Shown here: one piece after another, positions 1 to 43,123 of the stretch
Position numbering within the stretch: the stretch's first letter is position 1
Layout: every line of letters starts with the position of its first letter
Source: Elusimicrobiota bacterium
GTDB taxonomy: Bacteria > Elusimicrobiota > Elusimicrobia > Elusimicrobiales > UBA9959
Direction: 5' to 3'
DNA: 43,123 bases
NCBI GenBank assembly: GCA_016234365.1
Contig: JACRER010000065.1
Location: 1 to 43,123 of the forward strand
The notes under the pieces: generated by a model
What the model was told of the DNA's origin: nothing
Database searches by the model: none
The model's input: the letters and a program-made list of their open reading frames with translations, nothing else
Made by a program: the position numbers and the translations under genes

Positions 1-1
1 C

Positions 2-205
2 GCCCTCGCAAAGAACGACCTGGAATACCGCCGGCTCAATACGGAAAAAACGGCGCTGGAGCGCCAGCGCGGCGAACTGGAGCGGCAGCTCAAGGAAGTG
101 GGCGAGAAGCCCGCCATAGAGCGCGCCGCCCGCACCAGGCTGGGCCTGGTGCGCCCGGGAGAGACGGAATACCGGTTCCCCCCGCCGAAGGACAGCGACA
201 AATGA
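2..205 (+). CDS. ftsB: FtsB/DivIC-like septum formation initiator (3' end only)
   Basis: Only the last 67 codons are inside the window; the start lies to the left. The visible part is a charged coiled-coil helix (LEYRRLNTEKTALERQRGEL) followed by an ERAARTRLGLVRPGETEYRF tail. That tail matches the typical end of FtsB/DivIC proteins, where R-LG-V-PGE follows the coiled coil. Members of this family are single-pass membrane proteins that join FtsL and FtsQ at the division septum. The stop codon overlaps the ATG of the next gene (ATGA), so the two are probably cotranscribed. The transmembrane segment is not visible, so another short coiled-coil division protein cannot be fully excluded. Confidence 0.75.
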   Translation, partial: ALAKNDLEYRRLNTEKTALERQRGELERQLKEVGEKPAIERAARTRLGLVRPGETEYRFPPPKDSDK

Positions 206-834
206 AGGTACGCCAGTTCAAACTGGGCCCGATGGATAATTTCTCGTACCTCGTCTGGGACGAGGACACGCTGGACGCCGCCGTAATAGACCCGGCCTGG
301 CAGCCGGAACCGCTGGCCCAAGCGCTGAAGGCCGAAAAGCTGAAGCTGCGCGCCGTGCTGCTGACGCACGCCCACCCGGACCATGTCAACGCCGTGGGGT
401 TCTTCACCGCGCTGGACAAGGACCTGCCCGTGCACCTGCACGAGGCCGACCACCATATGCTGGAGAACCAGCCCAAAACCCTCAAGCCCGCCGTGGACGG
501 CGAAAAGATAGAGGCCGGGGCGCTGAAACTGCAGGTCCTCCACACCCCGGGGCATACGCCCGGCTCCGTCTGCTACCGCGCGGGGCAGGCGGTCTTTACC
601 GGCGACACGCTTTTTATAGGCGAATGCGGCCGCGTGGACCTGCCGGGTTCCAGCGCCGAGGCGCTTTATGACAGCTTCGTGAAACTGGCCGCCCTGCCAG
701 ACGCCGCGGCCGTCTACCCGGGCCACTCCTACAACGGCGACACCTCCACTTTCGGGGTGCAGAAGGAATATAACCTCTACCTCAAGCTCGCCAAACAGGG
801 CCGCAAGGCGGATTTCCTGAAGGCGGTCTCGTGA
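202..834 (+). CDS. MBL-fold metallo-hydrolase (glyoxalase II-like)
   Basis: A 210-aa soluble protein of the metallo-beta-lactamase superfamily. The metal-binding signature is complete: H56-x-H58-x-D60-H61 in THAHPDH, H118 in HTPGHTPGS, D135 in FTGDTLF and H175 in YPGHSY. This is the dinuclear-metal pattern of the glyoxalase II / persulfide dioxygenase-like branch. Length is close to the short bacterial YcbL-type hydrolases, which lack the C-terminal substrate domain of true glyoxalase II. The substrate is therefore uncertain; a thioester such as S-lactoylglutathione is possible. The ATG overlaps the stop of the FtsB-like gene and an AAGGA lies 8 nt upstream. The stop overlaps the GTG start of the next gene, so translation is probably coupled. 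Confidence 0.88.
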   Translation: MKVRQFKLGPMDNFSYLVWDEDTLDAAVIDPAWQPEPLAQALKAEKLKLRAVLLTHAHPDHVNAVGFFTALDKDLPVHLHEADHHMLENQPKTLKPAVDGEKIEAGALKLQVLHTPGHTPGSVCYRAGQAVFTGDTLFIGECGRVDLPGSSAEALYDSFVKLAALPDAAAVYPGHSYNGDTSTFGVQKEYNLYLKLAKQGRKADFLKAVS

Positions 835-1463
835 AAGGCTGGGCCGCGGTCTCCGACTTCGACGGGACCATAACCCTGCGCGACGTGGGCGACCACCTGC
901 TGCTGCACTACGGCTTCGCCGACCGCAAGACCATAGAGGAATCCTACTCGCTGAAAGTGCGGGTGGAAGACTTCATGAAGCGCGCCTTCGCCGGGGCCGC
1001 CCTGTCCGAAGCCGTGATAGCGGATTTCGTGCGCTCCAAAGTCAGGACGCGGCCCGGCTTCCGGGAGTTCATACTTTTCTGCGAGCGCAGTAAGGTGCCT
1101 TTCGAGATAGCGAGCGGCGGCGTGGACCTTTACGCCGACCCTTTTTTCCGCAAGCACGGCGTAAAGGTGAAGTCTTTTTTCGGCAAGGCGAAGGTGGTGA
1201 AGGGCGGGATCCGGATAACCTACCCGTTCCTGCGCAGCACCACGCTGAGCGCCTTTAAAGCCTCGCGCGTGGCGCGCTTCAAGCGCGCCGGCCGCCGCGT
1301 AGTCTTTTTTGGGGACGGGCCCAACGACCTTAAGGCGGCCTCGCTGGCCGACAAGGTGTACGCGGCGGGGCGGCTGCTGAAGCTCTGCCGCGAGCGCGGC
1401 GTGCCGGCCTCGCGCCTTACGGATTTCAAGAAGGCGGCTTCTTTCATTACCAGGAACGCCTGA
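831..1463 (+). CDS. HAD-family phosphatase (SerB/MtnX-like)
   Basis: A 210-aa cytoplasmic phosphatase of the haloacid dehalogenase superfamily, subclass IB. Motif I is SDFDGTIT with nucleophile D9 and acid/base D11. Motif II is the ASGG stretch, and motif IV is GDGPND at residues 161-166. A helical cap segment (about residues 18-75) sits between motifs I and II. The closest named relatives by pattern are MtnX (2-hydroxy-3-keto-5-methylthiopentenyl-1-phosphate phosphatase) and phosphoserine phosphatase. No methionine-salvage gene is nearby, so the substrate is left open. It begins with GTG, overlaps the preceding stop by 4 nt, and has AAGG 7 nt upstream. Five or more of its eight isoleucines use ATA. 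Confidence 0.85.
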   Translation: MKGWAAVSDFDGTITLRDVGDHLLLHYGFADRKTIEESYSLKVRVEDFMKRAFAGAALSEAVIADFVRSKVRTRPGFREFILFCERSKVPFEIASGGVDLYADPFFRKHGVKVKSFFGKAKVVKGGIRITYPFLRSTTLSAFKASRVARFKRAGRRVVFFGDGPNDLKAASLADKVYAAGRLLKLCRERGVPASRLTDFKKAASFITRNA

Positions 1464-1480
1464 GACCGCGGGCACAACTT

Positions 1481-2263
1481 ATGCACCCAGTACTATTCCA
1501 ATTAGGTTCCTTTAAACTCCCGGCTTACGGCCTTATGGTGGCTTGCGGCTACCTGGCCGCCATCCTCTACGCGATGAGGGCGGGTAAGGACCGGTTCAAG
1601 AAGGACGACCTGTCCGACCTGGTCTTTTACACGGTGCTGGCTGGAATGGCCGGGGCCAAGCTGTTCTACGCCGCCACCTACTGGACCTCGCTGGGCACGG
1701 ACTTCCTTTCGCGCGCCCTGTTCCTGCTGCGCTCGTTCCAGTACGGTTTCGTTTTTTACGGCGGGCTGGTATTCGGCGCGGCGGCATTCTTCCTGCTGGC
1801 GCGGCGGCGCAAGCTGCCGGCCCTCGCCGCGGCGGACCTGTTCGCCCCGGCGCTGGCGCTGGGCCACGCTTTCGGCCGGGTGGGCTGTTTTCTGGCCGGT
1901 TGCTGCCACGGCAGGCCTTCCGGCTACTCCCTGGCGGTAACTTTCACCAACCCCGCCTGCGAAGTGGACCCGGCCCTGCTGGGCGTACCGCTTTACCCGA
2001 CGCAGCTGCTGGAAGCGGCCGGGAACCTGGGCATCTTCTTCCTGCTTAACGCCGCCCTGGGCCGCAGGCTGCGCCCCGGCGCCGTGCTGGCGCTTTACGC
2101 GGCGCTCTACTCGGCGCAGCGCTTCCTTATAGAGTTCCTGCGCGGCGACGACCGCGGCGCGGCGCACCTGGGTGCTTCCCCGGCGCAATTGGTCTCGCTG
2201 GCCGTGTTCGCCGCGGCGGCGGCGCTCTTCTTCAAATTGAGGTCAAAAAATGAAAAAAACTAA
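1481..2263 (+). CDS. lgt: Prolipoprotein diacylglyceryl transferase
   Basis: Lgt transfers a diacylglyceryl group from phosphatidylglycerol to the lipobox cysteine of prolipoproteins at the inner membrane. The 260-aa product has about seven hydrophobic segments. The family signature is HAFGRVGCFLAGCCHG, with the essential Gly-Arg at 132-133, followed by the C-terminal FLIEFLRGD segment. It resembles the GC-FxAGCCxG variant found in several non-enteric lineages rather than the E. coli GRIGNFINGE form. Plausible substrates in this window are Pal and CpoB (40242-41558), which have clear lipoboxes. There is no convincing Shine-Dalgarno before the ATG, which lies 17 nt after the HAD gene. The 3' end overlaps the next gene by 14 nt. 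Confidence 0.93.
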   Translation: MHPVLFQLGSFKLPAYGLMVACGYLAAILYAMRAGKDRFKKDDLSDLVFYTVLAGMAGAKLFYAATYWTSLGTDFLSRALFLLRSFQYGFVFYGGLVFGAAAFFLLARRRKLPALAAADLFAPALALGHAFGRVGCFLAGCCHGRPSGYSLAVTFTNPACEVDPALLGVPLYPTQLLEAAGNLGIFFLLNAALGRRLRPGAVLALYAALYSAQRFLIEFLRGDDRGAAHLGASPAQLVSLAVFAAAAALFFKLRSKNEKN

Positions 2264-3155
2264 GAATATTTATGCCGGCGCGCCCGTACGCCTGGATGTT
2301 TACCTGGCCGCTTCCGGGGAAAATTTCTCCCGCTCCTACGCGCGGCGCCTGGCCGAGGAAGGCCTGGCGCTGGTGAACGGCGCCAGGAGAAAACCCTCCT
2401 TCATGCTGACGCACGGCGACGAAGTGGAACTGGCCCTGCCCGGCTCCGGGCTGGCGCAGGAAGGTTTCGAAAAACTGGTGCTCTTCGAGGACGACGCCCT
2501 GCTGGCGGTGCAGAAGCCTGCCGGAGTGGCGGTACATCCCAACCCGGGCGGCTGGGAAACCAATCCCCGCGCGGCGCTGCTGGGAGAGCCCACGCTGGTG
2601 TCCATGCTTTATACGGCCCGCCCCAAAACTGCGGAAGCCGGCCTGGAACGCCTGGGCGTGGTGCACCGCCTGGACAGGGATACCAGCGGCCTGATGCTGA
2701 TAGCCAAGACGCCGGAGGCGCAGCAGTCGCTCAAGGACGGTTTCCGCGAGCGGCTGATGAGGAAGGTTTACCTGGGCGCCGTGGCCGGCATCCCCCCCAA
2801 GACCGGAGTGATAGACGCGCCGATAGGCCGCGCCAGCGGCTTCAAAAAAATAAAGGTCTGGGAATACGGTCGCGACGCGCTCACCGAGTACGCGCTGAAG
2901 GAAAAAGGCCGCGGCTGCGCGCTGCTGGAGATCTACCCCAAGACCGGCCGCACCAACCAGATCCGCATCCACCTCGCGCATATCGGCCACCCCATCATGG
3001 GCGATAAACTTTACGGCGGGCCGGACGCGCCGCGCATGCTGCTGCACTCTTTCAGCCTTGCGTTCGCGCACCCGTACACCGGCCGCCGCATGACGCTGCG
3101 GGCGCCGCTGCAGCCGGACTTCAAGGCGGCCTGGAAAGAGGTCAGCCGGAAATAA
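2250..3155 (+). CDS. RluA-family pseudouridine synthase
   Basis: A 301-aa RNA-modifying enzyme that isomerises uridine to pseudouridine, most likely in 23S rRNA. An N-terminal S4 RNA-binding domain (about residues 10-70, VRLDVYLAASG...) precedes the catalytic domain. The RluA signature is HRLDRDTSGL at 139-148 with catalytic D142, and the later KTGRTNQIRIHLAHIGHPI motif is typical of RluC/RluD. Which uridines it targets cannot be told from sequence. The ATG lies inside the end of lgt, preceded by GAGGT about 6 nt upstream. It is the last gene of the left-hand plus-strand run and is followed by a strong hairpin. Confidence 0.92.
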   Translation: MKKTKNIYAGAPVRLDVYLAASGENFSRSYARRLAEEGLALVNGARRKPSFMLTHGDEVELALPGSGLAQEGFEKLVLFEDDALLAVQKPAGVAVHPNPGGWETNPRAALLGEPTLVSMLYTARPKTAEAGLERLGVVHRLDRDTSGLMLIAKTPEAQQSLKDGFRERLMRKVYLGAVAGIPPKTGVIDAPIGRASGFKKIKVWEYGRDALTEYALKEKGRGCALLEIYPKTGRTNQIRIHLAHIGHPIMGDKLYGGPDAPRMLLHSFSLAFAHPYTGRRMTLRAPLQPDFKAAWKEVSRK

Positions 3156-3167
3156 CCGCGCGGCCGC

Positions 3168-3209
3168 AAAAATAACGCCCGGGGCAAAAACCCCGGGCGT
3201 CGTTCTTTT
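3168..3209. terminator. Bidirectional hairpin terminator between convergent genes
   Basis: A perfect 10-bp stem (acgcccgggg at 3175-3184 with its complement at 3191-3200) closes a 6-nt loop. A T-rich tract follows on the plus strand (cgttctttt), and an A-rich tract precedes it, giving TTATTTTT on the minus strand. It can end both the RluA gene and the converging GH57 gene. Confidence 0.85.
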
Positions 3210-3218
3210 AAGCGGTCC

Positions 3219-4820
3219 TTAGAACCTGGAGACGGAAGAAAAGACCTTAAAGTCCAGCCGCGGGAAGAGGTTATTCTGGCGCTCAAGCGCTACCAGCGCG
3301 GGTTCGTCTATCCGCTTTTCTATCACCTCGCCCAGTAGTTTGCGGGCGTTGGCGGCGTGGTCCTCAAGGCGGCCCTTGGCGTATTCCGAGTGCGAGCCTA
3401 TATAGAGCAGGAAGGCCCAGTCGGAAGACTGCGCCAGCAGCGTCTCGCGGGCCGCTTGGTTGAGCGCCCGGACGGCCAGGCTGTTGAGGTCCTGGTTGCG
3501 GAAGCGGTTGGCCGTCTCGATCATCTTATCCGTGGCGGAATAGACGGCCGGGTAGACAAAATCGTTGGTCTCGTTGAGCCAGGGGTCGAAGTAGCCGTTC
3601 TCCCCCCACGACGACATGCCTGGAGACAGTTCGGCCGGCTCCTGGCAGGAATTGAGATACTCCGACGGCGTCACGAACTGCAGCGGCAGGCGCTCGGCGC
3701 GGATCTTGCGGATGACGGCCTCAAGGAACGCCGGCCCCTCGAACCACCAGTGCCCGAACAGTTCGGCGTCGTAGCAGCTGACTATCAGCGGGCGCGAACC
3801 GCGGGCGTTATAAAAATCGTCCGTCTGCTTCATGCGGCGGGCGAGGAAATCAGAGGCGTGGGCGTCCACGCGGGCCAGGGCGGCCTCGGGGTCGTAATAG
3901 TGCTTGGCGGCCAGGTCCACGTTAGCGCCGGTAATGCGGTGGTATTTCAGGCCCAGCGGCCTGCGGGCGCCTTCCGTCCCCAGGTAAGGCCTGATATATT
4001 CGTATTCGCCGTCGTAGCCGAGGTCGCGGTAAAATTCCCGGTAGGCGGGATCGCCCGGGTAGCCGAACTTGGCGCTCCAGACCTCGCGCGAACTGGCCGC
4101 GTCGCGGGCGAAAAGGCCCAGCCCGTTGGAGGTGCGGTAGGGAGAATAAACGCCGTTGGGCGCCGACAGGGTCTCCACGGCGTGCGACTCCATGAAGGTA
4201 TAATTGAAGCCGGAAAGTTTCAGGTAGGAGTTCAGGCGCGGTTCATAGGCGCATTCCGGCAGCCAGAAGCCGGCCGGCTTGCGGTTGAACCTGTCCAGGT
4301 AATCTTCGGCGGCCACGGCCAACTGCGCGCGCACGGCCTCCGGGCGCGCCAGTAGCGGCAGCACGGCGTGCGTGGCGGAAGTGGTGATGATCTCTATCTG
4401 TCCGGCGTGCTGCAGCGCTTTCAGAGGCGTTATCAGGTCGCCGCTGTACTTGTGCATAAGGCCGGCGGCCTCTTCATAAAGTTTCTGGTAGAGCTTGACC
4501 GTTTTCAGGAGGGCCGGGTCGTTCTGCGCGCGGACGACCTCCTTCTCCAGCAGTTCAAGGCGCGATTCCACGTATTCCTGCAGTTTGGCTTCCAGTTCCT
4601 CGTTCTCCAGCATCGCGCCCAGCGTAGGGGAGATGGAGACCGCCACGCCGGGCCTTATGCCCTCGGCCGCGAGGCGTTCCAGCACGGAGATCAGCGGCAC
4701 ATAGGTCTCCACCACGGCCTCAAAGAACCAGTTCTCCTCCAAAAATCCGGAGTTCTGCGGGTGGTTCACGTACGGCAGGTGCGCGTGAAGCAAGAACATC
4801 AGCGAGCCGCGCGAGCTCAT
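3219..4820 (-). CDS. GH57 1,4-alpha-glucan branching enzyme
   Basis: A 533-aa glycoside hydrolase family 57 protein, predicted to create alpha-1,6 branches in glycogen-type glucans. The N-terminus (FLLHAHLPYV) is the first GH57 motif. WLPECAYEP carries the nucleophile at about E188, and SCYDAELFGHWWFEGP carries the acid/base at about D351. These positions match the family of TK1436 and TTHA1902 branching enzymes, as does the length of roughly 530 aa. The C-terminal helical part (about 400-533) fits the domain that follows the barrel. There is no signal peptide, so it is cytoplasmic. Its ATG overlaps the stop of the DUF4912 gene by 4 nt, giving a two-gene operon. No glycogen synthase or phosphorylase is in view. 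Confidence 0.9.
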   Translation of the reverse strand: MSSRGSLMFLLHAHLPYVNHPQNSGFLEENWFFEAVVETYVPLISVLERLAAEGIRPGVAVSISPTLGAMLENEELEAKLQEYVESRLELLEKEVVRAQNDPALLKTVKLYQKLYEEAAGLMHKYSGDLITPLKALQHAGQIEIITTSATHAVLPLLARPEAVRAQLAVAAEDYLDRFNRKPAGFWLPECAYEPRLNSYLKLSGFNYTFMESHAVETLSAPNGVYSPYRTSNGLGLFARDAASSREVWSAKFGYPGDPAYREFYRDLGYDGEYEYIRPYLGTEGARRPLGLKYHRITGANVDLAAKHYYDPEAALARVDAHASDFLARRMKQTDDFYNARGSRPLIVSCYDAELFGHWWFEGPAFLEAVIRKIRAERLPLQFVTPSEYLNSCQEPAELSPGMSSWGENGYFDPWLNETNDFVYPAVYSATDKMIETANRFRNQDLNSLAVRALNQAARETLLAQSSDWAFLLYIGSHSEYAKGRLEDHAANARKLLGEVIEKRIDEPALVALERQNNLFPRLDFKVFSSVSRF

Positions 4821-5206
4821 GTGGAGACCCTCTTATGGAATTCAAGGCTGGCGTAAGCGCGGTCTTCGGCCTGGCCTGCGGCCGCGGGAGCGGCGGCGGT
4901 ATTGGACTCCAGCAGTTTTTCCCAGTTGGCGCCGCGCTGCGCGTAGAGCGCCGCGCAGTAAACGCGCCCCTGGTCGGGCACGCGCACGTAGGCGCGCCCG
5001 GGCTGCCAGGGCAGATGATAGGAATGGGCGTGGGTCAGGTCGTCGGAATAGGAAAGCCGCAGCTCGACGTCAGGCCCCAGGGCCCCGGAGCGGAAAGCTT
5101 CGGCCCGGCCGGCGGACAACTGCCAGAAAATAAAAAAATTCCCGGGGTTTTTTGGGAGAAGGACCAGCCTGTCCTCGGCTGGCAGCGGCTTGGATAATTC
5201 CGGCAT
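4817..5206 (-). CDS. DUF4912 domain protein
   Basis: A 129-aa cytoplasmic protein with the DUF4912 pattern: LVLLPKNPGNFFIFWQL near residues 14-30, then ELRLSY and a YHLPWQPGRAYVRV strand region. The fold is probably a small beta-sandwich, and the function is not established. Overlap of its stop with the GH57 start suggests the two proteins work together, perhaps on polysaccharide; that is inference from context. A TATAGT hexamer ends 7 nt before the ATG and no Shine-Dalgarno is present, so the mRNA is probably leaderless. The last 20 residues are Ala-rich and unlikely to be folded. Confidence 0.8.
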   Translation of the reverse strand: MPELSKPLPAEDRLVLLPKNPGNFFIFWQLSAGRAEAFRSGALGPDVELRLSYSDDLTHAHSYHLPWQPGRAYVRVPDQGRVYCAALYAQRGANWEKLLESNTAAAPAAAGQAEDRAYASLEFHKRVST

Positions 5207-5213
5207 AACTCTG

Positions 5214-5219
5214 ACTATA
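5214..5219 (-). promoter_or_regulatory. -10 box of leaderless DUF4912-GH57 operon
   Basis: TATAGT on the minus strand is separated by 7 nt from the DUF4912 ATG. This places the expected transcription start at or next to the start codon. No clear -35 hexamer is visible. The same arrangement appears before hemW and at the 38287-38296 divergent promoter. Confidence 0.5.
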
Positions 5220-5322
5220 ATCTACCAAATTTTCCGGAAGTTTAAGAGCATTTTTTTCCCGGCGTTATTTTTTATATCATAGAGGGAAGCCACGCCAGTT
5301 TTCTTTAGTTAAGGAGCCGACC

Positions 5323-6357
5323 ATGAAAGCAATAGTAAAAACCTCCCGCACCCGCGGGGCCAGCTACCGGGACGCGGAAGTGCCGGTGATAACCAAGGAC
5401 GAACTCCTGGTCCGCGTCACGGCCGCCTCCATAAGCCCCGGCGACCTGGCCATTTTCAACCACGCCGGCCCCGGCTTCGCCACGCCCACGCTGCCGTTCA
5501 TTTTCGGCCAGGAGTTCTGCGGCGAAGTGGTGGAGATAGGCTCGCAGGCCAAAGGCTTCGACAAAGGCGACTTCGTCTCGGTGGAATCCCACGTTTTCTG
5601 CGGCGTCTGCGGCCAGTGCCGCAACGACCAGCGCCACATCTGCCAGAACCTGCGCGTGATAGGGCGCGACCTCCAGGGCGGCTTCGCAGAGTACGCGGCC
5701 GTACCCGCCCGCTGCGCCTGGAAACACTCCGACTCCAGCCTCAAGGATATCGGCCCGGTCATGGAGCCTTTCGGCAGCGCGGTGCACGCCGTGCTCTCCG
5801 AGGACCTGGTGGGCCGCACGGTGCTGATCTCCGGGTGCGCCCCCCACGGGCTCTTCGCCGCCGGCATAGCCAAGGCGGCCGGCGCCAAACGGGTGGTAGC
5901 CGTGGACGCCTCCGCCTACCGCCGGAAACTGGCCCTCAAGATGGGGGCCGACACCGCCATAGACCCTTCCGATAAAACCTGCCTTTCCGGTTTATCCAAA
6001 TTCTGCGGCCCGGAGGGCGCCGACGCCGTCATAGAGATGAGCGGCGCGCAGAAAGCCGTGGCGCTGGGCCTCAAGGCGCTTCGCCCGGGAGGCCGCTTCG
6101 TGGCCTTCGGCCTGCCGGTCACCGACATCAGCCTGGATTACGCCGGGGACATAGTCAAGCGCGGCCTGCGCCTGGAAGGCGTGGCCGGGCGGGAGATCTT
6201 CCGCAGCTGGTACAAGATGGAGAGCCTGCTTAAATCCGGCGCGGTGGACCCGCGGCCGGCCATCACCCACACTTTCGCCTTCAAGGATTTCAAGAAGGCG
6301 TTCGCGCTGATCAACTCCAAAGACAAGAAGTGCGGCAAAGTGATACTGAAGCCGTGA
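5323..6357 (+). CDS. MDR-family dehydrogenase, threonine dehydrogenase-like, lacking catalytic zinc ligands
   Basis: A 344-aa medium-chain dehydrogenase/reductase that aligns without gaps with E. coli threonine 3-dehydrogenase through the N-terminal domain. The structural-zinc cysteines are all present (C93, C96, C99, C107), H90 is kept, and E148 lies in MEPFGSAVH. Two ligands of the catalytic zinc are replaced: residue 38 is Ser (ISPGD instead of ICGTD) and residue 63 is Gln (GQEF instead of GHEY). The nucleotide-binding loop is GCAPHG, followed by VVAVD, whose Asp favours NAD. The kbl-type gene directly downstream suggests the threonine-to-glycine pathway, but the missing ligands argue for a changed reaction or zinc-free chemistry. 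The ATG has AAGGAG 8 nt upstream. Confidence 0.85.
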   Translation: MKAIVKTSRTRGASYRDAEVPVITKDELLVRVTAASISPGDLAIFNHAGPGFATPTLPFIFGQEFCGEVVEIGSQAKGFDKGDFVSVESHVFCGVCGQCRNDQRHICQNLRVIGRDLQGGFAEYAAVPARCAWKHSDSSLKDIGPVMEPFGSAVHAVLSEDLVGRTVLISGCAPHGLFAAGIAKAAGAKRVVAVDASAYRRKLALKMGADTAIDPSDKTCLSGLSKFCGPEGADAVIEMSGAQKAVALGLKALRPGGRFVAFGLPVTDISLDYAGDIVKRGLRLEGVAGREIFRSWYKMESLLKSGAVDPRPAITHTFAFKDFKKAFALINSKDKKCGKVILKP

Positions 6358-6386
6358 CAACGCCCCAGACCAAGGAGACTACCGCC

Positions 6387-7577
6387 ATGCCCTTTGATAC
6401 GCTCAAGTTCGCCGACGAAGAAGTAGCCCTGCTGAAGAAGGAAGGCCGCTTCCTGCAGCCGCGGGTGCTGGAATCCGCCCAGGAGCCGGTCTCGGTTATA
6501 GACGGCAAGAAGGTGGTGAACCTCACCTCCAACAACTACCTGGCCCTGGCCAACGACCCCAAGGTGAAAAAAGCCGCCATAGCCGCCATCGAAAAGTACG
6601 GCATCGGCTCCGCCGCCGTGCGCACCATCATCGGCACCATGTCCATCCACAAGGAACTGGAGGAGAAGTTCGCGGCCTTCAAGCATTCCGAAGCGTCCAT
6701 CCTGTTCCAGAGCGGCTTTACCTCCAACGTGGCGGTCTGCCAGTCGCTGATGTCCAGCGAAGAGGACCTGCTGATCTCCGACGAACTCAACCACGCCTCC
6801 ATCATAGACGGCGCGCGCCTGGCAAAGGCCCCCCGCAAGATCTACCGCCACAAGGACATAAAGCACCTTATCGAGATCCTGGAAACCCCGGAAGCCCGCA
6901 AGGCCCGCCGCAAGATGGTGGTGACGGACGGCGTGTTCTCCATGGACGGCGACGTGGCCAACCTCGACGAAGTGGTGGCCACGGCGCACAAGTACGGCGC
7001 CTTCGTGATGGTGGACGACGCGCACGCCAGCGGCGTGATAGGCAAGGAAGGCCGCGGCACCGTGAGTCATTTCAACCTGGACGGCCAGGTGGAGATCCAG
7101 ATCGGCACGCTCTCCAAGGCCTTCGCGGCGGTGGGCGGCTACGCCGCTACCACGCGCAACCTGCGCGACTACATGGGCTCCGTCGCCCGCCCGTTCCTGT
7201 TCTCCAGTTCACAGCCGCCGTCGGTGGCGGCCTCGTGCCTGGCGGTGCTGGACATCCTGCTGCATGAGCCGCAGTACCTCAAGCGCCTGTGGGACAACAC
7301 CGCCTTCTTCAAAGAAGAGATGAAAAAAGCCGGCTTTAACACCGGCGAGTCGGTGACGCCCATAACCCCGGTGATGATAGGCGACCAGGCAAAGGCCCGC
7401 GCACTCTCCAATAAACTTTTCGAGGAAGGCGTGTTCGCGCTGCCGCTGGGCTTCCCCACGGTGCCCAAAGGCAAGGAACGCCTGCGCACCATAGTGACGG
7501 CCGGCCACACCCTCAAAGACCTGGAATTCGCCGTGGAGAAATTCAAGAAAACCGGCAAGGAGCTGGGGATAATCTAG
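6387..7577 (+). CDS. kbl: Glycine C-acetyltransferase / alpha-oxoamine synthase family
   Basis: A 396-aa PLP enzyme of the alpha-oxoamine synthase group. Kbl cleaves 2-amino-3-ketobutyrate with CoA to glycine and acetyl-CoA. The PLP lysine is K244 in GTLSKAFAAVGGYA, the same number as in E. coli Kbl. VDDAHASGVIG is the PLP-ring Asp/His motif, and YGIGSAAVRTIIGT is the substrate-loop glycine motif. The ATG at 6387 is chosen because AAGGAG lies about 9 nt upstream and the length matches Kbl (398 aa). An in-frame GTG at 6354 overlapping the dehydrogenase stop is a less likely alternative. BioF or another acyl-CoA:amino acid synthase is possible, since SKAF differs from the GKAL of typical Kbl. 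The preceding dehydrogenase favours Kbl. Confidence 0.82.
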   Translation: MPFDTLKFADEEVALLKKEGRFLQPRVLESAQEPVSVIDGKKVVNLTSNNYLALANDPKVKKAAIAAIEKYGIGSAAVRTIIGTMSIHKELEEKFAAFKHSEASILFQSGFTSNVAVCQSLMSSEEDLLISDELNHASIIDGARLAKAPRKIYRHKDIKHLIEILETPEARKARRKMVVTDGVFSMDGDVANLDEVVATAHKYGAFVMVDDAHASGVIGKEGRGTVSHFNLDGQVEIQIGTLSKAFAAVGGYAATTRNLRDYMGSVARPFLFSSSQPPSVAASCLAVLDILLHEPQYLKRLWDNTAFFKEEMKKAGFNTGESVTPITPVMIGDQAKARALSNKLFEEGVFALPLGFPTVPKGKERLRTIVTAGHTLKDLEFAVEKFKKTGKELGII

Positions 7578-7590
7578 CCCCTTACCCGCC

Positions 7591-8172
7591 ATGCCGCAAC
7601 CTGAAATAATCCTCGGTTCTTCCTTTGTCGTCCTGGCCGCGGCGCTGGTGGCCTACCGCTTCCTCCACCGGCCGGTCTCGCTGGACGGGCGCCCGGTACC
7701 GGGCAGCGCGCTGGCCCGTTACGGCGACGTACACTTGCGGGACCTTTACCGCCTGGCCGTACTGCTTGAGGAGGACGGCATAGCGCTTTACCTGAAATTG
7801 GCCGAACTGGCGCAGGATCCTGCCGCCCGGAAACTCTGCGCCCAGCTTGCCGAAGAGGAAGGGCGGCACCGCCGGACTTTCGAGGCCAAACTCAAGGACT
7901 GGCGGCAGCTCCCCCCCAACCGCATCACCTGGCCGGAGTTCCTGGAAAAGGTGAAACTGGAAGGATTGTTCGCCAACCCGCCGGGCCACGGCGCCACGGA
8001 AACGGAAGTCGCGGCCTTTGCCATAGGCCAGGAAAGGCGCACCATGCAGTTTTACAGGATGTTCGAAAATTCCTTCCCCGAAGCCTGGCGCCGCGACATG
8101 CTGCGCGAGCTGGTGGAAGAAGAGATGTCTCACGAAGCAAGGCTCCGCAGAACCTACCCCGCTATAGTCTGA
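7591..8172 (+). CDS. Membrane-anchored ferritin-like (rubrerythrin-type) diiron protein
   Basis: A 193-aa protein with one N-terminal hydrophobic helix (about residues 6-23) and a four-helix ferritin-like domain. Putative diiron ligands are E60/E61 in LLEEDG, E90-x-x-H93 in AEEEGRH, E148 in IGQERR and E178-x-x-H181 in EEEMSH. These are the four carboxylate/ExxH positions expected of rubrerythrin-like proteins. There is no rubredoxin-type CxxC site, so it is an erythrin/ferritin-like form. Roles in peroxide reduction or iron handling are typical of the family, but the actual reaction is unknown. It starts 13 nt after kbl and probably belongs to the same transcript. It ends 1 nt before the convergent purH stop, leaving no room for a separate terminator. 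Confidence 0.78.
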   Translation: MPQPEIILGSSFVVLAAALVAYRFLHRPVSLDGRPVPGSALARYGDVHLRDLYRLAVLLEEDGIALYLKLAELAQDPAARKLCAQLAEEEGRHRRTFEAKLKDWRQLPPNRITWPEFLEKVKLEGLFANPPGHGATETEVAAFAIGQERRTMQFYRMFENSFPEAWRRDMLRELVEEEMSHEARLRRTYPAIV

Positions 8173-8173
8173 A

Positions 8174-9673
8174 TCAGTGCCTGAAGTGCCGGATGCCGGC
8201 CAGCAGCATCGCGACGTTCTTAGAGTCGCAGAGCGCCGCGCATTCCTCGTCGTCCTGCCAGCCGCCCGGCTGGATCACCGCCGTTATCCCGCAGGCCAGG
8301 GCGGCCTGCAGGCTTTTCAGAGGCAGCGCCGCGTCGGCGGCCATTACCAGCGCTCCGGCGCCGGGCAGGATGGAGCGGCGCTCGCGCATTTTCCAGACGG
8401 CCCCGCGCACGGCGTCGTAAGTGGAGCTCTCGGCCGCGCTCACGGCCGCCACCGTATTGCCCTCCGCCAGCGCCACCGCGTAGGTCTTGGCGTACTTGGC
8501 GGCCTTCCACGCCAGCATAAGGGACCTGAGTTCGGCGTCGGTGGGCTTGCGCCTGGTGACGCAGGCCGGTTCCGAAGAGAAAAGCCTGTTATCGCGCGCC
8601 TCTATGAGCAAGCCGCCGGAAACGGAATGCAGCTGCACCTCGTGCGGCGAAAGTACCGGGGCGCCCAGTTCCACAACGCGCAGGCCTTCCTTGGCGCGCA
8701 GCGTCTTTAAAGCCTCCGGCGAATACCCGGGAGCCACCACGCTCTCTATGAACGCGTCCGCCAGCACCCCGGCGGTCTCTTCGTCCACGGGCCGGTTGAA
8801 AGCGGCCGTGCCTCCCACCGCGCCCTGCGGGTCGGCGTGCAGCGCGCCGCGCAGGCATTCCGCCAGCGTGCCGGCTGCGCAGAGGCCCGAGGGACGCGCA
8901 TGTTTTACCACCGCGCAGACCGGCCCTTCGAATTCCGCCGCCAGTTCGTAGGCGGTATCCAGGTCCAGGTAGTGGTTCAGGTTAAAGTTGGCGCCGGCCA
9001 GTATCCGCGCCGCGTTGAGGCCGCGCGGGCGCGCGCCGCTGAGGGCGTAAAGGGCGGCCTTCTGGTGGCGGTTCTCGCCGTAGTCCAGGTCGGATACCTT
9101 CTTCAGGCTCATCACCACTTCGTCTCCCAGCAGCGCGCCGGTCTCGGAGAGGTATTGCGCCACGGTGGCGTCGTAGGCGGCGAGGTACTGCCAGGCCTTG
9201 GCGGCCAGCTGTTTCTTTACGGCCGGCTCCAGGCCGCCGGTGTCCTTGAGCGCCGCCAGCACCGGCTCGTAGTCCGCCGGAGAACAGACGGCTATCACGT
9301 TATCAAAATCGCGGGCGGCGGCGCGCAGCACGGCGGAGTTGGATTGGTCCAGGTAGCCGGAGAGTTCGGAGACGGCGAATTCTTCCTGGCCGACTATGTT
9401 GGCTATGGGGTAAAGGTTGGCGGCGACTACGAGGAACCGTGGCAGTTCTACGCCGTTCTCGGATACGGCCGGGAAGCGGCCCGACAGCGCCTTCAGGACG
9501 GAGTAAGGCACCGGCGGCGAGTAGCGTACTTCTTCCACCTCGAGGCCGGCTTCCTTCAATAATTTATGAGTGGAACCGGAGGCGTAGATCTCGAAGCCGA
9601 GTTCCTCCAGCCCGCGCGCGAACTCCTCCACGCCGGTCTTGTCGTAAACGCTGAGATATGCGGTTTTGTCCAT
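8174..9673 (-). CDS. purH: Divergent bifunctional PurH (AICAR transformylase / IMP cyclohydrolase)
   Basis: A 499-aa PurH homologue; the family performs the last two steps of IMP synthesis. Overall identity is clear: YDKTG (10-14), NLYP (86-89), LRAAARDF, GENRHQKAA, VKHARPSG (K257-H258), VAPGYSPEAL and ITAVIQPGG ... GIRHFRH at the end. Several near-invariant motifs are altered. The cyclohydrolase GRVKTLHPKxHGG loop is reduced to GRF at 65-67 with about 20 residues missing. AAAKN has become AAARD. KHxNPCG has become KHARPSG. The GxGxGQxxR motif has become AAVSAAESS. The start at 9673 gives a family-like N-terminus; longer readings run into the repeat element upstream. No Shine-Dalgarno precedes it. 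Cyclohydrolase activity is in doubt. Confidence 0.85.
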   Translation of the reverse strand: MDKTAYLSVYDKTGVEEFARGLEELGFEIYASGSTHKLLKEAGLEVEEVRYSPPVPYSVLKALSGRFPAVSENGVELPRFLVVAANLYPIANIVGQEEFAVSELSGYLDQSNSAVLRAAARDFDNVIAVCSPADYEPVLAALKDTGGLEPAVKKQLAAKAWQYLAAYDATVAQYLSETGALLGDEVVMSLKKVSDLDYGENRHQKAALYALSGARPRGLNAARILAGANFNLNHYLDLDTAYELAAEFEGPVCAVVKHARPSGLCAAGTLAECLRGALHADPQGAVGGTAAFNRPVDEETAGVLADAFIESVVAPGYSPEALKTLRAKEGLRVVELGAPVLSPHEVQLHSVSGGLLIEARDNRLFSSEPACVTRRKPTDAELRSLMLAWKAAKYAKTYAVALAEGNTVAAVSAAESSTYDAVRGAVWKMRERRSILPGAGALVMAADAALPLKSLQAALACGITAVIQPGGWQDDEECAALCDSKNVAMLLAGIRHFRH

Positions 9674-9689
9674 ATTAGGAGGCCATATC

Positions 9690-9827
9690 GGGGGTGACCT
9701 GTCTTCGGGTCGGTGTCTCGCACACCGTGCTCGCACCTTGTCGCTCGGGCAAGAAAGTGTCGCTTCGCTCCACGCGTCGCTTGCGTAAGCCTCGGCCTGC
9801 GCGACAACCCTCAGACCGGTCACCCCC
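9690..9827. repeat. 138-bp palindromic element between ligA and purH
   Basis: The segment is bounded by a perfect 10-bp inverted repeat (gggggtgacc at 9690-9699, ggtcaccccc at 9818-9827). The repeat extends imperfectly to about 21 bp on each side (about three mismatches). Inside are a 6-bp hairpin (cggtgt 9711-9716 with acaccg 9722-9727), smaller hairpins at 9737-9753 and 9779-9790, and recurring GCGAC/GCGAG motifs. It begins 10 bp after the ligA stop and ends 16 bp before the purH start (minus-strand sense). It encodes nothing recognisable. A REP/MITE-like mobile palindrome or a structured intercistronic RNA are the main options. No second copy was noticed in this window. Confidence 0.6.
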
Positions 9828-9836
9828 GCTCCGGCC

Positions 9837-11837
9837 TCAGGATACCAGCTTCAAAAATTCTTCTTCGGACAGGACCGGGACGCCGAGCTTTTGGGCTTTG
9901 GCGAACTTGGAGCCGGGGTCGGCGCCGACCACGACGTAGGAGGTTTTGGCGGAGACGGAGGAGGTTTCCTTCCCCCCCAGCTCGCGCACTTTGGCCTGCG
10001 CCTCGTCGCGCGTCAGTTGCTTCAGCTCCCCGGTGAAGACGAAGGTTTTCCCCTCCAGCTTGCCGCCGGTGGCGCGTTCAGGCTCGTCCAGGCGCAGGCC
10101 CAGCCGGCCAAGCTCCGCCACCATCCCCCTGGTGGCGTCGGCTTTGAAAAATTCAATGACCGCCTCGGCTATGACCGGGCCGATGTCCGGTATCTTCGCA
10201 AGCTCCTCAAGGCCGGCCTTCACAAAAGCGTCCATGGTCCGGAAATGCTGCGCCAGCACGCGCGCGTTCTTTTCGCCGATGTGGCGGATGCCGAGCGCGT
10301 AGATGAGGCGCGATAGCGGCTGTTCTTTGCTTTTGGCTATCTGCCCCAGCAGGTTGTCCGCTTTCTTGTCCTTAAAAAGTTCCAGGTCCAGCAGGTCTTC
10401 TTTCTTCAGGCGGTAAATATCAGGGAAGCCTTTCACCAGGCCCTTGTCCACGAGCTGCTCCGTGGAAGACTCTCCAAAACCTTCTATGTTCATGGCGTCG
10501 CGCGAGGCGAAGTGGAGCAGCGCCCGCTTGAACTGCACCGGGCACGACGGGTTGACGCAGCGGAAGGCCACTTCTTCCTCGTCCTTAAAGACCTCGGCGC
10601 CGCAGGAAGGGCATGCTTTGGGCGGCTTTATCTCTTTCTCGGCGCCGGTGCGGCCGCCCGTCGCCACTTTTACCACTTTCGGGATGACTTCCCCGGCGCG
10701 CTCTATTACCACCCGGTCCCCCACCTTGAGGCCCAGGCGGGCGATCTCGTCGAAATTATGCAGCGTGGCGCTGGAGATGGTGACGCCTCCGCACTTCACC
10801 GGTTCCAGTTCGGCCACCGGGGTAATGGCGCCGGTGCGGCCCACCGAGAACGCCACGTTCTTCACCGTGGTGGTGGCCTGCTGGGCGGGATACTTGAAGG
10901 CTATAGCCCAGCGCGGGCTCTTGGAGGTGAACCCGAGCAGGGCACGCTGGCGGAAAGAATCCACCTTTATCACCAGCCCGTCTATCTCGTAGGGCAGCGC
11001 GAAGCGTTTCTCGGCGTATTCGGCGTAGACCGCCAGCACCTCTCCGGCGCTGCGGCAGGGCCGGGAGCCTATGGTGGAGATGTTGTAGCCCAGGCCGCGG
11101 CAGATGTTAAGGTACTCCCAGTGGGAATCCGGCTCAACCATGCCGTCGAGATAGCCGTAGGAATGCACGATGAACCGCAGTTTGCGCGCGGCCGTAACGG
11201 CCGGGTCCTTCTGCCGCAGCGAACCGGCGGCGGCGTTGCGCGGGTTCACAAAAGGCTCAACGCCCGCCTCGAGCGCCGCCTCGCGCAGGCCCTCGAAGTC
11301 CTTCTTGTCCATGTAAACTTCGCCGCGGGCCTCAAAAGCCTTCGGCGGGCTGGAAAGGTCCAGTTTAAGCGGCACGGAGCGGATAGTGCGTACGTTCAAC
11401 GTCACGTCCTCGCCCGTTTCGCCGTCGCCGCGCGTGGAGGCGCGGGCCAGCCGGCCCTTCTCGTATTCTATGGAGCAGGAGAGGCCATCGATCTTGGCCT
11501 CCACCACCAGTTCGAAAGGCTCGCCCTTGAGGCCTTTTTCCACGCGGGTGTACCACTCCTTGAATTCGTCGGAAGAGTAGCAGTTGTCCAGCGACAGCAT
11601 CGGGATGCGGTGGGGCACCGGCGCGAAGGTGTTGGAACGCTCGCCGCCCACGCGGCGCGTGGGAGAGTCGTCGCTGGCCAGCTCCGGGTGCGCGGCCTCC
11701 AGCGCCTTCAGGCGGTTCATCAGCGCGTCGAATTCGCCGTCGGAGATCTCGGGCGAGTCCGAAACGTAATAAAGGCGCTCGTGCCGCGTTAGCTCGGCCC
11801 TGAGCGCCTCTATCTCCTCTTTCGGAGAGCGGGTCAT
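9837..11837 (-). CDS. ligA: NAD-dependent DNA ligase
   Basis: LigA seals nicks during replication and repair using NAD as adenylate donor. The 666-aa product has the full family layout. An N-terminal NMN-binding Ia region comes first, then the adenylation domain with K115 in EAKIDG. NPRNAAAGSLRQ and DGLVIKVD follow in the adenylation domain, then the OB fold. A four-Cys zinc finger (CPSCG ... CVNPSCP, about 405-430), helix-hairpin-helix repeats (about 490-580) and a C-terminal BRCT domain (about 590-666, KLEGKTFVFTGEL) complete it. Its ATG overlaps the nusB stop (ATGA), so the two are translationally coupled. purH follows after the palindromic element. Nothing unusual is seen in the coding sequence. 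Confidence 0.97.
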   Translation of the reverse strand: MTRSPKEEIEALRAELTRHERLYYVSDSPEISDGEFDALMNRLKALEAAHPELASDDSPTRRVGGERSNTFAPVPHRIPMLSLDNCYSSDEFKEWYTRVEKGLKGEPFELVVEAKIDGLSCSIEYEKGRLARASTRGDGETGEDVTLNVRTIRSVPLKLDLSSPPKAFEARGEVYMDKKDFEGLREAALEAGVEPFVNPRNAAAGSLRQKDPAVTAARKLRFIVHSYGYLDGMVEPDSHWEYLNICRGLGYNISTIGSRPCRSAGEVLAVYAEYAEKRFALPYEIDGLVIKVDSFRQRALLGFTSKSPRWAIAFKYPAQQATTTVKNVAFSVGRTGAITPVAELEPVKCGGVTISSATLHNFDEIARLGLKVGDRVVIERAGEVIPKVVKVATGGRTGAEKEIKPPKACPSCGAEVFKDEEEVAFRCVNPSCPVQFKRALLHFASRDAMNIEGFGESSTEQLVDKGLVKGFPDIYRLKKEDLLDLELFKDKKADNLLGQIAKSKEQPLSRLIYALGIRHIGEKNARVLAQHFRTMDAFVKAGLEELAKIPDIGPVIAEAVIEFFKADATRGMVAELGRLGLRLDEPERATGGKLEGKTFVFTGELKQLTRDEAQAKVRELGGKETSSVSAKTSYVVVGADPGSKFAKAQKLGVPVLSEEEFLKLVS

Positions 11838-12250
11838 TTTACAAGGTTGTTCTGTCGGGCGATGCTGTCCAGCACGCCGTTGACGAACTTTCCGGATTTT
11901 TCGGTGGAATATTTCTTGGCCAGTTCTATGGCCTCGTCGATTATGACCGCGGCCGGCGCGTCGGAGAGGATCATCATCTCGCAGACGGCCATGCGCAGGA
12001 TGGAGCGGTCGATGGCCGGCATGCGCTCCATCTCCCAGTTAAGGCTGGTCTTCTTGATGATCTCGTCTATCTTCTGCAGGTTGGCGACGGTGGAGGAATA
12101 AAGCGTTTTGTAGAACTCGAAGACCTTCTCTTCGAGAGCGAACTCTTCCATCTGGAAACTGGCGAGGACGGCGGCGGGCTCCAGCCCGGCAATGTCGGAG
12201 CTGTAAAGGGACTGCAGGCAGTTTTCCCGAGCCAATCTTCGTTTGCTCAT
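11834..12250 (-). CDS. nusB: Transcription antitermination factor NusB
   Basis: A 138-aa all-helical RNA-binding protein. NusB binds boxA RNA with NusE (S10) to form antitermination complexes on rRNA operons. Family features are the basic N-terminus (MSKRRLARENCLQSLYSSDI), the central ILRMAVCEMM helix, and PAAVIIDEAIELAKKYSTEKSGKFVNGVLD near the C-terminus, quoted here as the typical A-V-I-NE-E/K-F-NG-LD pattern. It is the first gene of a nusB-ligA-purH group. GAGGT lies about 9 nt before the ATG. An AT-rich stretch on the minus strand at 12268-12290 (TAGTATCATATAG) may hold its promoter. Confidence 0.94.
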   Translation of the reverse strand: MSKRRLARENCLQSLYSSDIAGLEPAAVLASFQMEEFALEEKVFEFYKTLYSSTVANLQKIDEIIKKTSLNWEMERMPAIDRSILRMAVCEMMILSDAPAAVIIDEAIELAKKYSTEKSGKFVNGVLDSIARQNNLVK

Positions 12251-12386
12251 TTTAGTAGAGACCTCGCGCCTATATGATACTAAATTTCCCCGTCGGGTGG
12301 GCAGGCCCCGGCCGCGCGTTGCCTCCCGGCGCTTTCTTTGGTAGACTTAAGGCGGAGCCCGCTACCCGGGCACGGAGGTTCAAAAA

Positions 12387-13130
12387 ATGAGCATGGTCCC
12401 GCTGATAATAATCGGAGCAGTCATACTTTTCGCGAGCATCAAGGTGCTTAACGAGTACGAACGCGGCGTAACGCTGACGCTCGGCCGCTTCACCGGCGTG
12501 AAGGGCCCCGGCCTGGTGTTCCTGATCCCCGGCATCCAGCAGATGTTCCGCATGAGCACCCGCGTGGTAGTGCTGGACGTCCCCCCGCAGGACGTCATAA
12601 CCCGCGACAACATCTCCGTAAAGGTCAACGCCGTGATCTACTTCCGCGTGGTGGACCCCCAGGCCGCCGTGCTGAACGTGGAGAACTATATGTACGCCAC
12701 CTCCCAGCTCGCCCAGACCACCCTGCGCAGCGTGCTCGGCCAGCAGGAGCTCGACGACCTGCTCTCCAACCGCGACAAGATCAACAAGAACCTGCAGGAG
12801 ATCCTGGACCTCCACACCGAACCGTGGGGCATCAAGGTCTCCAGCGTGGAAGTCAAGAACGTGGACCTGCCGCAGGAAATGCAGCGCGCCATAGCCCGCC
12901 AGGCGGAGGCGGAACGCGAACGCCGCGCCAAGATCATCCACGCCGAAGGCGAATTCCAGGCCTCTCAGAAGCTGGCCGACGCCGCCGAGATCATAGGCCG
13001 CCAGCCCGCCGCCATCCAGCTGCGCTATCTGCAGACCCTTACCGAGATAGCTTCCGAGAACAACTCCACCACCATCTTCCCGGTGCCGATGGACCTGGTA
13101 AGCCTGTTCGTCAAGAAGCTGCAGGGCTGA
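12387..13130 (+). CDS. Slipin (stomatin-like SPFH/band 7 protein)
   Basis: A 247-aa protein with one N-terminal membrane segment (about residues 3-20) followed by an SPFH/band 7 domain. Typical slipin features are [42 protein letters not shown] and the helical [18 protein letters not shown] stretch before the C-terminus. Members oligomerise at membranes and organise or protect membrane protein complexes. They are often encoded next to an NfeD protease-like partner, but none is seen here. GGAGG lies 8 nt before the ATG. The gene is monocistronic, flanked by the divergent nusB and a strong terminator. Its codon choice leans to C-ending codons more than its neighbours, which may mark high expression. 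Confidence 0.92.
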
Positions 13131-13147
13131 AAGCATAATTAAAAGCG

Positions 13148-13182
13148 TACGGGGGCGGACCTTTCCGCCCCCGTATTTTTTT
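13148..13182 (+). terminator. Rho-independent terminator after slipin
   Basis: A perfect 12-bp stem (tacgggggcgga at 13148-13159 with tccgcccccgta at 13164-13175) and a 4-nt loop are followed by seven T (13176-13182). This is a canonical intrinsic terminator for the slipin transcript, just ahead of the hemW promoter. Confidence 0.92.
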
Positions 13183-13195
13183 GCCGTCTATCCGC

Positions 13196-13208
13196 TATAA
13201 TAGTCCTA
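13196..13208 (+). promoter_or_regulatory. Leaderless promoter (-10) of hemW
   Basis: A perfect TATAAT at 13196-13201 is followed by 6 nt and then the hemW ATG. Transcription would begin at the start codon, and no Shine-Dalgarno is present. The terminator T-run lies just upstream, so no well-matched -35 box is visible. Confidence 0.6.
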
Positions 13209-14299
13209 TGCGCGGTTTGTACGTCCATATCCCTTTCTGCCGGTCCAAGTGCGGCTATTGCGACTTCGCCTCCGCGCCGGGCACGGGCCCGGAGGTAGAC
13301 CCCTTTCTTGACGCGCTGGCGGCAGAAACCGCCCGCTACGACCATTTGGCCGGGAGTTTTTCCACGCTTTACGCCGGCGGCGGAACCCCCAGCCTGCTCT
13401 CGCCGGAACAACTCGCGCGCCTGCTGCGGATAATAGAAACGCTGACGGGCCCGCTGGCCGACTTACGGGAAAGCACTTTCGAGGCCAATCCGGAAAGCCT
13501 GACCGCCCAAAAGGCGGCCCTGCTCAGGGGCGCCGGCGTTAACCGCGTCAGCCTGGGCCTGCAGGCCGCCCAGGACCGCCTGCTGAAAAGCCTGGGCCGG
13601 CCGGCCATGAGCGCGGATTTCCTCCGGGCGTGGGGGGCCCTGCGCGCGGCCGGCTTCGACAACCTGAACGCCGACCTTATGTGCGGCCTGCCAGGGCAGT
13701 CGGCGAAGGATTTCATGGACTCCATGGCCTGGCTGCTGGCGCTGAAACCCGAACATGTCTCTTTTTACGCGCTGGAAGTTCACGAAGGAACGCCTTTCCA
13801 CGCGGCCGGAGTTAAGGAAGAACCCGAGCTCTCCGCCGAAATGTACGAGGCCGGCGCCGCGGCCCTGGCCGCGGCGGGACTGGCGCGCTACGAGATCTCC
13901 AACTTCGCCCGCCCCGGCCGCGAGTCGCTGCACAACCTGAATTACTGGGACCAGGGAGAATACCTGGGGCTCGGGCCCGCGGCAGCCTCCTACCTGGACG
14001 GAGAAAGGCGCGCCAACGCCGCTTCCTCCGCCGCTTACGCCAAAGCCCTCCTCTCGGGGCTCGCGGCGCCCATGCAGTACTCGGAAAAACTGGAGGGCAA
14101 GGCCCGGCGGGCGGAACGCCTTATGCTGGGCCTGCGCCGCACTTCAGGAATTGAACTCTCCGGCGATATATTTATAGAATTTCGGGAAGAGATCACCCGC
14201 CTGCTTTCCGCCGGGCTGCTGGAAAAGGACGGGGACAGGATCAGGATAAAGGGATCCAGGCTCTACGTCTCGAACGCTGTTTTCAGGGAATTTGTTTAA
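13208..14299 (+). CDS. hemW: HemW-like radical SAM protein (coproporphyrinogen III oxidase family)
   Basis: A 363-aa radical SAM protein. The [4Fe-4S] cluster motif is C11-x3-C15-x2-C18 (FCRSKCGYCDF), followed by YAGGGTPSLL and FEANPESLT, then RVSLGLQA and NADLMCGLPGQS, all typical of the HemN/HemW family. The length and the absence of the N-terminal HemN extension favour HemW, a heme chaperone, over oxygen-independent coproporphyrinogen oxidase. The C-terminal HemN_C region runs from about residue 285 to 360. The ATG at 13208 gives the usual MRGLYVHIPFC start; a TTG at 13181 is only an upstream reading. No heme biosynthesis genes are nearby. Two small membrane-protein genes follow at once. 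Confidence 0.9.
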   Translation: MRGLYVHIPFCRSKCGYCDFASAPGTGPEVDPFLDALAAETARYDHLAGSFSTLYAGGGTPSLLSPEQLARLLRIIETLTGPLADLRESTFEANPESLTAQKAALLRGAGVNRVSLGLQAAQDRLLKSLGRPAMSADFLRAWGALRAAGFDNLNADLMCGLPGQSAKDFMDSMAWLLALKPEHVSFYALEVHEGTPFHAAGVKEEPELSAEMYEAGAAALAAAGLARYEISNFARPGRESLHNLNYWDQGEYLGLGPAAASYLDGERRANAASSAAYAKALLSGLAAPMQYSEKLEGKARRAERLMLGLRRTSGIELSGDIFIEFREEITRLLSAGLLEKDGDRIRIKGSRLYVSNAVFREFV

Positions 14300-14315
14300 C
14301 AGGCAGGACTGCCGT

Positions 14316-14612
14316 ATGAACATCAGGAAATTCTGGATCCGCAGGGACCGCGAGCAGTATCTCGTAAGCGGCCTGGTATTGACCTGCTCCATTGGCGCAT
14401 TCGTATCCTCCTATTGGCATTTTTCCGACCGCATGGACGTGCGGGCCAGCATCAAGATCAATAAAACGCTCCCTACCGAGGCCCAGCAGCGCAGGCTGCG
14501 CGACACGCAGTACGTGGCCCCCAAACTGCACTCCGGGGCCACGCGCTACTACCGCCTCGACGACACCACCCTCCCCGCGGTGCCTAAGCTGGGAGAAGAT
14601 GAAGGCAATTAA
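14316..14612 (+). CDS. Uncharacterised single-pass membrane protein
   Basis: A 98-aa protein I do not recognise. A basic N-terminus (MNIRKFWIRRDREQ) precedes one hydrophobic segment of about 19 residues (about 15-33) and a polar C-terminal part. By the positive-inside rule that part would face the periplasm. It starts 16 nt after hemW, with AGGCAGG about 8 nt upstream of the ATG. A TTG at 14292 would add eight residues and is less likely. The stop overlaps the start of the next membrane protein, which suggests the two are made together. No motif links it to heme metabolism. Confidence 0.6.
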   Translation: MNIRKFWIRRDREQYLVSGLVLTCSIGAFVSSYWHFSDRMDVRASIKINKTLPTEAQQRRLRDTQYVAPKLHSGATRYYRLDDTTLPAVPKLGEDEGN

Positions 14613-15231
14613 ACCCCTCTTGCCGGCCCTGCTGGCCCTGGCCTGCGCCGCCGCCCTGGCGCCGGTCCCGGCCACGGCCCAGCTCAACACCGACAAGTCG
14701 GAGCAGACTTTCGACTATGACCCCGCCGCCGGAGAAACCACCCCGGAGATCCAGCGCTCGGCCGCGGAAACCACCTACGAGGACGCGGAGATCATCAACG
14801 ACCCCGTAGCCGGCACCATCATCCTCTACAAATACCGCTGGAAGAACTGGGTGGCAAGAGCGCTCTATCTCACCGTTATCAACATCGCGCTGCTGGTCAT
14901 TATCCTGTCGCTTTCAAAAACGGAAGAATACAATATCATCATCTCCTACATTCTGTGCGGGTCCTGCTTCACGGTCTCGTTCTGGATCTTCCTCTGCGCC
15001 ATCCTGCTGGCCCAGCTGAAGACCCTGGCCTGGACCTACATAGGCCCGATCTCCATGATCACCGGGGCGCTCGGCTACGCGATGCTGATGAAGGTGAAGA
15101 AATACGACGTCTCGCTGGCCGAACTGAAAGAATCCTTTCAGAAACTGCGAGCCACCTCTCACGAGGACCCGCGCCTGGCCTCCGTTGACGGCTCACCCGG
15201 CGACTGGCCTCCGGACGACCTGGTGCATTAA
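14599..15231 (+). CDS. Uncharacterised exported multi-pass membrane protein
   Basis: A 210-aa product with a cleavable-looking signal peptide (MKAIKPLLPALLALACAAAL, ending near ATAQ at residue 31). An acidic extracytoplasmic stretch follows (about 32-90), then three hydrophobic segments (about 92-110, 118-142 and 148-165), and finally a soluble tail ending in GDWPPDDLVH. No known domain is apparent. The ATG at 14599 is used because it yields the signal peptide and has GGGAGA about 3-8 nt upstream. It overlaps the upstream gene by 14 nt. An in-frame extension to 14392 has no credible N-terminus. It ends the hemW transcript and is followed by a terminator hairpin. Confidence 0.65.
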   Translation: MKAIKPLLPALLALACAAALAPVPATAQLNTDKSEQTFDYDPAAGETTPEIQRSAAETTYEDAEIINDPVAGTIILYKYRWKNWVARALYLTVINIALLVIILSLSKTEEYNIIISYILCGSCFTVSFWIFLCAILLAQLKTLAWTYIGPISMITGALGYAMLMKVKKYDVSLAELKESFQKLRATSHEDPRLASVDGSPGDWPPDDLVH

Positions 15232-15235
15232 ATAA

Positions 15236-15270
15236 AAAGGGCCGCGCGTAAAGCGCGGCCCTTTCTTTTC
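15236..15270. terminator. Bidirectional terminator between convergent operons
   Basis: A perfect 12-bp stem (aaagggccgcgc at 15236-15247 with gcgcggcccttt at 15253-15264) and a GTAAA loop. T-rich sequence follows on the plus strand (cttttcc). The A-rich run at 15229-15238 provides the U-tract on the minus strand. It can end both the hemW group and the downstream surface-protein operon. Confidence 0.85.
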
Positions 15271-15281
15271 CAGCCGGGACG

Positions 15282-16211
15282 TCAGAACTGCAGCCAGAAA
15301 CCGAACCGGTGAATGCTGCCCAGCTCGCCGAAGGGCAGGAAGGCGTAATCCACGCCCAGACCGGAAACCTTCACGCCGAAACCGAGGCTCAACCCCACCT
15401 CTCCGCCCAGGTTGGAAGTGTCATAACCGAACTTATAGCCGCCGCGCAGCGCGAAGGCCTTGCGGAACCAGTACTCCGCCCCCACCGAGGGATAGAAGCG
15501 CTCGTCCTGCAGGTACTCGGCTATCTCGACCGCGGCGTTAAGCTGCGGCGAGACCTTGTACAGGCCGCCCGCCCTTAGGCAGACGGGCAGCGGGTCCGAT
15601 TCCTCGTCGAACTTCATCTTTGTGCCCAGGTTCTGCACGGCCAGCGCCAGGTTCAGCTTGTCCGTGGCATGGTAGATGGCGCCCGCGTCGGCGGCGGCCG
15701 CGAAGGCGGTCTTGTCGTCTATGGCTGAGCGGATGAACTTCACCGAAACGCCGCCGTCCAGCCTGGGCAGGGAATCCGGCATGAACTCGGCCTTGGCGTA
15801 GGAGAGCGTGACCGCCATATCGCTGGAACTGAAGTCCCCCAGCTCCGGCACCGCGCCGGCCGCGTCGTTGAGCCCACGCTTCTCTATACCTCCCACCGTC
15901 ATGAACGTGGCGCCGAACCCGAAGCGGTTCCCCGCGGCCTCGCCGGCATAGGAGACGTTGCCCATCTTGGCGTCCTGCAGGTAGGTGCTGAAGTCGAAGG
16001 CGGCTTCACGCGTTTCGAACTGCGCGAGGCCCGCCGGGTTGACGAAGACCGCTCCTGAGTCGTCGGCCAGCGCGCTGAACGCGCCCCCCATGGCCACGGC
16101 CCGCGGGCTCATGGCCGCCTTAAGGAAGGGAGCCGCGGTGGTGCCCGCCCCGGACGCGTGCAGCGCGGCCGGCAGGGCCAGGGCCAGGAAAGTTATAAGT
16201 ATTTTCTTCAT
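15282..16211 (-). CDS. PorV/PorQ-family outer-membrane protein (copy A)
   Basis: A 309-aa exported protein with a signal peptide (about 1-19, ending LHASG). The family motif GTTAAPFLKAAMSPRAVAMGG is followed by DDSGAVFVNPAGLA, the hallmark of PorV/PorQ (UPF0164-like) barrels. It ends in Phe (FGFWLQF), as expected for an outer-membrane beta-barrel. PorV of the Bacteroidota type IX system shuttles cargo bearing C-terminal Ig-like signal domains. Here it is the last gene of the downstream four-gene operon, 25 nt after the 3069-aa giant, with GAGG about 7 nt before its ATG. It is paralogous to the 31191-32096 gene: both share the NPAxLA region and a D-Y-A-F/Y-x-P-F-G-E/D-L-G near the end. A shuttle role is inferred. 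Confidence 0.85.
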   Translation of the reverse strand: MKKILITFLALALPAALHASGAGTTAAPFLKAAMSPRAVAMGGAFSALADDSGAVFVNPAGLAQFETREAAFDFSTYLQDAKMGNVSYAGEAAGNRFGFGATFMTVGGIEKRGLNDAAGAVPELGDFSSSDMAVTLSYAKAEFMPDSLPRLDGGVSVKFIRSAIDDKTAFAAAADAGAIYHATDKLNLALAVQNLGTKMKFDEESDPLPVCLRAGGLYKVSPQLNAAVEIAEYLQDERFYPSVGAEYWFRKAFALRGGYKFGYDTSNLGGEVGLSLGFGVKVSGLGVDYAFLPFGELGSIHRFGFWLQF

Positions 16212-16236
16212 ATGTGCCTCTTTAATTTCCGCCCGG

Positions 16237-19200
16237 CTATTTTACGATGGCCAGCTTATGCGCTTTATTCCCCAGCTTCTTGCCGTCTAGGAACGTCAGC
16301 ATGAAATACACGCCGGAAGCGCAATCCTGGTTGTTGTCGTTCTTGCCGTCCCACTCCGAGTAGTAGATGCCGTTGGTCCCGGTGGAGTTGTCGCGCAGGC
16401 CTTCGTCTATGGTGCGCACCTTTTCGCCCGCCAGGTTATAGATGACGAACTTCAGGTTCCCCGACTTGCCGGCCGGCAGGTTGTACTTTATCAGCGTGCC
16501 GGCGGTGGCGTAAGTAGCGCCCAGAATGCCCTGCCCGTCGGAACTCACGTTCACCGTTTTGGATTTAAGGTTGAACGGGTTGGGCAGGTTCACCACCTCG
16601 AACGAGGAACTGTAGGCGGCTTTGCCGGTGGCCGGCTTGGCGGTGAAGACCGCGAAGCGGCCGGTCTGGCCGGAGGAGCCCGCCGCGCTGGGCACATAGC
16701 GCCCGTTGCGCACCGCGCTCATGCCGAAGCGCTTGCGGCCCAGCGGAGTGGTGGCGCCGCCGCCGCTGCCCTCGTAGGCCAGGCCCAGGCTGGAAACGTC
16801 CACGCTGACTATGCCGGTCATAGGGTCCACGGTGTAGTTGCCGGGGATCTCCTTCCAGGTGCCGCTCGCCGCGTCGTACTGATAGATGCGCAGGCCGCCG
16901 GTATTGAGCGCGCGCTCCTTGTCGTACTTCAGCGTCAGCGTGAACGGCTTGTTGGGCTGGGCGTTGGAGAGGTCCATGTTGTAGACCTCGGAAGCCATCA
17001 GGTTAGTGATAGCCGCTTCCAGCGACAGGTTGCCCTTGGCCGTCTTCACGGTGCGCACGCTGGGCAGCGCGCTGAAGAACCCGCCCACCAGGTTGGAGAA
17101 GTCCGCGGTGCCCGACGAAGTGGTTATGGCGCCCGCGTCCAGCTCTATGCCGGAATACTCTTCCGTCTCCTGGTCCATCACAACTTCGCCGCCGGCTATG
17201 GCCGCGTCCTGGATGTACTGCTCGGTCTTGGCGTCGTTGGTCTGGTCGTAGAGGATGGTCTTCTCCATGCGGTTGTCTCCGTCGCCGGCGGCCACGTAGA
17301 CCATGTAATACTGCCGGTTGGAGGACACCGTGAACTGGCCAAGATAACTGTTATTGGCCCCGGGCACCAGCGCCAGGCTTACGGCGGAGGTGGCCTCGTA
17401 GACTTCGCCGGGGTTGTACCGGCAGGACGGGGTGGTGACCAGCGCCTTGGGGCTGTTAATTACCACCTCCACCTTGCTGACCGAATCCGGAGACTTGCGC
17501 ACCTTCACGGTGATCTGCGGCGGGATATCGCGCAGCACGATGTCGTCCACCACGGTATCGCCGTTAATGGCGGTCACCTCTATGGTCTCGGGCAGTTTGC
17601 CCTCCATAAAGGCCGACACCTTGTAGAGATGCCCTTCCACTATGCCGGTTATCTCGTAAGAGCCGTCCTCGGAGGTCTGCGCCTCTATCTTGGGCAGGTA
17701 GGCCGTGGGCGAGCCCACGTTCAAAGTCTCGTCGTAGGCCACCAGCTTGATGCCCTGGCTGGTGGAAGGCGACGGGAATTTGCCCAGGTAGACCTTGCCG
17801 CTGATGCTGGACTCGGTGGGCGTCATGTAGAAGTTGAACGCGGCCGAGTCGTTGCCGGCCAGGCCGGTCTTCTGCCCGGTCTTCACAAAGCCGTCCTTGG
17901 TTACTTCCAGGCGGTAGATGCCGGCCGGCAGGTTGCCGAACGAGAACGCGCCGGAAGAATCCGTGACCGCGAACTTCTCCACGGTGCGGTGTTTAAGGTA
18001 GACGCGGGCGTTGGAGAGGGCCTCGCCGGTGGCGGAACTCCTCACCACGCCGGAGATGCCGCCCACCACGAACGTCTGCGCGTCGAAGTTGAAGTCGTAG
18101 GCCGCATCCTGGGGCAGCTGGACCTCCTTGGCCACGGGCGGGTAGTTGGGGTTAACGAACACCGCGGTGTAGCGGCCGGGCGGCACGCCCCAGACCAGGT
18201 AGCGCAGCGGGTTGGCGGCCAGGGAATTCAGCACCAGGCTCTTGTCTTTCTGCTGTATGCCGGCCTCGAAGGCCGCGATGGCGGTCTCGTCGGGCAGGGC
18301 GTGGCCGAAACCTTTAAGGTCCCCGGCCGTGTCGTACAGCATAACGGCGGGGATCAGCGGCATGATCTCGGCGTTGAAGTTGGCGAAGATCTTGTCGAAG
18401 TCCTGATCCGAGAAGATCTTGCCGCCGGTGACGCGGCCGGTCATAATGCCCTGGCCCACCGACCCGAGGATGTTCACCGGGATAGGCTGGTCCAGGGTGC
18501 CGGGGCTGGTATCTGATTTTTTCACCGTTACCCCGCGCACCTGGCCTATGAAGTTGGCGAACTGGTAGAAACTCTGCGGCTTGTACATATCGTCGCCCTG
18601 GGGGTTATAGGAAACGCCCACCACCAGGTAGAAGTCGTACTGCCCCGGCACCATGTACTTCTTATCCCACGTCGCGGAAGCGGTGCTGTAGTTGAAGTAG
18701 TACTGCGGCTCCTCGAAGAAGAGCTCGGTGATGGTGCGCTGGTTCATCTGCGAGCCGGAAGGCACGCCGATGACCGTATAGGTCCACGCGGCGGTGGAGA
18801 TCTCCGGCAGGCCGAAGATCTGCGGCTGCACCACCAGGCCTGCCTGCAGCGTCAGTTTAACGTCGGTGGTCTTGCCCACGCTGACCGCCACGTTATCCAG
18901 TTCCACAGGGGGCCACCTGAACCCGGTGCCCTTGGGCTTCAGGTAAATATCATAGGTCCCCGGCGGGATATTGGGGAACTCGAAGGCGCCGTAGTCGTCC
19001 GTGCTGCTGCCGTCGTTGAACTGCACCGTCTTGCCGCGCAGTTCGATATCGACGGAGTAGGTTTCGGCGCCGGAGTATACGGGCTTGAAATTGGAGCCGT
19101 CCGGGAACTTAACCTGTCCGCGCAGGCCGCCGGCCCGGGTGAGCGTAAAGTCCATCCGCACGGTATCGGTGGAGGTGAACTCGGCCCCGTCGTTGAACGA

Positions 19201-22200
19201 GGAGAGCATGCCCCAGTCCGAGGAATAGATCTTCACCCAGTAGTCCACGCCCGAGGATAGCGCCACGCTATAAGCCGTGGTGTTTGAGGTGAGCCTGCCG
19301 GAGAAGGAGCTGAAGCCCAGCTGGCGGCTCTGGCAGTTCCCGTCGCAGTTCTGCATGGCCATCACCACTACCGGGGAAGACGCCGGGATCTCCAGCGGGG
19401 AGGCCTCGGTTACCGTATACGTGGTAACAAAGGTCAGGCTGCCATACAGCGTACCAAGAGAGTTGCCTCCGGCGGGCGCCAGGTTGAACTGCAGGTTGTC
19501 GGCCGCGAGGCAGTCTCCGATGCTGTTAAGCACCCAGACCTTGCCGGGAGCGCACACGGAACTGGTGCTTCTCGCGACATCAGACGAGATGGTAACGCGC
19601 AGATCGTCCGTATTGGAAGTCTGGTCATTGCCGGAGTTGAGGTCGCGCCAGGTGCCCATGAACTCTGCGTTCAGGCGCGCGTTGCCGTCGGTCAGGCCGG
19701 TTATGGTAAAAGAACCGTCGGCCCCCGTCTTCACTTTAGCGTCGGTGCGTACCCCGGAGTTATAGACCCGTGCGTAAGAGTCGGTGCCTGAGACCCAGTT
19801 CGAGTCGCCGGTCAACATAACGTTGGCATTAGGCAGAGGGGTCCCGTTATATTTCAGCACGCCGGTCAGGGTGTAGGTGGCCAGCGTCAGCATGTAGTCC
19901 CGGGTCAGTGTCATGCCGGTGGAAATACAGATGCCCCAGGCATTGGCCACAGTGCAGTTGCTATTGCCGCCCTCATTGTAATTGCTGTAGCCCTGCTTCT
20001 TTATCCCAAGGTTGTAACTCAAAGCGGACCCCGGCACGTCGTTGAAGACGGCGCGGCCGTTCACGTCGGTCAGGTTTTCGTAGGAGATTATCCTGGTCCA
20101 GCACGGATTGCCGCCGCAGTTGGTGGTGCCGTCGGGCCCCTCTTTGTAAAGCTCCACGCGTACGCCGTCCAGCGGGGCGCCCCAAGTGGAGCGCACCACG
20201 GCCTGGAAGGAGGGCGGCACGGTGGAGCCGCCCACCGCGTAGCCCACCATGGCCACGGCGCTGGTCATGTCTACCGTGTAATTGGCGGTGCCGGGGAAAG
20301 GCTGCGTCAGATACAGCATGGCGGCCTTGTTCTTGCCGGGCACGCTGATATTGAAACCGTACACGTTGCCGTCCGCCGGGGGCACGTTGTGCAGCGTGAT
20401 GGAGGTGTTGAACGAAGTGGACCTGGCCACGCCGTAGGCGGCCTTGTCGCCGTTCTTAGTGTAGAAGACCTCGCCCATCAAGTAGTCGCCGGCCACCAGG
20501 CCGGAGGACACGAACACATTGAGCGTGTAGCCGGGCTCGCTGGCGCCCTTGCGGTACAGCTTGTACTGCCGGGTGGTATCGCCGGTCAGGTTCACCATGA
20601 AGGAACCGTACGGGTCCATCAGCTGGTCTTTGATGGTGGGCTTGTAGCCCGGCGTGGAAATGCCCACGAAATACTGCATGCCGGCGGGCAGGCGCGCGCT
20701 GAAGTAGCCCGAGGCGTTGGCGCTGCCTATCACCATTATCTCGGGGTTCACGCCGCCGCTCTGGTCGAACGGCATTACCACCACCGGGGCCCCGGCGGCG
20801 TAGGCGCCGGCGGTTCCCGAGGTTATAAAGACGGAGAGCAGCGGGTTGCTGTTGGAAAGGATAAGCTGGCGATAACGGTACGCGCCGAAGCCGCCGTTGA
20901 ACTCGCCGGTGGCGTAGACGTAGCCGTTGGTATCCACGTGCACGTCCCAGCCGCGCTCGTAGGAGGAGGGCCCACCGTTAAAAGAGCGGGTCCAGATTAT
21001 ATTGCCTTCGGGGCTGAATTTGCGGATGAACAGGTTCTCCCCCTGGTTAATGTCCCAGCGGGACTCGGAACCCACCACGTAGACGGACCCCTGGTGGTCC
21101 AGCGCCACGTTTCCGGCCGTGTCGTAGCTATTGGCGGGATCGTTGTAAGTGGCGGTCCACTGTGCCGGGGCGGAAAGGTCCGAGGCGGCCAGTTTGGAAA
21201 CCACTATATCCCCGCCGGTATCCTGGTTGTAGACGGTAGCCGCCACATAGACGTTGCCCGCCCCGTCGGGCGCAACGCCCGCGCCCTGGTCCCAGTTGTT
21301 GCCCGCGCCGGTAACGATGCCGGTGGAGGCCGCTACCAGGCTGGCGTCCAGTTTGGTTACAAAGGCGTCCGAGCCGGTGCCGGCGTTATTAATATTGCCG
21401 GCCGCGTAGAGCACGGAGTTGGTGCTGTCATAGACCAGGGCCGCTATTTCGTGGCCCCAGGTGCCGCCGTTGCCGTAGAAAGCCGCGGTGGTAAGCTGCA
21501 CGCCGGCCGGAGAGGTTTTTACGACGTAGGCCAGGTTCATGCTCCCGGCCTGGTTCTGGACGCTGCCGCCCAGGTAGATATTGCCGAGGCCGTCCGTGGT
21601 AACGGCGTAGCCGTTGTCGTAATTGCGGTCGAAGTCGTAGTTCTTGCTCCACAGCAGCGTGCCGGCGGCGCTGTACTTAACGGCCATCAAGTCGTTCTTG
21701 GTCTCGCTGTCCCAGGAGCCGCGCGAACCGGCCACTATTATATTGCCGTCTTTGTCCGCAGTCACCGCCTGGGCCTGCATGTTCTCGTTAGAGCGGGCCG
21801 CGAAGAACTTGGTCCACGCCACGCTCATGTCCAGGCGGTATTTGCGCAGCACGAACATGCTGCCGCTCCCCGCGGCCGCGGCGCCCGCGGCGGGCATGCC
21901 CCAGTAGTTGGCCGCAATGTAAAGGTTCCCCTGCCGGTCCCTGGCGGACCGGTTGCGCCAGCTGCCGGTATTATTTATGGTCCAGACCTTGCTGTCCGGG
22001 TAGGTAACCAGGCCGCTCTGCACGTCGGGCGTATTGGCGTAGGAGGTGGCGGTACCCGTAAGCGCAACGGGGACCGACCCGTCGAACGACCAGACGCGGA
22101 AGTAATAGTTGGGAGAACTTATGGCCCCGGCGCCGTCGCGGCTGGCGTCCAGGCCGCCTATGGTGTAAGCCTGGTACATGCCGGAGGAAACCGGCCCGGT

Positions 22201-25200
22201 GGTATAGACCACAGTCTGGGCCGAAGTGTAAGCCCAGGGACCGGCGGCGGAGAGGCTGGACTGGAAATAATAGGTGGAGCTGGCAGGCAGGTCCGACGGC
22301 GCGGTCCAGAAGAGCTCCGCCGTGCCCGGGTAGGCGCCGGGCCTGGCGCCGATATTGAACGAAGGCGGCAGGAAGGTATAGATACCAGGCCTGTTCATCT
22401 CCGAGGCTCCGGCAAAAATGCCGGAGCCGTCCAGCAGCACGGTCCTGGCTATTTCGCTGTTGCTGCCGCTGACGCCGCTGTCGAAAGTTTTTGCCCACAG
22501 AGTGGATAAGGTTACCGGGTCCACCTTGGTTACGCGGATATCCTGACCGGAACAGTAACCCGTGACGCAGTTGCGTTGCTCGTAGCCGGCGGTGTAAACG
22601 TCGCCGCCATAATAGGTCACGCCGTAGTTGTACTGCATCATGTTGGCGGCGCTGACGTAGGTGGAGGCCGCCACCAATTGCAGCGAAGAACCGTCGTGGT
22701 CCGAGAATTTGCCCAGCCACGCCCCCTCCTGGGCGGGCCCCACGTTCAGTTTGCCAGCGGCATAGAGCGCGGAACCGGGCCCGTCCGCCAGGCCAAAGGC
22801 CTCGTCGAAAGCGGGGCTGGAGATCACGTTCTCGTACTGCGGGGCGCCGGTAACCGGCGAGAACCTGGCCAGCCAGATATCGGTGTCGCTGGCCGTAACG
22901 CCCTTGCCGCCGGCCGCGTAGACCGCGGCGGTGGTGACAGCTATAGCGTTAAAACGGTTGCCCATGCTGCCGGGCACGGCGTCCACGGTGGACGACCAAA
23001 GTTCGAAACCGGCCGGGGAGAACTTTTTCACCATCGCGGCATAGTCGCTGCCGCTGGTCTTCAACTGGCCGGCTATATAAATGCTGCCGGCAGGGTCCAG
23101 CCCTACGGCGTAGGCGTAATCCATACCCATGTTCAGGCCGGGCAGCGTGCGGCTCCAGGCGAGAGCGCCGCCGGGCAGGACAGCCGCGAGGTAGACGTCG
23201 TCCATGTTGGAGGGGTCGGAGTTGAAGGAACCGGTTACATAAAACACGCCGGCCGTGGAAACCGCGAGCGACCGGATGCTGAACATCGGGTAGGAGTTTA
23301 CCGTCGGCGCCGTGTTGTTGTAGAAACGGGTCCACTCGTAGCGGCCGGTAGCCTTATCGTATTTGCGCAGGGCCCAGCCGCCTTCCATGCTGGCGCCGCC
23401 CATCAGGCCGTAAGCCTGATAAATGTTGCCGGCGGCGTCCATGGCCGTGGGGAACATCCAGCCGTCTCCCCCCTCCGACACGGTGAACCTGGACTGGGGA
23501 TAAACGGCGACGGTATCGGTGAACGCCGGCGTGCGGGGCTGGGCGTAGACCGGGGCCCCCATGGACACGGTGCCTATCCAGACCGAGAAATAATGCTGCT
23601 GCGTAGTGATATTGCCTGCCGCGTCGCGCGACGCCGGCAGGCCGCGCACCAGCACGCCGTCGCCGATACCGGAGGGGACCGCCGCGGTGGTAATGTCTAT
23701 CTGGGCCGCAGCCGTACTCCAGTTAAAAGCGGCGGCGGTGCTGTACTGCACGTAGATATGGCTGCCGCCGGTAACGGCAAAAGGATAGTTCCAGTTGAGC
23801 TGCACGGAACCCGTGTACTGGCCGGAGTAAGCGCCGAGCTGGAAGGGGTTGCCGCCGGCCTGCGGGAAGGCGTAAAGGCCGTAGGCGTCGCCAAACTGGC
23901 CCGCCAGCAGCACGCCGCCGGCGGTGCTGAGGTCTACGTCGTAAAAAGCGTCCTCCACGGAGGTGGAATAGGTGCGGGTGGACACCAGCTGGCCGTCGGA
24001 AGTGTATTTGAAGTAAAGCGCGTTGCGGCCCTGGCCCAGGTCCATCCTGGTTTCATAGCCGGCCACATAAACGCCGTTAAACTTATCCACGGCGCAGGCA
24101 TAGGCTTCTTCGTTCTTATTGTAGTTGGCGTAAGGGTTATCGTAAGTCCGGGTCCACACTATGGTGGACAACGACAGGTCGAACTTGTGGAGCGCCAGGT
24201 TGCGGCCCTGGCTGAGGTCGTTGCGGTCTTCGTAGCCGCACAGGTAGGCGAAGCCGGCCGAGGGGTTCACAGCCACGCCGTTTGCCCCGTCGTAGCCGTT
24301 GCCGGGACCATTATAATCCCAGAAGGCCATCCGCACGCCTGCGGGGCTGAATTTGGCCAGATGCATATCGGCGTAGCTGGGGCCGCCGTAGGACTGGCCC
24401 GAGGCGTAAACGTAGCCGCTGGTATCCAGCGCCAGGTCGCCCAGGAAATCGTCAGAGTTGGCCACGCCCGTGCTGTTGTAGATCCGCTCCCACATCTGCA
24501 CTCCGGTAGCGGGCTGCAGCCTGGCCACCCACATATCCCGGGAGGTAGTGGAGGTTTCCACAAAATAACCCGCCGCGTAAAGGGCGTCGGTCGCGGGATA
24601 ATAAGCGATAGCCTGCGCGGAGTCCCAATAATTACCGCCGGCGTCGGCGCGGGTTTTGGTCCATAGCAGTTCGCCCGAGGCGCTGTACTTGGCCGTAAAA
24701 ATATCCGTATCATTGCCGTTGTAAAGCGAGCCGGCGATATAAACCTCGCCGCTGGCGGGGTTCACCGCCACGGCCCGGCCGTAGTCCCAGCCGCTCATGT
24801 AGGGGCTGTTGAGCAGGCGCGTCCACTGCAGGGCGCCGGCGGCATTATACTTGCGCAGCACTATCTCGCTGCCGCCCAGGTTGGTGTTAGTGGTGAAGGT
24901 GTTGAGCAGGTAAATGTTGCTGTTCGCGTCCACGGCCATGCGGCCGCCAAAATAGTCGCGCAGGCCGTTCTCCAGAGTAAGCGTGCCGCCGCCGTAAGGA
25001 GTAATGGAAGGAGCCGTGAAGGCCGGCGTATTAGCCAGAGCCGCGGACCCGGCCGAAGCGGGCGACAGGACGGAAGACATCTCCACCCAGACCTTAAAAG
25101 TGTACGTCGGCCCGTTAACGGCCCCGGCGCCGCTGCGGCCGGCGTTCAGGCCGCCTATCACAGCCGTCTGCAGGCCGGTCACTCCGGGGCCGGTGGTTAT

Positions 25201-25446
25201 CACGACCTGCGCGTTGGCGCTGCTCCAGTTCGCCGTGGCCGGCGACGTGGAGTACTGTATATAGAACTTATCCCCGGAGCCCAGCGTGTCGCTGATAGTC
25301 CAGGAGTAGCTCACCGTGCCGGGATAAGGCCCGGGCGCGGCCGCGTCGCCGGTGGCGGCGGCGGTAGCCCCGGCTTTCCCTACGGCCCCCGCCCAGAACA
25401 GGACCGCGGCCGCCAGCGTTAAGATGGTTTTTTTCATGTTAAACAT
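16237..25446 (-). CDS. Giant secreted surface protein with three FN3/propeller units, regulatory-like repeats and FlgD-like C-terminus
   Basis: A 3069-aa exported protein. A signal peptide (about 1-28) is followed by three tandem units of about 497 residues, starting near 35, 532 and 1029. Each unit has an FN3-like segment (YPGT-x-ELFW-type strands, QYSTS, GGLxASRDGAG) and an SBBP-like beta-propeller with repeating GNIYLAG / KYxAAGxLLWTK blades. From about 1527 to 2700 come many carboxypeptidase-regulatory-like modules (GxISGVVRSSATGEALSNA). A propeller-free region follows, then a FlgD-like Ig domain at about 2945-3069 (NLPNPFNLKSK, VIYNLAGEKVRTI, GVYFMLTFLDG, ending LAIVK). The part after 1527 is homologous over its length to the 1650-aa protein at 32121-37073. 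ATG at 25446 has AGGAG 5 nt upstream; a second ATG at 25437 is possible. Confidence 0.88.
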   Translation of the reverse strand: MFNMKKTILTLAAAVLFWAGAVGKAGATAAATGDAAAPGPYPGTVSYSWTISDTLGSGDKFYIQYSTSPATANWSSANAQVVITTGPGVTGLQTAVIGGLNAGRSGAGAVNGPTYTFKVWVEMSSVLSPASAGSAALANTPAFTAPSITPYGGGTLTLENGLRDYFGGRMAVDANSNIYLLNTFTTNTNLGGSEIVLRKYNAAGALQWTRLLNSPYMSGWDYGRAVAVNPASGEVYIAGSLYNGNDTDIFTAKYSASGELLWTKTRADAGGNYWDSAQAIAYYPATDALYAAGYFVETSTTSRDMWVARLQPATGVQMWERIYNSTGVANSDDFLGDLALDTSGYVYASGQSYGGPSYADMHLAKFSPAGVRMAFWDYNGPGNGYDGANGVAVNPSAGFAYLCGYEDRNDLSQGRNLALHKFDLSLSTIVWTRTYDNPYANYNKNEEAYACAVDKFNGVYVAGYETRMDLGQGRNALYFKYTSDGQLVSTRTYSTSVEDAFYDVDLSTAGGVLLAGQFGDAYGLYAFPQAGGNPFQLGAYSGQYTGSVQLNWNYPFAVTGGSHIYVQYSTAAAFNWSTAAAQIDITTAAVPSGIGDGVLVRGLPASRDAAGNITTQQHYFSVWIGTVSMGAPVYAQPRTPAFTDTVAVYPQSRFTVSEGGDGWMFPTAMDAAGNIYQAYGLMGGASMEGGWALRKYDKATGRYEWTRFYNNTAPTVNSYPMFSIRSLAVSTAGVFYVTGSFNSDPSNMDDVYLAAVLPGGALAWSRTLPGLNMGMDYAYAVGLDPAGSIYIAGQLKTSGSDYAAMVKKFSPAGFELWSSTVDAVPGSMGNRFNAIAVTTAAVYAAGGKGVTASDTDIWLARFSPVTGAPQYENVISSPAFDEAFGLADGPGSALYAAGKLNVGPAQEGAWLGKFSDHDGSSLQLVAASTYVSAANMMQYNYGVTYYGGDVYTAGYEQRNCVTGYCSGQDIRVTKVDPVTLSTLWAKTFDSGVSGSNSEIARTVLLDGSGIFAGASEMNRPGIYTFLPPSFNIGARPGAYPGTAELFWTAPSDLPASSTYYFQSSLSAAGPWAYTSAQTVVYTTGPVSSGMYQAYTIGGLDASRDGAGAISSPNYYFRVWSFDGSVPVALTGTATSYANTPDVQSGLVTYPDSKVWTINNTGSWRNRSARDRQGNLYIAANYWGMPAAGAAAAGSGSMFVLRKYRLDMSVAWTKFFAARSNENMQAQAVTADKDGNIIVAGSRGSWDSETKNDLMAVKYSAAGTLLWSKNYDFDRNYDNGYAVTTDGLGNIYLGGSVQNQAGSMNLAYVVKTSPAGVQLTTAAFYGNGGTWGHEIAALVYDSTNSVLYAAGNINNAGTGSDAFVTKLDASLVAASTGIVTGAGNNWDQGAGVAPDGAGNVYVAATVYNQDTGGDIVVSKLAASDLSAPAQWTATYNDPANSYDTAGNVALDHQGSVYVVGSESRWDINQGENLFIRKFSPEGNIIWTRSFNGGPSSYERGWDVHVDTNGYVYATGEFNGGFGAYRYRQLILSNSNPLLSVFITSGTAGAYAAGAPVVVMPFDQSGGVNPEIMVIGSANASGYFSARLPAGMQYFVGISTPGYKPTIKDQLMDPYGSFMVNLTGDTTRQYKLYRKGASEPGYTLNVFVSSGLVAGDYLMGEVFYTKNGDKAAYGVARSTSFNTSITLHNVPPADGNVYGFNISVPGKNKAAMLYLTQPFPGTANYTVDMTSAVAMVGYAVGGSTVPPSFQAVVRSTWGAPLDGVRVELYKEGPDGTTNCGGNPCWTRIISYENLTDVNGRAVFNDVPGSALSYNLGIKKQGYSNYNEGGNSNCTVANAWGICISTGMTLTRDYMLTLATYTLTGVLKYNGTPLPNANVMLTGDSNWVSGTDSYARVYNSGVRTDAKVKTGADGSFTITGLTDGNARLNAEFMGTWRDLNSGNDQTSNTDDLRVTISSDVARSTSSVCAPGKVWVLNSIGDCLAADNLQFNLAPAGGNSLGTLYGSLTFVTTYTVTEASPLEIPASSPVVVMAMQNCDGNCQSRQLGFSSFSGRLTSNTTAYSVALSSGVDYWVKIYSSDWGMLSSFNDGAEFTSTDTVRMDFTLTRAGGLRGQVKFPDGSNFKPVYSGAETYSVDIELRGKTVQFNDGSSTDDYGAFEFPNIPPGTYDIYLKPKGTGFRWPPVELDNVAVSVGKTTDVKLTLQAGLVVQPQIFGLPEISTAAWTYTVIGVPSGSQMNQRTITELFFEEPQYYFNYSTASATWDKKYMVPGQYDFYLVVGVSYNPQGDDMYKPQSFYQFANFIGQVRGVTVKKSDTSPGTLDQPIPVNILGSVGQGIMTGRVTGGKIFSDQDFDKIFANFNAEIMPLIPAVMLYDTAGDLKGFGHALPDETAIAAFEAGIQQKDKSLVLNSLAANPLRYLVWGVPPGRYTAVFVNPNYPPVAKEVQLPQDAAYDFNFDAQTFVVGGISGVVRSSATGEALSNARVYLKHRTVEKFAVTDSSGAFSFGNLPAGIYRLEVTKDGFVKTGQKTGLAGNDSAAFNFYMTPTESSISGKVYLGKFPSPSTSQGIKLVAYDETLNVGSPTAYLPKIEAQTSEDGSYEITGIVEGHLYKVSAFMEGKLPETIEVTAINGDTVVDDIVLRDIPPQITVKVRKSPDSVSKVEVVINSPKALVTTPSCRYNPGEVYEATSAVSLALVPGANNSYLGQFTVSSNRQYYMVYVAAGDGDNRMEKTILYDQTNDAKTEQYIQDAAIAGGEVVMDQETEEYSGIELDAGAITTSSGTADFSNLVGGFFSALPSVRTVKTAKGNLSLEAAITNLMASEVYNMDLSNAQPNKPFTLTLKYDKERALNTGGLRIYQYDAASGTWKEIPGNYTVDPMTGIVSVDVSSLGLAYEGSGGGATTPLGRKRFGMSAVRNGRYVPSAAGSSGQTGRFAVFTAKPATGKAAYSSSFEVVNLPNPFNLKSKTVNVSSDGQGILGATYATAGTLIKYNLPAGKSGNLKFVIYNLAGEKVRTIDEGLRDNSTGTNGIYYSEWDGKNDNNQDCASGVYFMLTFLDGKKLGNKAHKLAIVK

Positions 25447-25466
25447 AGGTTCTCCTGGAAAACATA

Positions 25467-25488
25467 CGCCCGCCGCAAAATGCGGGCG
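25467..25488 (-). other. Intra-operon hairpin before the giant gene
   Basis: A 7-bp stem (cgcccgc at 25467-25473 with gcgggcg at 25482-25488) lies between the barrel gene and the giant gene. It has no following U-tract on the minus strand, so it is more likely an mRNA processing or stability element than a terminator. Confidence 0.4.
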
Positions 25489-25503
25489 GAACTTCCGCTT
25501 TGT

Positions 25504-26724
25504 TTAAAACTCCCACTCCACGCCGGCCAGGTAGGTGCTGGCGCGGTAGTTGTACCTGTAGCCGGCCTCGTAGCGCATATTGGAACTCGAGACCTGGTAG
25601 TTGTAAGCCGCCTTGGCGAAAATTTTGCCGTAGACCGGGTAGCGGGCGCTCAGCGAGTTAAGCCAGACGGTCTGGTTCACCTTGCTCCCGCCGTAGTTGC
25701 CGGACGCGTCCTGCTTGAGACGCCCCAGGTACCACAGGCGGCGCCACTCCAGGCCGTAGCCGAACTGCGCGCCGTTCTTAAGCTGCAGCGTAACGGCCGG
25801 CGTCAGGGCCAGCTCGGCGTAGCTGTAGTAATCCCTGATGTACTTGGTGCGGGAAGAATCGTAGGAGTTCTGGTTGGAACTGAGCCAGCCAAAGCGCGCG
25901 CCGGCGCTCATATAAACCGGCTTCAGGGCGCGGGACACGCGGAAGTTCCAGTTCTGCAGCAGGTCCGAGCGCTTGTCGCTCTTGAAATACGGCTGGCCGG
26001 TGGCCGGCTTGGAGACCACGGCCTGGTCGCCGTAACGGCGGTAAGTTATATCGTAGCCGGCCCTCATAACGGCCGGGTCCGGGAACCAGGTGTAAACGAA
26101 TCCCAGGCGGTGGTTGGCGTTGTCCATGGTGTTAACGCCGGCGTTGGCGGACAGTTCGTTGAACGTGGTGGTGTCTATAACGGTGCCGGCTTCGGACAAC
26201 AGGGTGGCGTAGTTGGGATACTTCACCTGGTAAAAATCGTAGGACTCCGCGAAGGTGCCATAAGGGCGCTCCTGCTCGGCGTCGAAACCGAAGGAGAGCG
26301 TGGAATAGTCGAACAGCCCGTCCCCCCACTTCTCATCCTTGGTTTCCCGGATCAGCGCCTTGGACCAGGAAACGCGCGGCTTGTACTTGTCGAACTCGTC
26401 GGTATAGACGTACTTCAGGGAAACAGTGTGCGTCTGGCGCTGGCGCGTAAGCACGCCGCCGCCGGCCAGTTCCTGGATGTCCTGCGTGCCGGAGTAATTC
26501 CCGGAGTAGACCGGCACCAGGGAGTGGCCCTCGCCCAAACTTATCACCGGGGAGAAGAAGGCGTCCGCCCGGCCCTGGAAGGAGGCCGCGTCGGAATCCA
26601 GGTAATACTTGCCGCCCAGCAGCGACACGTCGGCGACGGGCGTAACCTTGACGCCGGCGTGGGCGAAAGCGGGGCAGAGCGCCAGCGCGAAGGCGGCGGG
26701 CAGGAAGAAGCGGTGGTTTTTCAT
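25504..26724 (-). CDS. Outer-membrane beta-barrel protein of the surface module (copy A)
   Basis: A 406-aa exported protein with a signal peptide (MKNHRFFLPAAFALALCPAF, cut near AHAG). The rest is an alternating polar/aromatic pattern of amphipathic strands and ends with LAGVEWEF, a terminal-Phe barrel signature. It is paralogous to 29946-31166. Shared features are ELAGGGxL, KPRVxxxxxLxRETKDEKWGxGLxD, and a final YRYNYxxSxYxAGxEW-F. It does not match a porin family I can name. The ATG at 26724 is chosen because AGGGG is 8 nt upstream; the first ATG at 26730 would have only 2 nt spacing. It is the second gene of the downstream operon. A role as a partner pore or anchor for the giant protein is inference. 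Confidence 0.78.
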   Translation of the reverse strand: MKNHRFFLPAAFALALCPAFAHAGVKVTPVADVSLLGGKYYLDSDAASFQGRADAFFSPVISLGEGHSLVPVYSGNYSGTQDIQELAGGGVLTRQRQTHTVSLKYVYTDEFDKYKPRVSWSKALIRETKDEKWGDGLFDYSTLSFGFDAEQERPYGTFAESYDFYQVKYPNYATLLSEAGTVIDTTTFNELSANAGVNTMDNANHRLGFVYTWFPDPAVMRAGYDITYRRYGDQAVVSKPATGQPYFKSDKRSDLLQNWNFRVSRALKPVYMSAGARFGWLSSNQNSYDSSRTKYIRDYYSYAELALTPAVTLQLKNGAQFGYGLEWRRLWYLGRLKQDASGNYGGSKVNQTVWLNSLSARYPVYGKIFAKAAYNYQVSSSNMRYEAGYRYNYRASTYLAGVEWEF

Positions 26725-26736
26725 GGTCATGTCCCC

Positions 26737-28179
26737 TTAGAACCTCAGCAGGCCGGCGTCCTTGAGCAGCTTGGCGGAGAACTCAAGGTCTATCTTGCGG
26801 CCGCCGAACAGCGAGCTGGTGTAGACGCGCTCGAAATTAAGCTTGTCGGTGGCGGTATCCATGCTGACCCCCAGCCTGGAGGAGAAATCCCCGGCGGAGA
26901 GGATCTTGCCGTCGTCGAACAGCACGTAGTCGGAGGCCGTTATCCAGGTGCCGTCGGAGTAGGTGTTGCGCGTAATGGTGCTGAAAGTGTCCGGCCCGCC
27001 AGGGTAGACCACGGCGGCGGTGGGCGCGGAGCCGCCCAGATAGGTAAGCTCGCCCGCCTGCACCGTATTGTCGGAGTTGGCGTCGGCGTAGCTCCAAAGC
27101 ATGCGCCCGAGGCCGCCATTTTCAGAGGCCTCGGAGGGGCCGGCCGCGTAGACGGCGTAATTGGTGAAGAAATGCGTCCACTGCGCGGGGTTGCCGGCGT
27201 TGTCGGCCACCATCTTGCCGCCGGAAGCGTCCTCGGTGACCTTGTCCGTGGTATTGGACATCACGCTGTTCATGAACGTCAGCTGCCACTGCGGGGCCGC
27301 CGCGCCCGCAGCGTTCATCATGCTGCGCGTGGCCAGCGAGAGGTCGCTTGGCAGCGCCGCGTTGAACGTGAACAGCATCTTGCCGAAGTCGAAGCGGTCC
27401 TGGCGGGTGTTGAGCACCACGTACTTGAACTGGTTGTCGGCGGGGCGGATGACGTATTCTTCCATGCGCACCCGGTTGCCGAAGGCGTCTATGGCCACCT
27501 TGCGGCTCTGGAATTCCGCGGACTGCAGTTCCTGCTGGGCGCGGGAAATAACGTCTTCCTTGGAAATTTCACCGTAGATCTCGTTGCGGGCCGCCTGGGA
27601 AGGGCTGCCAACGGAGGAGTTCATGTCGCCGGGCTGGTCGGGATTGTCGTTGGGGTCGCGCATACGGCCGCCCACGGGTATATCCGCGTACTGCCCCTCT
27701 CGCACCAGGCCGGTGTTGCCCTTGGTATCGCCGGCCAGCACGGAGCCCTCGTACACTTCCAGGCGGCTGTTGCCCTCCTGGTCCGAAGCCACCATAAAAT
27801 CCGTGCCGCGCACGGCGCAGACTGCCGACGGGGTGCGCACTTCGAACTTTTTGGAGAATTTCTTGACCCAGGAACGGACCCGGCCGAAATACAGGCCCAG
27901 GGAAACCGCGTCCTTGCCCTCCGAGGTGAGTTTGAACAGGGAGACCGGCGCAACCTTCACGCGCGAGCCGTCGTCCATCAGAAGTTCCACGGTAGAGGCG
28001 CGCGCGGTGCGCAGCTCGTCGCCGTTGTTCAGGCGCACTTTGTCGTCGCCGTAAAGGCGCGTCCAGGCCCCACCGCCGGCTTTCTTGTGGTCCACGTCGC
28101 CGCGCCACGAATCTATATAGGCGGCCCGCGCGGCCTGGCAGGCAAAAATCAGCACCGCTGAAATTATCAGCCGTTTCAT
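26737..28179 (-). CDS. FecR-domain protein of the surface module (copy A)
   Basis: A 480-aa exported protein with a signal peptide (MKRLIISAVLIFACQAARAA). A FecR domain spans about residues 25-150, including LNNGDELRTARASTVELLM and FEVRTPSAVCAVRGTDF. A long C-terminal region follows that is also found in 28306-29943: DAFGNRVRMEEYVIRP near 235 and SSLFGGRKIDLEFSAKLL near the end. Classical FecR is a sigma-factor regulator with an inner-membrane anchor; this protein has no transmembrane helix beyond the signal. A soluble periplasmic or peptidoglycan-facing role is therefore more likely. It is the first gene of the operon FecR-barrel-giant-PorV. AAGGAG lies 7 nt before the ATG at 28179; TTG at 28185 is an alternative. 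Confidence 0.85.
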   Translation of the reverse strand: MKRLIISAVLIFACQAARAAYIDSWRGDVDHKKAGGGAWTRLYGDDKVRLNNGDELRTARASTVELLMDDGSRVKVAPVSLFKLTSEGKDAVSLGLYFGRVRSWVKKFSKKFEVRTPSAVCAVRGTDFMVASDQEGNSRLEVYEGSVLAGDTKGNTGLVREGQYADIPVGGRMRDPNDNPDQPGDMNSSVGSPSQAARNEIYGEISKEDVISRAQQELQSAEFQSRKVAIDAFGNRVRMEEYVIRPADNQFKYVVLNTRQDRFDFGKMLFTFNAALPSDLSLATRSMMNAAGAAAPQWQLTFMNSVMSNTTDKVTEDASGGKMVADNAGNPAQWTHFFTNYAVYAAGPSEASENGGLGRMLWSYADANSDNTVQAGELTYLGGSAPTAAVVYPGGPDTFSTITRNTYSDGTWITASDYVLFDDGKILSAGDFSSRLGVSMDTATDKLNFERVYTSSLFGGRKIDLEFSAKLLKDAGLLRF

Positions 28180-28233
28180 ACGCAACTCCTTGGAATTTAT
28201 TACTGGTTACCCCGTTAAAATCGTGAAAATACC

Positions 28234-28271
28234 CAAAAAAACCACCCCCTCATTATATTATCATGAGGGGG
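28234..28271 (-). terminator. Rho-independent terminator separating the two surface operons
   Basis: A 9-bp stem (ccccctcat at 28245-28253 with atgaggggg at 28263-28271) is followed on the minus strand by TGGTTTTTTTT. It ends the upstream operon 35 bp after the FecR-B stop. The downstream FecR-A operon therefore needs its own promoter within 28180-28233; candidate -10 is TAATAA near 28201-28206, without a good -35. Confidence 0.85.
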
Positions 28272-28280
28272 CAGTGTCAA

Positions 28281-28296
28281 CGTGACAAAAGTCACG
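28281..28296. promoter_or_regulatory. CRP/FNR-like palindrome ahead of the downstream surface operon
   Basis: cgtga-caaaag-tcacg is a perfect palindrome with the GTGA-N6-TCAC core recognised by CRP/FNR-family regulators. It lies between the FecR-B stop and the terminator, about 100 bp upstream of the FecR-A start. As RNA it could also form a 6-bp hairpin. A related site precedes the other operon at 37205-37220. Confidence 0.4.
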
Positions 28297-28305
28297 CAGG
28301 AAGGC

Positions 28306-29943
28306 TCAGTTCACGGTGAGGCTGTCCGCTGTGGTCGTGGCCGCCTTTTTCTGGCTCAGTATCTCTGGCGCGAACAGTACGTCTATGTTGCGGCCCTGGA
28401 ACAGGCTGGAGTCTATGACCATTTCCAGGTTGTAACTGCCTTCCTTGAGGAAGGTGGTGGAGTCGGCGTTGCCGCCTATGCCCAGGATCTCGCCCTCGTT
28501 GGAGACCAGCAGCTTGCGGGACGACACCGTGGAGTTGTCGGCGTAGAGGCTGCGCACGTAGTAGTCGGCCAGGCCAGGCCCGCTGGGGAAGTTGCTGTAG
28601 GCCGGCGTGAGGGCTTCCGGGTCTATAGCGGGGTCGTACAGCGTAGCCGTGCCGCCGCCGCTCACGCTGGCGGCCGAGGCTGGGTTCAGGGTGACCTGGT
28701 ACATATCGGCCAGCACGCCGGAAGCGTTCACCACTTTCTGCGTGAAGGTGAACTCGTTGGCGGTGGTGACGTTATAGTCCTGTATCTGCCGGAACTGCAC
28801 GCGCTCATCGGAGGCCAGCGAAGACAGCCCGGTATTGGTGAGCGTTCCCACGCCCGCGGCCAGGGCCACGCCCGGACCCGACAGGATCTGCCTGTAGTCT
28901 ATGGAGCCGGGGTAGTAGCGGTAGTCCGCCGAGCCGCTACCGGTATAGCCCCTGAAGTCTATCTGCACGGGGGCGGTGAAGTCGATGGTCTCCTTGATAC
29001 TGTCCACGGTGTTGGTCAGGTAGACTTCGAAGTATTTCATCCAGTTTGTCGGGGCGGTCCTGGAAAGGTACATCCCGTTTATGATCTCGCCCACCTGGCT
29101 GATGTCGTCGGGAATAGCCGTGTTGAAGCGTTCGATCAGGTGGCCCCAGTCCAGGCGGTCCGCTTCGGCGCGGCGACTGAGGAACAGCAGCTTGAATTCG
29201 GAATCGGACGGGCGCAACAGGTATTCTTCAAGACGTACGCGCTTGCCGAAAGCGTCTATGGAATCCTTGCCGAGCTGGGCTTCGTTGGCCTTCAGTTCGC
29301 GGTTGCGCAGCTCTTCCAGCATGGTGCGGGTGCGCTCGCGGGCGGTTTCCTGGCGCACGGCCATGGGGCGGGCGGCCAACCCGGCGCGGTTGTCTTTAAG
29401 CGGGACGGACTCGGGTTTGGACATGCCGTCCATCCCCACCTTGATCCGCTCCTCGGAGGAGACCACGGCCATCTTGCCCTTGGAATCGTTGACCTCTACC
29501 AGGCCTTCGGCCACGTTCATCTCGGTATTGCCGTCCTTGCCCACTTCCAGGTCGAACTCGGTGCCGCGCACGGCGCAGACCGCGGCCGGCGTGCGGACCT
29601 CGAAGCGGCTGGAAAAATAGCCGGCCACCGAGGCCTTCAGTTTACCGAAGGCCAGTTTGAACCCGGCTTTTTTCTTGGTGGTATCCTCCACGGCGAACTG
29701 GGTGTCGTTGCCCAGCTGGAAGCGGGTACCGTCGGGCAGCAGCACGGCGGCCTTGGAATCTTTGCCGGTGCGGATCTCGGCGCCGGGGCGCACGCGCACC
29801 CCGTCCTTCACCGACACCCAGCCGGAAGTGGCGGACGTACGCGCGTCCACGGTTCCCTCGGGCAGCAGCACGATATCCTGCGTCTTGGCGGCGCAGGGGG
29901 CCGCGGCCAGGAGCAGCGCGAATAAGGCGTTATAGGTTTTCAT
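28306..29943 (-). CDS. FecR-domain protein of the surface module (copy B)
   Basis: A 545-aa exported protein with a signal peptide (MKTYNALFALLLAAAPCAA). A FecR domain occupies about residues 30-150 (VSVKDGVRVRPGAEIRTG, FEVRTPAAVCAVRGTEF). The region after it matches copy A in DAFGKRVRLEEYLLRP and SSLFQGRNIDVLFAPEIL, so the whole protein, not just the FecR domain, defines the family. The middle (about 330-480) is less conserved. The ATG at 29943 begins 2 nt after the barrel stop, with GGAGG inside the end of the barrel gene. An upstream ATG at 29958 lies in the barrel gene and is less likely. It is the last gene of the upstream operon and is followed by a terminator. No sigma factor is adjacent. 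Confidence 0.85.
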   Translation of the reverse strand: MKTYNALFALLLAAAPCAAKTQDIVLLPEGTVDARTSATSGWVSVKDGVRVRPGAEIRTGKDSKAAVLLPDGTRFQLGNDTQFAVEDTTKKKAGFKLAFGKLKASVAGYFSSRFEVRTPAAVCAVRGTEFDLEVGKDGNTEMNVAEGLVEVNDSKGKMAVVSSEERIKVGMDGMSKPESVPLKDNRAGLAARPMAVRQETARERTRTMLEELRNRELKANEAQLGKDSIDAFGKRVRLEEYLLRPSDSEFKLLFLSRRAEADRLDWGHLIERFNTAIPDDISQVGEIINGMYLSRTAPTNWMKYFEVYLTNTVDSIKETIDFTAPVQIDFRGYTGSGSADYRYYPGSIDYRQILSGPGVALAAGVGTLTNTGLSSLASDERVQFRQIQDYNVTTANEFTFTQKVVNASGVLADMYQVTLNPASAASVSGGGTATLYDPAIDPEALTPAYSNFPSGPGLADYYVRSLYADNSTVSSRKLLVSNEGEILGIGGNADSTTFLKEGSYNLEMVIDSSLFQGRNIDVLFAPEILSQKKAATTTADSLTVN

Positions 29944-29945
29944 GT

Positions 29946-31166
29946 TCAGAACCTCCACTCCATGCCGGCGAAATACGAGGAGCTGTTATAGTTGTATCTG
30001 TAGACCTGCTCATACCTGTTGTTGGAGCTGGAATTGGCCCACGTGCCCTGCAGTTTCACGTCCAGCGAGCGGGCCACGGGGTAGGTGGCGTCGGCGGTGA
30101 AACTGCTGGAATACTGCGCCAGGTTCTTTGATGTGTAAGCGCCGTCGCCCTTCTGCGTAAGGCGCTCGGCGTAACCGCGCACGGCGAACTCGTAAGAGAG
30201 CCGCGTCACCAGCCCGGGGCCGATGAACGTGAATTGCGCGCTCGGCGCCAGGCGGACTTCCGAGTAATCGTAGTAAGACTTAACGAATTTCAGCCTGGCC
30301 GGGTCCGTGTCCAGGTGGTTCTGGTTGGAGATAAGGTTGGCCAGCGTAACGCCGGTGCCCAGCAGCGGGCGGATGCCGCCCAGGAAGTCTATGTCGTTGT
30401 AGCGCTTATACATGGCCACGTTCAGGGACTGGTAATAATCCGAACGCTTGGCTTTGTAGCGGCCTTCCGAGTCCACTATCTTCTGGTCCTGGTAATCTAT
30501 CATCGCCACGGCCAGCAGCACGTCCAGCTTTTTAAAGTTGGGCAGGTCCATTTCGCTCTCGTAGGAGAACTGGTTGGTGAGCGTGTCCAGCACGCGTTTG
30601 CCGGGGTTGGGCGCGGCCAGTTCCTGGCCGTACTGGCTCGCGAGCGACTTAAAGCGCGTGTAGCGGGTGTAATAGGCGTCCCAGGAAAGCTGCCAGGTCC
30701 ACGGGGTGGACAGGCCCCAGCGCGTCTTGCGCTCCAGGGTCAGGCCTCCGTCGTAGCGCATGAAGTCGTAAAGGCCTTTGCCCCATTTCTCGTCCTTGGT
30801 TTCGCGGAAGAGCTGGTTCTTAACGGCCACGCGGGGCTTGAGCGAGTAGCCGCCCTCGTAGCGCCTTATCCACTTGCCGCCCAGCGAGCTGTCCAGGCTC
30901 TGCTGGAACAGCGTGCCGCCGCCGGCGAGCTCGTTGACCTGCTTGAAGCCGGTGTACACCGAGCGCGCGCTCACAAAAAAGCCGGAGCTGGAGGAATAGC
31001 TTTTGGCCAGTTGGGCGTCCAGTATGCCGTAGCCGTTGAAGGCGCCGGACTGGCTGCCAAAGAAATACTGGCCCCCGTAAAGGTCCAGTTTTCCCGTAAA
31101 ATCAAAGCCCCCGGCCACGGCGCAAGCCGGGGCCAGGAGCAGCAAAGCTGCTATAAGTTTTTTCAA
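29946..31166 (-). CDS. Outer-membrane beta-barrel protein of the surface module (copy B)
   Basis: A 406-aa exported protein with a short signal peptide (LKKLIAALLLLAPACAVAG, first residue read as Met). Many amphipathic strands follow and the protein ends YNSSSYFAGMEWRF, a terminal-Phe barrel signal. Its length equals that of copy A. Blocks shared with copy A are ELAGGG, KPRVAVKNQLFRETKDEKWG and the terminal YRYNYxSSxYxAG. The initiator at 31166 is TTG with GGGGAGAA about 8 nt upstream; no ATG fits the signal peptide. It lies 25 nt after PorV-B and 2 nt before FecR-B, firmly inside the upstream operon. I cannot assign a substrate; the constant pairing with FecR and giant proteins is the best clue. 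Confidence 0.78.
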   Translation of the reverse strand: MKKLIAALLLLAPACAVAGGFDFTGKLDLYGGQYFFGSQSGAFNGYGILDAQLAKSYSSSSGFFVSARSVYTGFKQVNELAGGGTLFQQSLDSSLGGKWIRRYEGGYSLKPRVAVKNQLFRETKDEKWGKGLYDFMRYDGGLTLERKTRWGLSTPWTWQLSWDAYYTRYTRFKSLASQYGQELAAPNPGKRVLDTLTNQFSYESEMDLPNFKKLDVLLAVAMIDYQDQKIVDSEGRYKAKRSDYYQSLNVAMYKRYNDIDFLGGIRPLLGTGVTLANLISNQNHLDTDPARLKFVKSYYDYSEVRLAPSAQFTFIGPGLVTRLSYEFAVRGYAERLTQKGDGAYTSKNLAQYSSSFTADATYPVARSLDVKLQGTWANSSSNNRYEQVYRYNYNSSSYFAGMEWRF

Positions 31167-31190
31167 GTTGTCGTTCTCCCCTGTGATGTG

Positions 31191-32096
31191 TTAAAAAACG
31201 AACCCCAAAGTCATCCTGTGCGTGTCGCCCAGGTCCCCGAAGGGCACGTAGGCGTAGTCGAAGGTGAAGCTGTCGTAGCGCAGGCCCAGGCCCGCCGCCA
31301 GGCCCGCCAGGCCTCCCAGCTTGTCCTGGCTGCGGCCCAACTGGTAGCCGGCGCGGAAGTCCAGGTAGCGGTTGAGCATGTATTCGGCGCCCAGGTCCAG
31401 GTACATGCGCTCGTCGTTGGCCAGCCAGTCCAGGTCCGCGGCCGCGGTCAGTTTGTTCTCGAAGAACCTGGTGGACGCGCCGCCTTTAAAGATCAGCGGC
31501 AGCTTGTCCGGGCCTATCTTGCCGCCCAGGTTCTGGATCACGAAAGCCGCGGTCCAGTCCTTGTTCACGGCGTAGGTGGAACCCAGGTCCAGCGCCAGCG
31601 CCTTGTCGCTCTGCGCATCCAGCTTCTGCTGGATATACTTAAAGTTGGCGCCCAGCGCCAGGCCTGGTTTCACCTCGGCGCGCGCGTAAGACAGCGCCAC
31701 GGCCGTGTTGTTGTTGCTGAACTTGGAATCCGCGTTGTCGGAATCCGAAGCGCGCTTCTCTATATTTGAGACGGTCAGGTAGTCCACGCCCACGCCAAGC
31801 GTTCCCATGTCCTCTTTGAGCGGGGCCGCGTAGCCCAAAAAGCCCTGCGACTCGTCGATGAAGAGCATGTTGTAGCTGGCGCTCACGTGCTTCTGTTTAA
31901 GGCCGGCCAGCCTGGCGGGGTTCCAGTAAATGGCGCCCGCGCCCTCGGAGAGGGAGCTGGCGGCCGAGCCGAGGGCCAGTTCCCTGGCCCCAACGCCCAC
32001 TTTAAGGAAGCTCGCGCCGGTGGTACCGGGGCCGGCGGCTTGCGCCGCGGCCGCACCCAGCATCAAAACCGCTGAAAGGCATATTTTAAGTTTCAT
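31191..32096 (-). CDS. PorV/PorQ-family outer-membrane protein (copy B)
   Basis: A 301-aa exported protein with a signal peptide (about 1-20, ending AAQAAG). GTTGASFLKVGVGARELALG and GAGAIYWNPARLAGL are the PorV/PorQ signature. Strand-rich sequence follows, with a final FDYAYVPFGDLGDTHRMTLGFVF region ending in Phe. Copy A shares the GTTxAxFLK and NPAxLA blocks. It follows the 1650-aa giant gene by 24 nt, with GAGGAGA about 4 nt before the ATG. In Bacteroidota, PorV delivers type IX cargo to the sortase; here the neighbouring giant protein has a comparable C-terminal Ig-like domain. Acting as that protein's outer-membrane partner is inference. Confidence 0.87.
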   Translation of the reverse strand: MKLKICLSAVLMLGAAAAQAAGPGTTGASFLKVGVGARELALGSAASSLSEGAGAIYWNPARLAGLKQKHVSASYNMLFIDESQGFLGYAAPLKEDMGTLGVGVDYLTVSNIEKRASDSDNADSKFSNNNTAVALSYARAEVKPGLALGANFKYIQQKLDAQSDKALALDLGSTYAVNKDWTAAFVIQNLGGKIGPDKLPLIFKGGASTRFFENKLTAAADLDWLANDERMYLDLGAEYMLNRYLDFRAGYQLGRSQDKLGGLAGLAAGLGLRYDSFTFDYAYVPFGDLGDTHRMTLGFVF

Positions 32097-32120
32097 AGTC
32101 TCTCCTCAGTTTCAACCGGG

Positions 32121-35100
32121 CTACTTTATCACTACCATCTTGAACGTATAGTTCTTGGGGTCCGGTTTTTTGCCGGCCAGGTCCACCACGCCGTAGTAGA
32201 CGCCGTTGGCCACTTCCTGGCCGCCGGAGTTATGGCCGTCCCACGCGAAGTAGTTATACTTCCCGCCGGTGCAGGTGTCGCTGATGTCCTTAACCAGTTC
32301 GCCGGCCAGCGTGTAGATGCGGATGTGGCAGGCGCCCTCGTTGGCGGCCGGTACTTCCACGTGGATCATGGTGCCGTTGGTGGTGGCAGGCATGGTCGCG
32401 CCGTGGTTGTTGGCCATGGCCTTGGACTTCAGGTTGAACGGGTTGGGGTAGTTGAACACCTTCAGCTTCCCGTTCGGGTTGGGCAACGCGCCGCCCAGGT
32501 AGTTCATTACGGCGAACGTACCCGCGGTAGTGCCGGCGCCGGTAGCCTGCGCCCGGAAGACGTACTGTTTCCCGTCGAACACGGCCTGCGGCGAAGCGCC
32601 GGGCCTGGCCAGCACGGAAGCCAGCTTTTTAAGTTTGACGGTTATAGTACCCTTCACCGGGTTTACGGTGGCGGGAACTATGGAAGCGTCCTCCCACTTG
32701 CCGGTGCCATTGTTATACTGCTTCATGGTCAGGCCGGAAGTGTCGGTGATGGTCTTGTCGTAGGCCAGCGTCAGTTCCACGGGGCGGTCCGTCTGGGCCA
32801 CGCTGGACAACGTTACCGTGTAGAGGTTGCTGGCCACGGTGGCGCCGGTATCGGCGGCGGCCGTCTTGGTAGAGACAGACGCGTTGTCCTTGTCCTCGGC
32901 CTTGAACGAACAGGTAGGGACCGTGGCGCTGCCGGTGCTGGTGATGAGCGCGCCGGCGGGCATTACCAGCGAGGACGGGTCATCGCCGGTCCTGTCGGCG
33001 GCGGCCTCGTTGTTCTTGCGGCCGGTGCCGTCGTCGGAATCGTCGCCCAGCATCAGGTCGTCTATGTGCTGGTCGGCGTTGCCTTTGTAACTCTTGCCGA
33101 ACAGCAGTTCGCGCACCACGGACTTGCCGGAGTAAGAGACCGCGGCCCCCTGCAGCACGTAGGTTTTATTTGGATTAAGCAGGGAAAGGTCTACTTCACC
33201 GTGCAATTCTCCGCTGGACAGCGTGGTCATGGTGACCGTGGAAACGGCGGCCGGGTTAAGCGGCGACTCGCCCCAGATCACGTTGCCGGTCTTGAAGTCC
33301 TGCGGATTGAGCACAGTGAACTCGTATACCTGGCGTCCGGAGTTCATCCTGCCGAACACCTCTATGTCCAGCGGCTTGGCCAGCATGGTAAAGTCCACGC
33401 CTGAGACCAGGCCTGCGGTGGCCGGGGTGCTCACGCTGAGCGTGTACTTGCCTGGCACCTTAAGGAAGACCTTATAAGTATGCCCGGTCACCAGGCCGTC
33501 CAGTTTATACGTGCCGTCCGAGCCGGTGCGCGTTTTCATGAGCGGCAGCGGCATATCCTGGTTCAGGCCGTTATAGGTATCGTCGTACGCCACTATCTGC
33601 GCGCCGGACTGCACCTTGGCGAAGGGCAGTTTCTGCGAGTAGACCGTGCCGGTTATGGAGCCGGGCGCGTTGAACAGGTAGATGTTCTGCGTGTAGGCGT
33701 TGCTCCCGCGCACGGACACTTCCGCGGAAGTCACGGCGTAGCTGGACATCGTCACGGTAACCTTGGCCACGCCGGCCGAGAGGCCGTCGAAGCGGTAGGA
33801 ACCGTCGGCGCCGGTGGCCGCGGTGCGCGTCTCCGAACCCTCCATGGTCAGCTCCACGGCCGCGTTGGCCAGCACAGCCAGTGTCGGGGTGGACTTAACC
33901 ACGCCGGAAATGGTACCGCCGGCGCCCACCGCGGTATCCAAGTTTATATTCAGAGTGGCTTTGGTGGCGTTGCCGCCCGTGCAGACCCGCTTCTGATAAT
34001 GCGGGTAGTTAGGGGTGCTAAGCACCGCGGTGAAGCATTTGTTGGGCGCGAGCCCGCGGATCTCGTAGCCGAGGCCGCCGGTAAGCGAACCCAGGAAGTC
34101 GCGGAACTTGGTGTAGCCCTGCATGAAGTTCAGGTTGAACTCGGCGTCATGTTTGGAGATCTCGTTAGGCGGCGGCACCACTATGCCGGCCGCGGCAAAG
34201 GCGCCGTTATCCTCGCGGTAGAGCGCCATGACCGGCAGGTATTGTACGAACTTATCAAAATCCCCGCCGCAGGCGTCGTAGTCGGCCTGCCTGAAGAAGT
34301 TGGCAGCGATCACGCTGCCGCCAATGCGGGCATTACCGCGCCCGGACAGGTCGTCAACAGGCGTCAGGTCCACCAAGATGCCGGAGTACTTGCTGTTGGT
34401 GGAAGACCAAACGTCGGTGGTAGAGCTATCCGCGTTCACTATCACGTTCTTGGAGGAAGTGACCATGGTGAAGTGCGGATACGGCCTGTCGGCTATCTCG
34501 CTGCCGTCCATCTTGCCGAAGTCGCCGGAGCGCATCAGGTAGAAGTCGAACACGGAAGGCGACGGCAGGGCCGCGGCGCAGAAGCCGCCGGGCCATTTCT
34601 CGCCGCACGGGGTATCGTTCTGGTTGGCGGCGGTGGGGCCTGAATAGCGGAACTTGCGCTCATTGTCGTTATCGCCGCCGGTCAGCATCTTGATTATGGT
34701 GCCGGTGTTGAACACCGACCCGGCGCTCAGCGGCACCACCTTGAACCCCAGGATCTGGTCCCAGCCGCTGGTGACCACGGTAGATTCTGGCATCTTGGCC
34801 AGCGTGAACTTGGGCTGGACGTATTTGGCGTCCACCAGGTTGATGTTCAGCGTAACCGTGCTGCCGGCCACCACCGTAACGTTGGGGGAAGGCGAGGGCA
34901 GGGCATAATCGAAGGAAGTGCCGGAGGAACCGCTGGACCCGTTGCTGTTCACATAGAGCGACACACGGTTGACACCGGGCAGCACGTCGGGCAGCGTGAA
35001 AGTGCCGTCCTTCTGCAGCTGTGTGCCGGACCAGCCGTTGTTGTTATTCATGTCCACCCAGATATACTGGCTGGAGGAAGGCGCGTAGACCGTGCCGTCC

Positions 35101-37073
35101 GGCTTGTACATGGTCCCGGACACCTGGCCGGCCTGCATGAATTCCATGTCCACAACGACCGTGCCGGTGGAAACCAGGTTAATGGTGTTGTCGCCGCCGC
35201 CGCGGTTCACGCGGCCCCAGCCTACGGCGTTCACGTTCATGTAGTACTTGAAGCCGCTGGACACGTTTATGGTGTAGGTCTGGCTGGCGCCGCTTCCGTT
35301 AACGGCGATAAAGTTGCCGGTGGGGCAGTTGCCCATCATGTCCTGGCACTGGCCGTACAGCGTGATCATGATAGGATTATTGCTGAGGTCCACGTTGCCG
35401 GGGAACTTTATTGTTCCGGTGACCTTACCGCTGGTGGACCCTACGGTGGTCGGCACTATATAGGTTATCGAAGAAAGATTCACGGAACCGTCCGTGACCA
35501 GCACGCCGCTGCTGTTATAGATGTGCAGCATCTGGTTGTCGCCAAGGGCCGGGTTCGTCTCGACATAGACGCGGTAGTCGTTAACCCCGGTACCGGAACA
35601 ATGCGCCTGGTTCCAGTTCATGCCGCCGCCCGTATTCCCCCAGGCGGTAAAGTCATCCCCGTTGCCGTTATAGGCGGCCTGCGACCCGCCGCTGTTGGAG
35701 AAAGGCGTCCAGACGTTCACGGAGTAATTGCCGGTAGGCAGGCCGCCGGCCGTCACGCAGCCGTTGGCGCCGGTATTGAAGTTCTTGTTGGAGAAGCCGG
35801 GCTCGAAAGTATAGTTGGAAGGGTTGTTGTCAACGCACGGAGCCCCGGGTTTGGCCCAAGGGGTGCCGTCCGGGTTGAAATTCACCGTGGCGTTGGGGAT
35901 GGCAAGCCCGGAGGCGGATTTCACGCAGATCTTCACGGCGCCGGAGCTCTCGGCCATCTCGTTGAGGATAATGCGCACGTTTTCAAGGTTGGAAGCGCCG
36001 CCCTGGTAAACCGGCTTGGCGGCAATAGAACTGAGATAAACGAAGTCATTAAGGCCGCGGGGCGCGTTGGCGCAGAGGTCAGCGTTAGTAAGGATGGACG
36101 GGCTGCGGTACGGCTCATAGCATTTGCCGGGGCCGCTCTGGCTCCAGGTGCAGCCGCCCATAGCTTCGGCGTAATAGGTGGCGCCAATGGTGAGGCCGGA
36201 CAGCTGGAAGCGGCCGTTCTCGTCCACATTGGTCCACAGCGAGTTATTGCAGGAGCGGAAGCTGACGCCCATGCGCGAGATCGGGGACCACAGGTTGGCG
36301 GTACCGGAACTGCGGACTATACCTTCCAGCTTGCCGCTGGAAGAAGTCTGGCTGGCGGAGGTGTTGTTATTATCCACGCGGGCCGGGGGTATGGAATTGT
36401 CGAAATCCGATTTATTAGCGGTGTCGTAGGAGATTATATTGCTGTTCAGCGCCGTGCCGACGTTGCGCCCCACGCCGCGGTTGAGCTGCGGGTCGTAAAG
36501 GCCGATATTGTAGGTATTGGATTCGGCGTTGGGAACGTTGTCCACCACCAGGAACCCGTTGCCGCTACCGTCGGTCATGACGATGCCCGAACCGCCCTGC
36601 TGCTGGGACTTCATGTTATAAACGCCGCCAAAGAGCAGCGTATTGGCCGTGGCGTTGGCGAATTCAAGCCGGAGCTTGCCCACCCCGGTCAGGCCGGAAG
36701 TGACGGTGAAAATAGAATTGCGGGCGACGCCGTCCGCCCAGACATACTTGGCCGGGTTATATTCGGGGTTGTTGAACTGGTCGGCGAGGCTGGGGGTATA
36801 GCCGTGAGTGCTGTACATCACCATGTAGTTCTTGTTGTCGGCCAGCGTAAGGGTGACGGTGCCCTTGGTGACCCCGGTGTTTGGGGTAACGGCCATCTGC
36901 GAATTGGACGTGGGGCCGTTCTGGCCGAACTCTATGGCGGCCACGGTCACGTCACCGACGGCATTGCCGCTCTGGTCCTTTATAAACACGTTGAGCGTAG
37001 TGGCCGCGGAAACCGCGGAACTCAGCGCTATCGCCGCCGCCGCCGACAGGACTATTTTTTTAAACAGGCTCAT
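32121..37073 (-). CDS. Large secreted surface protein with regulatory-like repeats and FlgD-like C-terminus
   Basis: A 1650-aa exported protein with a signal peptide (MSLFKKIVLSAAAAIALSSA). From about residue 24 it contains a long series of carboxypeptidase-regulatory-like / prealbumin-like beta modules (TLNVFIKDQSGNAVGDV, GTISGVVKSTPTLAVLANAA, GSITGTVYSQKLPF). A predicted stalk region follows (about 1340-1530), then a FlgD-like Ig domain at about 1536-1650 (NYPNPFNLKSK, IRIYTLAGELVKDI, GVYYGVVDLAG, ending MVVIK). The whole protein resembles residues 1527-3069 of the giant at 16237-25446, without the propeller units. The ATG at 37073 has GGAGG 5 nt upstream and gives the signal peptide; the upstream ATG at 37124 does not. 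It is the first gene of the upstream operon. Confidence 0.88.
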   Translation of the reverse strand: MSLFKKIVLSAAAAIALSSAVSAATTLNVFIKDQSGNAVGDVTVAAIEFGQNGPTSNSQMAVTPNTGVTKGTVTLTLADNKNYMVMYSTHGYTPSLADQFNNPEYNPAKYVWADGVARNSIFTVTSGLTGVGKLRLEFANATANTLLFGGVYNMKSQQQGGSGIVMTDGSGNGFLVVDNVPNAESNTYNIGLYDPQLNRGVGRNVGTALNSNIISYDTANKSDFDNSIPPARVDNNNTSASQTSSSGKLEGIVRSSGTANLWSPISRMGVSFRSCNNSLWTNVDENGRFQLSGLTIGATYYAEAMGGCTWSQSGPGKCYEPYRSPSILTNADLCANAPRGLNDFVYLSSIAAKPVYQGGASNLENVRIILNEMAESSGAVKICVKSASGLAIPNATVNFNPDGTPWAKPGAPCVDNNPSNYTFEPGFSNKNFNTGANGCVTAGGLPTGNYSVNVWTPFSNSGGSQAAYNGNGDDFTAWGNTGGGMNWNQAHCSGTGVNDYRVYVETNPALGDNQMLHIYNSSGVLVTDGSVNLSSITYIVPTTVGSTSGKVTGTIKFPGNVDLSNNPIMITLYGQCQDMMGNCPTGNFIAVNGSGASQTYTINVSSGFKYYMNVNAVGWGRVNRGGGDNTINLVSTGTVVVDMEFMQAGQVSGTMYKPDGTVYAPSSSQYIWVDMNNNNGWSGTQLQKDGTFTLPDVLPGVNRVSLYVNSNGSSGSSGTSFDYALPSPSPNVTVVAGSTVTLNINLVDAKYVQPKFTLAKMPESTVVTSGWDQILGFKVVPLSAGSVFNTGTIIKMLTGGDNDNERKFRYSGPTAANQNDTPCGEKWPGGFCAAALPSPSVFDFYLMRSGDFGKMDGSEIADRPYPHFTMVTSSKNVIVNADSSTTDVWSSTNSKYSGILVDLTPVDDLSGRGNARIGGSVIAANFFRQADYDACGGDFDKFVQYLPVMALYREDNGAFAAAGIVVPPPNEISKHDAEFNLNFMQGYTKFRDFLGSLTGGLGYEIRGLAPNKCFTAVLSTPNYPHYQKRVCTGGNATKATLNINLDTAVGAGGTISGVVKSTPTLAVLANAAVELTMEGSETRTAATGADGSYRFDGLSAGVAKVTVTMSSYAVTSAEVSVRGSNAYTQNIYLFNAPGSITGTVYSQKLPFAKVQSGAQIVAYDDTYNGLNQDMPLPLMKTRTGSDGTYKLDGLVTGHTYKVFLKVPGKYTLSVSTPATAGLVSGVDFTMLAKPLDIEVFGRMNSGRQVYEFTVLNPQDFKTGNVIWGESPLNPAAVSTVTMTTLSSGELHGEVDLSLLNPNKTYVLQGAAVSYSGKSVVRELLFGKSYKGNADQHIDDLMLGDDSDDGTGRKNNEAAADRTGDDPSSLVMPAGALITSTGSATVPTCSFKAEDKDNASVSTKTAAADTGATVASNLYTVTLSSVAQTDRPVELTLAYDKTITDTSGLTMKQYNNGTGKWEDASIVPATVNPVKGTITVKLKKLASVLARPGASPQAVFDGKQYVFRAQATGAGTTAGTFAVMNYLGGALPNPNGKLKVFNYPNPFNLKSKAMANNHGATMPATTNGTMIHVEVPAANEGACHIRIYTLAGELVKDISDTCTGGKYNYFAWDGHNSGGQEVANGVYYGVVDLAGKKPDPKNYTFKMVVIK

Positions 37074-37089
37074 ATTCCCCTCCGTACCA

Positions 37090-37105
37090 CCCGGCTTGGA
37101 CCGGG
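37090..37105 (-). other. 5' UTR hairpin of the upstream surface operon
   Basis: A 5-bp GC stem (cccgg at 37090-37094 with ccggg at 37101-37105) lies in the roughly 87-nt leader, about 17 nt before the start codon and just upstream of the Shine-Dalgarno. It might affect translation, but it is short and could be chance. Confidence 0.3.
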
Positions 37106-37166
37106 CTGGGCAAAACGCTTTCAAAATTTGACTACCCCGCCCCGCAAAAAATCCGCTACCCGCAAA

Positions 37167-37194
37167 GATATAACATTGGCCTGAGAAAAGTCAA
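37167..37194 (-). promoter_or_regulatory. Sigma70-type promoter of the upstream surface operon
   Basis: On the minus strand, -35 TTGACT (37194-37189), a 16-nt spacer and -10 TATATC (37172-37167), with an extended -10 TG one base upstream. The predicted start near 37160 gives a leader of about 87 nt. A 7-bp inverted repeat (aaagtca 37187-37193, tgacttt 37207-37213) around TTAATTAA overlaps the -35 and could be an operator. The rest of 37074-37296 holds no gene. Confidence 0.6.
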
Positions 37195-37204
37195 CGTTAA
37201 TTAA

Positions 37205-37220
37205 TGTGACTTTGGGCACA
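37205..37220. promoter_or_regulatory. CRP/FNR-like site ahead of the upstream surface operon
   Basis: tgtga-ctttgg-gcaca matches TGTGA-N6-TCACA at nine of ten positions. Its centre is about 52 bp upstream of the predicted transcription start. It partly overlaps the right arm of the inverted repeat described for the promoter, so the two readings compete. Confidence 0.4.
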
Positions 37221-37296
37221 CCCCTCTTCTTTCAATAGTATAGCGGCCGGGGCGCCGGAAAAGTTCAGGCTGGCCTCATTTTTTTCTCAGGAAGTT

Positions 37297-38280
37297 TCAG
37301 TGGGGACAGACGTCGCAGGAGGAGTTCTCCACCGGCTCGCTCTCCACCTGGAAGACGGAGTGCTGTATGCCGAAGGCGGCCGCCACGCCGCAGGTGGCCG
37401 TTTTAAGGGCGGCCTGCTGCAGCGCCGGGTCCTTTACCACCAGGTGCGCGCTCAGCGCGTTGAAACCGGAGGACAGGCTCCAGACGTGCAGTTCGTGCAC
37501 GTCAGAAACGCCATTTATGGCAAGCAGTTCCTTCTCCAGTGACTTCAGGTGGACGCCCTTGGGGGCGCCTTCCATAAGGATATGGAAGGCCTCGCCCAGC
37601 AGCCGGGTGGAGCTGAAGAGGATAAGCCCTATTATAAGGAGGGAGACTATGGTGTCCGCGCGGTACCAGCCGGTGAACCAGATAATGACGCCGGCCACGA
37701 TGGCGGCCACGGAGCCGGCCAGGTCGCTGACCACGTGCAGGAAGGCGCCGCGCACGTTTATATTCTCTTCGCTATGCGCGTGCAGGATGAAGGCGCAGAC
37801 CAAATTAGCCAGCAGGCCGACAACGGCTATAGCCAGCATGGGGCCCGACAGCACCGCCACCGGGTTATTGAAGCGGTCATAGACCTCGCGCAGCATGTAA
37901 CCGGAAAGCAGCCACAGCAGCATGGCGTTGGCCAGCGCGGCCATTACCTCGGCGCGGCGGTAGCCATAAGTGCGGGCGGAGTCCGGCCGAAGCCCGGCCA
38001 GGCGCGAGGCGAAGAAACTCATCCCCAGCGCGGCGGCGTCGGTCATCATGTGCATGGAATCGCTCAGCAGCGCCATACTGCCCGTAAGCAGGCCGCCTAC
38101 GGCCTCTACGACCATGAAACCAGCGGTTATGAAGAATGCGGTTGTGATGGCTTTGCGGTGCTGCCCGCCGTGGGCGTGCCCGTGGCCGTGGTCATGGGCA
38201 TGGTCATGGCCGTGATGTTCTTCGCGGCCATGGTCATGGCCATGATCGTGGTCGTGCACGCAGGAGTGTCCGTGTCCCAT
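37297..38280 (-). CDS. Cation diffusion facilitator metal exporter (CzcD/ZnT-like)
   Basis: A 327-aa inner-membrane antiporter that would export zinc or a similar divalent metal. A very His-rich cytoplasmic N-terminus (about residues 2-40, with many HGHDH-type runs) precedes six membrane segments. The metal site is seen as SDSMHMMTDA in TM2 and HVVSDLAG in TM5, the HxxxD/HxxxD pattern of zinc-type members. The C-terminal cytoplasmic domain (about 235-327) ends in a Cys pair, SSCDVCPH, which may be a further metal ligand. The ATG at 38280 is preferred: the extra seven codons of an upstream GTG reading cover the promoter -10 box. The transcript appears leaderless. It diverges from the polyprenyl synthase gene. 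Confidence 0.93.
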   Translation of the reverse strand: MGHGHSCVHDHDHGHDHGREEHHGHDHAHDHGHGHAHGGQHRKAITTAFFITAGFMVVEAVGGLLTGSMALLSDSMHMMTDAAALGMSFFASRLAGLRPDSARTYGYRRAEVMAALANAMLLWLLSGYMLREVYDRFNNPVAVLSGPMLAIAVVGLLANLVCAFILHAHSEENINVRGAFLHVVSDLAGSVAAIVAGVIIWFTGWYRADTIVSLLIIGLILFSSTRLLGEAFHILMEGAPKGVHLKSLEKELLAINGVSDVHELHVWSLSSGFNALSAHLVVKDPALQQAALKTATCGVAAAFGIQHSVFQVESEPVENSSCDVCPH

Positions 38281-38286
38281 AGGCGG

Positions 38287-38296
38287 ATTATATAAT
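38287..38296. promoter_or_regulatory. Shared palindromic -10 box for two divergent leaderless genes
   Basis: ATTATATAAT is its own reverse complement and contains TATAAT on both strands. On the minus strand it lies 6 nt before the CDF ATG (38280); on the plus strand 7 nt before the polyprenyl synthase ATG (38304). Neither gene has a Shine-Dalgarno, so both transcripts would begin at or next to the start codon. Confidence 0.6.
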
Positions 38297-38303
38297 TTCA
38301 CAA

Positions 38304-39290
38304 ATGCTAGAATATACCCCTGTCATGCAGCGCGCCGCTATAAACATAGAGGACCAGCTCCGCAAGGTCAACGGCGGGATCTCCGCCGCGCTCTCCGGCA
38401 TAGCCCCGGAAATTTTCGATTTCAAGGCCCATCCTTTCAGCTTTTTAGGCAAGGCGGCGCGCGCGCGCTTTACGCTGCTTGCCGCGCAAACTCTTGGCGC
38501 CGACGCCGCCAGGGCCGGCCGCGCCGCCGCGGCCGCCGAAATGACGCACACCGCATCCCTGCTGCACGACGACTGCCTGGACACCGCCCGCTACCGCCGC
38601 GGCCTCCCCACGCTTTATGACCAGCTCGGCGTCAACGGCGCCATCCTGGTAGGCGACCTCCTTATGGCCCTCGCCTTCGACGAGGCCGGCGCCGCCGCGC
38701 CGGAACTGCAGGGAGAACTGGCCGGCGCCGTGCGCCGCATGGCCGAAGGCGCGCTGCTGGAAGAGAATTCCCGCTGGAAGAAGACCGACGCCGCCGGAGC
38801 CGAGCGCATGACCGCGCTGAAGACAGGCGCGCTGTTCCGCTGGTGCGCCCTGGCCGCCTGCCACCTGGCCCGCCGGCAGGACCTTCTGGAGACCTGCGCC
38901 AGACTCGGCGAAGGCACCGGCGTGGTCTTTCAGATGGTGGACGACGTGCTGGATTTTGAGGGCGACGCCGGCGCCTGCGGCAAGGAAACGCTTAAGGACA
39001 TCCGCGAAGGTAAGTTCACGCTGCCGCTGATCCTGGCCATTAACGACGGGACCGCCGGCCCGGAAGCGGAAAAACTGCTGGAGGCCCTGCGCGCCGCGCC
39101 CGCGGCCGACCTGGGCCCCGCCCTGGAACTTTCAAAACTGGTGCGCGAAGGCGGCTTCTGCGCCGCCGCCCGCGCCGACGCCTCTAAAAAAGCGGAAGAA
39201 CTGAAACCACTGGCGGACCAGCTGCCCGCCGGGGAAGGCGCCGACGCCCTGAAAAAATTCATAAACGATACGGCCCGGAGGCTGGCCTGA
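38304..39290 (+). CDS. Polyprenyl diphosphate synthase
   Basis: A 328-aa all-helical trans-prenyltransferase that elongates allylic diphosphates with isopentenyl diphosphate. The first aspartate-rich motif is D89-D90-C-L-D93 in LLHDDCLDTARYRRGLPT; the second is D213-D214-V-L-D217 in MVDDVLDFEGD. Small-residue and helix patterns fit the long-chain (IspB/HepT-like) branch, but chain length cannot be read safely. The next gene, menA, starts on its stop codon (TGATG), so the product probably supplies the menaquinone side chain. The ATG at 38304 suits the leaderless promoter; the ATG at 38325 is an alternative. Confidence 0.9.
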   Translation: MLEYTPVMQRAAINIEDQLRKVNGGISAALSGIAPEIFDFKAHPFSFLGKAARARFTLLAAQTLGADAARAGRAAAAAEMTHTASLLHDDCLDTARYRRGLPTLYDQLGVNGAILVGDLLMALAFDEAGAAAPELQGELAGAVRRMAEGALLEENSRWKKTDAAGAERMTALKTGALFRWCALAACHLARRQDLLETCARLGEGTGVVFQMVDDVLDFEGDAGACGKETLKDIREGKFTLPLILAINDGTAGPEAEKLLEALRAAPAADLGPALELSKLVREGGFCAAARADASKKAEELKPLADQLPAGEGADALKKFINDTARRLA

Positions 39291-40150
39291 TGAAAGGCCA
39301 GCTTAAAAAGTGGGCCGTGATCCTGCGCGCCTACTCCTGGCCGGCCTCGCTGGTGCCGGTGGTGCTGGGGTCGGTGGTGGGCTGGCGCGCCGGGCGCTTC
39401 TCCTGGGCGGACTTCATCTTCACTTTCGCGGCCGCGCTGATGGTGCACTCCGCGGCCAACCTGGCCAATACCTATTTCGACTTCCGCAAAGGCGTGGATA
39501 AAAAAGAGACCGCCGACGACCGCGGCCTGGTGGACGGCCTTATCTCCCCCCGCAACATGCTGTTTACGGCGCTGGGGCTTTTTGCGGCCGGCGGGCTTAT
39601 AGGCCTGCTGCTGGTCTTCAAGAACGGCATCCCTGGACTGTTCTGGCTGGGCGCGGCCGGCTTCGCCCTGGCCTGGTTCTATACCGGCACCGGCTTCGCC
39701 TACAAATACCGCACGCTGGGCGACGTTGGCGTCTTCTTCGCCTTCGGGCCGTTCATAGTGGGCGGCACCGCCCTTATCCAGGCTCGCGTATTGTTGCCGG
39801 AGGCGCTGTGGGCCTCCATCCCGGTGGGGCTGCTGATAGTGGGCATCCTGCACGCCAACAACATGCGCGACGTTAAAAGCGACGGCGACGCGGGCTTTGC
39901 CACGCTGGCCGCGGCGCTGGGCCCGGGCGGCGCGTTCAAGTTCTATTACGCGCTGATCTTCCTCCCTTATCTTTTCTCCCTCACTCTGGGCAGCGTGTGG
40001 CCGCCGGTTTTCTGCGCGCTGTCTATCCCGCTGGCCGTAAAACTGTACCAGCGCGCCGCCAAAGGCGATTTCTCGCCGCTGGTCCCCGAAACCGCGCGCC
40101 TGGTGGCCGTTTTCGGACTCCTCCTTTCGGCCGGCCTCTACTTCGCCTGA
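39290..40150 (+). CDS. menA: UbiA-family prenyltransferase, probably MenA
   Basis: A 286-aa inner-membrane enzyme with about eight or nine hydrophobic helices. MenA attaches a polyprenyl chain to 1,4-dihydroxy-2-naphthoate in menaquinone synthesis. The first prenyl-diphosphate motif is NLANTYFDFRKGVD (about 57-70); the second is NNMRDVKSDGDAGFATLA (about 190-207), close to the NN-RD-x-x-D pattern of MenA. Coupling to the polyprenyl synthase supports a quinone role. Other UbiA enzymes (UbiA, heme O synthase) fit less well. No other men genes are in view, so the classical versus futalosine route cannot be told. Confidence 0.87.
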   Translation: MKGQLKKWAVILRAYSWPASLVPVVLGSVVGWRAGRFSWADFIFTFAAALMVHSAANLANTYFDFRKGVDKKETADDRGLVDGLISPRNMLFTALGLFAAGGLIGLLLVFKNGIPGLFWLGAAGFALAWFYTGTGFAYKYRTLGDVGVFFAFGPFIVGGTALIQARVLLPEALWASIPVGLLIVGILHANNMRDVKSDGDAGFATLAAALGPGGAFKFYYALIFLPYLFSLTLGSVWPPVFCALSIPLAVKLYQRAAKGDFSPLVPETARLVAVFGLLLSAGLYFA

Positions 40151-40241
40151 CCTCCCCTTTTATATTTGTGTTGTAAACTCGCGGGATTTTTTATAGATTA
40201 TAGTTGCGATTTTCGCAGATAGTCACGGAGGTTCGTACACA

Positions 40242-40787
40242 ATGAGGAAAAACACCCTGCTTCTGACCCTTGCGCTGCCGCTGGCGGCCTGCTTCCTGCT
40301 CGCTTCCTGCAATCCCAAGAACCGCAAGACCGGCGGCCAGGGCACCGACATGACCGGCGACACCGCCGTAATGCCCGGCATCGACGTCATAGAGAGCAGC
40401 GATACGCTCTCCACCGAGGGAGACATCCGCGGCGGCGAATTCGTAGCGCAGGCCAACATCAAGACCATCACCTTCGATTACGACCGCTACGAACTGTCCG
40501 AAACCTCCCGCGCCACCCTGCAGGCCAACGCCGCGCTGCTGAAAGCCCGCAAGGACTGGACCGTGCTGGTGGAAGGCCACTGCGACGACCGCGGCACCAT
40601 AGAATACAACCTGGCGCTGGGCCAGAAGCGCGCCAAGGCGGTACGCGACTACTACGTGCGCCTCGGCGTGCAGGAAAGCTCCATCGGCACCATCTCCTAC
40701 GGCAAGGAGAAGCCGCTCTGCGCCGAGGCCACCGACGCCTGCTGGCTGGAGAACCGCCGCGCCGAAACCAAGGTCAAGGGAAAATAA
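40242..40787 (+). CDS. pal: Peptidoglycan-associated lipoprotein Pal
   Basis: A 181-aa lipoprotein with lipobox L20-A21-S22-C23, followed by a flexible region (about 24-75) and an OmpA-like peptidoglycan-binding domain (about 76-181). The domain has ITFDYDRYEL, EGHCDDRGTIEYNLALGQKR and a NRRAETKVK end, as in Pal. Pal ties the outer membrane to peptidoglycan and interacts with TolB. GGAGG lies about 9 nt before the ATG. An AT-rich stretch at 40171-40203 (TTGTAA ... TATAGATTATAG) may carry the promoter. It is the first gene of a pal-cpoB-tolB operon. The final Cys-containing segment (CAEATDACW) is common in Pal. Confidence 0.94.
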   Translation: MRKNTLLLTLALPLAACFLLASCNPKNRKTGGQGTDMTGDTAVMPGIDVIESSDTLSTEGDIRGGEFVAQANIKTITFDYDRYELSETSRATLQANAALLKARKDWTVLVEGHCDDRGTIEYNLALGQKRAKAVRDYYVRLGVQESSIGTISYGKEKPLCAEATDACWLENRRAETKVKGK

Positions 40788-41558
40788 ATGCGCCTGAAAA
40801 CATTGCTGATAGTTCCGGTCTGCCTGCTCGCGGCGGGCTGCGTAGCCACGCAGCAGGACATGCTGCAGATGCAGAGCCAGATGGACGACCTCAACAACAA
40901 CCTGGCCACCATGCAGAAGAACCAGGCCGAGCTGGCCGTTAAGATGGAGGATCTCTCCAAGAACCTTAACGCCTCGTCGGAGAGCATGAAGGACATCTCC
41001 GGCCAGATGGAGAAACTGACCACGCGCCTGGACGACCTGGATAACTCCATGAACAAGCGCGTCAACGCCATAGGCCAGAGCATCAAGAAACAGCAGGAAG
41101 AAGTGGAGACCTCGCTGCTGCCCGCCAAGATCTACAACGACGCCTACAACGCCTTCCTCAACAACAACTTCGAAGGCGCCGCAACCGGCTTCAAAACCTA
41201 CCTCTCCAAGTTCCCCAACGGCGAGATGTCCGAGGGCGCCTATTTCTACCTGGGCGAATCGCTGTACCTCAAGGAACGCTGGCAGGATTCCGCGCTGGCC
41301 TACGCCACGGTGCTCGAGAAGTTCCCCAAGTCCGCCCGCGTGCCGGCCGCGCGCCTGAAGTACGCCATGGCCCTGCTCAAGCTCCCCGAGGATAAAAAGA
41401 GCGAGGCGCTGAAATATTTTCACTCCGTGGTGAAAGATTTCCCGGCTTCCCAGGAAGCCAAGACCGCCAAGGACTACATAACCAGGCTTTCCGCGCCCAA
41501 ACCGGCCGCCCCCGCGCCGGCCAAGGCTCCCGCCAAAGCCCCGGCCAAGAAAGGCTGA
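40788..41558 (+). CDS. cpoB: CpoB/YbgF-like Tol-Pal accessory lipoprotein
   Basis: A 256-aa lipoprotein with the lipobox A15-A16-G17-C18. Residues about 20-110 form a coiled coil (MQSQMDDLNNNLATMQ..., MEKLTTRLDDLDNSMNKRV). From about 118 to 235 come tetratricopeptide-like repeats (YNDAYNAFLNNNFEGAATGF, GAYFYLGESLYLKERW). The tail is Pro/Ala/Lys-rich. This is the YbgF/CpoB layout; the protein couples peptidoglycan synthesis with Tol-driven outer-membrane constriction. It begins directly after the pal stop with AAGGGA upstream. E. coli CpoB is periplasmic, whereas this one is predicted to be lipidated. Confidence 0.88.
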   Translation: MRLKTLLIVPVCLLAAGCVATQQDMLQMQSQMDDLNNNLATMQKNQAELAVKMEDLSKNLNASSESMKDISGQMEKLTTRLDDLDNSMNKRVNAIGQSIKKQQEEVETSLLPAKIYNDAYNAFLNNNFEGAATGFKTYLSKFPNGEMSEGAYFYLGESLYLKERWQDSALAYATVLEKFPKSARVPAARLKYAMALLKLPEDKKSEALKYFHSVVKDFPASQEAKTAKDYITRLSAPKPAAPAPAKAPAKAPAKKG

Positions 41559-41567
41559 GCCCCACCC

Positions 41568-42845
41568 ATGAAAGCGCTGGCGCTGCTGCTCCTTCTCGCC
41601 GCCCCGCTTTCAGCAGGGACCGACGTCTATATAGGCATCTCGCCAGGGTCCGAGGTCAAAAAGACCGCCCTGGCCATGTCTCGCTTTTTGCCGGCCAGGC
41701 CCGATAAGCCGGAAGACCTGGCGCTGGCGGAACAGTTCCGCGATATAGTCCGCGCCGACCTGCTTTATTCTCGCTACTTCGAAGTGAAGGAAGACGCCAT
41801 GGCCCGGGCCAACCTGGACGCCAGCCCCGAATCCCTGGCCTGGTGGAAGGGCCTGGCAGGGAACCTGATAACCGGCAAGGCTCAGGACGCCGGCGGCGTC
41901 TGGACCTTTAACGCGCGCCTCTACGACCTGGCCAGCGGCAAGGTGCTGATGGAGAAATTCTACCAGGGCGAGAAGCGCGCCATGCGCCGCGCCGCGCACA
42001 TGTTCGCCGACGACGTGATACTGCGCCTCACCGGGCGCCTGGGCGTGGCGCACTCCAAGATAGCCTTCACCAACAACTCCACTGGCCGCAAAGAAGTCTA
42101 CATCGTGGACTACGACGGCGAGAACCTGACGCGCCTGACCTCCGACAACAGCATCAACCTGCTGCCGCGCTGGTCGCAGGACGCGTCGCGCATCTATTAC
42201 ACCACCTACCGCTGGGGCAACCCGGACATGTTCGAGATAGACCTGAAGGCCGGCAAGATCCGCCCGTTCACCACGTTCCAGGGGCTTAATATCCCCGGCG
42301 GCTTCTCCCCCGACGGCATGACCATGGTGCTCACGCTCTCGCGCGGCGACGACCCCAGCATCTTCAGCCTCAACGTGGTCACCAAAGAGCTCAAGCGCTT
42401 GCTTAAAGGCTTCGGCGTAAGTTCCTCCCCAACCTGGGCGCCCGACGGCACGCAGGTGGCTTTTGTCTCCGACCGCTCCGGCAACCCGCAGATCTACGTA
42501 TTGGAAACGCCCACCGGCAAGACCCGCCGCCTGACGCGCCTTAACTGGTGCGACTCGCCGTCCTGGTCCCCCGCCGGGGACTGGATAGTGTTCGCCGGCC
42601 GGGAGACCGCCAAAGAGGAACTGAACATCTTCGCCACCGACCTGACCGGCAGCCAGATCCGCCGCCTTACCTACAAGGCCGGCAACAACGAGGACCCGTC
42701 CTGGTCCCCGGACGGGCGCTTTATAACCTTCACCTCCACGCGCCGCGGCCGCCGCGAACTGTTCATTATGGACGCGGACGGCAGCGCGCCGCACCCCCTG
42801 ACCGACCTGAAAGGCAACACATTCACCCCCAGCTGGAGCCCCTAG
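41568..42845 (+). CDS. tolB: TolB translocation protein
   Basis: A 425-aa periplasmic protein with a signal peptide (MKALALLLLLAAPLSAG). The N-terminal alpha/beta domain (about 20-155) includes VYIGISPGSEVKKTALAMS and the RADLLYSRYFEV segment. A six-bladed PD40/WD40-like propeller follows (about 160-425) with repeated blades such as SPTWAPDGTQVAFVSDRSG and PSWSPDGRFITFTSTRRG, ending TPSWSP. TolB docks onto Pal and the Tol complex. It lies 9 nt after cpoB without a clear Shine-Dalgarno. The order pal-cpoB-tolB differs from the usual tolB-pal-cpoB, and tolQRA are not in this window. Confidence 0.92.
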   Translation: MKALALLLLLAAPLSAGTDVYIGISPGSEVKKTALAMSRFLPARPDKPEDLALAEQFRDIVRADLLYSRYFEVKEDAMARANLDASPESLAWWKGLAGNLITGKAQDAGGVWTFNARLYDLASGKVLMEKFYQGEKRAMRRAAHMFADDVILRLTGRLGVAHSKIAFTNNSTGRKEVYIVDYDGENLTRLTSDNSINLLPRWSQDASRIYYTTYRWGNPDMFEIDLKAGKIRPFTTFQGLNIPGGFSPDGMTMVLTLSRGDDPSIFSLNVVTKELKRLLKGFGVSSSPTWAPDGTQVAFVSDRSGNPQIYVLETPTGKTRRLTRLNWCDSPSWSPAGDWIVFAGRETAKEELNIFATDLTGSQIRRLTYKAGNNEDPSWSPDGRFITFTSTRRGRRELFIMDADGSAPHPLTDLKGNTFTPSWSP

Positions 42846-42865
42846 CCCCCCGCACCTGGCAAAAG

Positions 42866-42895
42866 AAAAAGGCCGGGATTTCCCGGCCTTTTTAT
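42866..42895 (+). terminator. Rho-independent terminator after tolB
   Basis: An 8-bp GC core (ggccggga 42871-42878 with tcccggcc 42881-42888) is extended by A-T pairs and followed by TTTTTATT. It closes the pal-cpoB-tolB operon. Confidence 0.9.
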
Positions 42896-42925
42896 TGAGT
42901 TAAGTGACATAAAGTGTTGGTTTTT

Positions 42926-42954
42926 AAGGGGCTTCCCCGTCGGGGAAGCCCCTT
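42926..42954. repeat. Strong 13-bp hairpin upstream of the transposase fragment
   Basis: A perfect inverted repeat (aaggggcttcccc at 42926-42938, ggggaagcccctt at 42942-42954) with a 3-nt loop. T-rich sequence flanks it on the left (ttttt 42921-42925), so on the minus strand it ends in A, and on the plus strand no long T-run follows. It lies between the tolB terminator and the transposase and may be a transcription shield or part of the insertion sequence end. Confidence 0.6.
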
Positions 42955-42985
42955 TACTTATACTTCTGCTAGTATAACCCAATGA

Positions 42986-43123
42986 AAAAGACTATGCCCG
43001 GCCTGCGACAAACACATGCAGAAATGGGGCCGAACTAAAGCTGGGAAAGTCCGCTGGTTTTGCAGGTTGTGCGCTAAGACCAGTGTCCAGAAGCGCCCAG
43101 ATCTTCAGCGCCGTTGGCGTTTA
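42986..43123 (+). CDS. N-terminal fragment of a zinc-finger transposase (IS1249/IS256-like), start unclear
   Basis: From 42995 the frame reads CPACDKHMQKWGRTKAGKVR then WFCRLCAKTSVQKRP up to the window edge. The paired CxxC motifs (CPAC ... CRLC) with WGRTKAGKVRW between resemble the N-terminal zinc ribbon of IS1249-like and related transposases. No ATG, GTG or TTG precedes the first CxxC in this frame; a TGA occurs at 42983. The nearby ATG at 42982 is one base out of frame and runs into a stop after 18 codons. Removal of one A from its run of five would give MKRLCPACDK. The gene may be frameshifted, use slippage, or be a relic. The rest lies outside the window. Confidence 0.6.

Follow-up and report, generated by a model that had tools for sequence, protein, structure and literature searches.

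Introduction

For both PorE-PorP-PG1035 of Porphyromonas gingivalis and the cargo-SprF-PorE operons of Flavobacterium, a barrel has been described that keeps the cargo in place, and this barrel is in turn believed to be fixed to the cell wall by a periplasmic protein (PMC9143113, PMC12618676). In Flavobacterium johnsoniae, all cargo of type A shares a single PorV (PMC12618676). A broad survey from 2016 described the type IX secretion system (T9SS) as restricted to Bacteroidetes (PMC4793230).

These systems (PorE-PorP-PG1035 and SprF-SprB, or cargo-SprF-PorE) are the nearest worked-out parallel to a locus that we analyzed in an Elusimicrobiota bacterium, the cargo, the barrel, and the periplasmic partner being encoded or found together. 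The parts are different, however. Unlike PorP/SprF, the barrels of this locus show no detectable PF11751 or TIGR03519 similarity, and the PF11751 match of the genome lies elsewhere, on contig C95. Unlike PorE, the periplasmic protein is of the FecR type and has neither TPR nor OmpA-like domains. The locus also includes a PorV, and the tail of its cargo resembles FlgD/type A domains instead of type B. No description of the four-gene combination was found in the literature searched, nor anything relevant on Elusimicrobia with PorV or FecR. The original prediction, made from the sequence alone, had placed the FecR and barrel partners outside the type IX description, and no secretion system described so far includes either of them.

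Two neighboring operons encode the same four families

The window analyzed here is the whole 43,123-nucleotide stretch of contig C44, from a 2.7-Mb genome. All eight genes were confirmed on the minus strand at the positions given in Table 1, in two neighboring operons: A (37073-28306), with the order giant-PorV-barrel-FecR, and B (28179-15282), with the order FecR-barrel-giant-PorV. The intergenic gaps are 24, 24, and 2 bp in operon A, where the first separates giant A from the downstream PorV-A, and 6, 57, and 25 bp in operon B, where the last separates giant B from the downstream PorV-B.

Table 1 Features of the two operons, their junction, and the end of operon B.
Feature	Coordinates	Strand	Description	Evidence
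Giant A, first in operon A	32121..37073	-	~1650 aa; signal peptide, three CarboxypepD_reg repeats, C-terminal FlgD/type IX-like domain	FlgD_ig above cut-off
PorV-A	31191..32096	-	301 aa; PorV/PorQ-family outer-membrane protein	NF033709 170.6 bits, cut-off 90
Barrel A	29946..31166	-	406 aa; undescribed outer-membrane barrel family	16 strands predicted for paralogue B
FecR-A	28306..29943	-	~545 aa	Signal peptide, FecR domain, conserved C-terminal domain
Operon A/B junction	28238..28282	-	Promoter and terminator-like hairpin	Sequence
FecR-B, first in operon B	26737..28179	-	480 aa	FecR PF04773
Barrel B	25504..26730	-	408 aa	16 strands predicted; long (surface) loops conserved
Giant B	16237..25446	-	3069 aa; three N-terminal SBBP/delta-60 beta-propeller-like stretches, CarboxypepD_reg repeats, FlgD/type IX-like tail	Pfam and NCBIfam matches
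PorV-B	15282..16211	-	309 aa	NF033709 174.6 bits, cut-off 90
Operon B end	15236..15262 (approximate)	-	Terminator-like hairpin GGGCCGCGC-TTTAC-GCGCGGCCC, then T5	Sequence reading

Giant A starts at an ATG at 37073, with GGAGGGG ahead of it. At the junction, the promoter is TTGACA-17-TATAAT, and its -10 element shares bases with both the loop and the 3′ arm of the terminator-like hairpin, which is followed by T7; this layout is kept in relatives, the stem sequences differing. Neither a tRNA search nor an Rfam search gave a match in the window.

The two PorVs share 34% identity over 305 columns (E 2e-41), the two barrels 30% (E 4e-38), the two FecR proteins 33% over ~295 residues (E 4e-46), and the two giants 27% over the C-terminal ~1150 residues (E 1e-70). 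Both PorVs exceed the cut-off of NF033709 (PorV_fam), and the FecR proteins match PF04773 with 59.6 and 69.6 bits (cut-off 24). The giants carry CarboxypepD_reg and FlgD_ig matches, FlgD_ig passing its cut-off solely in giant A; their own scores against TIGR04183 (type A tail) are weak or absent and below the cut-off (E 0.016 for giant B). Neither barrel matches a Pfam or NCBIfam family up to E 0.1. The predicted presence of two operons with four paralogous families in different orders was thus borne out by the coordinates, the 27-34% identities, and the family matches.

Predicted structures of the barrel and the FecR protein

The model of barrel B (pLDDT 88.8, 62 sequences in the alignment) has 16 strands. 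No TonB-dependent receptor plug domain was found in the model or by the Pfam and NCBIfam searches. A TonB-dependent receptor, with 22 strands and a plug, was rejected as an identity for the barrel on the 16 predicted strands, the lack of a plug, and the lack of a Pfam match. The barrel profile gave only chance matches in the PDB, and Foldseek returned porins and exporters (OmpT, CymA, OmpG, AlgE), none of them specific (TM-score ≤0.59, best 50).

The orientation of the barrel was assumed by the usual rule that both ends are periplasmic. Mean conservation is then 2.39 bits in the would-be extracellular loops, 1.80 in the strands, and 1.26 in the periplasmic turns, and of the 40 positions with the highest conservation, 32 fall in the would-be extracellular loops or the adjoining strand ends. 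The loop contrast was reached by 27 of 5000 circular shifts. If the assumed orientation is correct, this conservation indicates a conserved surface partner for the barrel.

The FecR protein was modeled with a pLDDT of 90.7 and a pTM of 0.64 (58 sequences). Its FecR domain starts ~35 residues past the signal peptide and has a predicted fold resembling the periplasmic FecR/PupR signaling domains (4m0n, 6ovk), while the conserved C-terminal domain of ~250 aa has no PDB match. FecR is the sole Pfam match, and no known peptidoglycan-binding domain was found, which does not exclude an unknown binding domain.

These features bear on a first rival explanation, cell-surface signaling, in which the FecR protein would sense the state of the barrel and regulate expression, as for FecR-FecA. 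It is favored by the match to FecR/PupR domains in both sequence and predicted fold and by the genetic partner of the FecR gene, an outer-membrane barrel. However, neither the sequences nor the model of the FecR proteins show an anti-sigma domain or a membrane helix besides the signal peptide, no sigma-factor gene occurs in either operon, and the barrel model and family searches reveal no TonB-dependent receptor domain. The extra C-terminal domain is a further difference from FecR/PupR. We therefore hold signaling to be very improbable, and a role of the FecR protein as an anti-sigma factor was rejected, as it has no such domain.

FecR domains also occur in envelope proteins without an anti-sigma role in Leptospira (LipL45 and Lsa33), to which the proteins studied here have weak NCBIfam matches. 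These scores are far under the family cut-offs, however, and a conserved lipobox cysteine is missing, the C-terminal part is another one, and the gene partners differ.

Distribution and gene order in the phylum

Two profiles, one built from the two barrels and one restricted to the FecR C-terminal domain, were run against 341 Elusimicrobiota genomes. The barrel was found in 146 and the C-terminal domain in 145; both were present in 138 genomes, the barrel alone in 8, the domain alone in 7, and neither in 188 (Fisher p 2e-75). As this p value does not account for kinship, we consider gene adjacency stronger evidence of the barrel-FecR linkage: a FecR gene lies within one gene of 89 of the 105 distinct barrels, usually with the giant and PorV alongside. 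The source genome has three such barrels and three FecR genes with this C-terminal domain, and each barrel is at most one gene away from one of the latter. Because these genes are rare in the genome, are always neighbors there, and repeat this pattern across the phylum, their adjacency is far beyond chance. Chance adjacency was accordingly rejected, the arrangement being conserved phylum-wide and accompanied by genome co-occurrence.

A peptide-pattern search of a named collection of 84,980 species gave 125 relatives, 80 of which were kept. All are Elusimicrobia, Endomicrobia, or "bacterium" bins, save Caldiserica, Clostridia, and Ca. Obscuribacterium magneticum records; we take Ca. Obscuribacterium to be an Elusimicrobiota lineage, and the Caldiserica and Clostridia labels are perhaps wrong. 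The barrel and FecR envelope pair is nearly confined to Elusimicrobiota.

The order of operon B, FecR-barrel-giant-PorV, is the commonest (e.g., loci L131, L134, L092, L094, L099, L100, L153), is conserved over many families of the phylum, and is likely to be ancestral. The order of operon A occurs for instance in L110, L111, L122, and L129, and a third order, giant-FecR-barrel-PorV, in L096, L107, and L132. Sets A and B often stand in tandem in the genus of the window and in g8; they are on separate contigs in genome G137. The cargo body varies while its position is constant, and no match to the giant body was found in L098, L100, and L101. The expected co-occurrence of the four families in relatives was confirmed: the barrel and the FecR C-terminal domain are not independent, and the giant and PorV usually adjoin them.

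The locus joins two building blocks

The source genome contains about 21 PorV-family genes. Of the 19 PorVs other than those of the two operons, eight immediately follow a gene whose product matches the tail profile, and for two others the preceding protein has tail motifs, which makes ~10 (8-10) further giant-PorV pairs. Where F. johnsoniae has its one PorV, ~10 cargo genes are each followed directly by their own. A third FecR-barrel pair, on contig C60, has a 247-aa gene between its members and adjoining MltA and NamZ genes; a similar trio immediately precedes the B set in L131, L134, and L136. FecR-barrel units without a giant or PorV include the C60 trio, the trio of L032, and L133 and L185, and the barrel stands alone beside a ribosomal operon in L161, L166, and L183.

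Since giant-PorV pairs recur elsewhere and FecR-barrel pairs occur alone, we conclude that the locus joins two building blocks, cargo-PorV and FecR-barrel. The original prediction of four families acting together is supported, with this modularity as a correction. As barrels occur without a giant or PorV, the barrel and FecR protein may have another primary role.

In a second rival explanation, which we consider less likely than the display model, the barrel and FecR protein would be an outer-membrane unit of their own for transport or export, similar to porins or polysaccharide exporters, and would share with giant-PorV no more than co-regulation in one surface-structure program. The unspecific porin and exporter neighbors of the barrel in Foldseek, the FecR-barrel units standing on their own, and the lone barrels are in favor of it. 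Against it, most loci across deep branches keep the giant and PorV beside FecR-barrel, in at least three orders, and the surface loops are the most conserved part of the barrel, which would be unusual for a general porin.

Probable type IX-like secretion in Elusimicrobiota

A 1796-aa SprA-like protein on contig C1 matches TIGR04189 with 122.5 bits (cut-off 200) and E 1e-35 for the whole protein, in three stretches. Such matches exist in 292 of the 341 genomes, including genomes of the same order without the barrel, none of them above the cut-off. When the PDB was searched with the sequence of the SprA-like protein, no match was obtained. Eleven TIGR04183 tails were found in the source genome, 10 of which exceed the cut-off. 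NF033707 matches, present in 22 of 31 genomes, were limited to the C-terminal tail region, and the PorU catalytic domain was not found. A GldM search of 31 genomes gave no match, but the positive-control genomes were also silent.

As in the PorV shuttle of type A C-terminal domains, a PorV/PorQ-family gene stands beside a FlgD-like/TIGR04183-like tail, and the genome encodes a SprA-like protein. A type IX-like route is likely, though unproven. Because a divergent SprA-like protein is present, the locus is also likely to be an accessory of such a system rather than a wholly separate route, and the suggestion of an undescribed surface display system is supported with this qualification. The SprA match below the curated cut-off, the failure to find a PorU catalytic domain, and the giants' own weak or absent tail scores are observations that run counter to a display model. 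So do the lack of a known peptidoglycan-binding domain in the FecR protein and the barrels that stand without a giant or PorV.

In a third rival explanation, the barrel itself would export the giant in a two-partner-like manner; the FecR protein would act as its gate in the periplasm and PorV as a cap at the surface. FhaC/BamA-type exporters have 16 strands, the number predicted here, and the barrel and cargo genes are tightly linked. However, the barrel has no POTRA domain, nearly every genome of the phylum offers a divergent SprA-like protein, and the ~10 giant-PorV pairs elsewhere in the same genome have no adjoining barrel. Export by the barrel is thus unlikely.

The two sets are old paralogues

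Quick maximum-likelihood trees were built for PorV (44 rows), the barrel (84), FecR (81), and the giant C-terminus (45). Set A fell on one side of a single branch in all four (SH-aLRT 100, 100, 100, and 99). Neither outcome named beforehand as speaking against the original idea, independent occurrence of the four families in relatives or unrelated origins of the two sets, was observed. Set A was found in family f1 and also in f15, which is distant, and barrel scores suggest that A and B lie on different contigs in f14-f15 genomes (e.g., G190, G193, G233). The two sets are therefore old paralogues, both present across several families, and were inherited as blocks, since set A is one group in every tree. 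The data do not decide whether an early duplication or a transfer was their source. A recent tandem duplication in this lineage was rejected on the identities between the sets and their spread over several families, and an assembly of rearranged copies from unrelated paralogues was not supported by the four trees. The idea of a rearranged duplication needs a correction: the copies are old, not of recent local origin, and sometimes on separate contigs.

In a PorV tree including the other 19 PorVs of the genome, the module PorVs were separate (support 81), and A grouped with core B (support 96). The single-clade test of the A and B PorVs was badly posed, as the module PorVs of L134, L136, and L138 and the third-order PorVs fell outside the group, and we make no use of its p value.

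A proposed display unit and its significance

Our preferred reading, which we consider as likely to be right as wrong, is that the four-gene operons are each a dedicated unit for surface display within a type IX-like secretion system. The co-inheritance of the four genes is shown by comparison and supports the idea that the families act together; their physical interaction is only inferred, without direct evidence of contact. The signal peptide of the giant, shown from its sequence, would take it to the periplasm, and its C-terminal FlgD/type A-like domain, likewise shown, would direct it across the outer membrane through the divergent SprA of the phylum. The SprA-like protein itself is shown, and passage through it is inferred. 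The PorV encoded directly behind the giant, of established family membership, would collect this giant as a private shuttle, a pairing inferred from gene neighborhood. The barrel, whose fold is predicted, and the periplasmic FecR protein beneath it would make up a surface station for receiving or holding the cargo, with the surface loops of the barrel as the binding face; both the barrel-FecR contact and the anchoring of the cargo are inferences. The barrel would stand in place of PorP and the FecR protein in place of PorE, with a private PorV added, from unrelated parts.

A bolder reading, which we find slightly harder to accept than to doubt, is that Elusimicrobiota own a branch of type IX-like secretion with a private PorV for each giant cargo, and that a novel anchor holds one class of this cargo, formed by a hitherto undescribed 16-strand barrel together with a FecR-type periplasmic protein whose C-terminal domain is new.

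The divergent SprA-like protein across Elusimicrobiota and the many PorV-cargo pairs in one genome contrast with the Bacteroidetes-only T9SS of the 2016 survey. If the display model is true, the locus would represent a second way to hold type IX-like cargo at the surface, the barrel and the FecR C-terminal domain would serve as a marker for locating such loci, and the natural cargo-PorV pairs would allow the specificity between cargo and shuttle to be studied.

Tail-protein, PorV and SprA-like genes elsewhere in the genome

Beyond the two operons, G000 encodes about 10 further large tail-bearing proteins, each with its own PorV-family gene directly downstream. The PorV-family protein of L228 also scored over the cut-off for PorP_SprF. 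In L033, a short FecR-domain gene, whose product is without the C-terminal domain, lies immediately before genes for a PorV and a 2340-aa protein. The divergent SprA-like protein has matches in 292 of the 341 phylum genomes; its gene is flanked by a ComF-like gene and by two membrane-protein genes (362-370 aa) that, on reading alone, resemble LptF/LptG.

FecR and barrel genes outside the four-gene set

In the third FecR-barrel pair of G000, a 247-aa unknown gene separates the two partners, and this trio adjoins the peptidoglycan genes MltA and NamZ; similar trios were found upstream of set B (FecR-barrel-giant-PorV) in L131, L134 and L136. The lone barrels, without FecR, giant or PorV, come after a ribosomal-protein operon and a gene whose sequence resembles 2-isopropylmalate synthase.

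Promoter, terminator-like hairpin and palindrome-like motif at the operon junction

The element between the operons combines a perfect TTGACA-17-TATAAT promoter with a GC-rich hairpin that runs into T7; the -10 falls in this hairpin's loop and 3' arm. The element is the sole example found within the window. The same design recurs in L070, L073 and L116 (the last with a weak -35), where stem sequences differ yet remain complementary. The palindrome-like GTGAC-TTTT-GTCAC motif might be an operator. In several relatives with tandem sets, comparable GTNAC-N4-GTNAC motifs lie between the two FecR genes, including cases with a gap of just 24-30 bp.

Coordinates of the features
Feature	Locus	Position	Strand	Remark
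Tail protein-PorV pairs, additional	L034, L037, L038, L218-L222, L225, L226 (G000)
PorV-family protein, 656-665 aa	L228	G000:C95:11668-12489
Short FecR-domain protein	L033 (G000:C13)	1876-3630
Third FecR-barrel pair	L032 (G000:C60)	6925-10735
Lone barrel	L161	9899-11128
Lone barrel	L166	9899-11128
Lone barrel	L183	9364-10566
Divergent SprA-like protein	L192 (G000:C1)	6063-11453
Combined promoter and terminator-like element	window	28238-28282	-	
Palindrome-like GTGAC-TTTT-GTCAC	window	28282-28295	-	immediately upstream of the 28238-28282 element
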